Shown: piece after piece, positions 1 through 64,000 of the stretch
Numbering within the stretch: the first letter of the stretch is position 1
How the letters are laid out: the number at the start of each line of letters is the position of its first letter
NCBI RefSeq assembly: GCF_032854445.1
Contig: NW_027017953.1
Coordinates: 188,501-252,500 of the forward strand
Source of the DNA: Liolophura sinensis
Taxonomy: Eukaryota; Mollusca; Polyplacophora; Chitonida; Chitonidae
Length of the DNA: 64,000 bases
Direction of reading: 5' to 3'
The notes under the pieces: generated by a model
Seen by the model: only the letters and a program-made list of their open reading frames with translations
Told to the model about the DNA's origin: nothing
Database searches by the model: none
Made by a program: the position numbers and the translations under genes

Positions 1-2046
1 TCCACTCGTAATACTGACCACCATACCTGACAAAGTCTCCACCTATAATACTGATTACCATACCTGACAAAGCCTCCACCCATAATACTGAACACCATAC
101 CTGACAAATCCTCCACCCACAATACTAACCACCATACCTGACAAAGCCTCCACCCATAATACTGACCACCAAACCTGACAAAGCCTCCACCCACAATACT
201 GAACACCATACCTGACAAATCCTCCACCCACAATACTGACCACCATACCTGACAAAGCCTCCGCCCACAATACTGACCACCATACCTGACAAAGCCTCCA
301 CCCACAATACAGGCCACCATATCTGACAATGTCTCCACCCATAATACCAACCACCATACCTGACAAAGCCTCCACCCACAATACTGACCACCATACCTGA
401 CAAAGCCTCCACCCATACCGACCACCATACCTGACAAAACCTCCACCCACAATACTGACCACCATACCTGACAAAGCCTCCACCCATAACACAGACCACG
501 ATACCTGACAAAGTCTCCACCCATAATACTGACCACCATACCTGACAAGCCTCCGCCCATAATGCTGACCACCATATCTGACAAAGCCTCCACCGATAAT
601 ACTGTCCACCATACCTGACAAAGTCTACACCCATAATACTGACCACCATACCTGACAAAGCCTCCGCCCATAATGCTGACCACCATATCTGACAAAGCCT
701 CCACCCATAATACTGACCACCACACCTGAGAAAGCCTCCACCCACAATACTGACCTCCATACCTGACAAAGCCTCCACCCATAATACTGACCACGATACC
801 TGACAAAGTCTCCACCCACAATACTGACCACCACACCTGACAAAGCCTCCACCCACAATACTGACCTCCATACCTGACAAAGCCTCCACCCACAATACTG
901 ACCACCATACCTGACAAAGTCTCCACCCACAATACTGACCACCACACCTGACAAAGCCTCCACCCATAATACTGACCACCATACCTGACAAAGCCTCCAC
1001 CCACAATACTGACCTCCATACCTGACAAAGCCTCCACCCATAATACTGACCACGATACCTGACAAAGCCTCCACCCATACCGACCACCATACCTGACAAA
1101 ACCTCCGCCCATAATGCTGACCACCATACCTGACAAAGCCTCCACCCACAATACTGACCACCATACCTGACAAAGCCTCCTCCCATACCGACCACCATAC
1201 CTGACAAAATCTCCACCCACAATTCTGACCACCATACCTGGCAAAGCCTCCACCCATAACACAGACCACGATACCTGACAAAGCCTCCACCTGTAATTCT
1301 GACCTACATACCTTACAAAGCCTCCACCCAGAGTACTGACCACCATACCTGACGAAGCCTCCACCCATAATACTGACCACCATATCTGACAAAGCCTCCA
1401 CCCATAATACTGACCACCATACCTGACAAAGCCTCCACCCATAATACTGTCCACCATACCTGACAAAGCCTCCACCCATAATACTGTCCACCATACCTGA
1501 CAAAGCCTCCACCCATAATACTGACCACCATACCTGACAAAGCCTCCACCCATAATACTGTCCACCATACCTGACAAAGCCTCCACCCATAATACTGACC
1601 TCCATACCTGACAAAGCCTCCACCCATAATACTGACCACCATATCTGACAAAGCCTCCACCCATAATACTGACCACCATACCTGACAAAGCCTCCACCCA
1701 TAATACTGTCCACCATACCTGACAAAGCCTCCACCCATAATACTGACCTCCATACCTGACAAAGCCTCCACCCATAATACTGTCCACCATACCTGATAAA
1801 GCCTCCGCCCATAATGCTGACCACCATACCTGACGAAGCCTCCACCTGTAATTCTGACCTACATACCTTACAAAGCCTCCACCCAGAGTACTGACCACCA
1901 TACCTGACGAAGCCTCCACCCATAATACTGACCACCATACCTGAAGAAGCCTCCACCCAGAGTACTGACGAAGCCTCCACCCATAATACTGACCACCAGA
2001 CCTGACAAAGCCTCCACCCATAATACTGACCATCAGACCTGACAAA
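1..2046. repeat. 37-bp minisatellite in an AADAT intron
   Basis: About 55 copies of a 37-bp unit with core 'acctgacaaagcctccaccc'. Sites vary between copies (cataatactg/cacaatactg, gaccacc/gtccacc), and some units are shortened. The array runs off the left edge of the window and stops 40 bp before the aminotransferase exon acceptor, so it fills the end of the preceding intron. Long open frames on the - strand here come from the repeat and show no codon logic of their own. Confidence 0.95.
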
Positions 2047-2086
2047 GGCACGTGTCAATAAAGTGGCAACTTCTATTCCTTCCCAG

Positions 2087-2295
2087 GTTTAGCAGATTGG
2101 TCTGAGCCAACAGGTGGAATGTTTCTCTGGATCAAACTAGATGGTATTCCAGACACTTACAAACTGATTTTGGAGAAGGCCAGGGAGAAGGAGGTGTTGT
2201 TTGTGCCTGGGAGCATCTTTCTACCTGACTACACTTCACCCTCGTCCTACATGAGAGCTGCCTACTCACTGGCCACTCCTGAACAAATGGATGAG
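2087..2295 (+). CDS. AADAT: AADAT penultimate exon
   Basis: The acceptor is ttctattccttcccag ending at 2086, and the donor is GAG|gtaagc at 2296. The exon begins with the last two bases of a split codon (phase 1, probably G|GT, Gly) and ends in phase 0. It encodes the small-domain segment with the conserved GMFLW and YMRAAYS motifs. Reading straight through the donor extends the frame about 55 codons into intron repeats, which is not meaningful coding. Confidence 0.92.
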
Positions 2296-4506
2296 GTAAG
2301 CTTTTCCCTCATGGACAGCAATCTGTGGAAAGAAAGATTAGTCCCTGACCAGGAGATCATGTGCAGAACGAATGACTTTGAGGATTTACGTCAGTTATCT
2401 GGTATGATGATTACCTGGTGTGACAGTGTGATGGTTACCTGGTGTGATGGTTACCTTGTGTGACACTGTGATCATTACCTAGTGTGACAGTTACATGGTG
2501 TGATGGTGTAATGGGTATCTTGTGTGAGGATTAATTGATGTGACAGCTACCTGGTGTGACTGTTACCTGGTGTGTCGATTACCTAGTGTGACCTATACCT
2601 ATTGTGATGATGGGAGGGTTACATGGCGTGATAGCTGCCTGGTGTGACTGTTACCTGCTGTGTCGATTGCCTAGTGTGACATTTACGTACTGTGATGGTT
2701 ACATGGTGTGATGGTTCCCTGGTTTCTTACCGATTTCCTTTACTTATAAATCTGAATATATAAATATATGGAAGTGAAGTGGTTTGTCTGCAATTAGTGA
2801 AACTTGATTTGTTCATGTTGCTGTTATATATTTGGCTTTTTTAGAATAGCTAGGTGTGCATAGCATACTTCAAATCTAACTGCCAGAAAGCTCATGGACG
2901 ATGTCTGATTTGGATGGATCTGGACTTGTGTGTCCAAAAGGGAAAAATGTGTTTCTAAATCACGACATGCATACATGTATTTGATGTATTAACATATTGT
3001 TTGTCTCATGATGCCCTGAACTATGTAGGTCATCAAAAAGCTTGAACCAACATTTTATGTTAAAGACAAAATATTACCAGTTAAGGGGAGGTAACTTTGT
3101 GTTACGATATCATGCAGCAATACACTGAGCTTCATGTAGCTGCCCGGCTTGCCTTGCGTAGAATACAGTTATACATGCACCATATACAGGACCAACCACA
3201 TCAGTACGTCTATGTAAATATGCTGCTCTGTGGAAACAGCAGGCCTATGACAGTGCTTTTCATCCCCGCTCGGTCTATTGGAGCAGGAATTCTACGTCAC
3301 CACTTCTGATTCCCGCTCCGTCTGTTGGAACAGCAAGGCTATTGCCCCACTTTTCATCCCCGTGCCGTCTGTTGGAACTGCCTAGGGTCAACAGTGTAAT
3401 GATACAGTTGCACAGTCTAGGGTCTAGAGTGTAATGATACAGTCGCACTGCCTAGGGGAAACAGCTTAATGATACAGTTGCACTGCCCAGGGGAAACAGC
3501 TTAATGATACAGTTGCACTGCCTAGGGGAAACAGCTTAATGATACAGTTGCACTGCCTAGGGGAAACAGCTTAATGATACAGTCGCACTGCCTAGGGGAA
3601 ACAGCTTAATGATACAGTTGCATTGCCTAGGGGAATTTCTTGAAACAGTTGCACTGCCTAGGGGAAACATTTTGAAACAGTTGCACTGCCTGGGGGAAAC
3701 ATCTTGAAACAGTTATACTGCCTAGGGGAAACATCTTGAAACAGTTGCACTGCCTAGGGGAAACAACTAAATGATGAAATGCATACAGATGGATTCAGAT
3801 CAGGCAAATTTGGTGACACTGACATAGAAATTCATTACCTCAAGTGCTCACTTGTACATGTTGGCTGACATCTTGGTTATCTTTAATACAAAGCTGTAAG
3901 TATGACAAGCCACTTCGGTATTTATTCTCTGATTATGCACGAGTGGAAAAAAAACATACATACATGTACACACTAGTGTGTGCAATTCTTTTATGCATAT
4001 ATAAAATTCATTTACATTTGTACAAAAGAATTGTACATTCACCAAACAGCTGCCATAGCTGACTTAGTCTCAGCTCTTTACTCTCAGTGCAAAATGATAA
4101 CACTCGAGTCCAGCAGGTTGTGTATCTCTGTTATCAAGTGTTGCATGTTGGAATGTTTGTCACATATTGAAGTTTTTTGTCACCCCTTAAGCTGTTTACC
4201 TAAACAATTGGAATTCTTATCAACGCTCTGTCTCTGCAGTGCTTTAAATTTAAATTAGGAAATTTGTGTCATAGATGTACAAAGGCTTTTAAAAGAACCC
4301 TGCTGTAAAACTCTGCGAAAGTAAACAGGTGCATGCTTTATATGTATACACGCTGAGGAGTTTTAAGTGCATTGCACAGTATTTTTTCTTTCTGCAACCT
4401 CTCATTTTTCAATCGCCAGTTTTGATGGTTTCATCTTGAATTGTGTTGGCAGGGTTTCAGAAGACTGGCGCAGTTGATCAGGGAGGAGGTTTCATGCAGT
4501 GTGTGA
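2087..4506 (+). CDS. AADAT: Kynurenine/alpha-aminoadipate aminotransferase, 3' end (two terminal exons)
   Basis: Join 2087-2295 and 4453-4506. This is the C-terminal part of a fold-type I PLP-dependent aminotransferase. AADAT/KAT II transaminates kynurenine and 2-aminoadipate with 2-oxoglutarate, usually in mitochondria. The joined frame reads G-LADWSEPTGGMFLWIKL, later PGSIFLPDY, then YMRAAYSLATPEQMDE, and after splicing GFRRLAQLIREE before a stop. This matches the human KAT II C-terminus in order and spacing (LAEW..P..GMFLWIK, LPG..F, YLRASFS..SPEQMD..F..LAQLI). The Arg in YMRAAYS is the residue that binds the substrate carboxylate in this family. Upstream exons lie outside the window. The family assignment is firm; the choice of AADAT over close paralogues rests on motif recall only. 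Confidence 0.9.
2396..2720. repeat. Degenerate ~22-bp repeat in the AADAT intron
   Basis: Poorly conserved copies built around 'ggttacctggtgtgac' alternate with gtgatgg variants just downstream of the exon donor. No exon sequence is included. Confidence 0.7.
2721..3369. other. Unique intron sequence of AADAT
   Basis: AT-rich intron sequence. A near-duplicated phrase (catccccgctcggtctattggag / attcccgctccgtctgttgg / catccccgtgccgtctgttgg) occurs about three times between 3260 and 3375. No exon or RNA gene is recognised. Confidence 0.5.
3370..3767. repeat. 35-bp minisatellite in the AADAT intron
   Basis: About 11 copies with core 'gcactgcctaggggaaacag', followed by cttaatgatacagtt in the left copies and by cttgaaacagtt in the right copies. 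The array therefore has two subtypes arranged in blocks. Confidence 0.9.
3768..4452. other. Unique intron sequence before the last AADAT exon
   Basis: AT-rich intron sequence with no recognisable coding segment. It ends in the acceptor cttgaattgtgttggcag at 4452. The short open frames here are random. Confidence 0.5.
4453..4506 (+). CDS. AADAT: AADAT last exon
   Basis: The exon starts in phase 0 and encodes 17 residues (GFRRLAQLIREEVSCSV) and a TGA stop. LAQLI followed by a charged tail matches the human KAT II C-terminus (LAQLIKE). No canonical AATAAA was seen close downstream, so the transcript end is not placed. Part of the exon's coding end recurs about 115 bp downstream (see 4474-4690). 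Confidence 0.88.
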   Translation, partial: GFRRLAQLIREEVSCSV

Positions 4507-4690
4507 CGAGGAAGCTAGACCATGACGTTGTACTTTCTAGGACCGGTTACCCTCAGGAACGTCATTACAGTATAATCAGCTGACTGACTGATCAGGGAGG
4601 AAGTTTGCAGAGGAAATGTCGGTTACCTTCAGGAACGTCCTTACAGTATAATTAGCCAAATGACAGCTGATTCTGATCAAGGATGAGATG
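4474..4690. repeat. Low-copy duplication including the end of the AADAT coding exon
   Basis: The coding phrase gatcagggaggaggttt (about 4476) recurs as gatcagggaggaagttt (about 4590), and a weaker trace, gatcaaggatgagat, follows near 4675. The phrase 'ttaccctcaggaacgtc' followed by ttacagtataat recurs with a period of about 77 bp (4546 and 4623). Only two to three copies are present. Confidence 0.7.
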
Positions 4691-4762
4691 TGATAAGGAA
4701 GTGGAAAACCCAGCTGAATGGCCTGAAATGAATGCTTGCAGTTTGCAGTTTGATGAGTCCAT

Positions 4763-5300
4763 GCCACTAATGTGCTGCCGCCACTGAAGTATCATGTAGA
4801 AGACACCAGACATGACATCTCTTCCTATCAGATTATACTGACATTGTGCTAACCAGTCTTGTTTCCATGCACTAACCTCTCAGTGCTGAGCACCAAGCGA
4901 GGTAATAAGTACCATTTTTAAAGTCTTTTGTATGACCTGCACCGGGTTTGATCCTGGGCCTCCCGACTTTGCCAGGTTTGATGCTGGGTCTCCTGACTTT
5001 GCCGGGTTTGATCCTGGGTCTCCCGACTTCGCCGGGTTTGATCCTGGGTGTCCTGACTTCGCCGGGTTTGATCCTGGGTCTCCTGACTTCGCCGGGTTTG
5101 ATCCTGGGTGTCCTGACTTCGCCGGGTTTGATCCTGGGTGTCCTGACTTTGCCGGGTTTGATCTTGGGTCTCCTGACTTCGCCGGGTTTGATCCTGGGTC
5201 TCCTGACTTTGCCGGGTTTGATCCTGGGTCTCTTGACTTCGCCGGGTTTGATCCTGGGTCTCCTGACTTCGAGGTAAATGCTCTAACCATTAGGCCACAG
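4763..5300 (-). mobile_element. tRNA-derived SINE, B-box region expanded
   Basis: On the - strand the head reads TGGCCTAATGG (A box, + positions 5287-5297), then TTAGAGCATTTACCTC, then GGATCAAACCC, which fits the pol III B-box consensus GGWTCRANNC. The body, ctcagcactgagaggttag, then an aaacaagactggttagc block, and 'agtataatctg' reappear at 59015-59155, which supports a dispersed family. Inside this copy the 30-bp segment carrying the B box is repeated about 11 times (4948-5275). The 3' end is estimated near 4763. Confidence 0.75.
4948..5275. repeat. 30-bp minisatellite made of SINE B-box segments
   Basis: About 11 copies with core 'gggtttgatcctgggtctcc' then tgacttcgcc. The variants are tct/tgt and ttc/ttt. 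Because 30 is a multiple of three, the array is open in several frames on both strands; these frames are not genes. Confidence 0.95.
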
Positions 5301-5319
5301 AAGAGTTTGAATGACATTG

Positions 5320-5560
5320 AAGTATGCATCATCATGCCTGTCAGTCAAGATGAAGTAATCATCATGCATGTCAGTCAAGATGAAGTAATCATGCATGTCA
5401 GTGAAGATCGAGTAATAATCATGCCTGTCAGTCAAGATCAAGTAATAATCATGCTTGTCAGCCAAGATGAAGTAATCATGCATGTCAGTCAAGATCAAGT
5501 AATCATCATGCATGTCAGTCAAGATCAAGTAATAATCATGCATGTCAGTCAAGATGAAAT
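5320..5560. repeat. 30/33-bp minisatellite
   Basis: About 8 copies around 'catgtcagtcaagatgaagt' followed by aatcat or aataatcat. It directly abuts the upstream side of the SINE head. Confidence 0.92.
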
Positions 5561-5960
5561 GCTTGATGCATTAATTTCTCAAAATAAGCTAGTCACAATA
5601 GTCACAAAAATGTTCATTTCTAGACCAACTGATATGTGGTTGATTGACAGCAGTGCTCAGTTTGGGTATTTTGGCTGACTGGAGGATAAGTAGGGCAGCA
5701 CATACTGCACAGTGAACAAATACAGGTACATGTACACCTACATTCTGAGATTCACGTCCTCTCACCTTGCATGACGTTTCAAAACCACCCTGATCTATGC
5801 ATTATGTTCGCATATTGAATGAGTACCATTTTTTTGATTGGTTGATGGTTCCTTAAAATATCTGCTTTAAATTTGGCCCGAGTTTGACAAATTTTTTTTC
5901 CCGCAGATCAAATTCAAATTTTACATATTTAGCTTGAAATGTAAATGAATTACAGTCCGG
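5561..5960. other. Intergenic, nothing recognised
   Basis: AT-rich unique sequence between two arrays. There is no ORF with family similarity and no RNA gene. Confidence 0.5.
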
Positions 5961-5964
5961 TTAT

Positions 5965-6175
5965 TTTGAGATTAACTTCATGGGATGTTTTAGGATGAAC
6001 CCCTTGGCGTTGTTTTGGGATGAACCTCATGGGGTTGTTTTGGGATGAACCTCACGGTATGTTTTGGGATGAACCTCATGGGTTGTTTTGGGATGAACCT
6101 CACGGGGTGTTTTGGGATGAACCTCATGGGTTGTTAGGATGAACCTCACAGGCTTGTTTTAGGATGAACCTCACC
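5965..6175. repeat. ~25-bp minisatellite
   Basis: About 9 copies of 'gggatgaacctcatgggttg' joined by tttt, with cacggggtg and cacaggctt variants. Confidence 0.9.
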
Positions 6176-6930
6176 TTCAAACATATCAGGACGTGTTTTA
6201 TGGCGTCACATGTGGTAGTGTATGTCTGCTCACTGCTACTGGTACATGTATCTGTCTATAATATAGGCAAAGTGGTATTAAGCCATAATGTTTCTGCCAT
6301 ATAGCGGTACGTGTGCTTGATAGGGTCAATTGTAACTGACCACAAACTCTCATTTGTCCGACTGTAGCTTTAAGTCAGGAGGTATATTAGGTGTGGTTGT
6401 TTCCTCCAGACCCATCCCCGATAAATAAATATTATCATGTAGGCCCTTTTAATGAACTGTTATTTGTGAGTTCAACCTCCACATTGTCCCATTCACACGG
6501 GCGTTTATGAAAAAAATGTAACGAAAGCCAATGTGATCAGAATGGTTGTATTAAATCTGTTATGGGAGTAACAGGCTTTCAGAAATACAAGTGTTGGTTG
6601 GTTGGTAGCCATGGTAGTGGGGACGTCATGATTGCATGTAGCTGATGGAGAAGTCTTCTGTTGTCATCATACAGCACTGCTGAGATTTGATTTCATTGGA
6701 CAGAATTATTAATAGTTTGCTTTTTTCAATTTCATATGCAACCTGTGGTATTTAAATATATATGGTGGTTGATTTGAAAAGTATCAGTGTCCAGTTGTAT
6801 TCATTTTTAATCCGATCATGGTAATATTTAAATGATATGTTATAAAGAACCCAAATATTCTAGCTCAAAATGTCTCTGGCTTTTTCACATACATGTACTA
6901 TAGGGAGTAGGGATACAGCCACAATGTTAC
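6176..6930. other. Intergenic, nothing recognised
   Basis: Unique AT-rich sequence. No conserved reading frame was seen on either strand. Confidence 0.5.
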
Positions 6931-6934
6931 ACTG

Positions 6935-7480
6935 GATCCGAGACGATAATTGATGTATCAAAGATGATAACTTATGTATCTGGGATGATAACTGATGTAT
7001 CCGAGATGATAACTGATGTATCTGGGATGGTAATTGATGTATCTGAGATAATAACTGATGTATCCAAGATGATAACTGATGTATCTGGGATGATACTTGA
7101 TGTATCCGATATAACTGATGTATCCGAAATAACTGATGTAACTGGGATGATAATTGATGTATCCAAGATAACTAATGTATCGGAGATGATAATTGATGTA
7201 TCCAAGATGATAACTGATGTATCCAAGATGATAACTGATGTATCCAAGATGATAACTGATGTATCTGGGATGATAATTGATGTATCCGAGATAAATAATG
7301 TATCTGAGATGATAATTGATGTATCCAAGATGATAACTGATGTATCCAAGATGAAAACTGAGGTATCTGGGATGATAACTGATGTATCCAAGATGATAAC
7401 TGATGTATCCGAGATGATAACTGATGTATCTGGGATGATAATTGATGTATCCGAGATAACTGATGTATCTGAGGTGACAT
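6935..7480. repeat. 21-bp minisatellite
   Basis: About 25 copies of a 21-bp unit, with core 'gatgataactgatgtatcc' and aa/ga/tg at the last positions; some copies have lost gat. The unit equals seven codons, so long frames run on both strands. These are repeat-borne and are not called as genes. Confidence 0.95.
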
Positions 7481-7875
7481 TTTAACTGACAAAACAGTGT
7501 AATGATTAAATTCAGTTGAACACTGATTGTGCAGATATTGGTTATTTGAGTAAGTCACCAACAGGTCATAAATAAAATATACACATGGCTGAAATGTCTT
7601 ACAGTAAAGGCTATATTAAACTGAATTTGAAAGTTTTGTCAACTTTATCAGTGATGATCATGAGTTATCACAAAATGGTTGGTACATGTATTACAGGCCT
7701 GCAGAGCTGAATTGTGTGGGGTGAAGTTACAGTGTTTCATGAACAGGTCTTGGATCTGGAGCATTGAACTAAGCTATTAAGGGCCCGCGTTTCATTTCCA
7801 CTGAACTCCCTCATTTCTGGCAAGTTACTGACTAAATCTTCCATGTGTAATGCACAGATATAGGTCTACATGTAC
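7481..7875. other. Intergenic, nothing recognised
   Basis: Unique sequence between two arrays, without coding similarity or RNA features. Confidence 0.5.
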
Positions 7876-10800
7876 ATGTCACCAAGCACTTATTGTCATC
7901 AAGGCTGCATCACGCCGTGCCAATACAGTCGTCACCAAGCACTTACTGTCATCAAGGATGCATCACACCGTGCCAATACAACCGTCACCAAGCACTTATT
8001 GTCATCAAGGCTGCATCACGCCATGCCAATACAACCGTCACCAAGAACTTATTGTCATCAAGGCTGCATCACACCGTGTCAATACAACAGTCACCAAGCA
8101 CTTATTGTCATCAAGGCTGCATCACGCCGTGTCAATACAACCGTCACCAAGCACTTATTGTCATCAAGACTGCATCACGCCGTGCCAATACAACCATCAC
8201 CAAGCACTTATTGTCATCAAGGCTGCATCACGCCGTGCCAATACAACCATCACCAAGCACTTATTGTCATCAAGGCTGCATCATGCCGTGCCAATACAAC
8301 AGTCACCAAGCACTTATTGTCATCAAGACTGCATCACGCCGTGCCAATACAACCACCACCAAGCACTTATTGTCATCAAGGCTGCATCACGCCGTGTCAA
8401 TACAACCGTCACCAAGCACTTATTGTCATCAAGGCTGCATCATGCCGTGCCAATACAAGTCACCAAGCACTTATTGTCATCAAGGATGCATCACGCCGTG
8501 TCAATACAACAGTCACCAAGCACTTATTGTCATCAAGGCTGCATCACGCCGTGCCAATACAACCGTCACCAAGCACTTACTGTCATCAAGGCTGCATCAC
8601 GCCGTGTCAATACAACAGTCACCAAGCACTTATTGTCATCAAGGCTGCATCATGCCGTGCCAATACAACAGTCACCAAGCACTTATTGTCATCAAGGATG
8701 CATCACGCCGTGCCAATACAACCATCACCAAGAACTTATTGTCATCAAGGCTGCATCACGCCGTGCCAATACAACAGTCACCAAGCACTTATTGTCATCA
8801 AGGATGCATCATGCCGTGTCAATACAACAGTCACCAAGCACTTATTGTCATCAAGGCTGCATCACGCCGTGCCAATACAACCATCACCAAGAACTTATTG
8901 TCATCAAGGCTGCATCACGCCGTGTCAATACAACCGTCACCAAGCACTTATTGTCATCAAGGCTGCATCATGCCGTGCCAATACAACAGTCACCAAGCAC
9001 TTATTGTCATCAAGGATGCATCAAGCCGTGCCAATACAACCATCACCAAGAACTTATTGTCATCAAGGCTGCATCACACCGTGCCAATACAACAGTCACC
9101 AAGCACTTATTGTCATCAAGGATGCATCACGCCGTGTCAATACAAGTCACCAAGAACTTATTGTCATCAAGGCTGCATCACGCCGTGCCAATACAACAGT
9201 CACCAAGCACTTATTGTCATCAAGGATGCATCACGCCGTGTCAATACAAGTCACCAAGCACTTATTGTCATCAAGGCTGCATCACGCCGTGTCAATACAA
9301 CCATCACCAAGCACTTATTGTCATCAAGGATGCATCAAGCCGTGCCAATACAACCATCACCAAGAACTTATTGTCATCAAGGCTGCATCACACCGTGCCA
9401 ATACAACAGTCACCAAGCACTTATTGTCATCAAGGATGCATCACGCCGTGTCAATACAAGTCACCAAGAACTTATTGTCATCAAGGCTGCATCACGCCGT
9501 GCCAATACAACAGTCACCAAGCACTTATTGTCATCAAGGATGCATCACGCCGTGCCAATACAAGTCACCAAGCACTTATTGTCATCAAGGCTGCATCACG
9601 CCGTGTCAATACAAGTAACCAAGCACTTATTGTCATCAAGGATGCATCACGCCGTGTCAATACAAGTCACCAAGCGCTTATTGTCATCAAGGATGCATCA
9701 CACCATGTCAATACAACCATCACCAAGAACTTATTGTCATCAAGGCTGCATCACGCCGTGCCAATACAAGTCACCAAGCGCTTATTGTCATCAAGGATGC
9801 ATCATGCCGTGCCAATACAAGTCACCAAGCACTTATTGTCATCAAGGATGCATCACGCCGTGTCAATACAAGTCACCAAGCGCTTATTATCATCAAGGAT
9901 GCATCACGCCGTGTCAATACAACAGTCACCAAGCACTTATTGTCATCAAGGCTGCATCACGCCGTGCCAATACAACAGTTACCAAGCACTTATTGTCATC
10001 AAGGATGCATCACACCATGTCAATACAACCATCACCAAGAACTTATTGTCATCAAGGCTGCATCACGCCGTGCCAATACAAGTCACCAAGCGCTTATTGT
10101 CATCAAAGATGCATCATGCCGTGCCAATACAAGTCACCAAGCGCTTATTGTCATCAAGGCTGCATCACGCCGTGTCAATACAACCGTCACCAAGCACTTA
10201 TTGTCATCAAGGCTGCATCATGCCGTGCCAATACAACAGTCACCAAGCACTTATTGTCATCAAGGATGCATCAAGCCGTGCCAATACAACCATCACCAAG
10301 AACTTATTGTCATCAAGGCTGCATCACACCGTGCCAATACAACAGTCACCAAGCACTTATTGTCATCAAGGATGCATCACGCCGTGTCAATACAAGTCAC
10401 CAAGAACTTATTGTCATCAAGGCTGCATCACGCCGTGCCAATACAACAGTCACCAAGCACTTATTGTCATCAAGGATGCATCACGCCGTGTCAATACAAG
10501 TCACCAAGCACTTATTGTCATCAAGGCTGCATCACGCCGTGTCAATACAAGTCACCAAGCACTTATTGTCATCAAGGATGCATCACGCCGTGTCAATACA
10601 AGTCACCAAGCGCTTATTGTCATCAAGGATGCATCACACCATGTCAATACAACCATCACCAAGAACTTATTGTCATCAAGGCTGCATCACGCCGTGCCAA
10701 TACAAGTCACCAAGCGCTTATTGTCATCAAGGATGCATCATGCCGTGCCAATACAAGTCACCAAGCACTTATTGTCATCAAGGATGCATCACGCCGTGTC

Positions 10801-12150
10801 AATACAAGTCACCAAGCGCTTATTATCATCAAGGATGCATCACGCCGTGTCAATACAACAGTCACCAAGCACTTATTGTCATCAAGGCTGCATCACGCCG
10901 TGCCAATACAACAGTTACCAAGCACTTATTGTCATCAAGGATGCATCACACCATGTCAATACAACCATCACCAAGAACTTATTGTCATCAAGGCTGCATC
11001 ACGCCGTGCCAATACAAGTCACCAAGCGCTTATTGTCATCAAAGATGCATCATGCCGTGCCAATACAAGTCACCAAGCACTTATTGTCATCAAGGATGCA
11101 TCACGCCGTGTCAATACAAGTCACCAAGCGCTTATTGTCATCAAGGATGCATCACGCCGTGTCAATACAACCGTCACCAAGCACTTATTGTCATCAAGGC
11201 TGCATCACGCCGTGCCAATACAACCGTCACCAAGCACTTATTGTCATCAAGGATGCATCACGCCGTGTCAATACAAGTCACCAAGCGCTTATTGTCATCA
11301 AGGATGCATCATGCCGTGCCAATACAACCGTCACCAAGCACTTATTGTCATCAAGACTTCATCACGCCGTGCCAATACAAGTCACCAAGCACTTATTGTC
11401 ATCAAGGCTGCATCACGCCGTGTCAATACAACAGTCACCAAGCACTTATTGTCATCAAGGCTGCATCACGCCGTGCCAATACAACAGTCACCAAGCACTT
11501 ATTGTCATCAAGACTGCATCACGCCGTGCCAATACAAGTCACCAAGCACTTATTGTCATCAAGGCTGCATCACGCCGTGCCAATACAACAGTCACCAAGC
11601 ACTTATTGTCATCAAGGCTGCATCACGCCGTGCCAATACAACAGTCACCAAGCACTTATTGTCATCAAGGCTGCATCACGCCGTGTCAATACAACCGTCA
11701 CCAAGCACTTATTGTCATCAAGGCTGCATCATGCCGTGCCAATACAACCGTCACCAAGCACTTATTGTCATCAAGGCTGCATCATGCCGTGCCAATACAA
11801 CCATCACCAAGCGCTTATTGTCATCAAGACTGCATCACGCCGTGCCAATACAAGTCACCAAGCACTTATTGTCATCAAGGATGCATCACGCCGTGCCAAT
11901 ACAACCGTCACCAAGCACTTATTGTCATCAAGGATGCATCATGCCGTGCCAATACAACCGTCACCAAGAACTTATTGTCATCAAGACTTCATCACGCCGT
12001 GCCAATACAACAGTCACCAAGCACTTACTGTCATCAAGGCTGCATCATGCCGTGCCAATACAACCGTCACCAAGCACTTATTGTCATCAAGGCTGCATCA
12101 CGCCGTGCCAATACAACCGTCACCAAGCACTATTTGTCATTAAGGCTGCA
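7876..12150. repeat. 53/51-bp minisatellite, ~81 copies with higher-order structure
   Basis: The unit core is 'accaagcacttattgtcatc' then aaggctgcatcacgccgtg and ccaatacaa, ending ccg/cag/cca (53 bp) or g (51 bp). Variants (gctgc/gatgc, cacttatt/cgcttatt/aacttatt, gccaat/gtcaat) recur in the same order. The rare 'cgcttattatcatc' variant occurs at 9881 and 10817, giving a higher-order period of 936 bp. The unit has no stop in any + frame, so three overlapping frames of up to 1435 codons exist. They are frame-equivalent shadows of the repeat and not evidence of a protein. Confidence 0.95.
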
Positions 12151-13320
12151 TTACTAAATCTGATTCAATTAAGTGAAACTCAACAATCATTTCTACATAC
12201 TTTTATAATGAAAAGTAAAGCATTTTTTCCAACATGTGTATACATGTATATGTATGACAGTTTATAAAAATTACTCTTTAGCAATCAACAATTCAATGTT
12301 TCTCAAATTGCTTTAAAACAAATACAGATTTGACATTCAGTCAATACAATGAATTCATAACTCGGACCTATCAGTAGGTGATCATTTGGTGTTTTATGAG
12401 GCGAGGCGACACTAAAATATATAAAAATGAAATAAAATTCAAAATCCACTTTTCACTTGTCTCATTTTAATGCTTTTTTTTTATGGTTTTCCTGTTTTCA
12501 AGGCTTTGCGATCAAATAAATATATTTGCAACAGGAACAATAACTGCAACAGTCCAACACTTCCCACAAATTAGATGATTTGTCAGTTTTGTTTTTATTC
12601 CCTCCTCTAACACTTAAAACGGATTCAACCTGCCTGAAAAACAGAAAGTTAGATAGGTTTGGTCTAAGTTTATACAGATTTGACATTCAGTCAATACAAT
12701 AAATTCATAACATTGTTTTATACAAGTATCTGTAACCACCAATCACATGGGGACACTTGTGGTTTGAATTTTAAACTATGAGCATCCCAATGTTAACCAT
12801 CATGGGGGTTATTTAGGGTAAACATCATACACTAGCTATCAGCAATTGTTACCCATGTCTCAACTCAGTCCCTGATTCATCATCTCATCAGAAACAAGGA
12901 ATGTTGCTAACACTAACAAACAACTGGCTTATAAAGCAAACCGATATCCTTATGAAATTCTTTACAATGCTTAGAGAGCACAATACAAAATCCCTCACCC
13001 AGCAAGTTTATGTGCTTGGAATATTCCAGCAGTGTTTTAAACCATGAAAACAACAGGACTCATTTCATTTTCACAGTTATCTGCATTAACTATTCGCATG
13101 AATCAAAATACACCACTGTTATCAAGCACTATACACACATTCTGAAGTATAAATACATAGTTCATGGGGAAATAAAAAGTGAAAAAAAAAATTATTTAGA
13201 CCTTGATAAGACAATGCCACGGCTTAAAATAATATGGTACACCATTGAAATTCACTAAAATTTTATATATACATAACAAAAAGATTTTGTATAAACTCCT
13301 CAACAAGTAACAATTAGTTT
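12151..13320. other. Intergenic or distal 3' region of the PR/SET-PLAG gene
   Basis: Unique AT-rich sequence. A 36-bp phrase beginning 'cagatttgacattcagtcaa' occurs at about 12326 and again at about 12674, as direct repeats 348 bp apart. On the - strand an AATAAA lies at about 12594-12599, a possible but unproven polyadenylation signal. Confidence 0.45.
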
Positions 13321-13321
13321 G

Positions 13322-13407
13322 TGAGACACCATTGTGAGAAGGACACCGTTGTGAGCAGGACACCGTTGTGAGAAGGACACCGTTGTGAGCAGGACACCGC
13401 TGTGAGC
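13322..13407. repeat. 17-bp minisatellite, 5 copies
   Basis: 'gtgagaaggacaccgtt' alternates with gtgagcaggacaccgtt, so a two-subtype pattern is visible. Confidence 0.9.
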
Positions 13408-13479
13408 AGGACAACATGAGCTACTGAGTGGGTAGATCAAGGTTAGCGTTTGTACCAGTCGAGTGGCCTGCGAGTCTCT

Positions 13480-15220
13480 TGTTTGTGAGGTATAGAAGAC
13501 ATGATAGTGTGCTGTGTGTGAGGTATGGCAGTGTGCTGTGTGAGGTGCTTGTATAGCAGTGTGCAGTGAGGGAGGTATGGCAGGGTGCTATGTGGGGGTA
13601 TGACTGTTGTGTGAGGGGTGACAGTGTGTTGAGTGTGAGGTATAGCAGTGTGCGGTGAGGGAGGTATGGCTGTTGTGTGAGGGGTGGCAGTGTGCTGTGT
13701 GAGGTGCTTGTATAGCAGTGTGCGGTGAGGGAGGTATGGCTGATGTGTGAGGGGTGACAGTGTGTTGTGTGTGAGGTATGGTAGTGTGCTGTGTGAGGTG
13801 CTTGTATAGCAGTGTGCAGTGAGGGAGGTATGGCAGGGTGCTATGTGGGGGTATGACCTGTGTGAGGGGTGACAGTGTGCTGTGTGTGAGGTATTTCAGT
13901 GAGCTAAGTGTGAGGTATGGCAGTGTGCTATGTGTGAAGTATGACAGTGTTGTGTGTGAGGTATGGCAATGAGTTGTGTGTGAGGTACGGTAGTGTGTTG
14001 TGTGTGAGGTATGGTAGTGTGTTGTGTGTGAGGTATTTAGGTGAGCTGGGTGTGAGGTATGGCAGTGAGTTGTGTGTGAGGTATGGCTGTGTGTGAGGTA
14101 TGGCAATGTGTTGTGTGTGAGGTGTGACAGTGCATTGTGTGTGAGGAATGGCAGTGTGCTGTGTGTAAGGTATTTCAGTGAGCTAAGTGTGAGGTATGGC
14201 AGTGTGTGAGGTATGACAGTGTGCTGTGTGTGAGGTATGGCAGTGTGTTGTGTGTGAGGTATGGCTGTGAGTTGTGTGTGAGGTATGGTAGTGTGTTGTG
14301 TGTGAGGTATGGCAGTGTGATGTATTTGAGGTATGGTAGTTTGATGTGTGTGAGGTATGGCATTGTGATATGTGTGAAGTATGGCAGTGTGTTGTGTGTG
14401 AGGTATGGCAGTGTGTTGTGTGTGAGGTATGGCAGTGTGTTGTGTGTGAGGTATGGCAGTGCGTTGTGTGTGAGGAATGGCAGTGTGTTGTGTGTGAGGT
14501 ATTTCAGTGAGCTAAGTGTGAGGTATGTCAGTGTGTGAAGTATGACAGTGTGCTGTGTGTGAGGTATGGCAGTGTGTTGTGTGTGAGGTATGGCAGTGAG
14601 TTGTGTGTGAGGTATGGCAGTGTGTTGTGTGTGAGGAATGGCAGTGTGTTGTGTGTGAGGTATGGCACTGTGTTGTGTGTGAGGAATGGCAATGTGCTGT
14701 GTGTAAGGTATTTCAGTGAGCTAAGTGTGAGGTATAGCAGTGTGTGAGGTATGACAGTGTGCTGTGTGTGAGGTATGGCAGTGTGTTGTGTGTGAGGTAT
14801 GGCAGTGAGTTGTGTGTGAGGTATGGTAGTGTGTTGTGTGTGAGGTATGGCAGTGAGTTGTGTGTGAGGTATGGTAGTGTGTTGTGTGTGAGGTATGGCA
14901 GTGTGATGTATTTGAGGTATAGTAGTTTGATGTGTGTGAGGTATGACAGTGAGCTGTGTGTGAAGTATAGCAGTGTGTTGTGTGTGAGGTATGGCAGTGT
15001 GTTGTGTGTGAGGTATGGCAGTGTGTTGTGTGTGAGGTATGGCAGTGTGTTGTGTGTGAGGTATGGCACTGCGTTGTGTGTGAGGAATGGCAGTGTGATG
15101 TGTGAGGTATGGCAGTGTGATGTGTGTGAGGTATTTAGGTGAGCTTGGTGTGAGGTGTGACAGTGTGTTGTGTGTGAGGTGTGACAGTGTGTTGTGCGAG
15201 GTATGGCAGCATGATGTGTG
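13480..15220. repeat. 24-bp minisatellite in the 3' region of the PR/SET-PLAG gene
   Basis: Core 'gaggtatggcagtgtgttgt' plus gtgt, about 70 units. The left third (13500-13900) has a longer composite unit with gtgcttgtatagcag and ggagggaggtatggc. The array begins immediately after the TAG stop of the zinc-finger exon on the - strand, so it probably lies in the 3' UTR. One degenerate unit lies inside the coding sequence (15291-15330). Confidence 0.93.
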
Positions 15221-15226
15221 AGGAAT

Positions 15227-17070
15227 CTACTGGAATGACTGGGGGGACTGACCAGGAGGCTGTGAAGGATGGCTGTGCTGTGTTGTTTGGGTGTGCTGTG
15301 TGTGAGGTATGGCTGTGTGTTGTGTTTGTTGTGCTAGCTGGGCAATTTGTGAGGCAGGGGGAGGTGGAGGTGGTGGTGGAGGGAGGGGATGCTGCTGCTG
15401 AGGGAATGTGGGTGATGGCCTCTGTATGTGCACCTCTGGAGGCACGAGGTACCCACTTGTAAAAGGCGACGGAGGTGGATTGGGCAAGGGGTGGCCATGG
15501 GGAGGGGGACCCACTGTGGGTAAATTCTCCAGAAACTTTAGTGTTTCAATGTAGCCAACCATAGCTTCAAAAGATTGGGGCGGATTACAAAACTTGTTGT
15601 TGTACAGAGTATTGAGCCGTTGGTTGAACCCATGTTGGAGCTCTGGATTGCTTGGTGGGAGGGGTCTAATTTGATTAACAGGAGGTGGCATGGGCGGAGG
15701 CATACTGGCAAAAGTAGCCTGTATCGGGGGGGGAGGTTGTGATGGACTGTGAGGCGGTGGGGGGGCGGGATGGAGAATGGGAGGGTGGGGTACAGATGTG
15801 GGGGCCTCCGCGGCTATCACATGGGGGCCCGTGGCATAAACGGCCATAGGGGTGAGGTGAGGTCGTAACTGTTGACTGGAGGCTATCACAGAGGCAGGGT
15901 CAAGGACACTGTGAGGCAGAGGGGAAGGGCAGGGTATGGATATGGGGATCTGGTAGGGTGTCACTGTCTGAACCTGACAGTTCACAGAATTAGTAACCAT
16001 GACATCCTCTGAGGACGGAGCGGGATCCTGCCCTTCCATCGTCTCTGCCAGAACTTCTGGGACCTTTTTCCCCTTCCCTGGTCTGCCAGTTTCCTTCTTG
16101 ATGACCACTTGCCCACCGTCTTCTGTTTTCAGGGTTTTAGTGACATGAGATGCGCGGATGTGTCTGGTTAGGTGGTCTTTCCTTCCAAACCTCTGAGGAC
16201 AAAACTGACAGAGATAATCCTTTTTCTTAGTGTGCACAATCAAGTGTCTCTTGACATCCTTCTTGGTGAAGAATCGTTTCTCACAGTATGGACAATTATG
16301 ATGCTTATCTGAGGGTTTTTTCGCCAGCCTGGAACCACTGTGGACGCGGATGTGGAATATAAGCTCCTCTTGGCTAGCGAAATCTTTGTTGCATATTTTA
16401 CAGACCTTATCGCCGTCCTGCGCGGCGTGGAAGGCCATGTGAGTCCTGAAGGTTATGTTGGAGGAGTATTCCTTGCCACAAATGTCACACATATTGGGTT
16501 TTCTGTTCTGGTCATGAACTGCCAGATGAATCTTCAGGTGGTCTTTCCTGTTGAAGGAGCGCTCGCAATAGGCACACTTGAAGTTCTTGGTACCGGTATG
16601 AATGAGCACATGTCTGTCCAGTTTGTATTTGGATGTAAAGCCTTTGCTACAGTTTGGGAAATCACACATAAAGGGCTTTTTGCCAGTATGAACTGATAAG
16701 TGCAGCTTATATGCATTCTCCCCACAGATAGCCTTACAACAGTAAATACATTCAAACACTGGTTTAGGGACTTTCAAAGGCTGAATTTTGGGTAACGCTT
16801 TCCTCTTCTTGGCAGCCGCAACTGCAGCAGCAGCGGACAGACGCTCTTTTCTTTTCGCACTTGATCTTGTGGTCACGAGCTTTCCGCGAATCCTCTTCAT
16901 GGGGCGCCCTTTTCTCCGACTCTTTGATTTTGACTTGTCTTTGCCGGGTTTAGCTGATGCACACTGGTGTTCTTCCAGTTCCTCAAAGGCGATGAAGTTA
17001 GCCTGGCAGACAGTACATTTCCATTCCTCCTCCACAGCAGCCTCCACTGGCTCCTCTTCCTCGCAGTCAT
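15227..17070 (-). CDS. Exon 6: C2HC knuckle, seven PLAG-type zinc fingers, proline-rich tail
   Basis: The exon begins after ctgatttctgattggcag, completing a split Asp codon. The frame upstream hits a stop, so the TTG three codons earlier is not a start. A knuckle with WKCTVCQANF..EELEEHQC is followed by basic runs (KSRRKGRPMKRIRGK) and seven C2H2 fingers on + positions about 16145-16750. Finger 2 has the unusual C-X4-C spacing (CDFPNC) found in PLAG1 (CIQQDC). Fingers 6 and 7 (RRF/KRF.TKKDV.RHL.VHT and QRFGRKDHLTRH) are almost identical to the family. The tail (about 15227-16100) is rich in Pro, His and Gln and ends QSPQSFQ. The last ~30 codons include degenerate 24-bp minisatellite sequence. 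Confidence 0.95.
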
Positions 17071-20000
17071 CTGCCAATCAGAAATCAGATCAGCGCTGAT
17101 TGACAGGTTGACCAAACAGAAGGATTTTTCTTCATCAGACCAAAATGGTGTTTAACTCAGATTGGGCAGCATAGGCTACTGAAGAGCTTGCCAATAGGAG
17201 ACACACAAATGTAAAACTTCAAACTTCAAATAAATAAAATACCTTATCATTTACCTTAACATGGATTCTATACATAAAAGAGTGAATGACATGCATCTTG
17301 GAAGTTAATTAATATGCACATACATGTGGGGCATCTACGATGACATATCCCCCTCATGTAATTGTGCCCTACATGTGCGCCAACCCTGATCTCAGTATGT
17401 ACACACGGAATCAACGCTGTAATATTCCCCTCATGTTACTGTGCTCTATATGTGTGCCAACCCTGATCTCAGTATGTACACACCGAATCAATGATGGAAT
17501 ATTCCCCTCCTGTTACTGTGCTCTATATGTGTGCCAACCCTGATCTCAGTATGTACACACCAAATCAATGCTGGGATATTCCCCTTGTGTTACTGTGCTC
17601 TATATGTGTGCCAACCCTGATCTCAGTATGTACACACCGAATCAACGCTGGAATATTCCCCTCCTGTTACTGTGCTCTATATGTGTGCCAACCCTGATCT
17701 CAGTATGTACACACGGAATAAATGATGGAATATCCCCATGTTATTGTGCTCTGCATGTGTGCCAACCCTGATCTCAGTATGTACACACTGAATCGACCAT
17801 GGAATATCCCCCTCATGTTATTGTCTTCTACATATGTGCCAACCCTTATCTCAGTATGTACACACCGAATCAATGATGGAATATCCCCCTCATGTTATTG
17901 TGCCCTACATGTGTGCCAACCCTGATCTCAGTACATACACACAAAATCAATGATGGAATATCCCCATGTTATTGTGCTCTGCATGTGTGCCAACCCTGAT
18001 CTCAGTATGTACACACCGAATCAACGCTGGAATATTCCCCTCATGTTATTGTGCCTTACCAGTGTGCCAAGCCTGATCTCAGTATGTACACACCGAATCA
18101 GTGATGGAATATCCCCCTCATGTTATTGTGCCCTACATGTGTGCCAACCCCATTCTCAGTATGTACACACCGAATCAATGATGGAATATTCCCATGTTAT
18201 TGTGCTCTACATGTGTGCCAACCCTGATCTCAGTATGTACACCCCGAATCAATGATGGAATATTCCCCTCATGTTATTGTGCCTTACAAGTGTGCCAACC
18301 CTTATCTCAGTATGTACACCCTGAATCGACCATGGAATATCCCCCTCCTGTTACTGTACCCTACATGTGTGCCAACCCTGATCTCAGTATATACAGACCG
18401 AATCAATGATTGAATATCCCCCTCATGTTATTGTGCCTTACAAGTGTGCCAACCCTGATCTCAGTATGTACACACTGAATCGACCATGGAATATCCCCCT
18501 CCTGTTACTGTACCCTACATGTGTGCCAACCCTGAACTCAGTATATACACCCCGAATCAATGATGGAATATTCCCCTCATGTTATTGTGCCTTACAAGTG
18601 TGCCAACCCTTATCTCTGTATGTACACACCGAATCAATGACGGAATATCCCCCTCATGTTATTGTGCCCTACATGTGTGCCAACCCTGATCTCAGTATGT
18701 ACACACCGAATCAACGCTGGAATATTCCCCTCATGTTATTGTGCCTTACCAGTGTGCCAAGCCTGATCTCAGTATGTACACACCGAATCAGTGATGGAAT
18801 ATCCCCCTCATGTTATTGTGCCCTACATGTGTGCCAACCCTATTCTCAGTATGTACACACCGAATCAATGACGGAATATTCCCATGTTATTGTGCTCTAC
18901 ACGTGTGCCAACCCTGATCTCAGTATGTACACCCCGAATCAATGATGGAATATTCCCCTCATGTTATTGTGCCTTACAAGTGTGCCAACCCTTATCTCAG
19001 TATGTACACCCTGAATCGACCATGGAATATCCCCCTCCTGTTACTGTACCCTACATGTGTGCCAACCCTGATCTCAGTATATACAGACCGAATCAATGAT
19101 GGAATATCCCCCTCATGTTATTGTGCCTTACAAGTGTGCCAACCCTGATCTCAGTATGTACACCCTGAATCGACCATGGAATATCCCCCTCCTGTTACTG
19201 TACCCTACATGTGTGCCAACCCTGAACTCAGTATATACACCCCGAATCAATGATGGAATATTCCCCTCATGTTACTGTGCCTTACAAGTGTGCCAACCCT
19301 TATCTCAGTATGTACACGCTGAATCGACCACGGAATATCCCCCTCATGTTCCTGTACCCTACATGTGTGCCAACCCTGAACTCAGTATGTACACACCGAA
19401 TCGACCATGGAATATCCCCCTCATGTTATTGTGCCTTACGTGTGTGCCAACCCTGATCTCAGTATGTACATGCCAAAATGACAATAGAATATCCCCCTCA
19501 TGTTATTGTGCTCTACATGTGTGCCAACCCTGAACTCAGTATGTACACACCGAATCAATGTTGGGATATCCCCCTTATGTTATTGTGCTCTATGTGTGCC
19601 AACCCTGATCTCAGTATGGGCACACCAAATCGACGATGGAATATCTCCCTTATGTTATTGTGTCATACATGTGTGCCAACCCTGATCTCAGTATGTACAC
19701 ACAGAATCGACCATGGAATATCCCCCTCATGTTATTGTGCTCTACATGTGTCCAAAACAAGAGCTAAACACATGAACTATTTTTTTCACATACCACTTGT
19801 AACATTTACCTCATCACTGATTCCATTGCAGACAATACACTAAGTCATAAATTTTGTAATTTACAGATGTAATTCAGCAGATAGTATCAATGATAGGACA
19901 TCCCCATCATGGCAAAACCTCAGCTCAGTATATGCAGTACTTGTTGAGACACCAGTGTAATATTCACCAGACAGAATCTATGATGGGACATCCCCATCAT

Positions 20001-23000
20001 GCAAAAGCTCAGCTCAGTATATGCAGTACTAGCTGAGACACCAGCCTAAAATTCACCAGACAGAATCAATGATAGGACATCCCCATCATGCAAAAGCTCA
20101 GCTCAGTATATGCAGTACTAGCTGAGACACCAGCCGAATATTCACCAGACAGAATCAATGATAGGACATCCCCATCATGCAAAAGCTCAGCTCAGTATAT
20201 GCAGTACTAGCTGAGACACCAGCCTAAAATTCACCAGACAGAATCAATGATGGGACATCCCCATCATGCAAAGCCTCAGCTCAGTATATGCAGTACTTGT
20301 TGAGACACCGGCCTAATATTCACCAGACAGTCAATGATGGGACATCCCCATCATGCAAAAGCTCAGCTCAGTATATGCAGTACTAGCTGAGACACCAGCC
20401 TAAAATTCACCAGACAGAATCAATGATGGGACATCCCCATCATGCAAAAGCTCAGCTCAGTATATGCAGTACTAGCTGAGACACCAGCCGAATATTCACC
20501 AGACAGAATCAATGATGGGACATCCCCATCATGCAAAACCTCAGCTCCGTATATGCAGTACTTCTTGAGACACCAGCCTAATATCGGGGTATAACATTAA
20601 CAACAACAGCTAAACTTTTAGGTGCATTGGGTTGAAAAAGCCTGGGTGGGGGGGTGGGGGGGGTGGGTGGGGGGGGGCTTGGAGGAAACCTGGGAAATAT
20701 GCTAGAGCTTAGAGATAACATGGGAAAGCTTGGGGGAAACACGGGAGAGGTTGGAGGAAAATTGGGAGAGGTTGAGGAAAACCTTGGAGAACTTGGACAA
20801 AACATGGCGGAGCTTCGGGCAAATATGAAAAACTTGGAGGATGCAATGGAAAGCTGAGTGGAACTCTGGAGAATCTGGAGGGAAAACTGAGATAGGTTGG
20901 AGGAAACCTGGCAAAGCTTGGAGAAAACATGGGATAGCTTGAGGGAAACATGAGAGATTAGGAAAATTTTGGGGACACCACTGACCTCTCAGAGGAAACC
21001 AGAAAGCTCTCAGAGGAAACCACAGAACTCTCAGAGTAGATGACTGAGCTCTCAGAGGAAACCACACAGCTCTCAGAGGTTTTTAAACCACACAGCTCTC
21101 AGAGAAAACCACACAGCTCTCAGAGGAAACCACAGAACTCTCAGAGTAGATGACTGAGCTCTCAGAGAAATCCACAGAGCTCTAAGAGGAAATCAAAGGA
21201 AACCACCACGTACAGTCTTGAGTAAAATCGATGAAGTAAAGAAATGGTAAAGTATGGCCACTCACCTTCTGAGTCCCCCTGCAGTCTGGGTAAGACAGGG
21301 GCTTCCATCCAGCTCCCATAATCTCCAGCATACCACACCTTTAACTCTTGGTTTGGGGGAATCACCTAAAACATACAGATCTGACAACAGAGACAATATA
21401 TGCCACCTGGACACACCCTGTCAGAGCTGGCAATAAAGACAGCAGATGCCAACTGGACTTACCCTGTCAAAACTGACTATACAGGCAACAGATGCCAACT
21501 CGACATACCCTGTCAGAACTGGCAATACTAACAACTGATACCACCTGGACAAACCCTGTCAAAAGTGACAATATAGACAACAGATGCCAACTGGACTTAC
21601 CCTGTCAGAACTGACATTACAGACAACATATGTCAGCTGGACATGCCTGTCAAAACTGACAACACAGACAACAGATGCCAACTGGACTTACTCTGTCAAA
21701 ACTGACTATACAGGCAACAGATGCCAACTGGATTTACCCTGTCAACTGACTATACAGGCAACAGATGCCAACTGGACTTACCCTGTCAAAAGTGACAATA
21801 CAGGCAACAGATGCCAACTGGACATGCCTGTCAAAAGTGACAATACAGACAACAGCTGTCAAGCAGACACACCCTGTGAGAACTGGCAATACCGACAACA
21901 GATGTCAACTGGACATACCCTGTCAAAACTGACAATACAGAAAACAGATATCAACTGGACATACCCTGTCAGAACTGGCAATACAGACAACAGATGCCAA
22001 CTGGACATACCCTGTCAAAACTGACAATACAGAAAACAGATATCAACTGGACTTACATGTACCCTGTCTGATCTGGCAATACAGGCAACAGATTTCAACT
22101 GGACATACATGTACCCTGTCAAAACTGACAATACAGACAACAGATGTCAACTGGACATACAAGTGCCCTGTCAAAACTGACAATACAGACAACAGATGTC
22201 AACTGGACATACATGTACCCTGTCAGAATAAAGGTCAACTGGACATGCATGTACCGTCAGAATAGAGGTCAACTGGACATACATGTACCCTGTCAGAACA
22301 GAGGTCAACTGGACATGCATGTACCCTGTCACAATAGAGGTCAACTGGACATACATGTACCCTGTCAGAATAGAGGTCAACTGGACATGCATGTACCCTG
22401 TCAAAACAGATGCCAACTGGACATGCATGTACCCTGTCAGAATAGAGGTCAACTGGACATACATGTACCCTGTCAGAATAGAGGTCAACTGGACATGCAT
22501 GTACCCTGTCAGAATAGAGGTCAACTGGACATACATGTACCCTGTCAGAATAGAGGTCAACTGGACATGCATGTACCCTCAGAATAGAGGTCAACTGGAC
22601 ATACATGTACCCTGTCAGAATAGAGGTCAACTGGACATGCATGTACCCTGTCACAATAGAGGTCAACTGGACATACATGTACCCTGTCAGAATAAAGGTC
22701 AACTGGACATGCATGTACCGTCAGAATAGAGGTCAACTGGACATACATGTACCCTGTCAGAATAGAGGTCAACTGGACATGCATGTACCCTGTCACAATA
22801 GAGGTCAACTGGACATACATGTACCCTGTCAGAATAGAGGTCAACTGGACATGCATGTACCCTCAGAATAGAGGTCAACTGGACATACATGTATCCTGTC
22901 ACAATAGAGGTCAACTGGACATGCATGTACCCTCAGAATAGAGGTCAACTGGACATACATGTACCCTGTCAGAACAGATGCCAACTGGACATACATGTAC

Positions 23001-26000
23001 GCTGTCAGAATAGATCTCAACTGGACGTACATGTACCCTGTCAGAATAGAGGTCAACTGGACATACATCTACCCTGTCAGAATAGAGGTCAACTGGACAT
23101 ACATGTACCCTGTCACAATAGAGGTCAACTGGACATACATGTACCCTGTCACAATAGAGGTCAACTGGACATGCATGTACCCTCAGAATAGAGGTCAACT
23201 GGACATACATGTACCCTGTCAGAATAGATCTCAACTGGACGTACATGTACCCTGTCAGAACAGATACCACCTGGACATACATGTACCCTGTCAGAATAGA
23301 GGTCAACTGGACATACATGTACCCTGTCAGAACAGATACCAACTGGACACACATGTACCCTGTCACAATAGAGGTCAACTGGACATACATGTACCGTCAG
23401 AATAGAGGTCAACTGGACATACATGTACCCTGTCAGAATAGAGGTCAACTGGACATACATGTACCCTCAGAATAGAGGTCAACTGGACATACATGTACCC
23501 TGTCAGAACAGATACCACCTGGACATACATGTACCCTGTCAGAATAGAGGTCAACTGGACATACATGTACCCTGTCAGAATAGAGGTCAACTGGACATGC
23601 ATCTACCCTGTCAGAATAGAGGTCAACTGGACATACATGTACCCTGTCAGAATAGAGGTCAACTGGACATACATGTACCCTCAGAATAGAGGTCAACTGG
23701 ACATACATGTACCCTGTCAAAACAGATGCCACCTGGACATACATGTACCCTGTCAGAATAGAGGTCAACTGGACATACACGTACCCTGTCACAATAGAGG
23801 TCAACTGGACATACATGTACCCTCAGAATAGAGGTCAACTGGACATACATGTACCCTGTCAGAACAGATACCACCTGGACATACATGTACCCTGTCAGAA
23901 TAAAGGTCAACTGGACATACATGTACCCTGTCACAATAGAGGTCAACTGGACATACATGTACCCTGTCAGAATAGAGGTCAACTGGACATGCATGTACCC
24001 TCAGAATAGAGGTCAACTGGACATACATGTACCCTGTCAGAATAGATCTCAACTGAACGTACATGTACCCTGTCAGAACAGATACCACCTGGACATACAT
24101 GTACCCTGTCAGAATAGAGGTCAACTGGACATACATGTACCCTGTCAGAACAGATACCAACTGGACATACATGTACCCTGTCACAATAGAGGTCAACTGG
24201 ACATACATGTACCCTGTCACAATAGAGGTCAACTGGACATGCATGTACCGTCAGAATAGAGGTCAACTGGACATACATGTACCCTGTCAGAATAGATGCC
24301 AACTGGACACACATGTACCCTGTCAGAACAGATACCACCTGGACATACATGTACCCTGTCAGAACAGATACCAACTGGACATACATGTACCCTGTCACAA
24401 TAGAGGTCAACTGGACATACATGTACCGTCAGAATAGAGGTCAACTGGACATACATGTACCCTGTCAGAACAGATACCACCTGGACATACATGTACCCTG
24501 TCAGAATAGAGGTCAACTGGACATACATGTACCCTGTCAGAATAGATGCCAACTGGACACACATGTACCCTGTCAGAATAGAGGTCAACTGGACATACAT
24601 GTACCGTCAGAATAGAGGTCAACTGGACATACATGTAACCTGTCAGAATAGAGGTCAACTGGACATGCATCTACCCTGTCAGAATAGAGGTCAACTGGAC
24701 ATACATGTACCCTGTCAGAATAGAGGTCAACTGGACATACATGTACCCTGTCAGAACAGATACCACCTGGACATACATGTACCCTGTCAGAATAGAGGTC
24801 AACTGGACATACACGTACCCTGTCACAATAGAGGTCAACTGGACATACATTTACCCTGTCACAATAGAGATCAACTGGACATACATTTACCCTGTCACAA
24901 TAGAGATCAACTGGACATGCATCTACCCTGTCAGAATAGAGGTCAACTGGACATACATGTACCGTCAGAATAGAGGTCAACTGGACATACATGTACCCTG
25001 TCACAATAGAGGTCAACTGGACATACATGTACCGTCAGAATAGAGGTCAACTGGACATACATGTACCCTGTCACAATAGAGGTCAACTGGACATACATCT
25101 ACCCTGTCAGAATAGAGGTCAACTGGACATACATGTACCCTGTCACAATAGAGGTCAACTGGACATACATGTACCCTGTCAGAATAGAGGTCAACTGGAC
25201 ATGCATGTACCCTCAGAATAGAGGTCAACTGGACATACATGTACCCTGTCAGAATAGATCTCAACTGGACGTACATGTACCCTGTCAGAACAGATACCAC
25301 CTGGACATACATGTACCCTGTCAGAATAGAGGTCAACTGGACATACATGTACCCTGTCACAATAGAGGTCAACTGGACATGCATGTACCCTGTCAGAATA
25401 GAGGTCAACTGGACATACATGTACCCTGTCACAATAGAGGTCAACTGGACATACATGTACCCTGTCAGAATAGAGGTCAACTGGACATACACGTACCCTG
25501 TCACAATAGAGGTCAACTGGACATACATGTACCCTGTCAGAATAGATCTCAACTGGACGTACATGTACCCTGTCAGAACAGATACCACCTGGACATACAT
25601 GTACCCTGTCAGAATAGAGGTCAACTGGACATACATGTACCCTGTCACAATAGAGGTCAACTGGACATACATGTACCCTGTCAGAATAGAGGTCAACTGG
25701 ACATGCATCTACCCTGTCAGAATAGAGGTCAACTGGACATACATGTACCGTCAGAATAGAGGTCAACTGGACATACATGTACCCTGTCAGAATAGAGGTC
25801 AACTGGACATGCATCTACCCTGTCAGAATAGAGGTCAACTGGACATACATGTACCGTCAGAATAGAGGTCAACTGGACATACATGTACCCTGTCAGAATA
25901 GAGGTCAACTGGACATACATGTACCCTGTCAGAATAGAGGTCAACTGGACATACATGTACCCTGTCAGAACAGATACCACCTGGACATACATGTACCCTG

Positions 26001-29000
26001 TCAGAATAGAGGTCAACTGGACATACATGTACCCTGTCAGAATAGAGGTCAACTGGACATACATGTACTGTCAGAATAGAGGTCAACTGGGCATACATGT
26101 ACCCTGTCAGAATAGAGGTCAACTGCACATACATGTACCCTCAGAATAGAGGTCAACTGGACATACATGTACCCTGTCAGAACAGATACCACCTGGACAT
26201 ACATGTACGCTGTCAGAATAGAGGTCAACTGGACATACATGTACCCTGTCAGAATAGAGGTCAACTGGACATACATGTACCCTGTCACAATAGAGGTCAA
26301 CTGGACATACATTTACCCTGTCACAATAGAGGTCAACTGGACATACATGTACCCTCAGAATAGAGGTCAACTGGACATGCATGTACCCTCTGAATAGAGG
26401 TCAACTGGACATACATGTACCCTGTCACAATAGAGGTCAACTGGACATGCATCTACCCTGTCAGAATAGAGGTCAACTGGACATACATGTACCGTCAGAA
26501 TAGAGGTCAACTGGACATGCATGTACCGTCAGAATATCACATCAATTCACAGCAAACAGCAACCTGATGTTTTGAAACAGTTCTATTCTTTCTCTTTCAC
26601 TACAAAGGTAATCTCCAGACATTAAAGAAATAATCGACAACTTAAAAGAAGCTTATTTAGGATAATCTGTTGATTGGAAATTATTGATATACAATGTAGC
26701 CTCGCTATAAGATGCCTCGATATAGCGCCTAACCAGATATAACTTGACCGAAATCTTGTCCCCCAAAAATCGGTGGTGTACTTTCATGTGAGAACAGCTA
26801 AAACTGCAAACGATTTTTCATCCAGAAATATATATGAATAACGCAACATCATTTCCTTCATTTCCTACTCTTGGTGTGTGACCAATGTGTTATTTGATAT
26901 TTTAGGCTTAAGGCTTTGGCTTTTAAACATAATGCCAGCGTAAGCAAAAAGAAATGGATTTTTCTATGGACTCACAGCGACCGCATTGGTGAGAGGCTCC
27001 TGTGTCATTACGCTGCACTTGCGCACTAACCAAATGAGCCACGGAGGCTCCCCTTTCAATAAATACTGATAACTTTATTCAGATTATTGAATGGCTATAA
27101 TGCTATGTCAGTGAGATTTGGCTTACCTGCATGCTCATATGCGAGTTGAGATGAACTCAAGGCTTCCTAATTTTTTCCCCTTTCCTTCATTTAATACACT
27201 GGTAGGGCATGATATACAATAAAATGGTGAACATTATTTTTTTTTCTTATTCAGTACCTATAACATAGTCACATGATCGGGTTGACAGTTGTCCGCAGTC
27301 CACCATTTAGAATTTAAGGCATCTAAGTTCCAGGAGGTACTTCTGATACAAGCAAATATGGGCAAACTCGATACCAAACGCACTGTAGCTAATTTTATTT
27401 TTAAAAATTTAAAATTAAAGGGGATGAAACTACGTTACTTGAATTTAGCTTGTGGAAATGGTTAACATTCACCTAGATCTGCACATCAGCTCATGCCTGA
27501 GATCTTGTGATATGAGTCTAGCTTTGCGAGACATGATTTGCAGAATGGTACTGAGATCCCTCTGGTCCGTAATGTAACTTGTGTACCGTAGAATACATGT
27601 ACTAGTTGAATCCTTAGGTAACAAAAAATCTCACGTGTTTATACAGTTTAGTATTAAAACCACATGTAACAATAAGAAAGCATTTGACAAAACCCATTTT
27701 GCATCGATAAAGCTTTGATCTATGTCAAAATCATGACTTACAGGTACACGTAAGGCTGGCTGTAGCCCTTATACTGGATCCCAAGGCCATTTCATGATAG
27801 CACGAGGTAGCCTATAACACACTGAGGAACCTGTCCCCAAAGCAGGGTGATATAGCGAGGATACACTGCATTTATTTGATTGATATTTTTCCTCAATTAC
27901 AGTCAGATTCAAGGAATGTGAGGAAAACCCTACCTCATCACAACCATCTCCTGACATAAGCCTGAACTGAGCTGTAAGACAAGTCTGTGGCTTGCAGACC
28001 AGACAACTGATGGTTAGCCAGTCTCAATACGGTGTATCAAAATACAGAGAAGACATGTGGAACATTTTATTCTTACTTTGGTGGTGGTAAAGTATATTCT
28101 GTCTTTGTACTGGTAGGCCACCATGTTAACCTCTTCTGCATAGCGAGCTGTCTGTACAAATATCATCCAGTTACAGTCGTACTCGTTGCTCTGGTCCAGC
28201 CAAGTCCAGCTGCCACTCCCATCAAAGATCTTCAAAACACACAGACAGAACTACAGGTGAGCATTTGACACAGAGAGAAGTATTATGTACCATTCACACA
28301 TGGTCGTCACTTCATGCCATACTCAACAATATTTGATTTAAGTCAGTGGTCAGGTTTAAGCTGGAAAGAACTGACCAGATGTCGGAAGAAAACTCCCCAC
28401 CTTGCCAGGTCTTCAGCCTGATTTGCTTGTGCTGCCGCCCTGAACTCTACCTGGAGTCTGATTTGCTTGTGCTGCCGCCCTGAACTCTACCTTGAGTCTG
28501 ATTTGCTTGTGCTCCTGCCGTGAACTCTACCTTGTGTCTGATTTGCTTGTGCTGCTGCCCTGAACTCTACCTTGAGTCTGATTTGCTTGTGCTTCCTGTC
28601 CCGAACTCTACCTTGAGTCTGATTTGCTTGTGCTGTTGCCCTGAACTCTACCTTAAGTCTGATTTGCTTGTGCTGCCGCCCTGAACTCTACCTTGAGTCT
28701 GATTTGCTTGTGCTGCTGCCCTGAACTCTACCTTGAGTCTGATTTGCTTGTGCTTCCTGTCCCGAACTCTACCTTGAGCCTGATTTGCTTGTGCTGTTGC
28801 CCTGAACTCTACCTTGAGTCTGATTTGCTTGTGCTGCCGCCCTGAACTCTACCTTGAGTCTGATTTGCTTGTGCTGCTGCCCTGAACTCTACCTTGAGTC
28901 TGATTTGCTTGTGCTGCTGCCCTGAACTCTACCTTGAGTCTGATTTGCTTGTGCTGCTGCCCTGAACTCTACCTTGAGTCTGATTTGCTTGTGCTTCCTG

Positions 29001-32000
29001 TCCCGAACTCTACCTTGAGTCTGATTTGCTTGTGCTGCCGCCCTGAACTCTACCTTGAGTCTGATTTGCTTGTGCTGCCGCCCTGAACTCTACCTTGAGT
29101 CTGATTTGCTTGTGCTTCCTGTCCCGAACTCTACCTTGAGTCTGATTTGCTTGTGCTGTTGCCCTGAACTCTACCTTAAGTCTGATTTGCTTGTGCTGCC
29201 GCCCTGAACTCTACCTTGAGTCTGATTTGCTTGTGCTGCTGCCCTGAACTCTACCTTGAGTCTGATTTGCTTGTGCTGCCGCCCTGAACTCTACCTTGAG
29301 TCTGATTTGCTTGTGCTTCCTGTCCCGAACTCTACCTTGAGTCTGATTTGCTTGTGCTGTTGCCCTGAACTCTACCTTAAGTCTGATTTGCTTGTGCTGC
29401 CGCCCTGAACTCTACCTTGAGTCTGATTTGCTTGTGCTGCTGCCCTGAACTCTACCTTGAGTCTGATTTGCTTGTGCTCCTGCCGTGAACTCTACCTTGT
29501 GTCTGATTTGCTTGTGCTGCTGCCCTGAACTCTACCTTGAGTCTGATTTGCTTGTGCTTCCTGTCCCGAACTCTACCTTGAGTCTGATTTGCTTGTGCTG
29601 TTGCCCTGAACTCTACCTTAAGTCTGATTTGCTTGTGCTGTTGCTCTGACGACGGCTCTTCTTCACAGACAGGTGCCTCCAAAGGACCAAACATGGTGCG
29701 CTTCTGCACTATTTTCTTGGCCACAACACTGTATACTGAACAAGAGAAAAGGGTTTATCATCATTACACAACAAATACAAAACACAGGTAGATACATTTA
29801 CAATGAATTTGAACTTAACAAGATACACTGATAAAACTATGGTCTGTTTCTATTAACTTGTCACCTATATTCAGCCATCTGTGAAACTTGTCACCTATAT
29901 TCAGCCATCTGTCATTCTCACAACCAAAATTTCCTTTCATCAGTGACACAGAATTACACAAGATCTACATATCCATATGTAGAACTCCTTTAGCTTTTTC
30001 TCGACACCAAGAACTCAAGAACGCAATCTCAAACATGGCAGCTTCAGAGACAGGGCTTAGAGTAATGTCAATTGTAGTTTAGGTAATTGGTGTCCCTCTC
30101 CATCAAAAATACTGGACTTCACCCATTCTCCAGCACGCCCTCGTTGTCACCAAAGGCCATGGGTTCTTGGTGTAAAAAACTGATGGAATTATCATCATGT
30201 GAACTTGTGATTCTTACTTTAATCCAAAAGAATATTTCATCAGCATAAATTAATTTACTCATTTGGTCTTACCCGCTTTACTCAAGAATTTAGCATTTTT
30301 TTGAGAGTAGGTTTATGGCTGGAAGAAAACCAGAACAGTTGTTGTAAGCAACCACTCATAAGGTACCAGACACCTCCTGACCTAAAGTACCCACTCTTCA
30401 CCAGGTACCTGACGCACCTCCTGACCTAAAGCATTCGCTCTTCACGAGGTACCTGACACACCTCCTGACCTAAAGCAACTGCTCTTCACCAGGTACCTGA
30501 CGCACCTCCTGACCTAAAGCACTTGCTCTTCACCAGGTACCTGATGCACCTTCTGACCTAAAACAACTGCTCTTCACGAGGTACCTGACACACCTCCTGA
30601 CCTAAAGCAACTGCTCTTCACCAGGTACCTGACACACCTCCTGACCTAAAGCAACTGCTCTTCACCAGGTACCTGACGCACCTCCTGACCTAAAGCACTT
30701 GCTCTTCACCAGGTACCTGATGCACTTTCTGACCTAAAGCAACTGCTCTTCACCAGGTACCTGACACACCTCCTGACCTAAAGTAACTGCTCTTCACCAG
30801 GTACCTGACGCACCTCCTGACCTAAAGCACTTGCTCTTCACCAGGTACCTGATGCACCTTCTGACCTAAAGCAACTGCTCTTCACCAGGTACCTGACGCA
30901 CCTCCTGACCTCAAGCACTCGCTCTTCACTAGGTACCTGACGCACCTCCTGACCTAAAGCAACCACTCTTCACCAGGTACCTGATGCACTTTCTGACCTA
31001 AAGCTCTTGCTCTTCACCAGGTACCTGACGCACCTTCTGACCTAAACCAACCGCTCTTCACCAGGTACCTGATGCATCTCCTGACCTAAAGCAACCGCTC
31101 TTCACCAGGTACCTGATGCACTTTCTGACCTAAACCAACCGCTCTTCACCAGGTACCTGATGCATCTCCTGACCTAAAGCAACCACTCTTCACCAGGTAC
31201 CTGATGCACTTTCTGACCTAAAGCTCTTGCTCTTCACCAGGTACCTGACACACCTCCTGACCTAAAGCAACTGCGCTTCACCAGTTACCTGACGCACCTC
31301 TAACCACTGGGCAAGCAGGGGGCTCTGCAGTACAACATAACCACTGGGAAAGCAGGGGGCTCTACATAACAAGATAACCACTGGGCAAGCAGGGGGCTCT
31401 ACAGTACAACGTAGCCACTGGGCAATGACAGGGCGCTTTATATCATACAATAACCATCCTTATGCTTTCCTCCCACCCTGCCGTTTTCAAGAGCTTAGTT
31501 TTATAAAGTAACACGTACAGTTGAGTCCCTCTGAGGACAGCCCAAGGCCCTTGAGGGACAGCATATGGGGTACGGTCAGCTTGGCCTTGCTGGGGATTTC
31601 ACGGTCTCGCACCTTGATAAGTGGACCATGGGAGGGACAGTTAGCTGTGTAACTCTTTCCACAGTCCTCACACCCTAAAAGGTACAAGACAATGACAAAA
31701 AACAACATATAGATAATGTATTTCGATTTAAACTTCAGTGATTTTAATTTTAGCAAACATTGTTATGAAGACACTTCTCAAATTATTGTATATTAAAGGC
31801 TATAGAAGTTTTCTTTGTTAAAGTAATTCATAAAGTGAATTTCATTCAAGATCACACAATGTAACAATGTGTGGAAAATGTATATTCAAGATCACACAAT
31901 GTAACAATGTGTGGAACATGTTCATCCCTTATCTCCCTCTGTTTCTGAATAGACACACATGATAATGTCACTGGTGGTGTTCATCAGTCATGTTTGCAGA

Positions 32001-34215
32001 CATAGTCTTTGTGAGGTGGTTGTTTTTGTTGATATGTAGATGAGCCAGGGTCACTTTGACATCAGGACATTCTTCTTCTTGGGAGAACAAGTAAAGTCGT
32101 TTTTAGCAAATTATAGACTACACATTTGTTCAGTACATTTCTGGCCAAAAATAAGCTTAATATTGCATACACAAAATTATAGAATAAATTATAGAGAATC
32201 ACCACCATCTATTTACTCTGAAGCTTTTGCAGTTCACCTTGAAGATTAGCATTTTCTGGTCAGTTTAGTTTAAACTAGTCAAGAGTAGTTTATACATACC
32301 ACGGTACAAATTATAGACTAGATTTTAAGACTGAACAATAGATGCTTTAATTTGCATGCATATATATTGAATAGTATGCTTGCTTTTGCAAGAAATATCT
32401 GCCCTTCACCTCTTTAATGGGACACATTTTTTGACCTGGCCTTGGCTCAGTAAGAGAAATAAATGCCATATATCATTATGCAGGGCTTCCTCTGGGTCAG
32501 TAATTTTTACTATTTTTTTCAGCCAGTAACTTTAGTCACTCATCAGATTTTGAAGTAAATACTATTTTTAGCCATACTTCCTTAGTGGCCATGACTGTTG
32601 TAGGTCTCCTTCTGTAATTCATTTATATCTGCCTTGGTGTAGCTGCTAGAATCAGTTTGGCCTCATCCCACTGTATCTGGAGTTTACCAAACACTACATT
32701 AGAACAATTGCCCCCAAAATAATGGACCAGTGCTTGGCAGCGTGTTTTTGTTTTTTTGAAAAAAAAAAATCAATCCTTTTTTTTTCAATCTATCTGTAGG
32801 GTCCTAGTAAAATGTAATTTCCTCTATCAGAAAAATTTGTTATGAAACCAATTTGTAAATTCAGTTTATTGAAATGCAACATTATGACCTGTACATTGGA
32901 GTAACACAGTCTGACAGGAGAAAACCAGACGGCGTACACATTTATGTTACGGCACATATTCTGAAACATTTAACTTACTTCGGATTCAAAAAAAAAAGTT
33001 CATTAAGTGGAAAAGTTTAAATTTTTCATGGGAGGTAACTTACATGTGTAAGTTAAATGAGGCCGTTTGAAATAAAAGTAAGTGGATTATTTTCATAAGA
33101 AAAATTGCGAAATCTGCTAAACGCCCCAGAAAACTCTCGTGATAGATTTTGTATAACATTTGTATTTTTTCTTAAGTCAATAAATTTGTCATCAAAGGCA
33201 TTTGCATTTTTTCAAATTTTATCGCCATTTCAAAAAAAAAAAACACAGGCTCTCCCCATTGTCTAAATTTGTGACAATTGGGAGAGCAAGCGGAAGCCCT
33301 GATTATGGGAGAATTGTATTTTTCAAGCACTTTCACAGGGTTTCAAGGACAGTGCGCACCCTGTATTAGAAACGTGTGTTGGCATGAAAAATATCATTTT
33401 AAGGTCTTTATGTGCTTGTGAAAGTGCATTTTACACTGGAATCTAGGTGAAATACAGTACAGCCTTACTGAAGTTATGAACCATAATGTTACAACAATAT
33501 ATAAGTCAGATTTACTGAGTAACTAAATGCAATGGTTCAAATGGCACAACTCCAGTAGGACAGCAGCTTTCCAAGATGGCATGTACCAATACAAAGGCTG
33601 GCTGAGGACACTGTCCTTCATGTATGATGACCTGATCAATATCACATTAACCAGGACGCACAATGCATGAACATAATTGCAGAGGGAATATCTGTAGTCA
33701 ACAATCATTATTTGCAGAATTAAAAAAAAACGTTCAACCCTATTTTCTCCTGATAGGGCTGTGTTACCCTCAAACAAGAGCTTTCTAAGGACGGCCTAGC
33801 ATATACAATGTAAGGTATCAACTACCGCTGTATTATCATGGTTTTGTACAAACAGGTTAGCTGTTCATTGATGTTGAGCCAATAAGCAAGTACAATGCTC
33901 TGAAAACACTGACATTTTTACCTGTTTATTAGCGAACACAAGGCTAACCTTGTGTGTTAACTGTTGCATTTGCTTACAACATATAAAATGCAATTACTCA
34001 GCCATCTACTCACAGAGTGAAGCAAATTTCTGTGTTTTAGTGGAGTGAGGGCTGATTGACTCCTGAGTAGGTTGTTGAGGGTAGAGCGTTGCCAAGGTAA
34101 CCTCAGGTGGTGAGGCTGGGGATGAGACCTGTATCATGTCCATTCTAATGGATGTTTCCATGGCAGCGGGGGCTGTTTCCATGGCAGCAGAGGCTAGATG
34201 GACCTGATCTGCCAT
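15227..34215 (-). CDS. PR/SET-domain protein with seven PLAG-type C2H2 zinc fingers
   Basis: Complement join of 34014-34215, 31519-31674, 29617-29735, 28077-28229, 21266-21365 and 15227-17070: 2574 nt, 857 residues. All splice phases agree (1,1,0,0,1). It is probably a nuclear sequence-specific transcription regulator. Residues about 68-240 form a PRDM-type PR/SET domain with pre-SET cysteines: WCEDCGKSY..CPSHGPL, KRTMFGPLEAP, CNWMIFVQTA, VAYQYKDRIYFTT, NQELKVWYAGDY. This is closest in my recall to PRDM10, then PRDM4. A C2HC-like knuckle (about 262-280) and a basic stretch (about 286-335) follow. Seven C2H2 fingers span about 351-552, and each has a counterpart in human PLAG1 in the same order. 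The C-terminal 300 residues are proline-rich. SET methyltransferase activity cannot be judged; many PR domains are inactive. It is either a PLAG orthologue that kept or gained a SET domain, or a PRDM gene with PLAG fingers. Confidence 0.88.
17071..17338. other. Intron edge upstream of the zinc-finger exon
   Basis: Unique intron sequence carrying the acceptor of the zinc-finger exon on the - strand, followed by AT-rich sequence up to the 77-bp array. Confidence 0.6.
17339..19750. repeat. 77-bp minisatellite in the PR/SET-PLAG intron
   Basis: About 31 copies. The core is 'tgtgccaaccctgatctcag' then tatgtacacaccgaatcaatgatggaatatccccctcatgtta. A block starting near 18194 recurs at about 18884 (690 bp, nine units), showing higher-order duplication. 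A single diverged unit is found at 59396-59490, far away and next to SINE sequence, which suggests a dispersed source. Confidence 0.95.
19870..20585. repeat. 89-bp minisatellite in the PR/SET-PLAG intron
   Basis: About 8 copies with core 'gctcagctcagtatatgcag' and caatgatgggacatccccatcatg. The phrases 'aatcaatgatggga.atcccc' and 'ctcagtat' match the adjacent 77-bp array, so the two arrays probably descend from one element. Confidence 0.93.
20640..20680. other. G-rich tract with quadruplex potential
   Basis: Several runs of three to nine G separated by single T in about 35 bp on the + strand (C-rich on the transcribed - strand). It lies in the intron between exons 5 and 6 of the PR/SET-PLAG gene. 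Confidence 0.75.
20681..21185. repeat. Degenerate ~30-bp and ~42-bp repeats
   Basis: 20685-20965 has diverged copies around 'gcttggaggaaacctgggaa' and aacatgggaaagctt. 20975-21180 has 'ctctcagaggaaaccacag' copies alternating with actctcagagtagatgactgag. Both lie in the intron just downstream of exon 5. Confidence 0.8.
21266..21365 (-). CDS. Exon 5: end of the PR/SET domain
   Basis: The acceptor is ctgtatgttttag and the donor TCAGAAG|gtgagt. It encodes VIPPNQELKVWYAGDYGSWM and then a linker ending DSE(D). ELKVWYA..YA is the terminal SET motif of PRDM10-like proteins. It starts in phase 0 and ends in phase 1; the final G joins AT of the zinc-finger exon (Asp). It is flanked by unrelated arrays on both sides. 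Confidence 0.92.
21375..26535. repeat. 36-bp minisatellite with a 46-bp variant block, ~130 copies
   Basis: From 21375 to about 22200 units are ~46 bp, with core 'acaacagatgccaactggac' and ataccctgtcaaaactgac. From about 22200 to 26535 a 36-bp unit takes over: 'gtaccctgtcagaatagagg' then tcaactggacatacat. Shorter units lack ccct or tgt, and there are subtypes (aacagatacc, aatagatctc, cacaatagag). It lies in the intron between exons 4 and 5 of the PR/SET-PLAG gene. The 36-bp period leaves frames open on both strands; none is a gene. Confidence 0.95.
26536..28070. other. Unique intron sequence of the PR/SET-PLAG gene
   Basis: AT-rich sequence with one partial SINE (26965-27055). No other feature is recognised. 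The right end holds the exon 4 donor. Confidence 0.55.
26965..27055 (-). mobile_element. SINE fragment, tRNA-like head only
   Basis: The sequence 'cattggtgagaggctcctgt' then gtcattacgctgc...ctaaccaaatgagccacggaggc matches the head of the fuller SINE at 54609-54866 in the same orientation. The body and A-rich tail are missing, although a tail-like phrase (cttcatgccatactcaacaatatttga) occurs at about 28311. Confidence 0.7.
28077..28229 (-). CDS. Exon 4: PR/SET core, CNWMIFV and VAYQYKDRIYFTT
   Basis: 51 codons, phase 0 at both ends. The acceptor is ctgtgtgttttgaag and the donor ACCAAA|gtaaga. It encodes IFDGSGSWTWLDQSNEYDCN, then WMIFVQTARYAEEVNMVAYQ and YKDRIYFTTTK. The CNWM.FV.....EE.N.VAYQY pattern is the hallmark of PRDM SET domains. 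Joining exon 3 gives QIRLK-IFDG, which fits the family's ..LKV.. strand. No tandem array touches this exon. Confidence 0.93.
28230..28398. other. Intron 3 edge next to exon 4
   Basis: Unique sequence carrying the exon 4 acceptor and a possible SINE tail remnant at 28311-28337. Confidence 0.5.
28399..29640. repeat. 40-bp minisatellite made of an exon-3/intron donor junction
   Basis: About 31 copies. On the - strand each unit is CAACAGCACAAGCAAATCAG followed by ACTTAAG (coding end of exon 3) and GTAGAGTTCAGGG (intron start). Variants include CTCAAG, CACAAG and 41-42 bp units with GGGACAGGAAG. Every copy I inspected keeps the GTAGAG donor. The copy used for splicing is the one adjoining the unique part of exon 3. 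Confidence 0.95.
29617..29735 (-). CDS. Exon 3: PR/SET domain, FGPLEAP segment
   Basis: The acceptor is tttctcttgttcag; the exon encodes YSVVAKKIVQKRTMFGPLEA and continues to HKQIRLK. The 'I.KGTRFGP' type motif is diagnostic of PR/SET domains. The donor is CTTAAG|gtagag at 29616. The last 27 coding bases plus 13 intron bases form the unit of the array at 28399-29640, so about 30 further copies of this donor follow downstream in the intron. Skipping this donor keeps the frame open for about 55 more codons, to 29452. Confidence 0.88.
29736..30350. other. Unique intron sequence of the PR/SET-PLAG gene
   Basis: No exon recognised. It contains a 30-bp tandem duplication at 29858-29915 ('ttgtcacctatattcagcca' twice). 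Confidence 0.5.
30355..31300. repeat. 44-bp minisatellite
   Basis: About 21 copies with core 'tcaccaggtacctgacgcac' then ctcctgacctaaagcaactgctct. It lies in the intron between exons 2 and 3 of the PR/SET-PLAG gene. No exon sequence is included. Confidence 0.95.
31301..31435. repeat. ~36-bp repeat, 3-4 copies
   Basis: 'taaccactgggcaagcaggg' then ggctctacagtacaac; it lies between the 44-bp array and the donor of exon 2. Confidence 0.85.
31519..31674 (-). CDS. Exon 2: pre-SET cysteines and start of the PR/SET domain
   Basis: The acceptor is tgtcttgtaccttttag and the donor AACT|gtacgt. The exon encodes (W)CEDCGKSYTANCPSHGPL followed by a hydrophobic strand ending GLGLSSEGLN. PRDM4 and PRDM10 have WC..C....CP.HGP at the same point, where the Cys/His set binds zinc. 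It enters and leaves in phase 1; the last T joins TA of the next exon (Leu). Confidence 0.92.
31681..34000. other. Unique first intron of the PR/SET-PLAG gene
   Basis: AT-rich with poly-A and poly-T runs at 32750-32785 and 33231-33242. A 40-bp direct tandem duplication lies at 31842-31922 ('ttcaagatcacacaatgtaa' twice). No coding segment is recognised. Confidence 0.5.
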
Positions 34216-34272
34216 ATATGAGAAGTATTGGTCGGTATCCAGGAGACACCACACCTATTCATCTGGAGTTAG
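34014..34272 (-). CDS. First coding exon of the PR/SET-PLAG gene
   Basis: Coding is placed from ATG at 34215 to 34014, 67 codons plus one base (phase 1), with donor TCACTCT|gtgagt. A possible acceptor (tgctttaacag) puts the exon start at 34272, with an in-frame TAG upstream of the ATG, so 34216-34272 would be 5' UTR. The peptide begins MADQVHLASAAMET and is Ser/Thr/Pro-rich and disordered-looking. The terminal T joins GG of the next exon to make the conserved Trp of the WCEDC motif, which confirms the junction. An additional upstream coding exon using another acceptor cannot be excluded. Confidence 0.72.
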
Positions 34273-35793
34273 CTGTTAAAGCAAAAGATAACATGACTGA
34301 AACTATGAACATGAGTCAGAATTCTGTGAAACAGGTTTTATCAAATGAGACAAGCCAAAGGTTCTCGTGGTGATTTCGCCTATTATTGTATTGTATTTAA
34401 CTCCTTAGAAAACTATTTAAACACTCTTTATATGGACATGAAATACCATGAAAACGTCCACAAAGAGCAAGAAATGTACTCATTTGAATATATACTGGTA
34501 TTTTAAGCCATACCGTATTCAAAAAATTTTATTTATATTAAGGCATTTCTGGGCAGTCAGAAATAAAATTTATTCAGCCTATTAACTACACCTGCTCAAA
34601 CTGAAGATAAGTTTCTTGTAGTATTCAGCCACAAAATGCCCTGTGAATAATTTTAGAGCGACTGTTCAATGGCAATCAACTGCCCATTTCACTTTGGACA
34701 TATTCGGCGTCTGTTGTGCGCTGGGGTGACATTTCTCATATGCATGTAATTTATACATGAAGGTGGAAACTTTATTTCTGCCTGATGGTGCACTTTTGTG
34801 TCAATAATGTTTAACGGTATTATTTCTAAAGGGAAATCACTCCCATGTTCTGTCACTCCGACAAAGTTTTTTTGAGGGTGTCAAATTTAAATGTAAATTC
34901 TCATGTTTTACTGAAGGCAGAACATCCATCTTCCGGGCAAATATAATCTAAGGGACTGTAATGTGACATACTTCACGCGTAGATATTTAAACCATGGCGC
35001 TGCTGGCCTCAGTGGCTTCACTGATACATGTAACGTAGGCTACATGGGAAATAGGCATACTGCTTGCTCAAGCGTGTCAGGAAGAACACGTGTCTAGCAA
35101 GAGATGAAGGATTCAGATTATCTTAATTTTATTTCCATTCAGAATGATTACAAAGCATTAGGGAGATTCTTGAGCTTTTTCAAAGTCGAACACTTGTATC
35201 GTCAATCACGATCATATCAAACGTCACACATGATCAACCAGTGACAGAAACTGAGAAAGTGTTGACGTCGCACAGTGCAGGCTACTTCCTACAGTTAGTC
35301 GGTGTATGATGCTTTTGGAGTGACTTGACAAACGGCCAAGCTAACAACAACGTTCACGTAACTAATCGAAGCTGAACTACCACGGATTGACAGATGCCTC
35401 TTTGATCAGTGGCCATCTTGCCGCTCTCCTCAAAGTTTGGGGCACCCGATAGGGGTTGATACCCCAACAAACATTCTTCATTTTGTCACATTCAGCGCAA
35501 AGTTGGCTTAGTGACGTCGTGTAAAAATGAATGCGTCATACAGCTACAGTAAAAAGACAATCAGTCCTATTAATGACATGCGAGTAGCGAGCAAATATCA
35601 CGTTAACTTTAAAATTTTTACACACCTCTTCCCTGCGGAAGCCATGGACATTGGCGCTATGAATCCTGGGATGGAAAACCCCTGTGACGTCACGACCACT
35701 GGATTTCCCCCAACAGCCAGGAATTTTCATTTTGTGAGCTCTTACATTGGAAGATTTCGTTCTGAGACTGGATTAGTGTGCGATCAGGAGAGT
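34273..35793. promoter_or_regulatory. Probable bidirectional promoter region between PR/SET-PLAG and CHCHD7
   Basis: About 1.5 kb separates the putative start codons of two divergent genes. A YY1-like AAGATGGCC is present on the - strand at about 35411-35419 (gccatcttgccgctc on +). Minisatellites are absent from this interval, unlike the flanks. Transcription starts are not determinable; the right part may include CHCHD7 5' UTR or an upstream in-frame extension. Confidence 0.5.
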
Positions 35794-35895
35794 ATGGAAA
35801 GTTTCAGAGAAAGAGGCACTAACCAGTCGGAGCGGTTGGCAAACATTAGAAAAGCCTCCCGCCTAGCTGACGAAGAGAAAAATCCTTGTTTACAT
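35794..35895 (+). CDS. CHCHD7: CHCHD7 exon 1 (coding part)
   Basis: It begins MESFRERGTNQSERLANIRK and ends KNPCLH at CAT|gtaggt. The frame is open upstream to 35527, so the exon and possibly the protein may be longer. The chosen ATG gives a length closest to the family. The first cysteine of the first CX9C motif is here; its partner lies in exon 2. Confidence 0.75.
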
Positions 35896-38800
35896 GTAGG
35901 TGCGAACTTCTTCAGTCTCAGTGAATTTCTGATAGGCACTGTTAGGGCTGAGACTACATATAGTTTTTTTTTTTTTTCACCATTGAGCAGGGTGATGGTC
36001 CGCGAAAATTTTCATTCCACTCAACATTCTTAGTTAGTGATGTCTGAGTGAGAATGACAGGGTTTATGTTTTATGTAGGAGCGGGAGATATCATACAGAT
36101 GCCTGAGTGAGAATGACATGGTTTATGTTTTATGTAGGAGCAGGAGATATCATACAGATGCCTGAGTGAGAATGACATGGTTTATGTTTTATGTAGGAGC
36201 AAGAGATATCATACAGATGCCTGAGTGAGAATGACATGGTTTATGTTTTATGTAGGAGCAGGAGATATCATACAGATGCCTGAGTGAGAATGACATGGTT
36301 TATGTTTTATGTAGGAGCAGGAGATATCATACAGATGCCTGAGTGAGAATGACATGGTTTATGTTTTATGTAGGAGCAAGAGATATCATACAGATGCCTG
36401 AGTGAGAATGACATGGTTTATGTTTTATGTAGGAGCAAGAGATATCATACAGATGCCTGAGTGAGAATGACATGGTTTATGTTTTATGTAGGAGCAGGAG
36501 ATATCATACAGATGCCTGAGTGAGAATGACATGGTTTATGTTTTATGTAGGAGCAGGAGATATCATACAGATGCCTGAGTGAGAATGACATGGTTTATGT
36601 TTTATGTAGGAGCAGGAGATATCATACAGATGCCTGAGTGAGAATGACATGGTTTATGTTTTATGTAGGAGCAAGAGATATCATACAGATGCCTGAGTGA
36701 GAATGACATGGTTTATGTTTTATGTAGGAGCAGGAGATATCATACAGATGCCTGAGTGAGAATGACATGGTTTATGTTTTATGTAGGAGCAGGAGATATC
36801 ATACAGATGCCTGAGTGAGAATGACATGGTTTATGTTTTATGTAGGAGCAGGAGATATCATACAGATGCCTGAGTGAGAATGACATGGTTTATGTTTTAT
36901 GTAGGAGCGGGAGATATCATACAGATGCCTGAGTGAGAATGACATGGTTTATGTTTTATGTAGGAGCGGGAGATATCATACAGATGCCTGAGTGAGAATG
37001 ACATGGGTTATGTTTTATGTAGGAGCAGGAGATATCATATATATGTCTGAGTGAGAATGACATGGTTTATGTTTTATGTAGGAGCAGGAGATATCATATA
37101 TATGTCTGAGTGAGAATGACATGGTATATGTTTTATGTAGGAGCAGGAGATATCATATATATGTCTGAGTGAGAATGACAGGGTTTATGTTTTATGTAGG
37201 AGCAGGAGATATCATACAGATGCCTGAGTGAAAATGACTATGACCGTGACAAGTGCGAGATGGCTTTTCAGAACTACCAGAACTGCAGAGCTTTCTGGGT
37301 ATGTACACTACCAAGCATTATAGCACCATTATAGCATACGAATGTACATGAAGTATAGTCTTCTAGGTGTACTTGGCTGCTACTCATCTGTGGTTTGTCT
37401 ACTGAGGATGTAGAGAGATTTCTACAGTGTATGGATAGGCGAACAAGTTAATCATACAGCACACTAGCATTCCTTAGCACACTGGCTTTCCTTAGCACAC
37501 TAGCATTCCATAGCACACAAGCATTCCATAGCACACTAGCATTCCATAGCACACTGTCATTCCATAGCTCATCACAGGCAGTTAAACCATCAACACACCA
37601 GAGGCATACCATAACTCACCAAAGATACATCACAGGCTCTCCAAAGGCACACCACAGCTCTACAAAGGCACACCACAGCCTCTCCAAAGCCACACCACAG
37701 CTCACTCTCTCAAAGATACACCACAGGCTCTCCAAGGGCACACCACAGCTCACCAAAGACACACCACAGGCTTTCCAAAGACAAACCACAGCTCACCAAA
37801 GATACACAACAGGCTTTCCAAAGGCACACCACAGCTCAACAAAGATACACCACAGGCCCGCCAAGAGCACACCACAGCTCACCAAAGATACACCACAGGC
37901 CCGCCAAGAGCACACCACAGCTCACCAAAGATACACCACAGCCTCACCAAAGGCACACCACAGCTCACCTAAAATACACCACAGGCTCTCCAAAGGCACA
38001 CCACAGCTCACTCTCTCAAAGATACACCACAGGGTCGCCAAGAGCACACCACAGCTCACCAAAGATACACCACAGCCTCACCAAAGGCACACCACAGCTC
38101 ACCAAAGATACACAACAGGCTCTCCAAAGGCACACCACAGCTCACCAAAGATACACCACAGGCTCACCAAGAGCACACCACAGCTCACCAAAGATACACC
38201 ACAGCCTCACCAAAGGCACACCACAGCTCACCTAAGATACACCACAGGCTGTCCAAAGGCACACCACAGCTCACTCTCTCAAAGATACACCACAAGCTCT
38301 CCAAGAGCACACCACAGCTCACCAAAGACACACCACAGGCTTTGCAAAAAAAAACAAACCACAGCTCACCAAAGATACACAACAGGCTCTCCAAAGGCAC
38401 ACCACAGCTCACCAAAGATACACCACAGGCTCTCCAAAGGCACACCACAGCTCACTCTCTCAAAGATACACCACAGGCTCTCCAAGAGCACACCACAGCT
38501 CACCAAAGACACACCACAGGCTTTCCAAAGACAAACCACAGCTCACCAAAGATACACAACAGGCTCTCCAAAGGCACACCACAACTCTCCAAAGGCACAC
38601 CACAGGCTGCAAAAGTCTCACCACAGCTTACCAAACATACAACACAGGCTCCCCAAAGGCACAACACAGCTCACTCTCTCAAAGATACACCACAGGCTCC
38701 CCAAGGGCACACCACAGCTCACTCTCTCAAAGACACACCACTGGCATTCCAAAGACAAACCACAGCTCACCAAAGATACACAACAGCTTCTCCAAAGGCA

Positions 38801-41800
38801 CACCACAGCTCACCAAAGACACACCACAGGCTTTCCAAAGACAAACCACAGCTCACCAAAGATACACAACAGGCTCTCCAAAGGCACACCACAACTCTCC
38901 AAAGGCACACCACAGGCTGCAAAAGTCTCACCACAGCTTACCAAGCATACAACACAGGCTCCCCAAAGGCACAACACAGCTCACTCTCTCAAAGATACAC
39001 CACAGGCTCCCCAAGGGCACACCACAGCTCACTCTCTCAAAGACACACCACTGGCATTCCAAAGACAAACCACAGCTCACCAAAGATACACAACAGCTTC
39101 TCCAAAGGCACACCACAGCTCACCAAAGACACACCACAGGCTTTCCAAAGACAAACCACAGCTCACCAAAGATACACCACAGGCTCTCCAAGGGCACACC
39201 ACAGCTCACCAAAGACACACCACAGGCCCACCAAGAGCACACCACAGCTCACCAAAGATACACCACAGCCTCACCAAAGGCACACCACAGCTCACCTAAA
39301 ATACACCACAGGCTCTCCAAAGGCACACCACAGCTCACTCTCTCAAAGATACACCACAGGCTTGCCAAGAGCACACCACAGCTCACCAAAGATACACCAC
39401 AGCCTCACCAAAGGCACACCACAGCTCGCCAAAGATACACAACAGGCTCTCCAAATGCACACCACAGCTTACCAAAGATACACCACAGGCTCGCCAAGAG
39501 CACACCACAGCTCACCAAAGATACACCACAGCCTCACCAAAGGCACACCACAGCTCACCTAAGATACACCACAGGCTCTCCAAAGGCACACCACAGCTCA
39601 CTCTCTCAAAGATACACCACAAGCTCTCCAAGAGCACACCACAGCTCACCAAGACACACCACAGGCTTTCCAAAAAAAAAAAAAACACAGCTCACCAAAG
39701 ATACACAACAGGCTCTCCAAAGGCACACCACAGCTCACCATAGATACACCACAGGCTCTCCAAAGGCACACCACAGGCTCTCCAAAGGCACACCACAGCT
39801 CACTCTCTCAAAGATACACCACAGGCTCTCCAAGAGCACACCACAGCTCACCAAAGACACACCACAGGCTTTCCAAAGACAAACCACAGCTCACCAAAGA
39901 TACACCACAGGCTCTCCAAAGGCACACCACAACTCTCCAAAGGCACACCACAGCTGCCCAAAGTCTCACCACAGCTTACCAAACATACACCACAGGCTCC
40001 CCAAAGGCACAACACAGCTCACTCTCTCAAAGATACACCACAGGCTCTCCAAGGGCACACCACAGCTCACTCTCTCAAAGACACAAGACTGGCATTCCAA
40101 AGACAAACCACAGCTCACCAAAGATACACAACAGCTTCTCCAAAGGCACACCACAGCTCACCAAAGATACACTACAGGCTCTCCAAAGGAACACCACAGC
40201 TCAACAAAGATACACCACAGCGTCACCAAAGGCACACCACAGCTTACCTAAGATACACCACAGGCTCTCCAAAGGCACACCACAGCTCACTCTCTCAAAG
40301 ATACACAACAGGCTCTCCAAATGCACACCACAGCTCACCAAAGATACACCACAGGCTCTCCAAAGGCACACCACAGCTCACCAAAGATACACCACAACCT
40401 CACCAAAGGCACACTACAGCTCACCTCAAAGATACACCACAGGCTCTCCAAAGGCACACCATAGCTAACCAAAGGCACACCACAGGCTTCCAAAAACAAA
40501 CCACAGCTCACTAAAGATACACCACAGGCTTTCCAAAGGCACACAACAGCTCATCAAAGATACACCACAGGTTCTCCAAAGGCACACCACAGGCTGTCTA
40601 AAAACAAACCACAGCTCACCAAATATACACCAAAGGCTTTCCAAAGGCACACAACAGCTCATCAAAGATACACCACAGGTTCTCCAAAGGCACACTACAG
40701 GCTCTCCAAAAACAAACCACAGCTCACTAAAGATACACCAGAGGCTTTCCAAAGATACACAACAGCTCATCAAAGATACACCACAGGCTTTCCAAAGGCA
40801 AACCACAGCTCATCAAAGATACACCACAGGCTCACCAAAGGCACACCACAGCTCATCAAAGATACACCACAGGCTTTCCAAAGGCAAACCACAGCTCATC
40901 AAAGATACACCACATGCTCACCAAAGGCACACAACAGTACAACTAAGATGCACCAAAAGCTCTCCAAAGGCACGCCACAGCTCACCAAAGATATCCCACA
41001 GGCTCACTAAAAGCACAGCACTGCTCATCTAAGACTGTAATTCTTTATTTGTTTATTGAGGGATTTCCCACAGCTCTATAGCCACGAGGGGATCTCCTCA
41101 ACAAAACATCAACGTATATACACCAACATAGAAAACAAAGAGAACAAATGACATGTACATGTACAGAATAAGGTGATGGGAACAAAGAAAGATCAAAATC
41201 AAATCATATTACTGCTGGGCTTGGATGATGAATCTATTGGACATGCGTATAAAATTATGCACAGATTTTAAGATCAATTGATTATTATTCACGCTTAGTT
41301 CAGGTGAACCAAATAAGAGTAAAGTACAAATGTGTTTAGAACAACTAGTCAAAAATACAGAAGGGTGAACTCCAGGAGATATAATTCTAAAGATGCTTTT
41401 TAGCATGTGCTTTCTATGAGTGGCATTGGTGGGGCATTCAAGGAAATAATGAGATGCATTTTCACATTTATGTTTACATTTACTACCTGACTGATCATCG
41501 ATAATGTTATATTTAAAGAGGTCACCGTGAAGAGCGCTCAGTTCCATTCTCATTCTACGGAGCACAACAAAGGTGTCAAATGAATTATACACAGATGTTA
41601 GATCACAGATAATACTGTCTTGAGAGTACAAAAAGTTCTTAACTGTTTCCAGTGAAGAGTTTTGGATATGAACAGGCAATGAATTCCATTCTTTAGTAGT
41701 CTTGGGAAAGAAGGAAGAAGAGAAAATCTGAGTTTGGCATTTAAATAATCGAAAGTGATGTCTATTTCTAAGATTGTAGGCATTTGTTTCGCTGTTATAC

Positions 41801-44800
41801 TTTTGAGTTAGTAAGGTCTTTAGGTATGGAGGAGAGAGCCCATTGATGATTTTATGAAAAAAACAGAAAACAGGATCTATGCTGACTGTATAAGGGTTCC
41901 CATTTTAGTTCATTTAAAAGAGATTTATATGAAGTTTGACATAAGCCTCCAGTACATAACAATGCTGCTCGGCGTTGGACATTTTCCAGTGAGTTGGATA
42001 TTGAAACGCTGCAGTTGTCAAATAGAAAATCTCCATATTCAATAAAAGACCTTATCAAGCGGAAGTACAGTGTGATCATACACTTTCTAGTTAGTGTTCG
42101 CCTGGCTCGACTAATCATACTCAGTTTCATATTACTTGTCTTAACTATAGCTCTTACATGCTCATTCCATTTACCATTGTGTTGCAGAATAATTCCAAGA
42201 TGTTTATGGGACGGAACGCTCTTCACATCTATGCCATCTAAATACATTCTCAAATGTGAGGGATTCTTTTTCAATGATATTAAGAGATAAACAGTTTTGG
42301 TAGAATAAAATGACACAAGCCATTGACTAGCCCAGTTGGACAGACATTCAAGATCACGATTAAGTTTAGCCTCAGATGTTGCTAAGTCTAAGATTTCTTC
42401 AGACAAGGATGTGTCATCTGCAAATATGTTAATATTACATGCAATATTTATACTAATATCATTGACAAAAATTAAAAAGAGAAGTGGACCCAATACAGAG
42501 CCTTGTGGGACACCAGCATATATTGGATGAGTTTTGACTCAGTGCCGTTAAGGCAAGCCTTAATTTTTCTGTCACACAAATAATCTTTTAACCATGCAAG
42601 TAGAGGATCTTCAATACCCAACTGCTCTAACTTAAACAGGAGACCATCATGCCAGACTTTATCAAATGCCTTACTGACATCCAAAAATAGTAAACAGGTG
42701 TCATTTCCACTGTCAAGACTTTTGTATATATCATGATATATATCATATCATCTTTGTAAGCTGGCATAAAGTCAAATCCCCACGTTTAAATCCAGAGTTC
42801 TGTGGTATAAGAAGATTATTTGACATACATTACTCACACAGATGTTTATACACGACCTTCTCCAAGACCTTAGAAAGAGAGTGTTGAAGGGACACTGGTC
42901 GATAATTAGAAACGTCATGTCTATCTCCTTTTTTAAATACAAGGCAGACTTGAGAGAGCTTTCATGCTGCTGGAAAGACAGCTGTCCGTACGGAATAATT
43001 AAAAAGATTCGTTACGAAAGCTGCAATACAATCAGCAGAATTTTTAAGCAAGAAGTTGTTCATACCATCAGTACCTGAGGCTTTCCGTGTATTCAGAGTC
43101 TCAAGGAAATGTTTAATCTCATTTTCACAGGTTTGAGAACATGATTCTGTAACATACGTAAAAGGTGGTAAGACAGGTACTGTGTAGTGAGGGGCCGACT
43201 GAGATGCGAAAAATTTACAGAATTCATTCGCCTTTTCAGCGTCATTTGACATGTTTTTGCCATTGACAGCAAGAGGAGAATAGGCGGTTTTGCTTCCAAT
43301 CCTGGTAGAGATTTCATTATCGACCAGTATGTTTTTGTATCCAGCTGGGGGTTGGAGAGTTTAACTTTTAAATGTGTGAAGTTAGGCAGTATACGCAGTA
43401 TTGCCTGACGTTTAGCATTATTGGCCTCCCTTCTAGATATATAATATTGAAACTTATCTCCATCGGACTTAGTCCGTTTGTATTTTTTGAAATAACGAAA
43501 CCTCACTCGTATCTTTTACCGAACATCGTTGGTCATCCAAGGCTTGTCACGTGGTTTAATAGTGACTTTCTTATTCGGAATAAATTCTTTGCAACATGAC
43601 AGAAACAAACTGTTTCCAGACAAATGATTTGTCATTAACATGGGAAAAAATATTACCAACGCCATCAAATGGTGTAACAGAGATAAGACTGCGCAGACCA
43701 TGCAAATTGGCACATTTGAAGTTCCACACGTCTTACAAAAGCCTTTGGGTTATCATTACATAAGATGTTTATAGTACAATAAATAGTACAATGGTCGAGA
43801 TTAGCCATTGGTGAGGCAACTCCGTAGTCAATTACATAACCAATACAATCCGCTATAATTAAGTCAAATACATAAGCATCATCATCAGTATATCGAGTGG
43901 GTTCATTAGTTAGTTGAAAAAGATTTTTCCCAGCTACCATATCATATAGGCTCACTTTTAATTCGCTCATGTCGTGGTATTTTTCCCAGTGTGGACATCT
44001 GTCATTAAAATCACCCATTATTAACATATGGCATCGGGATTTTCTGTTAAGGCCGAAGTTAAATTTTCCTCCAGATTACTTAAAAAAAGCTCACGTAAAT
44101 GAGCCGGTTGGTTAGGTGGGCGGTAACATGATGCAATCAGCACACTTTTGTTATTCTGTTCCACCATTATCCATATCATCTCATTGCCATTCTCTAAATC
44201 CTTACGTCTAGTAACATTAAGAGATTCCTTGCAATGAATTGCCACCCCTCCTCCCTGTCTGTCTCTGTCCTTTCTTCCTATACAATACCCATCTAGATTA
44301 ACAGTATCATCAGGAATATCACCACTAAGCCAGGTTTCACTCACACATATACCAGCATAATTATATTCCTTTGATAATACAGTGGTCTTATTTCATCTAA
44401 CTTAAAATAAGACGACAGCTGATCATCACCTTGAGCCAATAAACTCCTGGCATTAAGATGATAAATAAGATAAATTGTGCTGATTTGGGGGTGGCAGGTT
44501 TCTATGTACATCACCACACCTTATTAAGGTTGCCATGTGTATAACTAATGAGTAATGCAGATTGCATAATGTACTCAGAACAGAAAAAATTAATATACCA
44601 GTAAGGGATTCAATTCCCTTACTGGTATTTTCAAGGAATATAAATTGCAAGCCTTCAAATAATGTAAATAATTTTCGAAGATGAGTCACTTTATAAGACA
44701 TATAATTATGCCATGCCCCAATTGCCACTCTGTACTGACTTATGTTATCCATGATGTACCAGTAATAAACAAAGAGATTGCGAGTGAAAGCACATGCACT

Positions 44801-47506
44801 AAAACCTTCACATTGTGAAAAACCTTCACAAACCTAAACATATAGTGAACTTTTTCAAGATTATTAAATGTAACTGTAACTATTGACCCAAAATACCATT
44901 ATTTATTGACGAAATTAACTGAAATGATCCAACTGATTGTTCCCTTACAAAACAAGATAAAAACATAATATTATACACAGCATGAGTTAGGTGAATACCT
45001 AAAGTATGGCATAACAAAGGGAGGGTTAATGTACTGTGAGAATCTAAAATTAAACACAAATAAAACCACAGATTAAATTAGACCATCAATTCCTGCAGAC
45101 AGAACCTAGAGAGAAGAAACTCATCTTCATCCAAAGTTGATAAAAGAGATTGATAAATATTACCTAAGATACACCACAGTTCACTAAAGATACACCACAG
45201 GCTGTCCAAAGGCACATCGCAGGCTCTCCAAAGGCACACCACAGCTCACCAAAGATACACCAGGCTCTCTACAGGTACATCACAGCTCACCAAAGATACA
45301 ACAAAGATACACCACAGGCTCTCCAAGGCAAACCATAGCTCACCAAAGATACACCACAGGCTCTCCACAGGCACACCACAGCTCAAGACAAATCAGGCTG
45401 ACCAAAGGCACACCACAGCTCACCTAAGATACACCACGGGCTCTCCAAAGGCACACCACGGGCTCTCCAAAGGCACACCACACCTCACCAAAGTTACCCA
45501 ACAGGCTGACCAAAGGCACACCACTGCTTACCTAAGATAGACCACAGCTCTCCAAAGCCACAACGCAGGCTCTCCACAGGCACACCACAGCTCACCAAAG
45601 ATACATCAGGCTCTCCAAAGGCACACTACAGCTCACCAAAGACACATCAGGCTCTCCAAAGGCACACCACAGCTCACCAAAGATACACCACAGGCTCTCC
45701 AAATCACACCACAGGCTCTCCGAATCACAGCACAGGCTCTCCAAAGATACACCACAGGCTCACCAAGCCACACCCACAGGGAATGACTAGCCCCCGGCTT
45801 ACGAAAGACTTACTTCTGGTAAACCACAGGCAAATCTCAAACTAATCACAAGCTCACAAAAGATAAATCGCCTCCAAACCACTTGCAGACTTCCAAATAG
45901 TGTCCAGTGTCGGTCAGTTCTGTGGGTCGTGGACACAGAAATGCCCAGGGTAAACCATTGACCTTTGGAATTTACTTGTGATAGTATCTGACATACAGAT
46001 ATGTACACCAAATAGCACTTCAGAGGACCTGTATGCTATGGTTCCCGGCACTTCTAAGGACCTGTATGCTATGGTTCCAGGCACTTCACAGGACCTGTAT
46101 GCTATGGTTCCCGGCACTTCACAGGACCCGTATGCTATGGTTCCCGGCACTTGAAAGGACCCGTATGCTATGGTTCCCGGCACTTCAAAGGACCCATATG
46201 CTATGGTTCCCGGCACTTCTAAGGACCTGTATGCTATGGTTCCAGGCACTTCACAGGACCTGTATGCTATGGTTCCCGGCACTTCACAGGACCCGTATGC
46301 TATGGTTCCCGGCACTTGAAAGGACCCGTATGCTATGGTTCCCGGCACTTGAAAGGACCCGTATGCTATGGTTCCCGGCACTTCTAAGGACCTGTATGCT
46401 ATGGTTCCCGGCACTTCAAAGGACCCATATGCTATGGTTCCCAGCACTTCTAAGGACCTGTATGCTATGGTTCCCGGCACTTCAGAGGACCTGTATGCTA
46501 TGGTTCCCGGCACTTGAAAGGACCCGTATGCTATGGTTCCGGGCACTTGAAAGGACCCGTATGCTATGGTTCCGGGCACTTGAAAGGACCCGTATGCTAT
46601 GGTTCCCGGCACTTCAGAGGACCTGTATGCTATGGTTCCCGGCACTTGAAAGGACCCGTATGCTATGGTTCCGGGCACTTGAAAGGACCTGTATACTATG
46701 GTTCCCGGCACTTGAAAGGACCCGTATGCTATGGTTCCGGGCACTTGAAAGGGCCCGTATGCTATGGTTCCCGGCACTTGAAAGGACCCGTATGCCATGG
46801 TTCCCGGCACTTGAAAGGACCTGTATGCTATGGTTCCCGGCACTTGAAAGGACCCGTATGCCATGGTTCCCAGCACTTCTAAGGACCTGTATGCTATGGT
46901 TCCTGGCACTTGAAAGGACCCGTATGCTATGGTTCCGGGCACGAAAGGACCCGTATGTTATGGTTCCCGGCACTTGAAAGAACCCGTATGCTATGGTTCC
47001 CGGCACTTCAAAGGACCTGTATGCTATGGTTCCCGGCACTTTTGAAAACAGAAACCTGTGTCATGGTTTTGATTTACAACTGACATATTAGGTGAGGGTT
47101 CAGTCCCAGCCGTGAACACTCATTTCGTGGATTCCTTTGCTCTCACTATTTGTGCATCTTTGAGGACTGTAAACATTTGACAGTGTTTTGTGGCTGTTTG
47201 CACAGTGTATAGCGCTATGATGTCCAAATATTTTCCACCAAAATGACAAGTTTTGTCAAACGTCTTCAGGTTAGTGGTTTAACCCAGGCACTCTGATTTC
47301 CTCCCTGCATAAAACTGACTGGGGTCACATAAGTGAAAATTTTTAGAATATGACAGAAATAAATAAATAATTTCTCTGTTTTATATCCACAGAATCTAAT
47401 CATGAAAGAACGAAAGAGAAACGGAATTTCTCCAGCATTACCTCCCCTGAGTGAGAGAGATGATATACGTGCAGCTAGACTATTTAAAAGCACAGCTACA
47501 GCATAA
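35794..47506 (+). CDS. CHCHD7: CHCHD7, twin CX9C mitochondrial protein
   Basis: Join 35794-35895, 37200-37298, 47393-47506: 104 residues, with phase 0 at both introns. The family (yeast Cox23) is imported into the mitochondrial intermembrane space by the MIA40 disulfide relay and is linked to cytochrome c oxidase assembly. The joined peptide has NPCLHEQEISYRC (first CX9C), DYDRDKCEMAFQNYQNCRAFW (second CX9C) and then NLIMKERKRNG..P..P..SERDDIR, matching human CHCHD7 (NPCLSESDASTRC, NYDRERC...YKNCRRFW, IVMQRRKNGVKP..P...ERDEI). Human CHCHD7 is about 85 residues; this version has a longer N-terminus. The start is uncertain: in-frame ATGs also occur at 35644 (good Kozak context, gccATGg) and 35527. 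Confidence 0.9.
36041..37199. repeat. 59-bp minisatellite made of the exon-2 acceptor junction
   Basis: Counting the functional one, exactly 20 acceptor copies occur at 59-bp spacing (exon-like starts from 36079 to 37200, 19 x 59). Each unit is about 20 intron bases ending 'gtttatgttttatgtag' plus 39 exon bases beginning GAGCAGGAGATATCATACAG. Copies near 37030-37170 carry catatatatgtc. Every copy keeps the AG acceptor. Since 59 is not a multiple of three, entering at the preceding copy shifts the frame and meets a stop. Confidence 0.97.
37200..37298 (+). CDS. CHCHD7: CHCHD7 exon 2
   Basis: 33 codons starting at the last acceptor of the 59-bp array and ending TTCTGG|gtatgt. It encodes EQEISYRCLSENDYDRDKCE and then MAFQNYQNCRAFW: the second Cys of motif 1 and both Cys of motif 2. 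Only this copy continues into the unique sequence (tatgaccgtgac), so it is the functional one. Confidence 0.93.
37299..37465. other. Start of CHCHD7 intron 2
   Basis: Unique sequence after the exon 2 donor, leading into repeats beginning with 'agcacactagcattccatag' (about 37455-37570, 5 copies). Confidence 0.6.
37455..41036. repeat. 43-bp minisatellite in CHCHD7 intron 2, left part
   Basis: The composite unit is two half-units: 'ccacagctcaccaaagatac' plus a, and ccacaggctctccaaaggcaca. A block near 38618-38806 recurs at 38928-39116 (310 bp period) and again near 39966-40154. Interrupted at about 41037 by a LINE, it resumes at about 45160. Confidence 0.95.
41037..45162 (-). mobile_element. 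Non-LTR retrotransposon (LINE), decayed, inserted in a tandem array
   Basis: It is oriented on the - strand. In order come an APE endonuclease start (CGDVHRN, then an SLLAQGDDQ-like stretch), an endonuclease with SETWLSG, GGGVAI, SCYRPPN and GDFNDR..W, a reverse transcriptase with DVSKAFDKVWH, MGPLLF..F.ND and FADDTSL, and a C-terminal cysteine motif (CKHKCENASHYFLECP). The 3' end on the - strand is AATAAACAAATAAAG. Flanks on both sides are the 43-bp array. The 6-bp phrase ctaaga flanks both ends and may be a short target duplication, but it is also part of the array. The clade is not resolved (CR1/L2/Jockey-like). Confidence 0.88.
41209..44344 (-). pseudogene. LINE ORF2 remnant (endonuclease + reverse transcriptase)
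   Basis: The coding region is broken into frame segments: endonuclease about 44021-44344 and 43665-44027, linker about 43093-43506, RT about 42472-42684 and 41852-42493, C-terminal part 41209-41679. The order is right for one polyprotein, but frameshifts and stops separate the pieces, so the element is not autonomous. The FADD catalytic core of RT is present. Confidence 0.85.
45160..45790. repeat. 43-bp minisatellite in CHCHD7 intron 2, right part
   Basis: Same unit as 37455-41036, more diverged, with deletions such as 'gatacatcaggctctccaaa'. It is the continuation beyond the LINE. Confidence 0.93.
46015..47045. repeat. 33-bp minisatellite in CHCHD7 intron 2
   Basis: About 31 copies with core 'tatgctatggttcccggcac' and ttgaaaggacccg or ttctaaggacctg variants. 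33 bp equals 11 codons, so both strands show long frames; none is considered a gene. Confidence 0.95.
47046..47392. other. End of CHCHD7 intron 2
   Basis: Unique sequence ending in the acceptor tttctctgttttatatccacag at 47392. Nothing else is recognised. Confidence 0.6.
47393..47506 (+). CDS. CHCHD7: CHCHD7 exon 3 (last)
   Basis: 37 codons and TAA. It encodes NLIMKERKRNGISPALPPLS and then ERDDIRAARLFKSTATA. Human CHCHD7 has VMQRRKNG..P..P...ERDEI.RA in the same place after CRRFW. It enters in phase 0 directly after Trp of exon 2, with about 10 kb of intron between. Confidence 0.9.
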   Translation, partial: NLIMKERKRNGISPALPPLSERDDIRAARLFKSTATA

Positions 47507-47663
47507 TGATTACAACAAGGAGACACATTATGAGAATGACATTGCTTCTAGGAAATGAAAATATTAAAGAGTATTTGTTTGGATCCATTTCTAATAGAAT
47601 ATTGTATATTTATTTTTCCCAGTTAAATGACAGAGTGTTCTCCATCACCTACATGTATGTTTT

Positions 47664-47720
47664 CCTCATCAGCTATGTCTGCCTCATCAGCTATGTCTGC
47701 CTCATCAGCTGTGTCTGCCT
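47664..47720. repeat. 18-bp repeat, 3 copies, in the CHCHD7 3' region
   Basis: 'ctcatcagctatgtctgc' is tandemly repeated three times with one change. Confidence 0.8.
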
Positions 47721-47792
47721 CCTGGTTGCCCAGTAAAACATGGTTGTACAAGTCAGGATAAACCTGAATCGAGGATGATGTCAGAGCGGACA

Positions 47793-47810
47793 AATAAATA
47801 AATAAATAAA
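47793..47810 (+). promoter_or_regulatory. Candidate polyadenylation signals of CHCHD7
   Basis: Four overlapping AATAAA hexamers (47793, 47797, 47801, 47805) lie about 290 bp after the stop and are followed by a T-rich stretch. They could instead be the A-rich tail of a retroelement. Confidence 0.5.
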
Positions 47811-48968
47811 CACGCCAGTCTTATTCTGTTTTATTTAACAAGTTCATCATGTTTCTGGTCACAAACCCTTGAATGTAAAGTTGAAAAAGAAAGCCTTGAT
47901 CCATTCTGCCTTGATGCTCCTGGGCAAAACTCTAGCTCTTACTTCTGTCAACTGCTCATTTAGGTGTCAGATAAACTGTCAATTCAACCTGGAAAATTTT
48001 CACATTAAATAAATGTCATTCCAAGTTTTGATTGACAGTCAGGTAACTTGTACATCAATGGGCTTTGCCAAAATAAGTTGCCTTCCTTCACTGAATATCT
48101 GATTGAGATGGTGACAGGTGATCAACACAAACATAGCAGCTGTGTTTTACCAGAATAATGGTAACTATTGTACAGTAGTACGGCCAAGTCAAGAATTTGA
48201 AATTGGGTTTCCATTTTGTCTCTTCTGAATTCTGTTCTCCTGTCTCATCCTCATCTTCATCCTGAAATTCCACGTCTTCCACTGTTGAGGCATTCTTGGT
48301 AGCAAATTACTCAACAGTTCTCAAATGGACATTTCAGTGGTCTTCTGTTCATTGTGGCTGACTTCCACTAAGATGGCAAACACATTAAACTCACTTTTGG
48401 GTAGAACTGTGCATCCCATGTGGGAAAGTTTGTTAAACTCGCTCTGTGTGTAAAACTGTGCATCTCATGTGGGACAGTTAGTTAAACTCGCCGTGTGTGT
48501 AAACCTGTGCATCTAATGTCTGTTTTCATCCACCCATGATATAGATCATTGTTGTAGATGTGAAATATCAACTAGAACTTGTACTCCACAAGATGGTATT
48601 TTAACATGCGAAACTTTAACACAACTGATAAGGTTGAATTCATTGAATATTGACCCTGTATAAAGTGACCATTTTATTCATTTCATTCTGTCAAATCATG
48701 AATATGTAGCCTTGTGGCAGCCAGTGTCAATGCCAACATATTTCATACTGCTGCCTCACTGCAATGCTCTGCTCAGACACGACACCTGACTCAGTCAGAG
48801 TACACAGAACATGCCCAATCACTATTCTGCATTTCCTAGGAGGCTAATCTGCAGGCTGGGAAATGCTGTCTACATCATGACCTGACACAACCAGTCTACT
48901 GTAGTATAGAACTCAGGTCTAACCAGCTGGATATTGTAATCAGTGGGTACCTATCCTATACCTGTTTG
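47811..48968. other. Intergenic between convergent CHCHD7 and SRD5A
   Basis: Mostly unique. A ~50-bp motif ('agttaaactcgc' with gtaaaactgtgcatct) repeats three times at 48400-48520. An acidic frame on the - strand is listed separately. Confidence 0.5.
48193..48291 (-). other. Possible coding fragment, acidic
   Basis: The - strand frame reads KNASTVEDVEFQDEDEDETG and then EQNSEETKWKPNF. The composition (Asp/Glu run, Lys/Trp tail) looks more coding-like than its surroundings, but it is short, has no recognised family, and stops follow soon. It may be an exon fragment, an old pseudogene piece or chance. I do not recognise it. Confidence 0.2.
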
Positions 48969-49222
48969 GGCTTCCATGACCTAGTGCTCCTGTCAGCGCA
49001 GCGCAATGACCCAGGAGCCTCTCTTCAATGCGATCACTTTGAGTTTTATGCCCAGCTCATGGTGGCTTCCTCTCTGACCATACATGGGAAGGTCTGCTAG
49101 CAACCTGCAGATGGTTTGGGTTTCTCCCGGGCTCTGCTTATTTTTCTCCCACCACAATGCTGGAGCTGTGAAATATTCTTGAATGTGGTGTAAGACATCA
49201 ATCAAATAAATAAATAAAAATC
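48969..49222 (+). mobile_element. tRNA-derived SINE, full-length but diverged
   Basis: Head 'gcaatgacccaggagcctct', body with tggcttcctctctgaccatacatgggaaggtctgctagcaacctgc, then ctcccaccacaatgctgg, and an A-rich tail aaataaataaataaaaa. It matches the reverse complement of 54609-54866 along its length. The A-box region is eroded. Confidence 0.8.
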
Positions 49223-49529
49223 ATATACCTGAGTATGCTGTAACTGGTTGCCCAGCCAGGTATTACGTCAACTGATATCTGACATGATGCATTTAATACA
49301 TAGACAGACGACACGTAAGAATCCATTCAGGTGGAATATCTGACATCACAAGGACTGATCTGTTTTATTTACAAACCTTATCTGAATTAGGTTCATTATT
49401 AGTTATCACATAATATATGTATGTTTTAATGCAAAAGTTAATTTTTATTACTTACTTAAAAAATTTAATAATAAGTTTAATAAAATATGCGAATTTTAAA
49501 GAAAGTGAACAAATATAAAAATATACTAT

Positions 49530-52500
49530 GACAACAACAGGAGCAGCAAACTGTTTACTTCCCCAGAGGGTGAAAATGTTTATATCGTACAGGTACTATG
49601 ACAACAACATGCGCAACAAACAGTCGGCTTCCCGAAAGGGTGAAAATGTTTATATCGTACAGGAATTATGACAACAACAGCAGCAGCAAACTGTCTGCTT
49701 CCTGAGAGGGTGAAAATGTTTATATCGTACAGGTACCGTGACAACAACAGAAGCAGCAAACAGTCTGCTTCCTGAGAGGGTGAAAATGTGTATATTATAC
49801 ATATACTATCACAACAATAGGAGCAGCAAACAGTCTGCTTCCTAAGAGGGTGAAAATGTTTATATCGTACATGTACTATGACAACAAACAGGAGCAGCAA
49901 ACTGTCTGCTTCCTGAGAGGGTGAAAATGTTTATATCGTACAGGTACTATGACAACAAACAGGAGCAGCAAACTGTCTGCTTCCTGAGAGGGTGAAAATG
50001 TTTATATCGTACATGTACTATGACAACAAACAGGAGCAGCAAACTGCTTCCTGAGAGGGTGAAAATGTTTATATCGTACAGGTACTATGACAACAACAGA
50101 AGCAGCAAACAGTCTGCTTCCTGAGAGGGTGAAAATGTTTATATCGTACAGGTACCATGACAACAACAGGAGCAGCAAACAGTCTGCTTCCTGAGAGGGT
50201 GAAAATGTTTATATCGTACATGTACTATGACAACAAACAGAAGCAGCAAACTGTCTGCTTCCTGAGAGGGTGAAAATGTTTATATCGTACATGTACTATG
50301 ACAACAAACAGAAGCAACAAACTGTCTGCTTCCTGAGAGGGTGAAAATGTTTATATCGTACATGTACTATGACAACAACAGGAGCAGCAAACTGTCTGCT
50401 TCCTGAGAGGGTGAAAATGTTTATATCGTACATGTACTATGACAACAAACAGGAGCAGCAAACTGTCTGCTTCCTGAGAGGGTGAAAATGTTTATATCGT
50501 ACATGTACTATGACAACAAACAGAAGCAACAAACTGTCTGCTTCCTGAGAGGGTGAAAATGTTTATATCGTACATGTACTATGACAACAAACAGGAGCAG
50601 CAAACTGTCTGCTTCCTGAGAGGGTGAAAATGTTTATATCGTACATGTACTATGACAACAAACAGGAGCAGCAAACTGTCTGCTTCCTGAGAGGGTGAAA
50701 ATGTTTATATCGTACATGTACTATGACAACAAACAGGAGCAGCAAACTGTCTGCTTCCTGAGAGGGTGAAAATGTTTATATCGTACATGTACTATGACAA
50801 CAAACAGAAGCAACAAACTGTCTGCTTCCTGAGAGGGTGAAAATGTTTATATCGTACATGTACTATGACAACAAACAGGAGCAGCAAACTGTCTGCTTCC
50901 TGAGAGGGTGAAAATGTTTATATCATACAGGTACTATGACAACAACAGCAGCAGCAAACAGTCTGCTTCCTGAGAGGGTGAAAATGTTTATATCGTACAT
51001 GTACTATGACAACAAACAGGAGCAGCAAACTGTCTGCTTCCTGAGAGGGTGAAAATGTTTATATCGTACATGTACTATGACAACAAACAGGAGCAGCAAA
51101 CTGTCTGCTTCCTGAGAGGGTGAAAATGTTTATATCGTACAGGTACTATGACAACAAACAGAAGCAGCAAACTGCTTCCTGAGAGGGTGAAAATGTTTAT
51201 ATCATACAGGAACTATGACAACAACAGAAGCAGTAAACAGTCAGCTTCCCGAAAGGGTGGAAACGTTTATATCATACAGATACTATGACAACAACAGCAG
51301 CAGCAAACAGTCTGCTTCCTGAGAGGGTGAAAATGTGTATATTATACATATAGTATCACAGCAATAGGAGCAGCAAACAGTCTGCTTCCTGAGAGGGTGA
51401 AAATGTTTATATCGTACATGTACTATGACAACAAACAGGAGCAGCAAACTGTCTGCTTCCTAAGAGGGTGAAAATGTTTATATCGTACAGGTACTATGAC
51501 AACAAACAGGAGCAGCAAACTGTCTGGTTCCTGAGAGGGTGAAAATGTTTATATCGTACAGGTACTATGACAACATACAGGAGCAGCAAACAGTCTGCTT
51601 CCTGAGAGGGTGAAAATGTTTATATCATACAGGAACTATGACAACATACAGGAGCAGCAAACTGTCTGCTTCCTGAGAGGGTGAAAATGTTTATATCGTA
51701 CATGTACTATGACAACATACAGGAGCAGCAAACTGTCTGCTTCCTAAGAGGGTGAAAATGTTTATATCGTACATGTACTATGACAACAAACAGGAGCAGC
51801 AAACAGTCTGCTTCCTGAGAGGGTGAAAATGTTTATATCGTACATGTACTATGACAACATACAGGAGCAGCAAACTGTCTGCTTCCTGAGAGGGTGAAAA
51901 TGTTTATATTATACATATAGTATCACAACAAAAGGAGCAGCAAACAGTCTGCTTCCTAAGAGGGTGAAAATGTTTATATCGTACATGTACTATGACAACA
52001 AACAGGAGCAGCAAACTGTCTGGTTCCTGAGAGGGTGAAAATGTTTATATCGTACATGTACTATGACAACATACAGGAGCAGCAAACAGTCTGCTTCCTG
52101 AGAGGGTGAAAATGTTTATATCGTACATGTACTATGACAACATACAGGAGCAGCAAACTGTCTGCTTCCTGAGAGGGTGAAAATGTTTATATCATACAGG
52201 AACTATGACAACAACAGAAACAGTAAACAGTCAGCTTCCCGAAAGGGTGGAAACATTTATATCATACAGGTACTATGACAACAACAGCAGCAGCAAACTG
52301 TCTGCTTCCTGAGAGGGTGAAAATGTTTATATCGTACATGTACTATGACAACAAACAGGAGCAGCAAACTGTCTGCTTCCTGAGAGGGTGAAAATGTTTA
52401 TATCGTACATGTACTATGACAACAACAGCAGCAGCAAACAGTCTGCTTCCTGAGAGGGTGAAAATGTTTATATCGTACAGGTACTATGACAACAACAGAA

Positions 52501-53592
52501 GCAGCAAACTGCTTCCTGAGAGGGTGAAAATGTTTATATCATACAGGAACTATGACAACAACAGAAACAGTAAACAGTCAGCTTCCCGAAAGGGTGGAAA
52601 CGTTTATATCATACAGGTACTATGACAACAACAGCAGCAGCAAACAGTCTGCTTCCTGAGAGGGTGAAAATGTTTATATCGTACAGGTACTATGACAACA
52701 AACAGAAGCAGCAAACTGTCTGCTTCCTGAGAGGGTGAAAATGTTTATATCGTACAGGTACTATGACAACAAACAGGAGCAGCAAACTGTCTGCTTCCTG
52801 AGAGGGTGAAAATGTTTATATCGTACAGGTACTATGACAACATACAGAAGCAGCAAACTGTCTGCTTCCTGAGAGGGTGAAAATGTTTATATCGTACAGG
52901 TACTATGACAACAAACAGGAGCAGCAAACTGTCTGCTTCCTGAGAGGGTGAAAATGTTTATATCGTACAGGTACTATGACAACAAACAGGAGCAGCAAAC
53001 TGTCTGCTTCCTGAGAGGGTGAAAATGTTTATATCGTACAGGTACTATGACAACAACAGCAGCAGCAAACAGTCTGCTTCCTGAGAGGGTGAAAATGTTT
53101 ATATCGTACAGGTACTATGACAACATACAGAAGCAGCAAACTGTCTGCTTCCTGAGAGGGTGAAAATGTTTATATCGTACAGGTACCATGACAACAACAG
53201 GAGCAGCAAACAGTTTGCTTCCTGAGAGGGTGAAAATGTTTATACCGTACAGGTACTATCACAACAAACAGGAGCAGCAAACAGTCTGCTTCCTGAGAGG
53301 GTGAAAATGTTTATATCGTACAGGTACTATGACAACAACAGAAGCAGCAATCTGTCTGCTTCCTGAGAGGGTGAAAATGTTTATACCGTACAGGTACTAT
53401 CACAACAAACAGGAGCAGCAAACAGTTTGCTTCCTGAGAGGGTGAAAATGTTTATACCGTACAGGTACTATCACAACAAACAGGAGCAGCAAACTGTCTG
53501 CTTCCTGAGAGAGTGAAAATGTTTATATCGTACAGGTACTATGACAACAAACAGGAGCAGCAAACTGTCTGCTTCCTGAGAAGGTGAACATT
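49530..53592. repeat. 71-bp minisatellite between convergent genes
   Basis: About 57 copies. The core is 'gtgaaaatgtttatatcgta' then catgtactatgacaacaaacaggagcagcaaactgtctgcttcctgagagg. Units of 65-71 bp arise from aacaaac/aaca and loss of tgtctgc. It lies downstream of both CHCHD7 (+) and SRD5A (-). Confidence 0.95.
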
Positions 53593-53865
53593 TTAGGAAA
53601 CGTGTAAAACAGGTGTATGTGTCAGTGTCATTATCCACACAAATACAAATCAGGAGTTTGGTCTGTCACAGTGATTCAATACGTAGGCATAATGTGCTCA
53701 CAGTTAACAATCTCTTCATTTACATCTATAACAAAACTATCATCAATGAAAATATCTAAGTAGGCAACACGTAGATATTTTAACAGCCCACACCATTTTC
53801 CTGTAGCGCCTATAGCACTCATGGCCCATGACAGTTCTGCTTTCTGTAGTAACACTGTTGAGTAC
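53593..53865. other. Unique spacer, nothing recognised
   Basis: Unique sequence between two arrays in the 3' region of SRD5A. Open frames on the - strand here are short and lack similarity to the reductase. Confidence 0.5.
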
Positions 53866-54290
53866 CATAGATGTGAACACCACAACATGGCAGACATGAA
53901 CACCACAACATGAAAGACACGGACACAACAACATGATAGCCGAGAACACCACAACATGGCAGACATGAAGACCACAACGTGATAGACATGGACACCACAC
54001 TATGATAGACACAAACACCACAATATGATAGATGTGAACACCACAACATGGCAGACATGAAGACCACAACATGAAGATCACAACATGATAGACACACACA
54101 CCACAATATGATAGATGTGAACACCACAACATGAAGACCACAACATCACAGACACGGACACCACAACATGATAGACACAGACACCACAACATGACAGACA
54201 TGAACACCACACCATGATAGACATGAACACCACAACATGATAGACACGAACACCACAACATGATAGACTTGAACACCACAACATCATTTT
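53866..54290. repeat. 24-bp minisatellite in the SRD5A 3' region
   Basis: About 18 copies of 'caccacaacatgatagacat' plus gaac, with catggcagacatgaa variants. It starts about 80 bp after the SRD5A stop on the - strand, so it is probably in the 3' UTR. Confidence 0.93.
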
Positions 54291-54367
54291 AAAACAAAGT
54301 TATATTAAACAAGACTTCAGCTACATGTAGAACACAATGTAACTGTCATAGAACAATTCCATTTTGT

Positions 54368-54431
54368 CTAAAATATAAATGGAATAAGAGCTTTTCTATT
54401 CAAAGGGTATAGTTCAAACTGCTGCTTGTAC
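54368..54431 (-). CDS. SRD5A-type last exon
   Basis: The acceptor is ttcttttttcag. The exon completes the Trp codon (TG|G) and encodes YKQQFELYPLNRKALIPFIF then TAG. KF..YP..R.A.IPF.F at the extreme C-terminus is diagnostic of 5-alpha-reductases. Confidence 0.93.
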
Positions 54432-57400
54432 CTGAAAAAAGAAAGGAAAACTTCTACAGAGCATTGTCTTTGTAACACCACATTACATCAGAGATAACAG
54501 AATTCCTCAATGTTAGTATTTGTTGTAGGCCACTAAATGCATGGTATGGGTGAGGTGTATACAGGTCTTGTATCTCTATCCATGAGTGTATCACTGTTTG
54601 TGGTCACGGTTTGATTTATTTATTTGATTTGTGTTTTACGCCATACTCAAGAATATTTCACTTATTCGACAGCAGCCAGCATTATGGTGGGAGAAAACCA
54701 GGCAGATCCCAGGGGAAACACACGACCATCCGCAGGTTACTGGCAGACCTTCCCACGTACAGCCAGAGAGGAAGCCAGCACAAGCTGGACTTGAACTCAC
54801 AGCCACCGCATTTGTAAGAGGCTCCAGGGTCATTACACTGCGCTAACCAACTGAGCCACGGATGCCCCTGGTACCAGTTTGATGCAGTACAGTGTTATAT
54901 ACTGTACCATCAGTCACATGGTTCAGGTGATTCAGGTGCATATACAAGTCCTGTATATGCTAGCTACCATCTAATAGATGAATGTGTTATATACTGTACC
55001 ATCAGTCACGTGGTTCAGGTGATTCAGGTACATATACAAGTCCTGTATATGCTAGCTACCATCTAACAGATGAATGTGTTATATAGTGTACCATCAGTCA
55101 CATGGTTCAGGTGATTCAGGTGCATATACAAGTCCTGTATATGCTAGCTACCATCTAACAGATGAATGTGTTATATAGTGTACCATCAGTCACATGGTTC
55201 AGGTGATTCAGGTGCATATACAAGTCCTGTATATGCTAGCTACCATCTAATAGATGAATGTGTTATATACTGTACCATCAGTCACGTGGTTCAGGTGATT
55301 CAGGTACATATACAGTCACGTGGTTCAGGTGATTCAGGTACATATACAAGTCCTGTATATGCTAGCTACCATCTAATAGATGAATGTGTTATATACTGTA
55401 CCATCAGTCACGTGGTTCAGGTGATTCAGGTGCATATACAAGTCCTGTATATGCTAGCTACCATCTAACAGATGAATGTGTTATATAGTGTACCATCAGT
55501 CACATGGTTCAGGTGATTCAGGTGCATATACAAGTCCTGTATATGCTAGCTACCATCTAACAGATGAATGTGTTATATACTGTACCATCAGTCACGTGGT
55601 TCAGGTGATTCAGGTACATATACAAGTCCTGTATATGCTAGCTACCATCTAACAGATGAATGTGTTATATAGTGTACCATCAGTCACATGGTTCAGGTGA
55701 TTCAGGTGCATATACAAGTCCTGTATATGCTAGCTACCATCTAACAGATGAATGTGTTATATACTGTACCATCAGTCACGTGGTTCAGGTGATTCAGGTA
55801 CATATACAGTCACGTGGTTCAGGTGATTCAGGTACATATACAAGTCCTGTATATGCTAGCTACCATCTAACAGATGAATGTGTTATATAGTGTACCATCA
55901 GTCACATGGTTCAGGTGATTCAGGTGCATATACAAGTCCTGTATATGCTAGCTACCATCTAACAGATGAATGTGTTATATAGTGTACCATCAGTCACATG
56001 GTTCAGGTGATTCAGGTGCATATACAAGTCCTGTATATGCTAGCTACCATCTAACAGATGAATGTGGTATATACTGTACCATCAGTCACGTGGTTCAGGT
56101 GATTCAGGTGCATATACAAGTCCTGTATATGCTAGCTACCATCTAACAGATGAATGTGGTATACTACATGTGGCTGTGATACAAGCAAGTATTGTGAACT
56201 GCATGTATACTTCATCTGTGATTATGGAATAGGTAGGTCTATTATACGTTACCATCTGTGACTGTGGTATGGGTGTGGTACAAGTAGGTCTATTATTCAT
56301 TACCATCTGTGATTGTGGTATGGGTGTGGTACAAGTAGGTCTGATATGTTACCATCTGTGATTGTGGTATAAGTAGGTCTATTATACGTTACCATCTGTG
56401 ATTGGGGTATGGGTGTGGTACAAGTAGGTCTGACATGTTACCATCTGTGATTGTGGTATGGGTGTGGTACAAGTAGGTCTGATATGTTACCATCTGTGAT
56501 TGTGGTATGGGTGTGGTACAAGTAGGTCTGATATGTTACCATCTGTGATTGTGGTATGGGTGTGGCACTAGTGGGTCTATTATACATTACCATCTGTGAT
56601 TGTGGTATGGGTGTGGTACAAGTAGGTCTGATATGTTACCATCTGTGATTGTGGTATAAGTAGGTCTATTATACGTTACCATCTGTGATTGGGGTATGGG
56701 TGTGGTACAAGTAGGTCTGACATGTTACCATCTGTGATTGTGGTATGGGTGTGGTGCAAGTGGGTCTGATATGTTACCAGCTGTGATTGTGGTATGGGTG
56801 TGGTACAAGTAGGTCTATTATACGTTACCATCTGTGATTGTGGTATGGGTGTGGCACTAGTGGGTCTATTATACATTACCATCTGTGATTGTGGTATGGG
56901 TGTGGTCCAATAGGTCTATTTTACATTACCATCTGTAACTGTGGTATGGGTGTGGCACAAGTAGGTTTATTATACGTTACCATCTGTGATTGTGGTATGG
57001 GTGTGGTACAAGTAGGTCTGATATGTTACCATCTGTGATTGTGGTATGGGTGTGGCACAAGTGGGTCTATTATACGTTACCATCTGTGATTGTGGTATGG
57101 GTGTGGTCCAATAGGTCTATTTTACATTACCATCTGTGATTGTGGTATGGGTGTGCTACAAGTAGGTCTATTATACGTTACCATCTGTGATTGGGGTATG
57201 GGTGTGGTACAAGTAGGTCTGATATATTACCATCTGTTATAGTGGTATGAGTGTGGTACAAGTAGGTTCATTATATGTTACCATCCGTGACTGTGGTATG
57301 GGTGTGGTACAAGCAGGTCTATTATACGTTACCATCTGTGATTGTGGTATGGGTGTGGTACAAGTAGGTCTATTATACGTTACCATCTGTGATTGTGGTA

Positions 57401-60400
57401 TGGGTGTGGCACAAGTAGGTCTATTATACGTTACCATCTGTGATTGTGGTATGGGTGTGGTACAAGTAGGTCTGACATGTTACCATCTGTGATTGTGGTA
57501 TGGGTGTGGTACAAGTAGGTCTGACATGTTACCATCTGTGATTGTGGTATGGGTGTGGTACAAGTAGGTCTGATATGTTACCATCTGTGATTGTGGTATG
57601 GGTGTGGTACAAGTAGGTCTGATATGTTATCATCTGTGATTGTGGTTTGAGTGTGGTACAAGTAGGTCTATTATACGTTACCATCTGTGATTGTGGTATG
57701 ATCGTGGTATAAAGGTAGCAGCACAGAACATAGTCCACACCAGACCTGCAAGTGACCAGGTTACCAATGTCCTGAAGGAAAAATAGTTCATGTTCAATAC
57801 TGTTCACTCACATACACGTAATTAGGGCAGCTGAGTGATAAGAGAACACCAGGTAGAGAGCTTACGATCCCACCCTCTGTACAAGTTCGCCCAGGTAATT
57901 AGGGCAGCTGAGTGATAAGAGAACACGAGGTAGAGAGCTTACCATCCTACCCACTGTACAGGTTCACCCAGGTAATTAGGGCAGCTGAGTGATAAGAGAA
58001 CACGAGGTAGAGAGCTCACCATCCTTCCCACTGTACTAGTTCCCCCTGGTAATTAGGGCAGCTGAGTGATTACAGAACACGAGGTAGAGAGCTTACCATC
58101 CTTCCCACTGTACAAGTTCCCCCAGGTAATTAGGGCAGCCGAGTGATAAGAGAACACAAGGTAGAGAGATTACCATCCTACCCACTGTACAAGTTCCCTC
58201 AGGTAATTAGGACAGCTGAATGATAAGAGAACACAAGGTAGAGAGCTAACCATCCTACCCACTGTACAAGATCCCCCAGGTAATTAGGGCAGCTGAGCGA
58301 TAGGAGAACACCAGGTAGAGAGCTTACCATCCTACCCACTGTACAAGTTCCCCCAGGTAATTAGGGCAGCTGAGCGATAAGAGAACATGAGGTAGAGAGC
58401 TCACCATCCTTCCCACTGTACACGTTCCCCCAGGTAATTAGGACAGCTGAGCGATAAAACAACACCAGGTAGAGAGCTCACCATCCTACCCACTGTACAA
58501 GTTCACCCAGGTAATTAGGGCAGCTGAACGATAAGAGAACACGAGGTAGAGAGCTTATCATCCTACCCACTGTACAAGTTCCCCCAGGTAATTAGGACAG
58601 CTGAGCAATAAGAGAACACGAGGTAGAGAGCTCACCATCCTACCCACTGTACAAGATCCCCCAGGTAATTAGGACAGCTGAGCAATAAGAGAACACCAGG
58701 TAGAGAGCTCACCATCCTACCCACTGTACAAGTTCCCCCAGGTAATTAGGACAGCTGAGCAATAAGAGAACACGAGGTAGAGAGCTCACCATCCTACCCA
58801 CTGTACAAGTTCCCCCAGGTAATTAGGGCAGCAGAACGATAAGAGAACACGAGGTAGAGAACTTACCATCCTACCCACTGTACAAGTTCCCCCAGGTAAT
58901 TAGGACAGGAGACCACTTCAAACATACCACCATAAGGAATGTAATATCCTGCTGTACCTGTGAGTAAAGTAAGGGGAAATTAACAATCATTTGGTTGTTT
59001 ACTTTGATTTGAACATTTTAAAGTTAGGAGACCCGTGATCAAACTTGGCACTTGTTGCTCCCTCAGCACTGAGAGGTTAGGGTAAGGAAATAGGACTGGT
59101 GGCCCCAGTGTCAATATGTGAATGAGTTGGGTGTCACTTGTGGTGACACTGACAAACATGAATGCAAAACTACAGCTCAATACCGTACATAAAAAACTGA
59201 AATGGTGAATTTGGTAATTTACCGTAATTAATTTGCACACAGAGCATCAGCGATGTAACATCCGCCTTGTGTTTTATACGTATGTAAAACTTCATGTCAC
59301 TATATGATGTACTATTTGAGCTACCAAACATTTTGCTTAACTTTGATTCTAATATGCAATACACTATGTCAGGAATTCAGTAATTTCTGAAATTTAATAT
59401 GTACACACTAAATCATCAATGGAATATCCCCTTCGTGCTATTGTGCTCTGCATATGTGCTAACCATGAGCTCATTACATGCAGTACTGTTTGATATTACC
59501 ATATGGACATATGGTCACACCTTCTCTGTATATCTACATAGAGTATTGGCTCACTGGAACACCATGCCCAGGACACCAGGCATAACACCTCAGCCAGTCT
59601 CTATACAGGCTTGCTGACATCTGACATGACAACTCACAATATTATTGGCCTACTGACACCAGATATGACACCCCATGCAGTCAAAGACATTCTACCAAAA
59701 CACAGTATCAGCTTGATGACACCTGACATGACACTCCACCTAGACACAGTATAAGCTTACTGACAACTGTGATGACCCCCAAACCCCCCACCCCACCCCC
59801 AACAGAGTCACAGTATAGGCCTACTAACCCCTGACATTATACCCCATCCAGACAAAGTATAGACTTAATGACAGCCGGCATGACACTCCACCCAGTCACA
59901 AAATAGGCCGACTGACACCAGACATGACACCCCACGCATCTGACATGAAAGCCCACCTCAACATAGTATAAGTAAAAGAATCAGAGCTGTTAAATGCTTT
60001 TTGTTACCAATTTTCAGCCTTTTGTAAATTTTATGGCCCAGGTGCATAGTTTACTGTTTAAATTAAAAAACAGTCCAACAAGATTTAATACTCATCTTAC
60101 ATTTTTCTGACTGATCATTTAAATTTAAAACTTTTGAAAACTTCACATTAAAAACTTTGATATTATATCTTTAAAACTACAAAATAATATTAAAAATGTG
60201 TGGGCCGCTCTTCAGCTTAAGTGTTCAACTACATGTGTGCCAAATTTCAAAGCATTACAGTATGCTGAAAATTAAAATGACCAAATTTCACCTCTAAGTG
60301 GTTCTAGTATTCTTAATTGACAGAGAAAAGCCATGAATTTTTAACTGACGGGGAAGGGCCCTGCATCCTTAACTGACAGAGAAGGGCGCCTCATCTAACT

Positions 60401-62303
60401 GACACAGAAGGTCCCCACATCCTTAACTGACAGAGAAGGGCACCGCATCCTTAGCTGACAGAGAAGGGCCTCGCATCCTTAACTGACAGAAAAGGGCCTC
60501 ACATACTTAACTGACAGAAAAGGGCCCTACATCCTTTAACTGACAGAGAAGAGTCCTGAATCTTTAACTGACAGAGAAGGGCACCGCTTCTTTTACCAGA
60601 GAGAGAAGGGCCCTGCATCCTTTAACTGACAGGATAGGGCCTCGCATCCTTTAACTGACAGAGAAGGGCCCCGCATTCTTAACTGACAGAAAAGGGCCCC
60701 ACATCCTTTAACTGACACAAAAGTGCTTCTCATTTCTGACAGAAAACTATGCTGAATATGAATCTGAGTGAACACATAGGAGATTCTCAGGAAATGACTC
60801 AATCAGCAACTGCTGAACTCCATATAATACAATCTTTATTTCAAGTTTGGAATTTCTTTGAGAAATCTGGTTGAGAAGTGTGACTTGGCCTAAATAAATG
60901 ACACCTCAGGCTGAAAATGGCTTTCACCTTGTACATTCCTCAATCCCCTGAGCTTGAGATCAGCCCATCTGTTGGTGATGTATCCCACAATAAACAGGAG
61001 AGAGCCTAATATGAAGCGTGGATCACTGGAAATGACAGAGAAGACATGGTGAGTCAGAGGGTTAGGAGTTTAACAAGCACAATTCCTTTTACATCAGTAC
61101 TTGTTGGCAAACACGTGAACTATGAACAGATCTGGATGGAGTTACATGGCTAATGGCTGGGAAACTTGAACTGCATCCCTGTTTGGTCTGGAGAGGTCAC
61201 CATGGCTGATCTCTAGGGCCTTCCTTAAAGGAAATGCTAATAGGCCACTAAAAACTATGCACAAATATATTTTCATTTATTTTTTTTAGATTTTGGCAAA
61301 GAGAGTTAAAGGTTTTCAAACATTCGGATTCTAAGGTCGGATGTATGGACTAAACTATCCTAGTTTAGGAACTCTGATATCACAGAAAGTTTTTCCAACA
61401 CTGAGTGTAGGAATAACTTTTTTTACCCATGAGTAAAAGATTACCAACAAAAGATTCCCAAAAATTCCTTTCTTCTGGTGAGCATCAGAAACAAAGGTGA
61501 TGAGACATCAGGGTTCCTAGATACCGCCAGTATGGCTCATAAAACCCACCTTAAAATATTCAAATACTTCAATGCCTTTCAACACTCTCTTACAACAATC
61601 TCAAAATATAAATGAAAGTATTTTCACCCATAGTTTTCAGTGGTCTATATGATGAAACTTATTTCACATTATTGCTTTCTTTTACTTTAAAATCAAGTAG
61701 TACGCCAATTTGCCTGTAACTACCAAACCAACATAATTACGTCTTTTACATTAGTGTCCATGGTAATTACAATTTGCTTTATAGTCAACAACAGCTTTGT
61801 AATTGTCGTACATGGCCCACTTTCACAAAATGTAACATATCAAATTTTTGTAAGTTTTCTCGTAAATGATATCACATTATGGCACTATAACCTAGACGTC
61901 TTCTGCGAGCAAAGGTATGAGAAATATGACGTATGAAATCTTGTAAAAGCTGCCCCAGGGCCTAGGCAATAGGGCCATACATTTTTTCATACCAAACAAC
62001 ATATTTAATTAAACAATTTGTTTCCCAAACTTTTGTTTATGAATGAAAGATTATTGCTGAATTCTACTCTGGCTATATCATAACCGTACGGCAACTTTAT
62101 GGGATACTTTTCTGGTTTATTAGCATTCACTAAAAACTAATCACTAATTCATGGTTATTCAGACTAGACTTAACTGGAGATCAAAACACGAAATCTCAAA
62201 ATATACTCACTAGAAATAATCCACATCAAATATAGCATTGCTGATGAAATCTGCATTGATGAAGTGATAGATACAATTGGGGAAAAACCCTCCTAATGTT
62301 ATA
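54368..62303 (-). CDS. Steroid 5-alpha-reductase family protein, C-terminal five exons
   Basis: Complement join of 62211-62303, 60928-61025, 58867-58957, 57682-57771 and 54368-54431; every junction phase agrees. This is a multi-pass ER membrane NADPH-dependent reductase of 3-oxo-4-ene steroids or a related lipid. Motifs in order: DPRFILGSLLFIVGYITNRW.DLKLRGLR (family: DPRF..G....G..IN..SD..L..LR), GYYIPYGGMFEVVSCPNYLG(E) (family: GY.IP.GG.FEYV..ANY.GE), LVTWSLAG..., HNHRWYKQQFELYP..RKAL and IPFIF at the end (family: HHEWYL.KFE.YP..RK..IPF.F). The Ser of the usual SD is Ala here (WAD). The 5' exons lie beyond the window. Membership of SRD5A1/2 versus invertebrate-specific subfamilies is not resolved. 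Confidence 0.9.
54609..54866 (-). mobile_element. tRNA-derived SINE
   Basis: On the - strand the head is CCGTGGCTCAGTTGGTTAGC (A box TGGCTCAGTTGG), with GAGTTCAAGTCC as a B-box-like element, then a conserved body, and at the end 'acacaaatcaaataaataaa'. It sits in the last SRD5A intron in the same orientation as the gene. Related copies are at 48969-49222 and 26965-27055. Confidence 0.85.
54875..56165. repeat. 92-bp minisatellite with a hairpin in each unit
   Basis: About 14 copies with core 'ggttcaggtgattcaggtgc'. Each contains catatacaagtcctgtatatg, an inverted repeat with 8-bp arms (CATATACA/TGTATATG) around a 5-nt loop. Partial units occur near 55300 and 55795. It lies in the last SRD5A intron. 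Confidence 0.94.
56200..57705. repeat. 51/47-bp minisatellite made of an SRD5A exon donor junction
   Basis: About 31 copies. On the - strand each unit has CATACCACAATCACAGATG (end of the exon at 57682-57771) followed by GTAACGTATAATAGACCTAC. Shorter units have GTAACATATCAGACC. Most copies keep GT; one near 57627 has lost it (GATAAC). The functional junction is the copy at the right, exon-proximal edge. Confidence 0.95.
57682..57771 (-). CDS. SRD5A-type exon, penultimate
   Basis: The acceptor is tatttttccttcag. It completes Trp and encodes TLVTWSLAGLVWTMFCAATF (a membrane segment) then IPRSYHNHR, ending TG in phase 2 with donor ATG|gtaacg. Reading through the donor gives an immediate TAA after Trp. 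The exon end is the seed of the adjoining 51-bp array. Confidence 0.92.
57820..58910. repeat. 77-bp minisatellite made of an SRD5A exon donor junction
   Basis: About 14 copies. On the - strand each unit carries ~42 exon bases (CCTAATTACCTGGGGGAACT, then TGTACAGTGGGTAGGATG) and ~35 intron bases beginning GTAAGC or GTGAGC. One copy has lost GT (gataag, near 58556) and another has an altered preceding base. The functional junction is the rightmost, exon-proximal copy. Confidence 0.95.
58867..58957 (-). CDS. SRD5A-type exon with the GG.FE motif
   Basis: The acceptor is aactttactcacag. The exon completes Gly and encodes TAGYYIPYGGMFEVVSCPNY then LGELVQWVG, ending TG with donor ATG|gtaagt. This matches the family's GY.IP.GG.FEYV..ANY.GE..EW.G segment, which lines the NADPH site. 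Reading through gives Trp then TAA at once. Its 3' half seeds the 77-bp array. Confidence 0.93.
59015..59155 (+). mobile_element. SINE fragment, second copy of the family at 4763-5300
   Basis: 'ggagacccgtgatcaaac' with a degraded B box, then ctcagcactgagaggttag and aaataggactggtggcccc. It lies in the SRD5A intron directly upstream of the exon at 58957. Confidence 0.7.
59396..59490. repeat. Single diverged unit of the 77-bp array
   Basis: 'tatgtacacactaaatcatc' then aatggaatatccccttcgtgctattgtgctctgcatatgtgctaacc matches the unit at 17339-19750 in order; it then continues ctcattacatgcagtact as in the 89-bp array. Confidence 0.7.
59491..59970. repeat. Degenerate ~50-bp repeats
   Basis: Diverged copies of 'ctgacacctgacatgacacc' with ccacccagtcacagtatagg, about seven. 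The phrasing resembles the SINE body at 4780-4860 (gacaccagacatgacatc), so it may be an expanded SINE segment. Confidence 0.65.
59971..60330. other. Unique intron of the SRD5A-type gene
   Basis: AT-rich sequence without a recognised feature. Confidence 0.5.
60331..60735. repeat. 28-bp minisatellite in the SRD5A intron
   Basis: About 15 copies of 'cttaactgacagagaagggc' plus cccgcatc, moderately diverged. Confidence 0.9.
60928..61025 (-). CDS. SRD5A-type exon with DPRF...LRGLR
   Basis: The acceptor is tgtcatttccag and the donor GTACAAG|gtgaaa. It encodes (Y)DPRFILGSLLFIVGYITN then RWADLKLRGLRNVQ. It starts with the third base of Tyr and ends in phase 1 (G|GT, Gly). The family motif IN..SD..L..LR is recognisable, with WAD in place of SD. 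Confidence 0.92.
61030..62205. other. Unique intron of the SRD5A-type gene
   Basis: AT-rich sequence without arrays or recognised elements; a short + frame at 61754-61936 is not supported. Confidence 0.5.
62211..62303 (-). CDS. SRD5A-type exon, upstream-most in the window
   Basis: The acceptor is attttcaatgtttcag and the donor TTTCTA|gtgagt. It encodes ITLGGFFPNCIYHFINADFI then SNAIFDVDYF and two bases of Tyr. Position and the N-x-Y..F......F pattern fit the loop before DPRF in 5-alpha-reductases. It is less diagnostic than the later exons, but its phase matches. Confidence 0.82.
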
Positions 62304-62344
62304 CTGAAACATTGAAAATAAGGAACGATATCAGACATGCAGAT

Positions 62345-63308
62345 GAACGAGAGTAACAAACTGTTAAAACATCCCCATACTAGCTGTTAAAACATCCCCA
62401 TACTAGCTAACACATGGACATTTGACAAGCTGTTAATACATCCGCATACTAGCTAACACACGGACATCTGACAAGCTGTTAAAACATCCCCATACTAGCT
62501 AACATACGGACATCTGACAAGCTGTTAAAACATCCCAATTCTAGCTAACACACGGACATTTGACAAGCTGTTAAAAAATCCCCATACTAGCTAACACACG
62601 GACATTTGACAAGCTGTTAAAACATCCCCATACTAGCTAACACATGGACATTTGACAAGCTGTTAAAACATCCCCATACTAGCTAACACATGGACATTTG
62701 ACAAGCGGTTAAAAAATCCCCATACTAGCTAACACACGGACATTTGACAAGCTGTTAAAACATCCCCATACTAGCTAACACACAGACATTTGACAAGCTG
62801 TTAAAACATCCCCATACTAGCTAACACATGGACATTTGACAAGCTGTTAAAACATCCCCATACCAGCTAACACATGGACATCTGACAAGCTGTTAAAACA
62901 TCCCCATACTAGCTAACACACGGACATTTGACAAGCTGTTAAAACATCCCAATACTAGCTAACACACGGACATTTAACAAGCTGTTAAAACATCCCCATA
63001 CTAGCTAACACACGGACATTTGACAAGCTGTTAAAACATCCCCATACTAGCTAACACATGGACATCTGACAAGCTGTTAAAACATCCCCATACTAGCTAA
63101 CACACAGACATTTGACAAGCTGTTAAAACATCCCAATACTAGCTAACACACGGACATTTGACAAGCTGTTAAAACATCCCCATACTAGCTAACACACGGA
63201 CATTTGACAAGCTGTTAAAACATCTCCATACTAGCTAACACACGGACATTTGACAAGCTGTTAAAAAATCCCCATACTAGCTAACACACGGACATTTGAC
63301 AAGCTTCA
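62345..63308. repeat. 46-bp minisatellite in the SRD5A intron
   Basis: About 21 copies with core 'gctgttaaaacatccccata' then ctagctaacacacggacatttgacaa. It starts about 45 bp upstream of the exon acceptor at 62304 and includes no exon sequence. Confidence 0.95.
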
Positions 63309-63474
63309 ACTGTACATGATCACCTTCTCCTTTAAGGGCTTAACCATCTTTCTTTTTAGAGTCTAACCCATTTTCTACTACAGGTAATTACGTAAGTCCA
63401 CTTTCATATCATGACATCAGAAGGCACTATTTCAGAACAACATTAAACACCAACCCATTTAAACATTAATTTTC

Positions 63475-64000
63475 AGTAATGTTATATACTTTCTAATGCT
63501 GTGATCAGTGCAGCACACAGGTTAGCAGTAATGTTATATGCTTTCTAATGCTGTGATCAGTGGAGCACACAGGTTAGCAGTAATGGTATATACTCTCTGA
63601 TGCTGTGATCAGTGGAGCACACAGGTTAGCAGTAATGTTATATACTCTCTGATGCTGTGATCAGTTGAGCACACAGATCAGCAGTAATGGTATATACTCT
63701 CTGATGCTGTGATCAGTGCAGCACACAGGTTAGCAGTAATGTTATATACTTTCTAATGCTGTGATCAGTGCAGCACACAGGTTAGCAGTAATGGTATATA
63801 CTCTCTAACGCTGTGATCAGTGCAGCACACAGGTTAGCAGTAATGGTATATACTCTCTAATGCTGTGATCAGTGCAGCACACAGGTTAGCAGTAATGGTA
63901 TATACTCTCTGATGCTGTGATCAGTGGAGCACACAAGTTAGCAGTAAAGGTATATACTTTCTAATGCTGTGATCAGTGGAGCACACAGGTTAGCAGTAAT
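63475..64000. repeat. 52-bp minisatellite running off the right edge
   Basis: At least 10 copies with core 'taatgctgtgatcagtgcag' then cacacaggttagcagtaatgttatatactttc. Its far end is outside the window, so whether it touches an exon cannot be told. Confidence 0.93.

Follow-up and report, generated by a model that had tools for sequence, protein, structure and literature searches.

A single gene of the chiton Liolophura sinensis very probably encodes, as judged from its DNA, a PRDM10/15-type protein that carries the PLAG seven-finger array as its DNA-binding part. PRDM proteins regulate chromatin; the growth regulators PLAG1, PLAGL1, and PLAGL2 are also cancer genes. The gene lies in the window, by which we mean the whole stretch of 64,000 bases that was analysed, and comprises six minus-strand exons (34215-15227) that join into 2574 bases, giving 857 residues and a stop (Table 1). 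A sequence-only reading had proposed six phase-matched exons running from the SET domain to the fingers, and the model could be rebuilt as proposed. All five introns have gt...ag borders, the junction phases (1, 1, 0, 0, and 1) are all compatible, and the named motifs are present at residues 68 (WCEDC), 135 (FGPLEA), 178 (CNWMIFV), and 217 (ELKVWYA). In the product, a PRDM zinc knuckle is followed by the PR/SET domain, one lone finger, and seven C2H2 fingers; 350 residues, the PR/SET domain among them, precede the first cysteine of the array. The start codon and the first exon are predicted and form the least certain part of the model.

Tandem repeats, as masked by TRF, make up 37,757 of the 64,000 bases of the window. 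At the intron 3 minisatellite, splicing from the donor of any copy after the first would add repeat sequence to the message and, for 19 of these 28 other copies, shift the reading frame. The C-terminal coding sequence (QHTAIPHTQHTQ) passes into a 24-base minisatellite (13506-15333), and a like reading, HTAIPHTQ, continues past the stop at 15227.

Table 1. Features of the predicted gene and its surroundings, in window positions.
Feature	Position	Strand	Content	Evidence
Exon 1	34014..34215	-	Predicted start, low-complexity N-terminus; ends within the knuckle Trp codon	gt donor; joins exon 2 in frame
Exon 2	31519..31674	-	PRDM zinc knuckle (WCEDC...CPSHG), first part of PR/SET domain	PF18445 1.8e-7; alignment with PRDM9 chain 4c1q
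Exon 3	29617..29735	-	PR/SET domain, FGPLEA; donor inside first copy of a ~40-base minisatellite
Exon 4	28077..28229	-	PR/SET core, CNWMIFV, IYF	PF21549 61.6 bits (whole-genome search)
Exon 5	21266..21365	-	End of PR/SET domain, ELKVWYA
Exon 6	15227..17070	-	Acidic stretch, single C-x2-C finger, basic GRP-containing linker, seven PLAG-type fingers, Pro/Gln-rich C-terminus, stop
Seven-finger PLAG-type array in exon 6	16115..16762	-	Search query
Intron 3 minisatellite	28418..29649	-	Also covers last 33 bases of exon 3	TRF; donor AAG/GTAGAG x29, that of exon 3 included
LINE-like retrotransposon	41212..44392	-		RVT_1 7e-10

The PR/SET domain and the finger array

Profile searches of the product matched the Pfam families PRDM2_PR (PF21549, 1.9e-33), PRDM zinc knuckle (PF18445, 1.8e-7), and SET (3.7e-6), and placed C2H2 fingers in exon 6. 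In the PDB, the SET half scores highest with PRDM9 (87 bits) and next with PRDM10 (83 bits), and all 13 distinct matches are PRDM proteins, one of them a PRDM14-CBFA2T2 construct. In the alignment with PRDM9 chain 4c1q, the query from WCEDC onward meets the first residue of the chain. An N-terminal PR/SET domain with C2H2 fingers C-terminal to it, as found in the spliced model, would place the product in the PRDM family.

PR domains were found at 16 places in the chiton genome, the window included (21 matches). A tree of 18 rows was built from the window domain, nine of the 15 PR domains found elsewhere in the chiton genome, and eight PRDM domains from the PDB; the PR rows are exon joins made by eye. 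Six chiton domains (L006 and L011-L015) were left out because both domain halves were not found or the sequences were very divergent. The eight PDB domains were drawn from 15 distinct chains, those set aside being two of PRDM9, one each of PRDM1 and PRDM2, and PRDM5, MECOM, and PRDM16. The window domain groups with human PRDM10, a chiton PRDM10-like gene (C1:95.92 Mb), and a chiton PRDM15-like gene (C3:21.83 Mb), the last so labelled without a PRDM15 reference sequence, at a support of 97/94. When the long-branched PRDM15-like row is removed (17 rows), the window and the two PRDM10 rows hold together at 98/92. A grouping with PRDM4 was rejected (p-AU 0.02), in a test chosen after the tree had been seen. 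The earlier description of the motifs as PRDM10-like is borne out by this SET-domain phylogeny for the PRDM10/15 group as a whole. The gene is not the PRDM10 ortholog, as it has seven PLAG-type fingers and one more, not about ten, and the chiton has its separate PRDM10-like gene. On its sequence, the window gene is a third chiton member of the PRDM10/15 group, given the tree grouping and the presence of separate PRDM10-like and PRDM15-like genes.

The window gene shares with PRDM10 and PRDM15 the PR/SET domain, the tree group, and a phase 0 border between exons 3 and 4, which falls at the same place in both chiton relatives when compared by eye. Neither of these two genes has an intron where exons 4 and 5 of the window gene meet. 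Behind the SET domain, the single C-x2-C finger and the basic GRP-containing stretch repeat the layout of the chiton PRDM10-like gene. We rejected this finger as proof of a PRDM10-like opening of exon 6: its score against the exon of the chiton PRDM10-like gene was reached by 24 of 2000 shuffles and by 24 of 177 control-array fingers, and with that many control fingers doing equally well the score is not specific for PRDM10. The fingers set the genes apart, since PRDM10 is described with ten (PMC7368010), the chiton PRDM10-like and PRDM15-like ORFs have 11 and 15 by our count, and the window gene, which differs from PRDM10 and PRDM15 in this respect, keeps its seven PLAG-type fingers all in one exon.

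The kinship of the array with PLAG was assessed against working reference sequences for the finger regions of PLAG1, PLAGL1, and PLAGL2, written out independently of database entries; all comparisons with these proteins are to be read with that in mind. The sequence-only reading had described seven C2H2 fingers collinear with PLAG1 and PLAGL2 and a C-X4-C second finger, and exactly this array occupies residues 351-552. The long linker between fingers 5 and 6 is likewise shared with the three reference proteins. The window protein scores 209 bits against the working sequence of PLAG1 (48% over 204 residues), 200 bits against that of PLAGL1 (45% over 205 residues), and 198 bits against that of PLAGL2 (49% over 179 residues). 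The corresponding best scores among 22 other chiton finger ORFs, taken from the 12 next best places of the genome search with exon 6 and from the PR loci, are 116, 97, and 102 bits. At helix positions -1 to 6, fingers 1-7 equal the working PLAG1 sequence at 1, 6, 6, 1, 2, 5, and 7 of seven residues, so that the contact helices are kept in fingers 2, 3, 6, and 7 (5-7 of 7 positions) and have diverged in fingers 1, 4, and 5. The contact residues of fingers 3, 6, and 7 are thus among those retained. Vertebrate PLAG members are not known to have a SET domain and carry their fingers near the N-terminus; the modelled product departs from this form, with a PR/SET domain in front of the array. It also differs in exon structure, as PLAG1 is described with fingers 3-7 alone in its exon five (PMC12317869) and the window gene has no intron between fingers 2 and 3.

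Searching the chiton genome with the whole of exon 6 returned the gene itself at 1432 bits and the next place at 99 bits (best 71 of 1229 candidates scored), and a search with fingers 6-7 gave 115 and 44 bits (best 150 of 845 candidates scored). No second PLAG-type array was found among these candidates in the assembly, and none is likely to exist in the chiton genome, a conclusion that stops short of proof because the best candidates alone were scored. Pattern searches for relatives of the array gave 11 matches in bacterial and archaeal genomes and one in viral contigs, of which none was confirmed, as expected for an animal gene. Among 60 listed of 122 PDB finger matches, there was no PLAG chain.

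The PR domain of the window gene resembles PRDM9 in sequence, whereas the arrays differ: PRDM9 has near-identical fingers, and the PLAG-type fingers of the window have a mean identity of 0.33 (five fingers compared). Elsewhere in the genome, one locus (L001, G000:C2:15655500-15659500, 816-3623) is PRDM9-like: its PR domain has Tyr in each of the three positions that are catalytic in PRDM9, and its 12 fingers are nearly identical to one another (mean pairwise identity 0.86), varying most at helix positions 3 and -1 and less at 6. This pattern is known from PRDM9 recombination factors, and the locus is possibly a PRDM9-type gene of the chiton. Three further loci, L006, L007, and L008, have PRDM14-type PR domains by eye, the best PDB match of L008 being PRDM14 (138 bits).

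Origin of the combined gene

We lean slightly, at about an even chance, towards an old PRDM gene whose vertebrate descendants are the PLAG genes without the SET part. In its specific form, which we hold more tentatively and a shade under an even chance, the bilaterian ancestor would have had a third gene of the PRDM10/15 class, from which the vertebrate PLAG genes descend with loss of the PR/SET domain, and the chiton would keep the undivided ancestor. The main rival is a lineage-specific fusion, a serious contender whose chance we put appreciably below even, in which a mollusc or chiton duplicate of PRDM10 was joined to a stand-alone PLAG gene at the phase 1 intron behind the SET domain, with no free PLAG copy left.

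The age of the PR domain bears directly on this choice. An old split from PRDM10 has as its simplest history an ancestral SET-PLAG gene whose SET part was lost on the way to vertebrate PLAG, and a recent split would point to fusion. The PR domains of chiton PRDM10-like and human PRDM10 are identical at 0.55 of positions, those of the window and either of these two at 0.44, and those of the window and the PRDM15-like gene at 0.34. The window domain is therefore further from the chiton PRDM10-like domain than the latter is from its human counterpart, which suggests an old split and speaks against fusion. The best trees agree in pairing the two PRDM10 rows with each other, yet at a support of 75/38, which becomes 82/57 once the long row is removed; the tree that instead pairs the window with the chiton PRDM10-like gene, as fusion would have it, is not rejected (p-AU 0.31). 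By the same test, a separation of the window domain from PRDM10 before molluscs and vertebrates parted is neither shown nor rejected. Fusion is also favoured by the single phase 1 junction, which suits exon joining, and by the bivalve Mulinia lateralis, for which 11 PRDM proteins with 0-20 fingers are listed, none of them with seven or eight (PMC10451705). The whole comparison draws on the genome of one chiton species.

The term PLAG does not occur in the main texts of the Mulinia study (PMC10451705) and of a 2007 survey of PRDM genes (PMC2082429). Among titles and opening lines of abstracts, we found no article that unites the PRDM and PLAG families and, for PLAG1 with PRDM10, none on the origin of these families; a 2016 comparison of animal Prdm genes lay outside the scope of this search. 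A paper on thyroid cancer names both PLAG and PRDM. The gene may already appear under a PRDM subfamily in the 2016 study, and it could well have been recorded before as a PRDM gene without a name.

Integrity of the gene and of its scaffold

We expect the gene to be transcribed as one unit from the SET part through the finger array. The alternative, which we consider improbable, is that two neighbours were joined in the model only: one gene with just the SET part, which stops before 17070, and a PLAG gene whose coding part starts in or near exon 6. It draws on the gene model being a prediction from genomic DNA and on an internal Met at residue 301, 50 residues ahead of the first finger Cys, not far from the roughly 35 residues that precede it in PLAG1. 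Against it, exon 5 ends in a consensus donor whose phase 1 fits the acceptor of exon 6; by eye, the same phase is found at the SET-to-finger border of the chiton PRDM15-like gene. No other minus-strand finger ORF was seen between exon 5 and the left end of the window in ORF lists inspected by eye (at least 60 residues from 10 to 40 kb; repeat-masked, at least 90 residues, and at least 60 to the left of 7.8 kb).

Coding signal within exon 6 also argues against two genes. Codon scoring, with other finger ORFs of the chiton (8,526 codons) as training set and six frames compared per exon, prefers the used frame over the other five in five of the six exons (1-4 and 6), with a tie for exon 5 (-0.01 versus -0.00 for another frame). 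Because the training set is rich in fingers, the score partly reflects amino-acid make-up. From the acceptor of exon 6 to the first internal Met, it reaches 0.33 per codon in the used frame, compared with -0.07 or less in the other five. With such a signal ahead of the internal Met, a PLAG-like start does not appear to be where coding begins. The proposed SET-PLAG gene thus stands as a single-gene model, supported by its borders, its phases, the coding signal of exon 6, a junction phase as in the PRDM15-like gene, and the fact that no other PLAG-type array was found, and its PRDM10-like character stands for the wider PRDM10/15 group.

An assembly or contamination artefact is highly improbable: the gene sits on an unplaced scaffold of 1.46 Mb (C14), but the window contains no N and the gene model no assembly gap, the gene was found once in the genome and is therefore not a leftover haplotype copy, and a LINE that lies about 7 kb upstream of exon 1 is represented on 12 of the 13 large scaffolds by copies of 81-95% identity. 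A 684-base piece of its reverse transcriptase gave at least 40 further matches in the genome at 81-95% (40 of 157 candidates scored), none listed on C3. Given these relatives on 12 of 13 large scaffolds, C14 is part of this animal's genome.

In the same window, an ORF at 2062-2460 (+) resembles the end of an aminotransferase by eye and has no Pfam match. Two other loci, L031 and L032, consist mostly of tandem repeats. The assembly also holds a 15.2-kb mitochondrial contig (C632), whose gene order is presumably the ancestral molluscan one, and besides it a scaffold (C99) with seven COX1 copies about 15.5 kb apart. This spacing points to tandem mitochondrial genomes on C99, either as an assembly product or as a nuclear insertion.

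Likely function and significance

In PLAG1, finger 3 is described as contacting the G-cluster of the site, with the core motif left to fingers 6 and 7 (PMC12317869), and the site of Plag1 and Plagl2 is given as GRGGC N6-8 GGG (PMC6262857). Fingers 3, 6, and 7 of the chiton protein would accordingly be those that bring it to PLAG-like GC-rich sites, of the vertebrate form GRGGC, a 6-8 base spacer, and GGG. The PR domain would act mainly as a recruitment or activation module. The catalytic tyrosines of PRDM9 are Y276, Y341, and Y357 (PMC5519329), and in two alignments the window has L, F, and Y at these positions, with Tyr at Y357 only. With one of three tyrosines kept, methyltransferase activity is expected to be weak at most; loss of a single tyrosine is described as no proof of lost activity (PMC5519329), and PRDM15 is reported with the same one of the three, Y357 (PMC9861158). 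For PRDM10, transcription is reported to be activated by the PR-domain part on its own and likewise by the Q-rich C-terminus (PMC7368010), and by analogy we expect a similar division of activation between the PR part and the C-terminus here. The product is likely a regulator that combines PLAG-like targeting with a PR domain that keeps one PRDM9 catalytic tyrosine.

The PLAG and PRDM families count as separate in vertebrates, and the gene bears on the origin of PLAG because it joins the two in one. With both halves in hand, this origin becomes testable, and the gene hints at which cofactors an ancestral PLAG protein recruited. It also offers a natural experiment on the role of a PR domain at PLAG sites. 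If the descent of vertebrate PLAG from a third PRDM10/15-class gene is true, the PLAG genes would be PRDM genes without a SET domain.

What the first reader, a model, noticed from the sequence alone, without database searches (positions are those of the whole stretch)
28399..58910. Four independent minisatellites built from exon-intron junctions
Arrays at 28399-29640 (donor, 40 bp), 36041-37199 (acceptor, 59 bp), 56200-57705 (donor, 51 bp) and 57820-58910 (donor, 77 bp) each repeat a real splice site with its flanking exon bases. They occur in three different genes. In every case the working junction is the copy nearest the unique exon body, and nearly all copies keep GT or AG. This points to a recurrent process that seeds tandem repeats at splice junctions, tolerated because exon definition picks the proximal site.
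Basis: partly seen in the sequence, partly recalled or inferred. Interest (0 to 1): 0.9.

Follow-up and report, generated by a model that had tools for sequence, protein, structure and literature searches.

The report
Splice-junction minisatellites in a chiton
In three genes of a chiton (a sea mollusc), short stretches of DNA that straddle the border between coding and non-coding sequence are repeated 14 to 30 times in a row, a structure described before in lancelets, and the reading frame suggests that the copy next to the rest of the exon is the one that works.

Summary
Four tandem arrays repeat a splice junction with flanking exon bases: a donor in a PR-domain/zinc-finger gene (30 full copies, 40 bp), an acceptor in CHCHD7 (20, 59 bp), two donors in an SRD5A-like gene (30 and 14; 51 and 77 bp). 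Homology to solved structures fixes the exons. Extending the exon to a distal copy would bring a stop in 89 of 90 cases. GT/AG is kept in 92 of 94 copies, but 34-78% of dinucleotide positions in each unit are kept as well, so this does not show selection. The genome is the chiton Liolophura japonica. The architecture equals lancelet 'mirages'; my few searches listed no molluscan case. The window is 59% minisatellite, its contig about 48%, samples elsewhere about 5%. Whether junctions attract repeats depends on the null: P 0.056 by rotation, 0.0005-0.0008 by random seeds, post hoc. In array D, 10 of 13 distal units look like in-frame 42-nt mini-exons. No RNA was examined and no genome-wide count was possible.

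The parts
28411..29649 (-). Array A: donor minisatellite, 40-bp unit (about 27 exon + 13 intron), 30 full copies, also fitted with periods of 161 and 201 bp; fills 87% of the intron
29617..29735 (-). PR-domain gene exon a; proximal donor AAG|GTAGAG after 29617
28077..28229 (-). PR-domain gene exon b
21266..21365 (-). PR-domain gene exon c
   Evidence: spliced frame open
15227..17070 (-). PR-domain gene exon d: C2H2 fingers, proline-rich C terminus, stop
31519..31674 (-). PR-domain gene exon z (CxxC...CPxHGP motif; likeness to PRDM proteins recalled)
36039..37242 (+). Array B: acceptor minisatellite, 59-bp unit (about 17 intron + 42 exon), 20 full copies; 89% of the intron
35745..35895 (+). CHCHD7 first coding exon (start set arbitrarily), donor TTACAT|GTAGGT
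37200..37298 (+). CHCHD7 second exon; proximal acceptor ATGTAG|GAG is the last of 20
56225..57712 (-). Array C: donor minisatellite, 51-bp unit (about 18 exon + 33 intron), 30 full copies
57682..57771 (-). SRD5A-like exon S5 (my numbering); proximal donor ATG|GTAACG
57815..58908 (-). Array D: donor minisatellite, 77-bp unit (42 exon + 35 intron), 14 full copies; 96% of the intron; distal units resemble in-frame mini-exons
58867..58957 (-). SRD5A-like exon S4 (my numbering); proximal donor ATG|GTAAGT, strongest U1 match of its array
60928..61025 (-). SRD5A-like exon S3 (my numbering)
54369..54431 (-). SRD5A-like last coding exon S6 with stop

Best explanation
These are mirage-type minisatellites in the chiton Liolophura japonica. 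A short duplication that spanned an exon-intron border expanded into the intron by ordinary tandem-repeat turnover, so that each unit carries a copy of the splice site. It is tolerated because the unique exon body is left whole and the copy next to it still defines the exon; distal copies are mostly passive decoys that end up in the intron. Shown here: the arrays, the junctions, the reading-frame argument, and the minisatellite-rich setting. Inferred: that the proximal copy is the one spliced, that exon definition does the choosing, and that the expansion is neutral. Whether junction-spanning seeds are favoured over other seeds is left open (see the first rival, which does not exclude this one).
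For: Unit dissection and copy counts; exons fixed by homology: PRDM10 E 1.9e-12, CHCHD7 E 2.1e-13, SRD5A E 7e-35; eight modelled introns GT-AG with matching phases. Extending the exon to a distal copy gives a stop in 89 of 90: B 19/19, C 29/29, D 13/13, A 28/29; two of the 90 (one in C, one in D) have lost GT anyway. Same architecture published in lancelets, with normal splicing suggested and copy-number change seen (passages). Contig C14 is minisatellite-dense: 59% in the window, 7,138 of 15,000 bases in five other C14 samples, against 2,955 of 60,000 in ten samples elsewhere and 610, 0 and 0 of 3,000 in three more (two near the ends of C1, one in C15). The assembly is PacBio HiFi with mean read 8,347 bp, longer than any of the four arrays.
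Against: No RNA evidence for which copy is used. In A, 28 of 29 distal copies have the same 9-base donor as the proximal one and the remaining one (28450) pairs better with U1, -8.4 against -6.9, so site strength does not explain the choice; copy 3 of A could be used in frame (+27 aa). Distal copies are not plainly unconstrained: distinct exonic changes are synonymous:nonsynonymous 3:5, 4:3, 0:8 and 5:7 in A-D, 12 of 35 against 6.2 expected at equal rates (P 0.015), fading to 8.9-9.5 expected (P 0.15-0.22) if transitions are 4-6 times likelier; and the exon part varies less than the intron part in C and D, though not in A or B. Under the random-seed nulls four crossings are more than expected (P 0.00045-0.00084), which a position-blind origin does not predict. 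Array D's mini-exon form is not explained by passive decoys.
Confidence: 0.75

Rival explanations
1. Junction-biased seeding: some process tied to splice junctions makes duplications there more often than elsewhere, in molluscs as in lancelets. It can be true together with the best explanation.
For: Four of 13 arrays in the eight modelled introns span a junction against 0.42 expected from random seeds in the same introns, P 0.00084; window-wide seed null 0.37 expected, P 0.00045; recurrence in several lancelet genes.
Against: Rotation of the real array track gives 1.5 crossings on average, P 0.056 (0.040 with 18 junctions); the window was chosen for the pattern; 16 of 20 modelled junctions are not crossed; with more unmodelled junctions the seed P weakens (0.019 at a mean of 1.0). 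Mechanism not tested.
Confidence: 0.35
2. Selected function: array D supplies cassette mini-exons, or arrays of decoy sites buffer weak donors, so repeated junctions are kept for splicing diversity or robustness.
For: In D, 10 of 13 distal units have AG before and GT after a 42-nt in-frame, stop-free block; donors of A and C pair weakly with U1, -6.9 and -6.4 kcal/mol, but so do three of five other donors of the window at -4.5 to -6.9; A copy 3 is usable in frame; a mild excess of synonymous changes at equal rates.
Against: The 35-nt gap between neighbouring blocks is too short for a usual animal intron (recalled), so only non-adjacent blocks could be joined; the synonymous excess fades with a transition bias and D alone gives P 0.12 or more; extension to distal copies of B and C always meets a stop.
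Confidence: 0.07
3. Assembly artefact or collapsed repeat.
For: Contig C14 is the fourteenth of 632, outside the 13 chromosome-length scaffolds, and repeat-rich.
Against: HiFi reads average 8,347 bp while the arrays are 1.1-1.5 kb; copies differ from each other (11, 8, 19 and 14 distinct among 30, 20, 30 and 14 full units). Reads themselves were not seen.
Confidence: 0.03

Closest known systems
Mirages of lancelets: Adh3, globins BflGb6 and BflGb9, TnC (PMC3087553, passages; PMC3902484, passages; the Adh paper PMC117041 itself was not held)
   Same: Tandem repeats of an exon-intron border, 5' or 3', in protein genes; many copies keep AG/GT; splicing suggested to be normal; units of 10-72 bp (Adh3) to 150-160 bp (globins).
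   Different: Here in a chiton; 14-30 copies instead of the 6 and 3 given for BflGb6; four in 64 kb inside a contig that is about half minisatellite; splicing and polymorphism not tested.
Lancelet PGBD5 tandem repeats at splice sites (PMC3902484, passages)
   Same: 60- and 108-bp repeats at splice sites; a predicted exon inside the repeats that the authors left out, comparable to array D's mini-exon-like units.
   Different: 2 or 7 and 3 or 6 copies there, by assembly; described as imperfect.
[quoted passage not shown]
   Same: A duplication crossing an intron-exon border.
   Different: There a new intron arose across the two copies; in array D the intron's acceptor lies outside the array.
Earthworm metallothionein intron minisatellites (PMC12783039, passages)
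   Same: Large minisatellite clusters inside an intron of another invertebrate.
   Different: Monomers of about 180 bp; no junction in the unit in the passages seen.

Membership tests
Mirage minisatellite (as described in PMC3087553) | Tandem repeat whose unit spans an exon-intron border | tested here: met
   Four arrays
Mirage minisatellite (as described in PMC3087553) | Either 5' or 3' border can be repeated | tested here: met
   Three donor arrays, one acceptor array
Mirage minisatellite (as described in PMC3087553) | Many but not all copies keep AG/GT | tested here: met
   92 of 94 full copies over the four arrays; all copies in A and B
Mirage minisatellite (as described in PMC3087553) | Regular mRNA splicing is not disturbed | not testable with these tools
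   No RNA data; reading frame only
Mirage minisatellite (as described in PMC3087553) | Length instability between alleles, somatic or germline | not tested
   A piece of array A was found only at its own place in the assembly; no second allele or reads available
Intron gained by tandem duplication | New intron uses splice sites lying in the duplicated copies at both ends | tested here: not met
   The acceptor of the array D intron (just before 57771) lies outside the array, which ends at 57815
Assembly identity: Liolophura japonica | Scaffold number and lengths equal to the published table | tested here: met
   632 scaffolds, longest 96,433,062, N50 37,343,639, and scaffolds 4, 7, 8, 10, 11, 12, 13 equal G000 contigs to the base; scaffolds 6 and 9 are 3-5 kb longer in the paper and the total is 609,495,693 there against 609,464,459 here; scaffolds 2 and 3 were not fully in the passages seen

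The most novel reading that the evidence does not exclude
Splice junctions are recurrent seeds of minisatellites in at least two distant animal lineages (lancelets and chitons), and some arrays, D being the example, pass through a stage of tandem in-frame mini-exons that could yield new exons or introns.
Probability: 0.2. Interest if true: 0.8.

Novelty: new member of a known kind. Interest (0 to 1): 0.5.

Why it matters
If junction arrays occur in a mollusc as in lancelets, they are not a lancelet oddity, and their rate can be measured in any long-read genome with annotation. They are natural experiments on exon definition (14-30 near-identical competing sites beside one exon) and a possible source of new introns or mini-exons. 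How introns are gained through border-crossing duplications becomes directly testable here with long-read RNA.

Tried and rejected

Selection on decoy splice sites: not needed to explain GT/AG retention. Coding constraint on distal copies: mixed signs, told under evidence against. My first frame for array A was wrong (phase 1); one search repeats it with phase 2 and is the one used. Junction counts rose from 18 to 20 when exon z was found; both results are given.

Genome-wide count of junction arrays: could not be done. The genome search answered only. Unanswered because the machine was busy: array A piece, at last answered in 57; same query answered in 64; COX1; myosin family, meant as a source of exons; zinc-finger exon, meant to find a second allele.

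That the array D intron is absent from human SRD5A2, and is therefore perhaps a gained intron, rests on recalled exon structure and is not claimed.
Full report
What is there. The window is 59% minisatellite: 33 merged arrays with a period of 10 or more and about three or more copies cover 37,842 of 64,000 bases. Between them lie parts of at least four genes: an exon of an AADAT-like aminotransferase, a PR-domain/zinc-finger gene on the minus strand, CHCHD7 on the plus strand, and an SRD5A-like steroid reductase on the minus strand. I built the exons by hand from six-frame translations and compared the spliced peptides with solved structures: PRDM10 PR domain E 1.9e-12 for exons a and b, CHCHD7 E 2.1e-13, steroid 5-alpha-reductase E 7e-35. 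The eight introns with both ends modelled are GT-AG with matching phases.

The four arrays. Wraparound alignment of the gene strand to each unit gives 30, 20, 30 and 14 full copies for A, B, C and D. Each unit spans the real junction, with roughly 27, 42, 18 and 42 exon bases. A, C and D repeat donors and run into the intron; B repeats an acceptor and runs back into the intron. The splice dinucleotide is kept in 92 of 94 full copies. That does not show selection: the mean retention over all dinucleotide positions is 0.93, 0.97, 0.86 and 0.89, and 25 of 39, 45 of 58, 17 of 50 and 51 of 76 positions, the junction counted, do as well or better.

Which copy works. If the exon were extended to a distal copy, the message would meet a stop in 19 of 19 (B), 29 of 29 (C) and 13 of 13 (D) cases, and in 28 of 29 cases for A: 25 inside the extension, three by frameshift in the next exon, while copy 3 would add 27 residues in frame (the A line used a wrong phase). 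So the copy beside the unique exon body is the plausible main site. Pairing energy with U1 does not single it out: in A, 28 of 29 distal copies have the same 9-mer and one distal copy pairs better (-8.4 against -6.9); in C no distal copy pairs better than the proximal one; in D the proximal copy is the best of 14. The geometry, first donor but last acceptor, is what exon definition predicts and what pairing across the shortest intron would not. This step is inference; no RNA was available.

Are distal copies free to vary. Substitutions per site in the exon and intron parts are 0.037 and 0.036 in A, 0.021 and 0.006 in B, 0.022 and 0.065 in C, 0.037 and 0.073 in D, with no common direction. Distinct exonic changes are 12 synonymous of 35, against 6.2 expected at equal rates (P 0.015), 7.5 with transitions twice as likely (P 0.057) and 8.9 with four times (P 0.15). 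A weak trace of constraint, or of exchange with the working copy, is not excluded.

Is it more than chance. I modelled 20 junctions; 4 are crossed by an array that stops inside the exon. Rotating the whole array track gives a mean of 1.52 crossings and P(>=4) = 0.056 (mean 1.36 and P 0.040 with the 18 junctions known). Dropping one seed of unit length per array at random, outside exons, gives a mean of 0.37 and P = 0.00045 (0.33 and 0.00035); doing so only in the eight modelled introns with their 13 arrays gives 0.42 and P = 0.00084. The nulls disagree because the first keeps the density of the arrays and the second asks about their seeds. More unmodelled junctions would weaken the second: a mean of 1.0 gives 0.019. 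The window was also singled out because of this pattern. I therefore treat junction bias as possible, not shown.

Where it comes from. The assembly that holds the window has 632 contigs, with the window in contig C14 of 1.46 Mb. Contig lengths of 96,433,062, 37,343,639, 58,388,612 and seven others equal the table of the Liolophura japonica assembly, which also reports 632 scaffolds, HiFi reads of mean 8,347 bp at 14x, and 13 chromosome-length scaffolds (PMC11068029, abstract and passages). The total differs by about 31 kb and two scaffolds by 3-5 kb. The arrays are 1.1-1.5 kb, shorter than a mean read. Contig C14 is special: five 3-kb samples hold 76, 75, 9, 18 and 60% array sequence, against 4.9% over ten samples and 60 kb elsewhere and 20, 0 and 0% in three 3-kb samples from near both ends of C1 and from C15. 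The sampling is small and the thresholds of the scripts differ slightly.

What is known. Tandem repeats of exon-intron borders are called mirages in lancelets: Adh3 with length and somatic instability, globins BflGb6 (6 and 3 units in two haplotypes) and BflGb9, with RT-PCR suggesting normal splicing and a model for intron gain (PMC3087553, passages); PGBD5 and TnC (PMC3902484, passages). The searches that looked for mirages or for minisatellites at splice sites showed no molluscan case among the titles listed, but one search listed 20 of 188 papers, the library lacks most subscription papers, and none asked for molluscs by name. The present arrays meet the structural features of mirages; splicing and polymorphism are untested. 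So I file them as a new member of a known kind in another phylum.

Array D. Its 77-bp unit consists of a 42-nt exonic block and 35 nt of intron that in most copies begins GTAAG or GTGAG and ends in a pyrimidine-rich stretch and AG. Of 13 distal units, 11 have the AG before the block, 12 have the GT after it, and 10 have both; the block is a multiple of three and stop-free in all 14 copies. Each could in principle be an in-frame cassette exon of 14 residues repeating part of the enzyme, so D's distal units, though barred as extended donors, are not barred as cassettes. The 35-nt spacing is too short for usual splicing between neighbours (recalled). I offer this as an idea; AG at that one place has a chance of about one in sixteen.

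Verdict. The process it proposes is plausible and has precedent in lancelets, but this one window cannot establish it.

Noticed in passing
The gene lies head-to-head with CHCHD7, as PLAG1 and CHCHD7 do in human (recalled). PLAG genes may descend from a PR-domain gene. One literature search for PLAG1 with PR domain and invertebrates found no paper.
   Followed up: partly
whole window; contig C14: Contig C14 is about half minisatellite, roughly nine to ten times the density of samples from other contigs.
   Followed up: partly
15227-15335 (minus): The C-terminal coding end of the zinc-finger exon (QHTAIPHTQHTQTTQHSH) runs into the minisatellite family at 13506-15335.
   Followed up: no
57815-58908 (minus): Distal units of array D resemble in-frame 42-nt mini-exons flanked by AG and GT in 10 of 13 cases.
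   Followed up: partly
54611-54868, also 48989-49225 and 26967-27055: An interspersed repeat, perhaps a SINE, with matches in 7 of the 18 genome samples compared.
   Followed up: no
41209-44392 (minus): Pieces of a non-LTR retrotransposon in separate frames, with endonuclease and reverse-transcriptase matches; part of it matches sample L011 at 92%.
   Followed up: no
28411-29649: Array A is also fitted by periods of 161 and 201 bp (four and five units), a sign of recent expansion by blocks.
   Followed up: no
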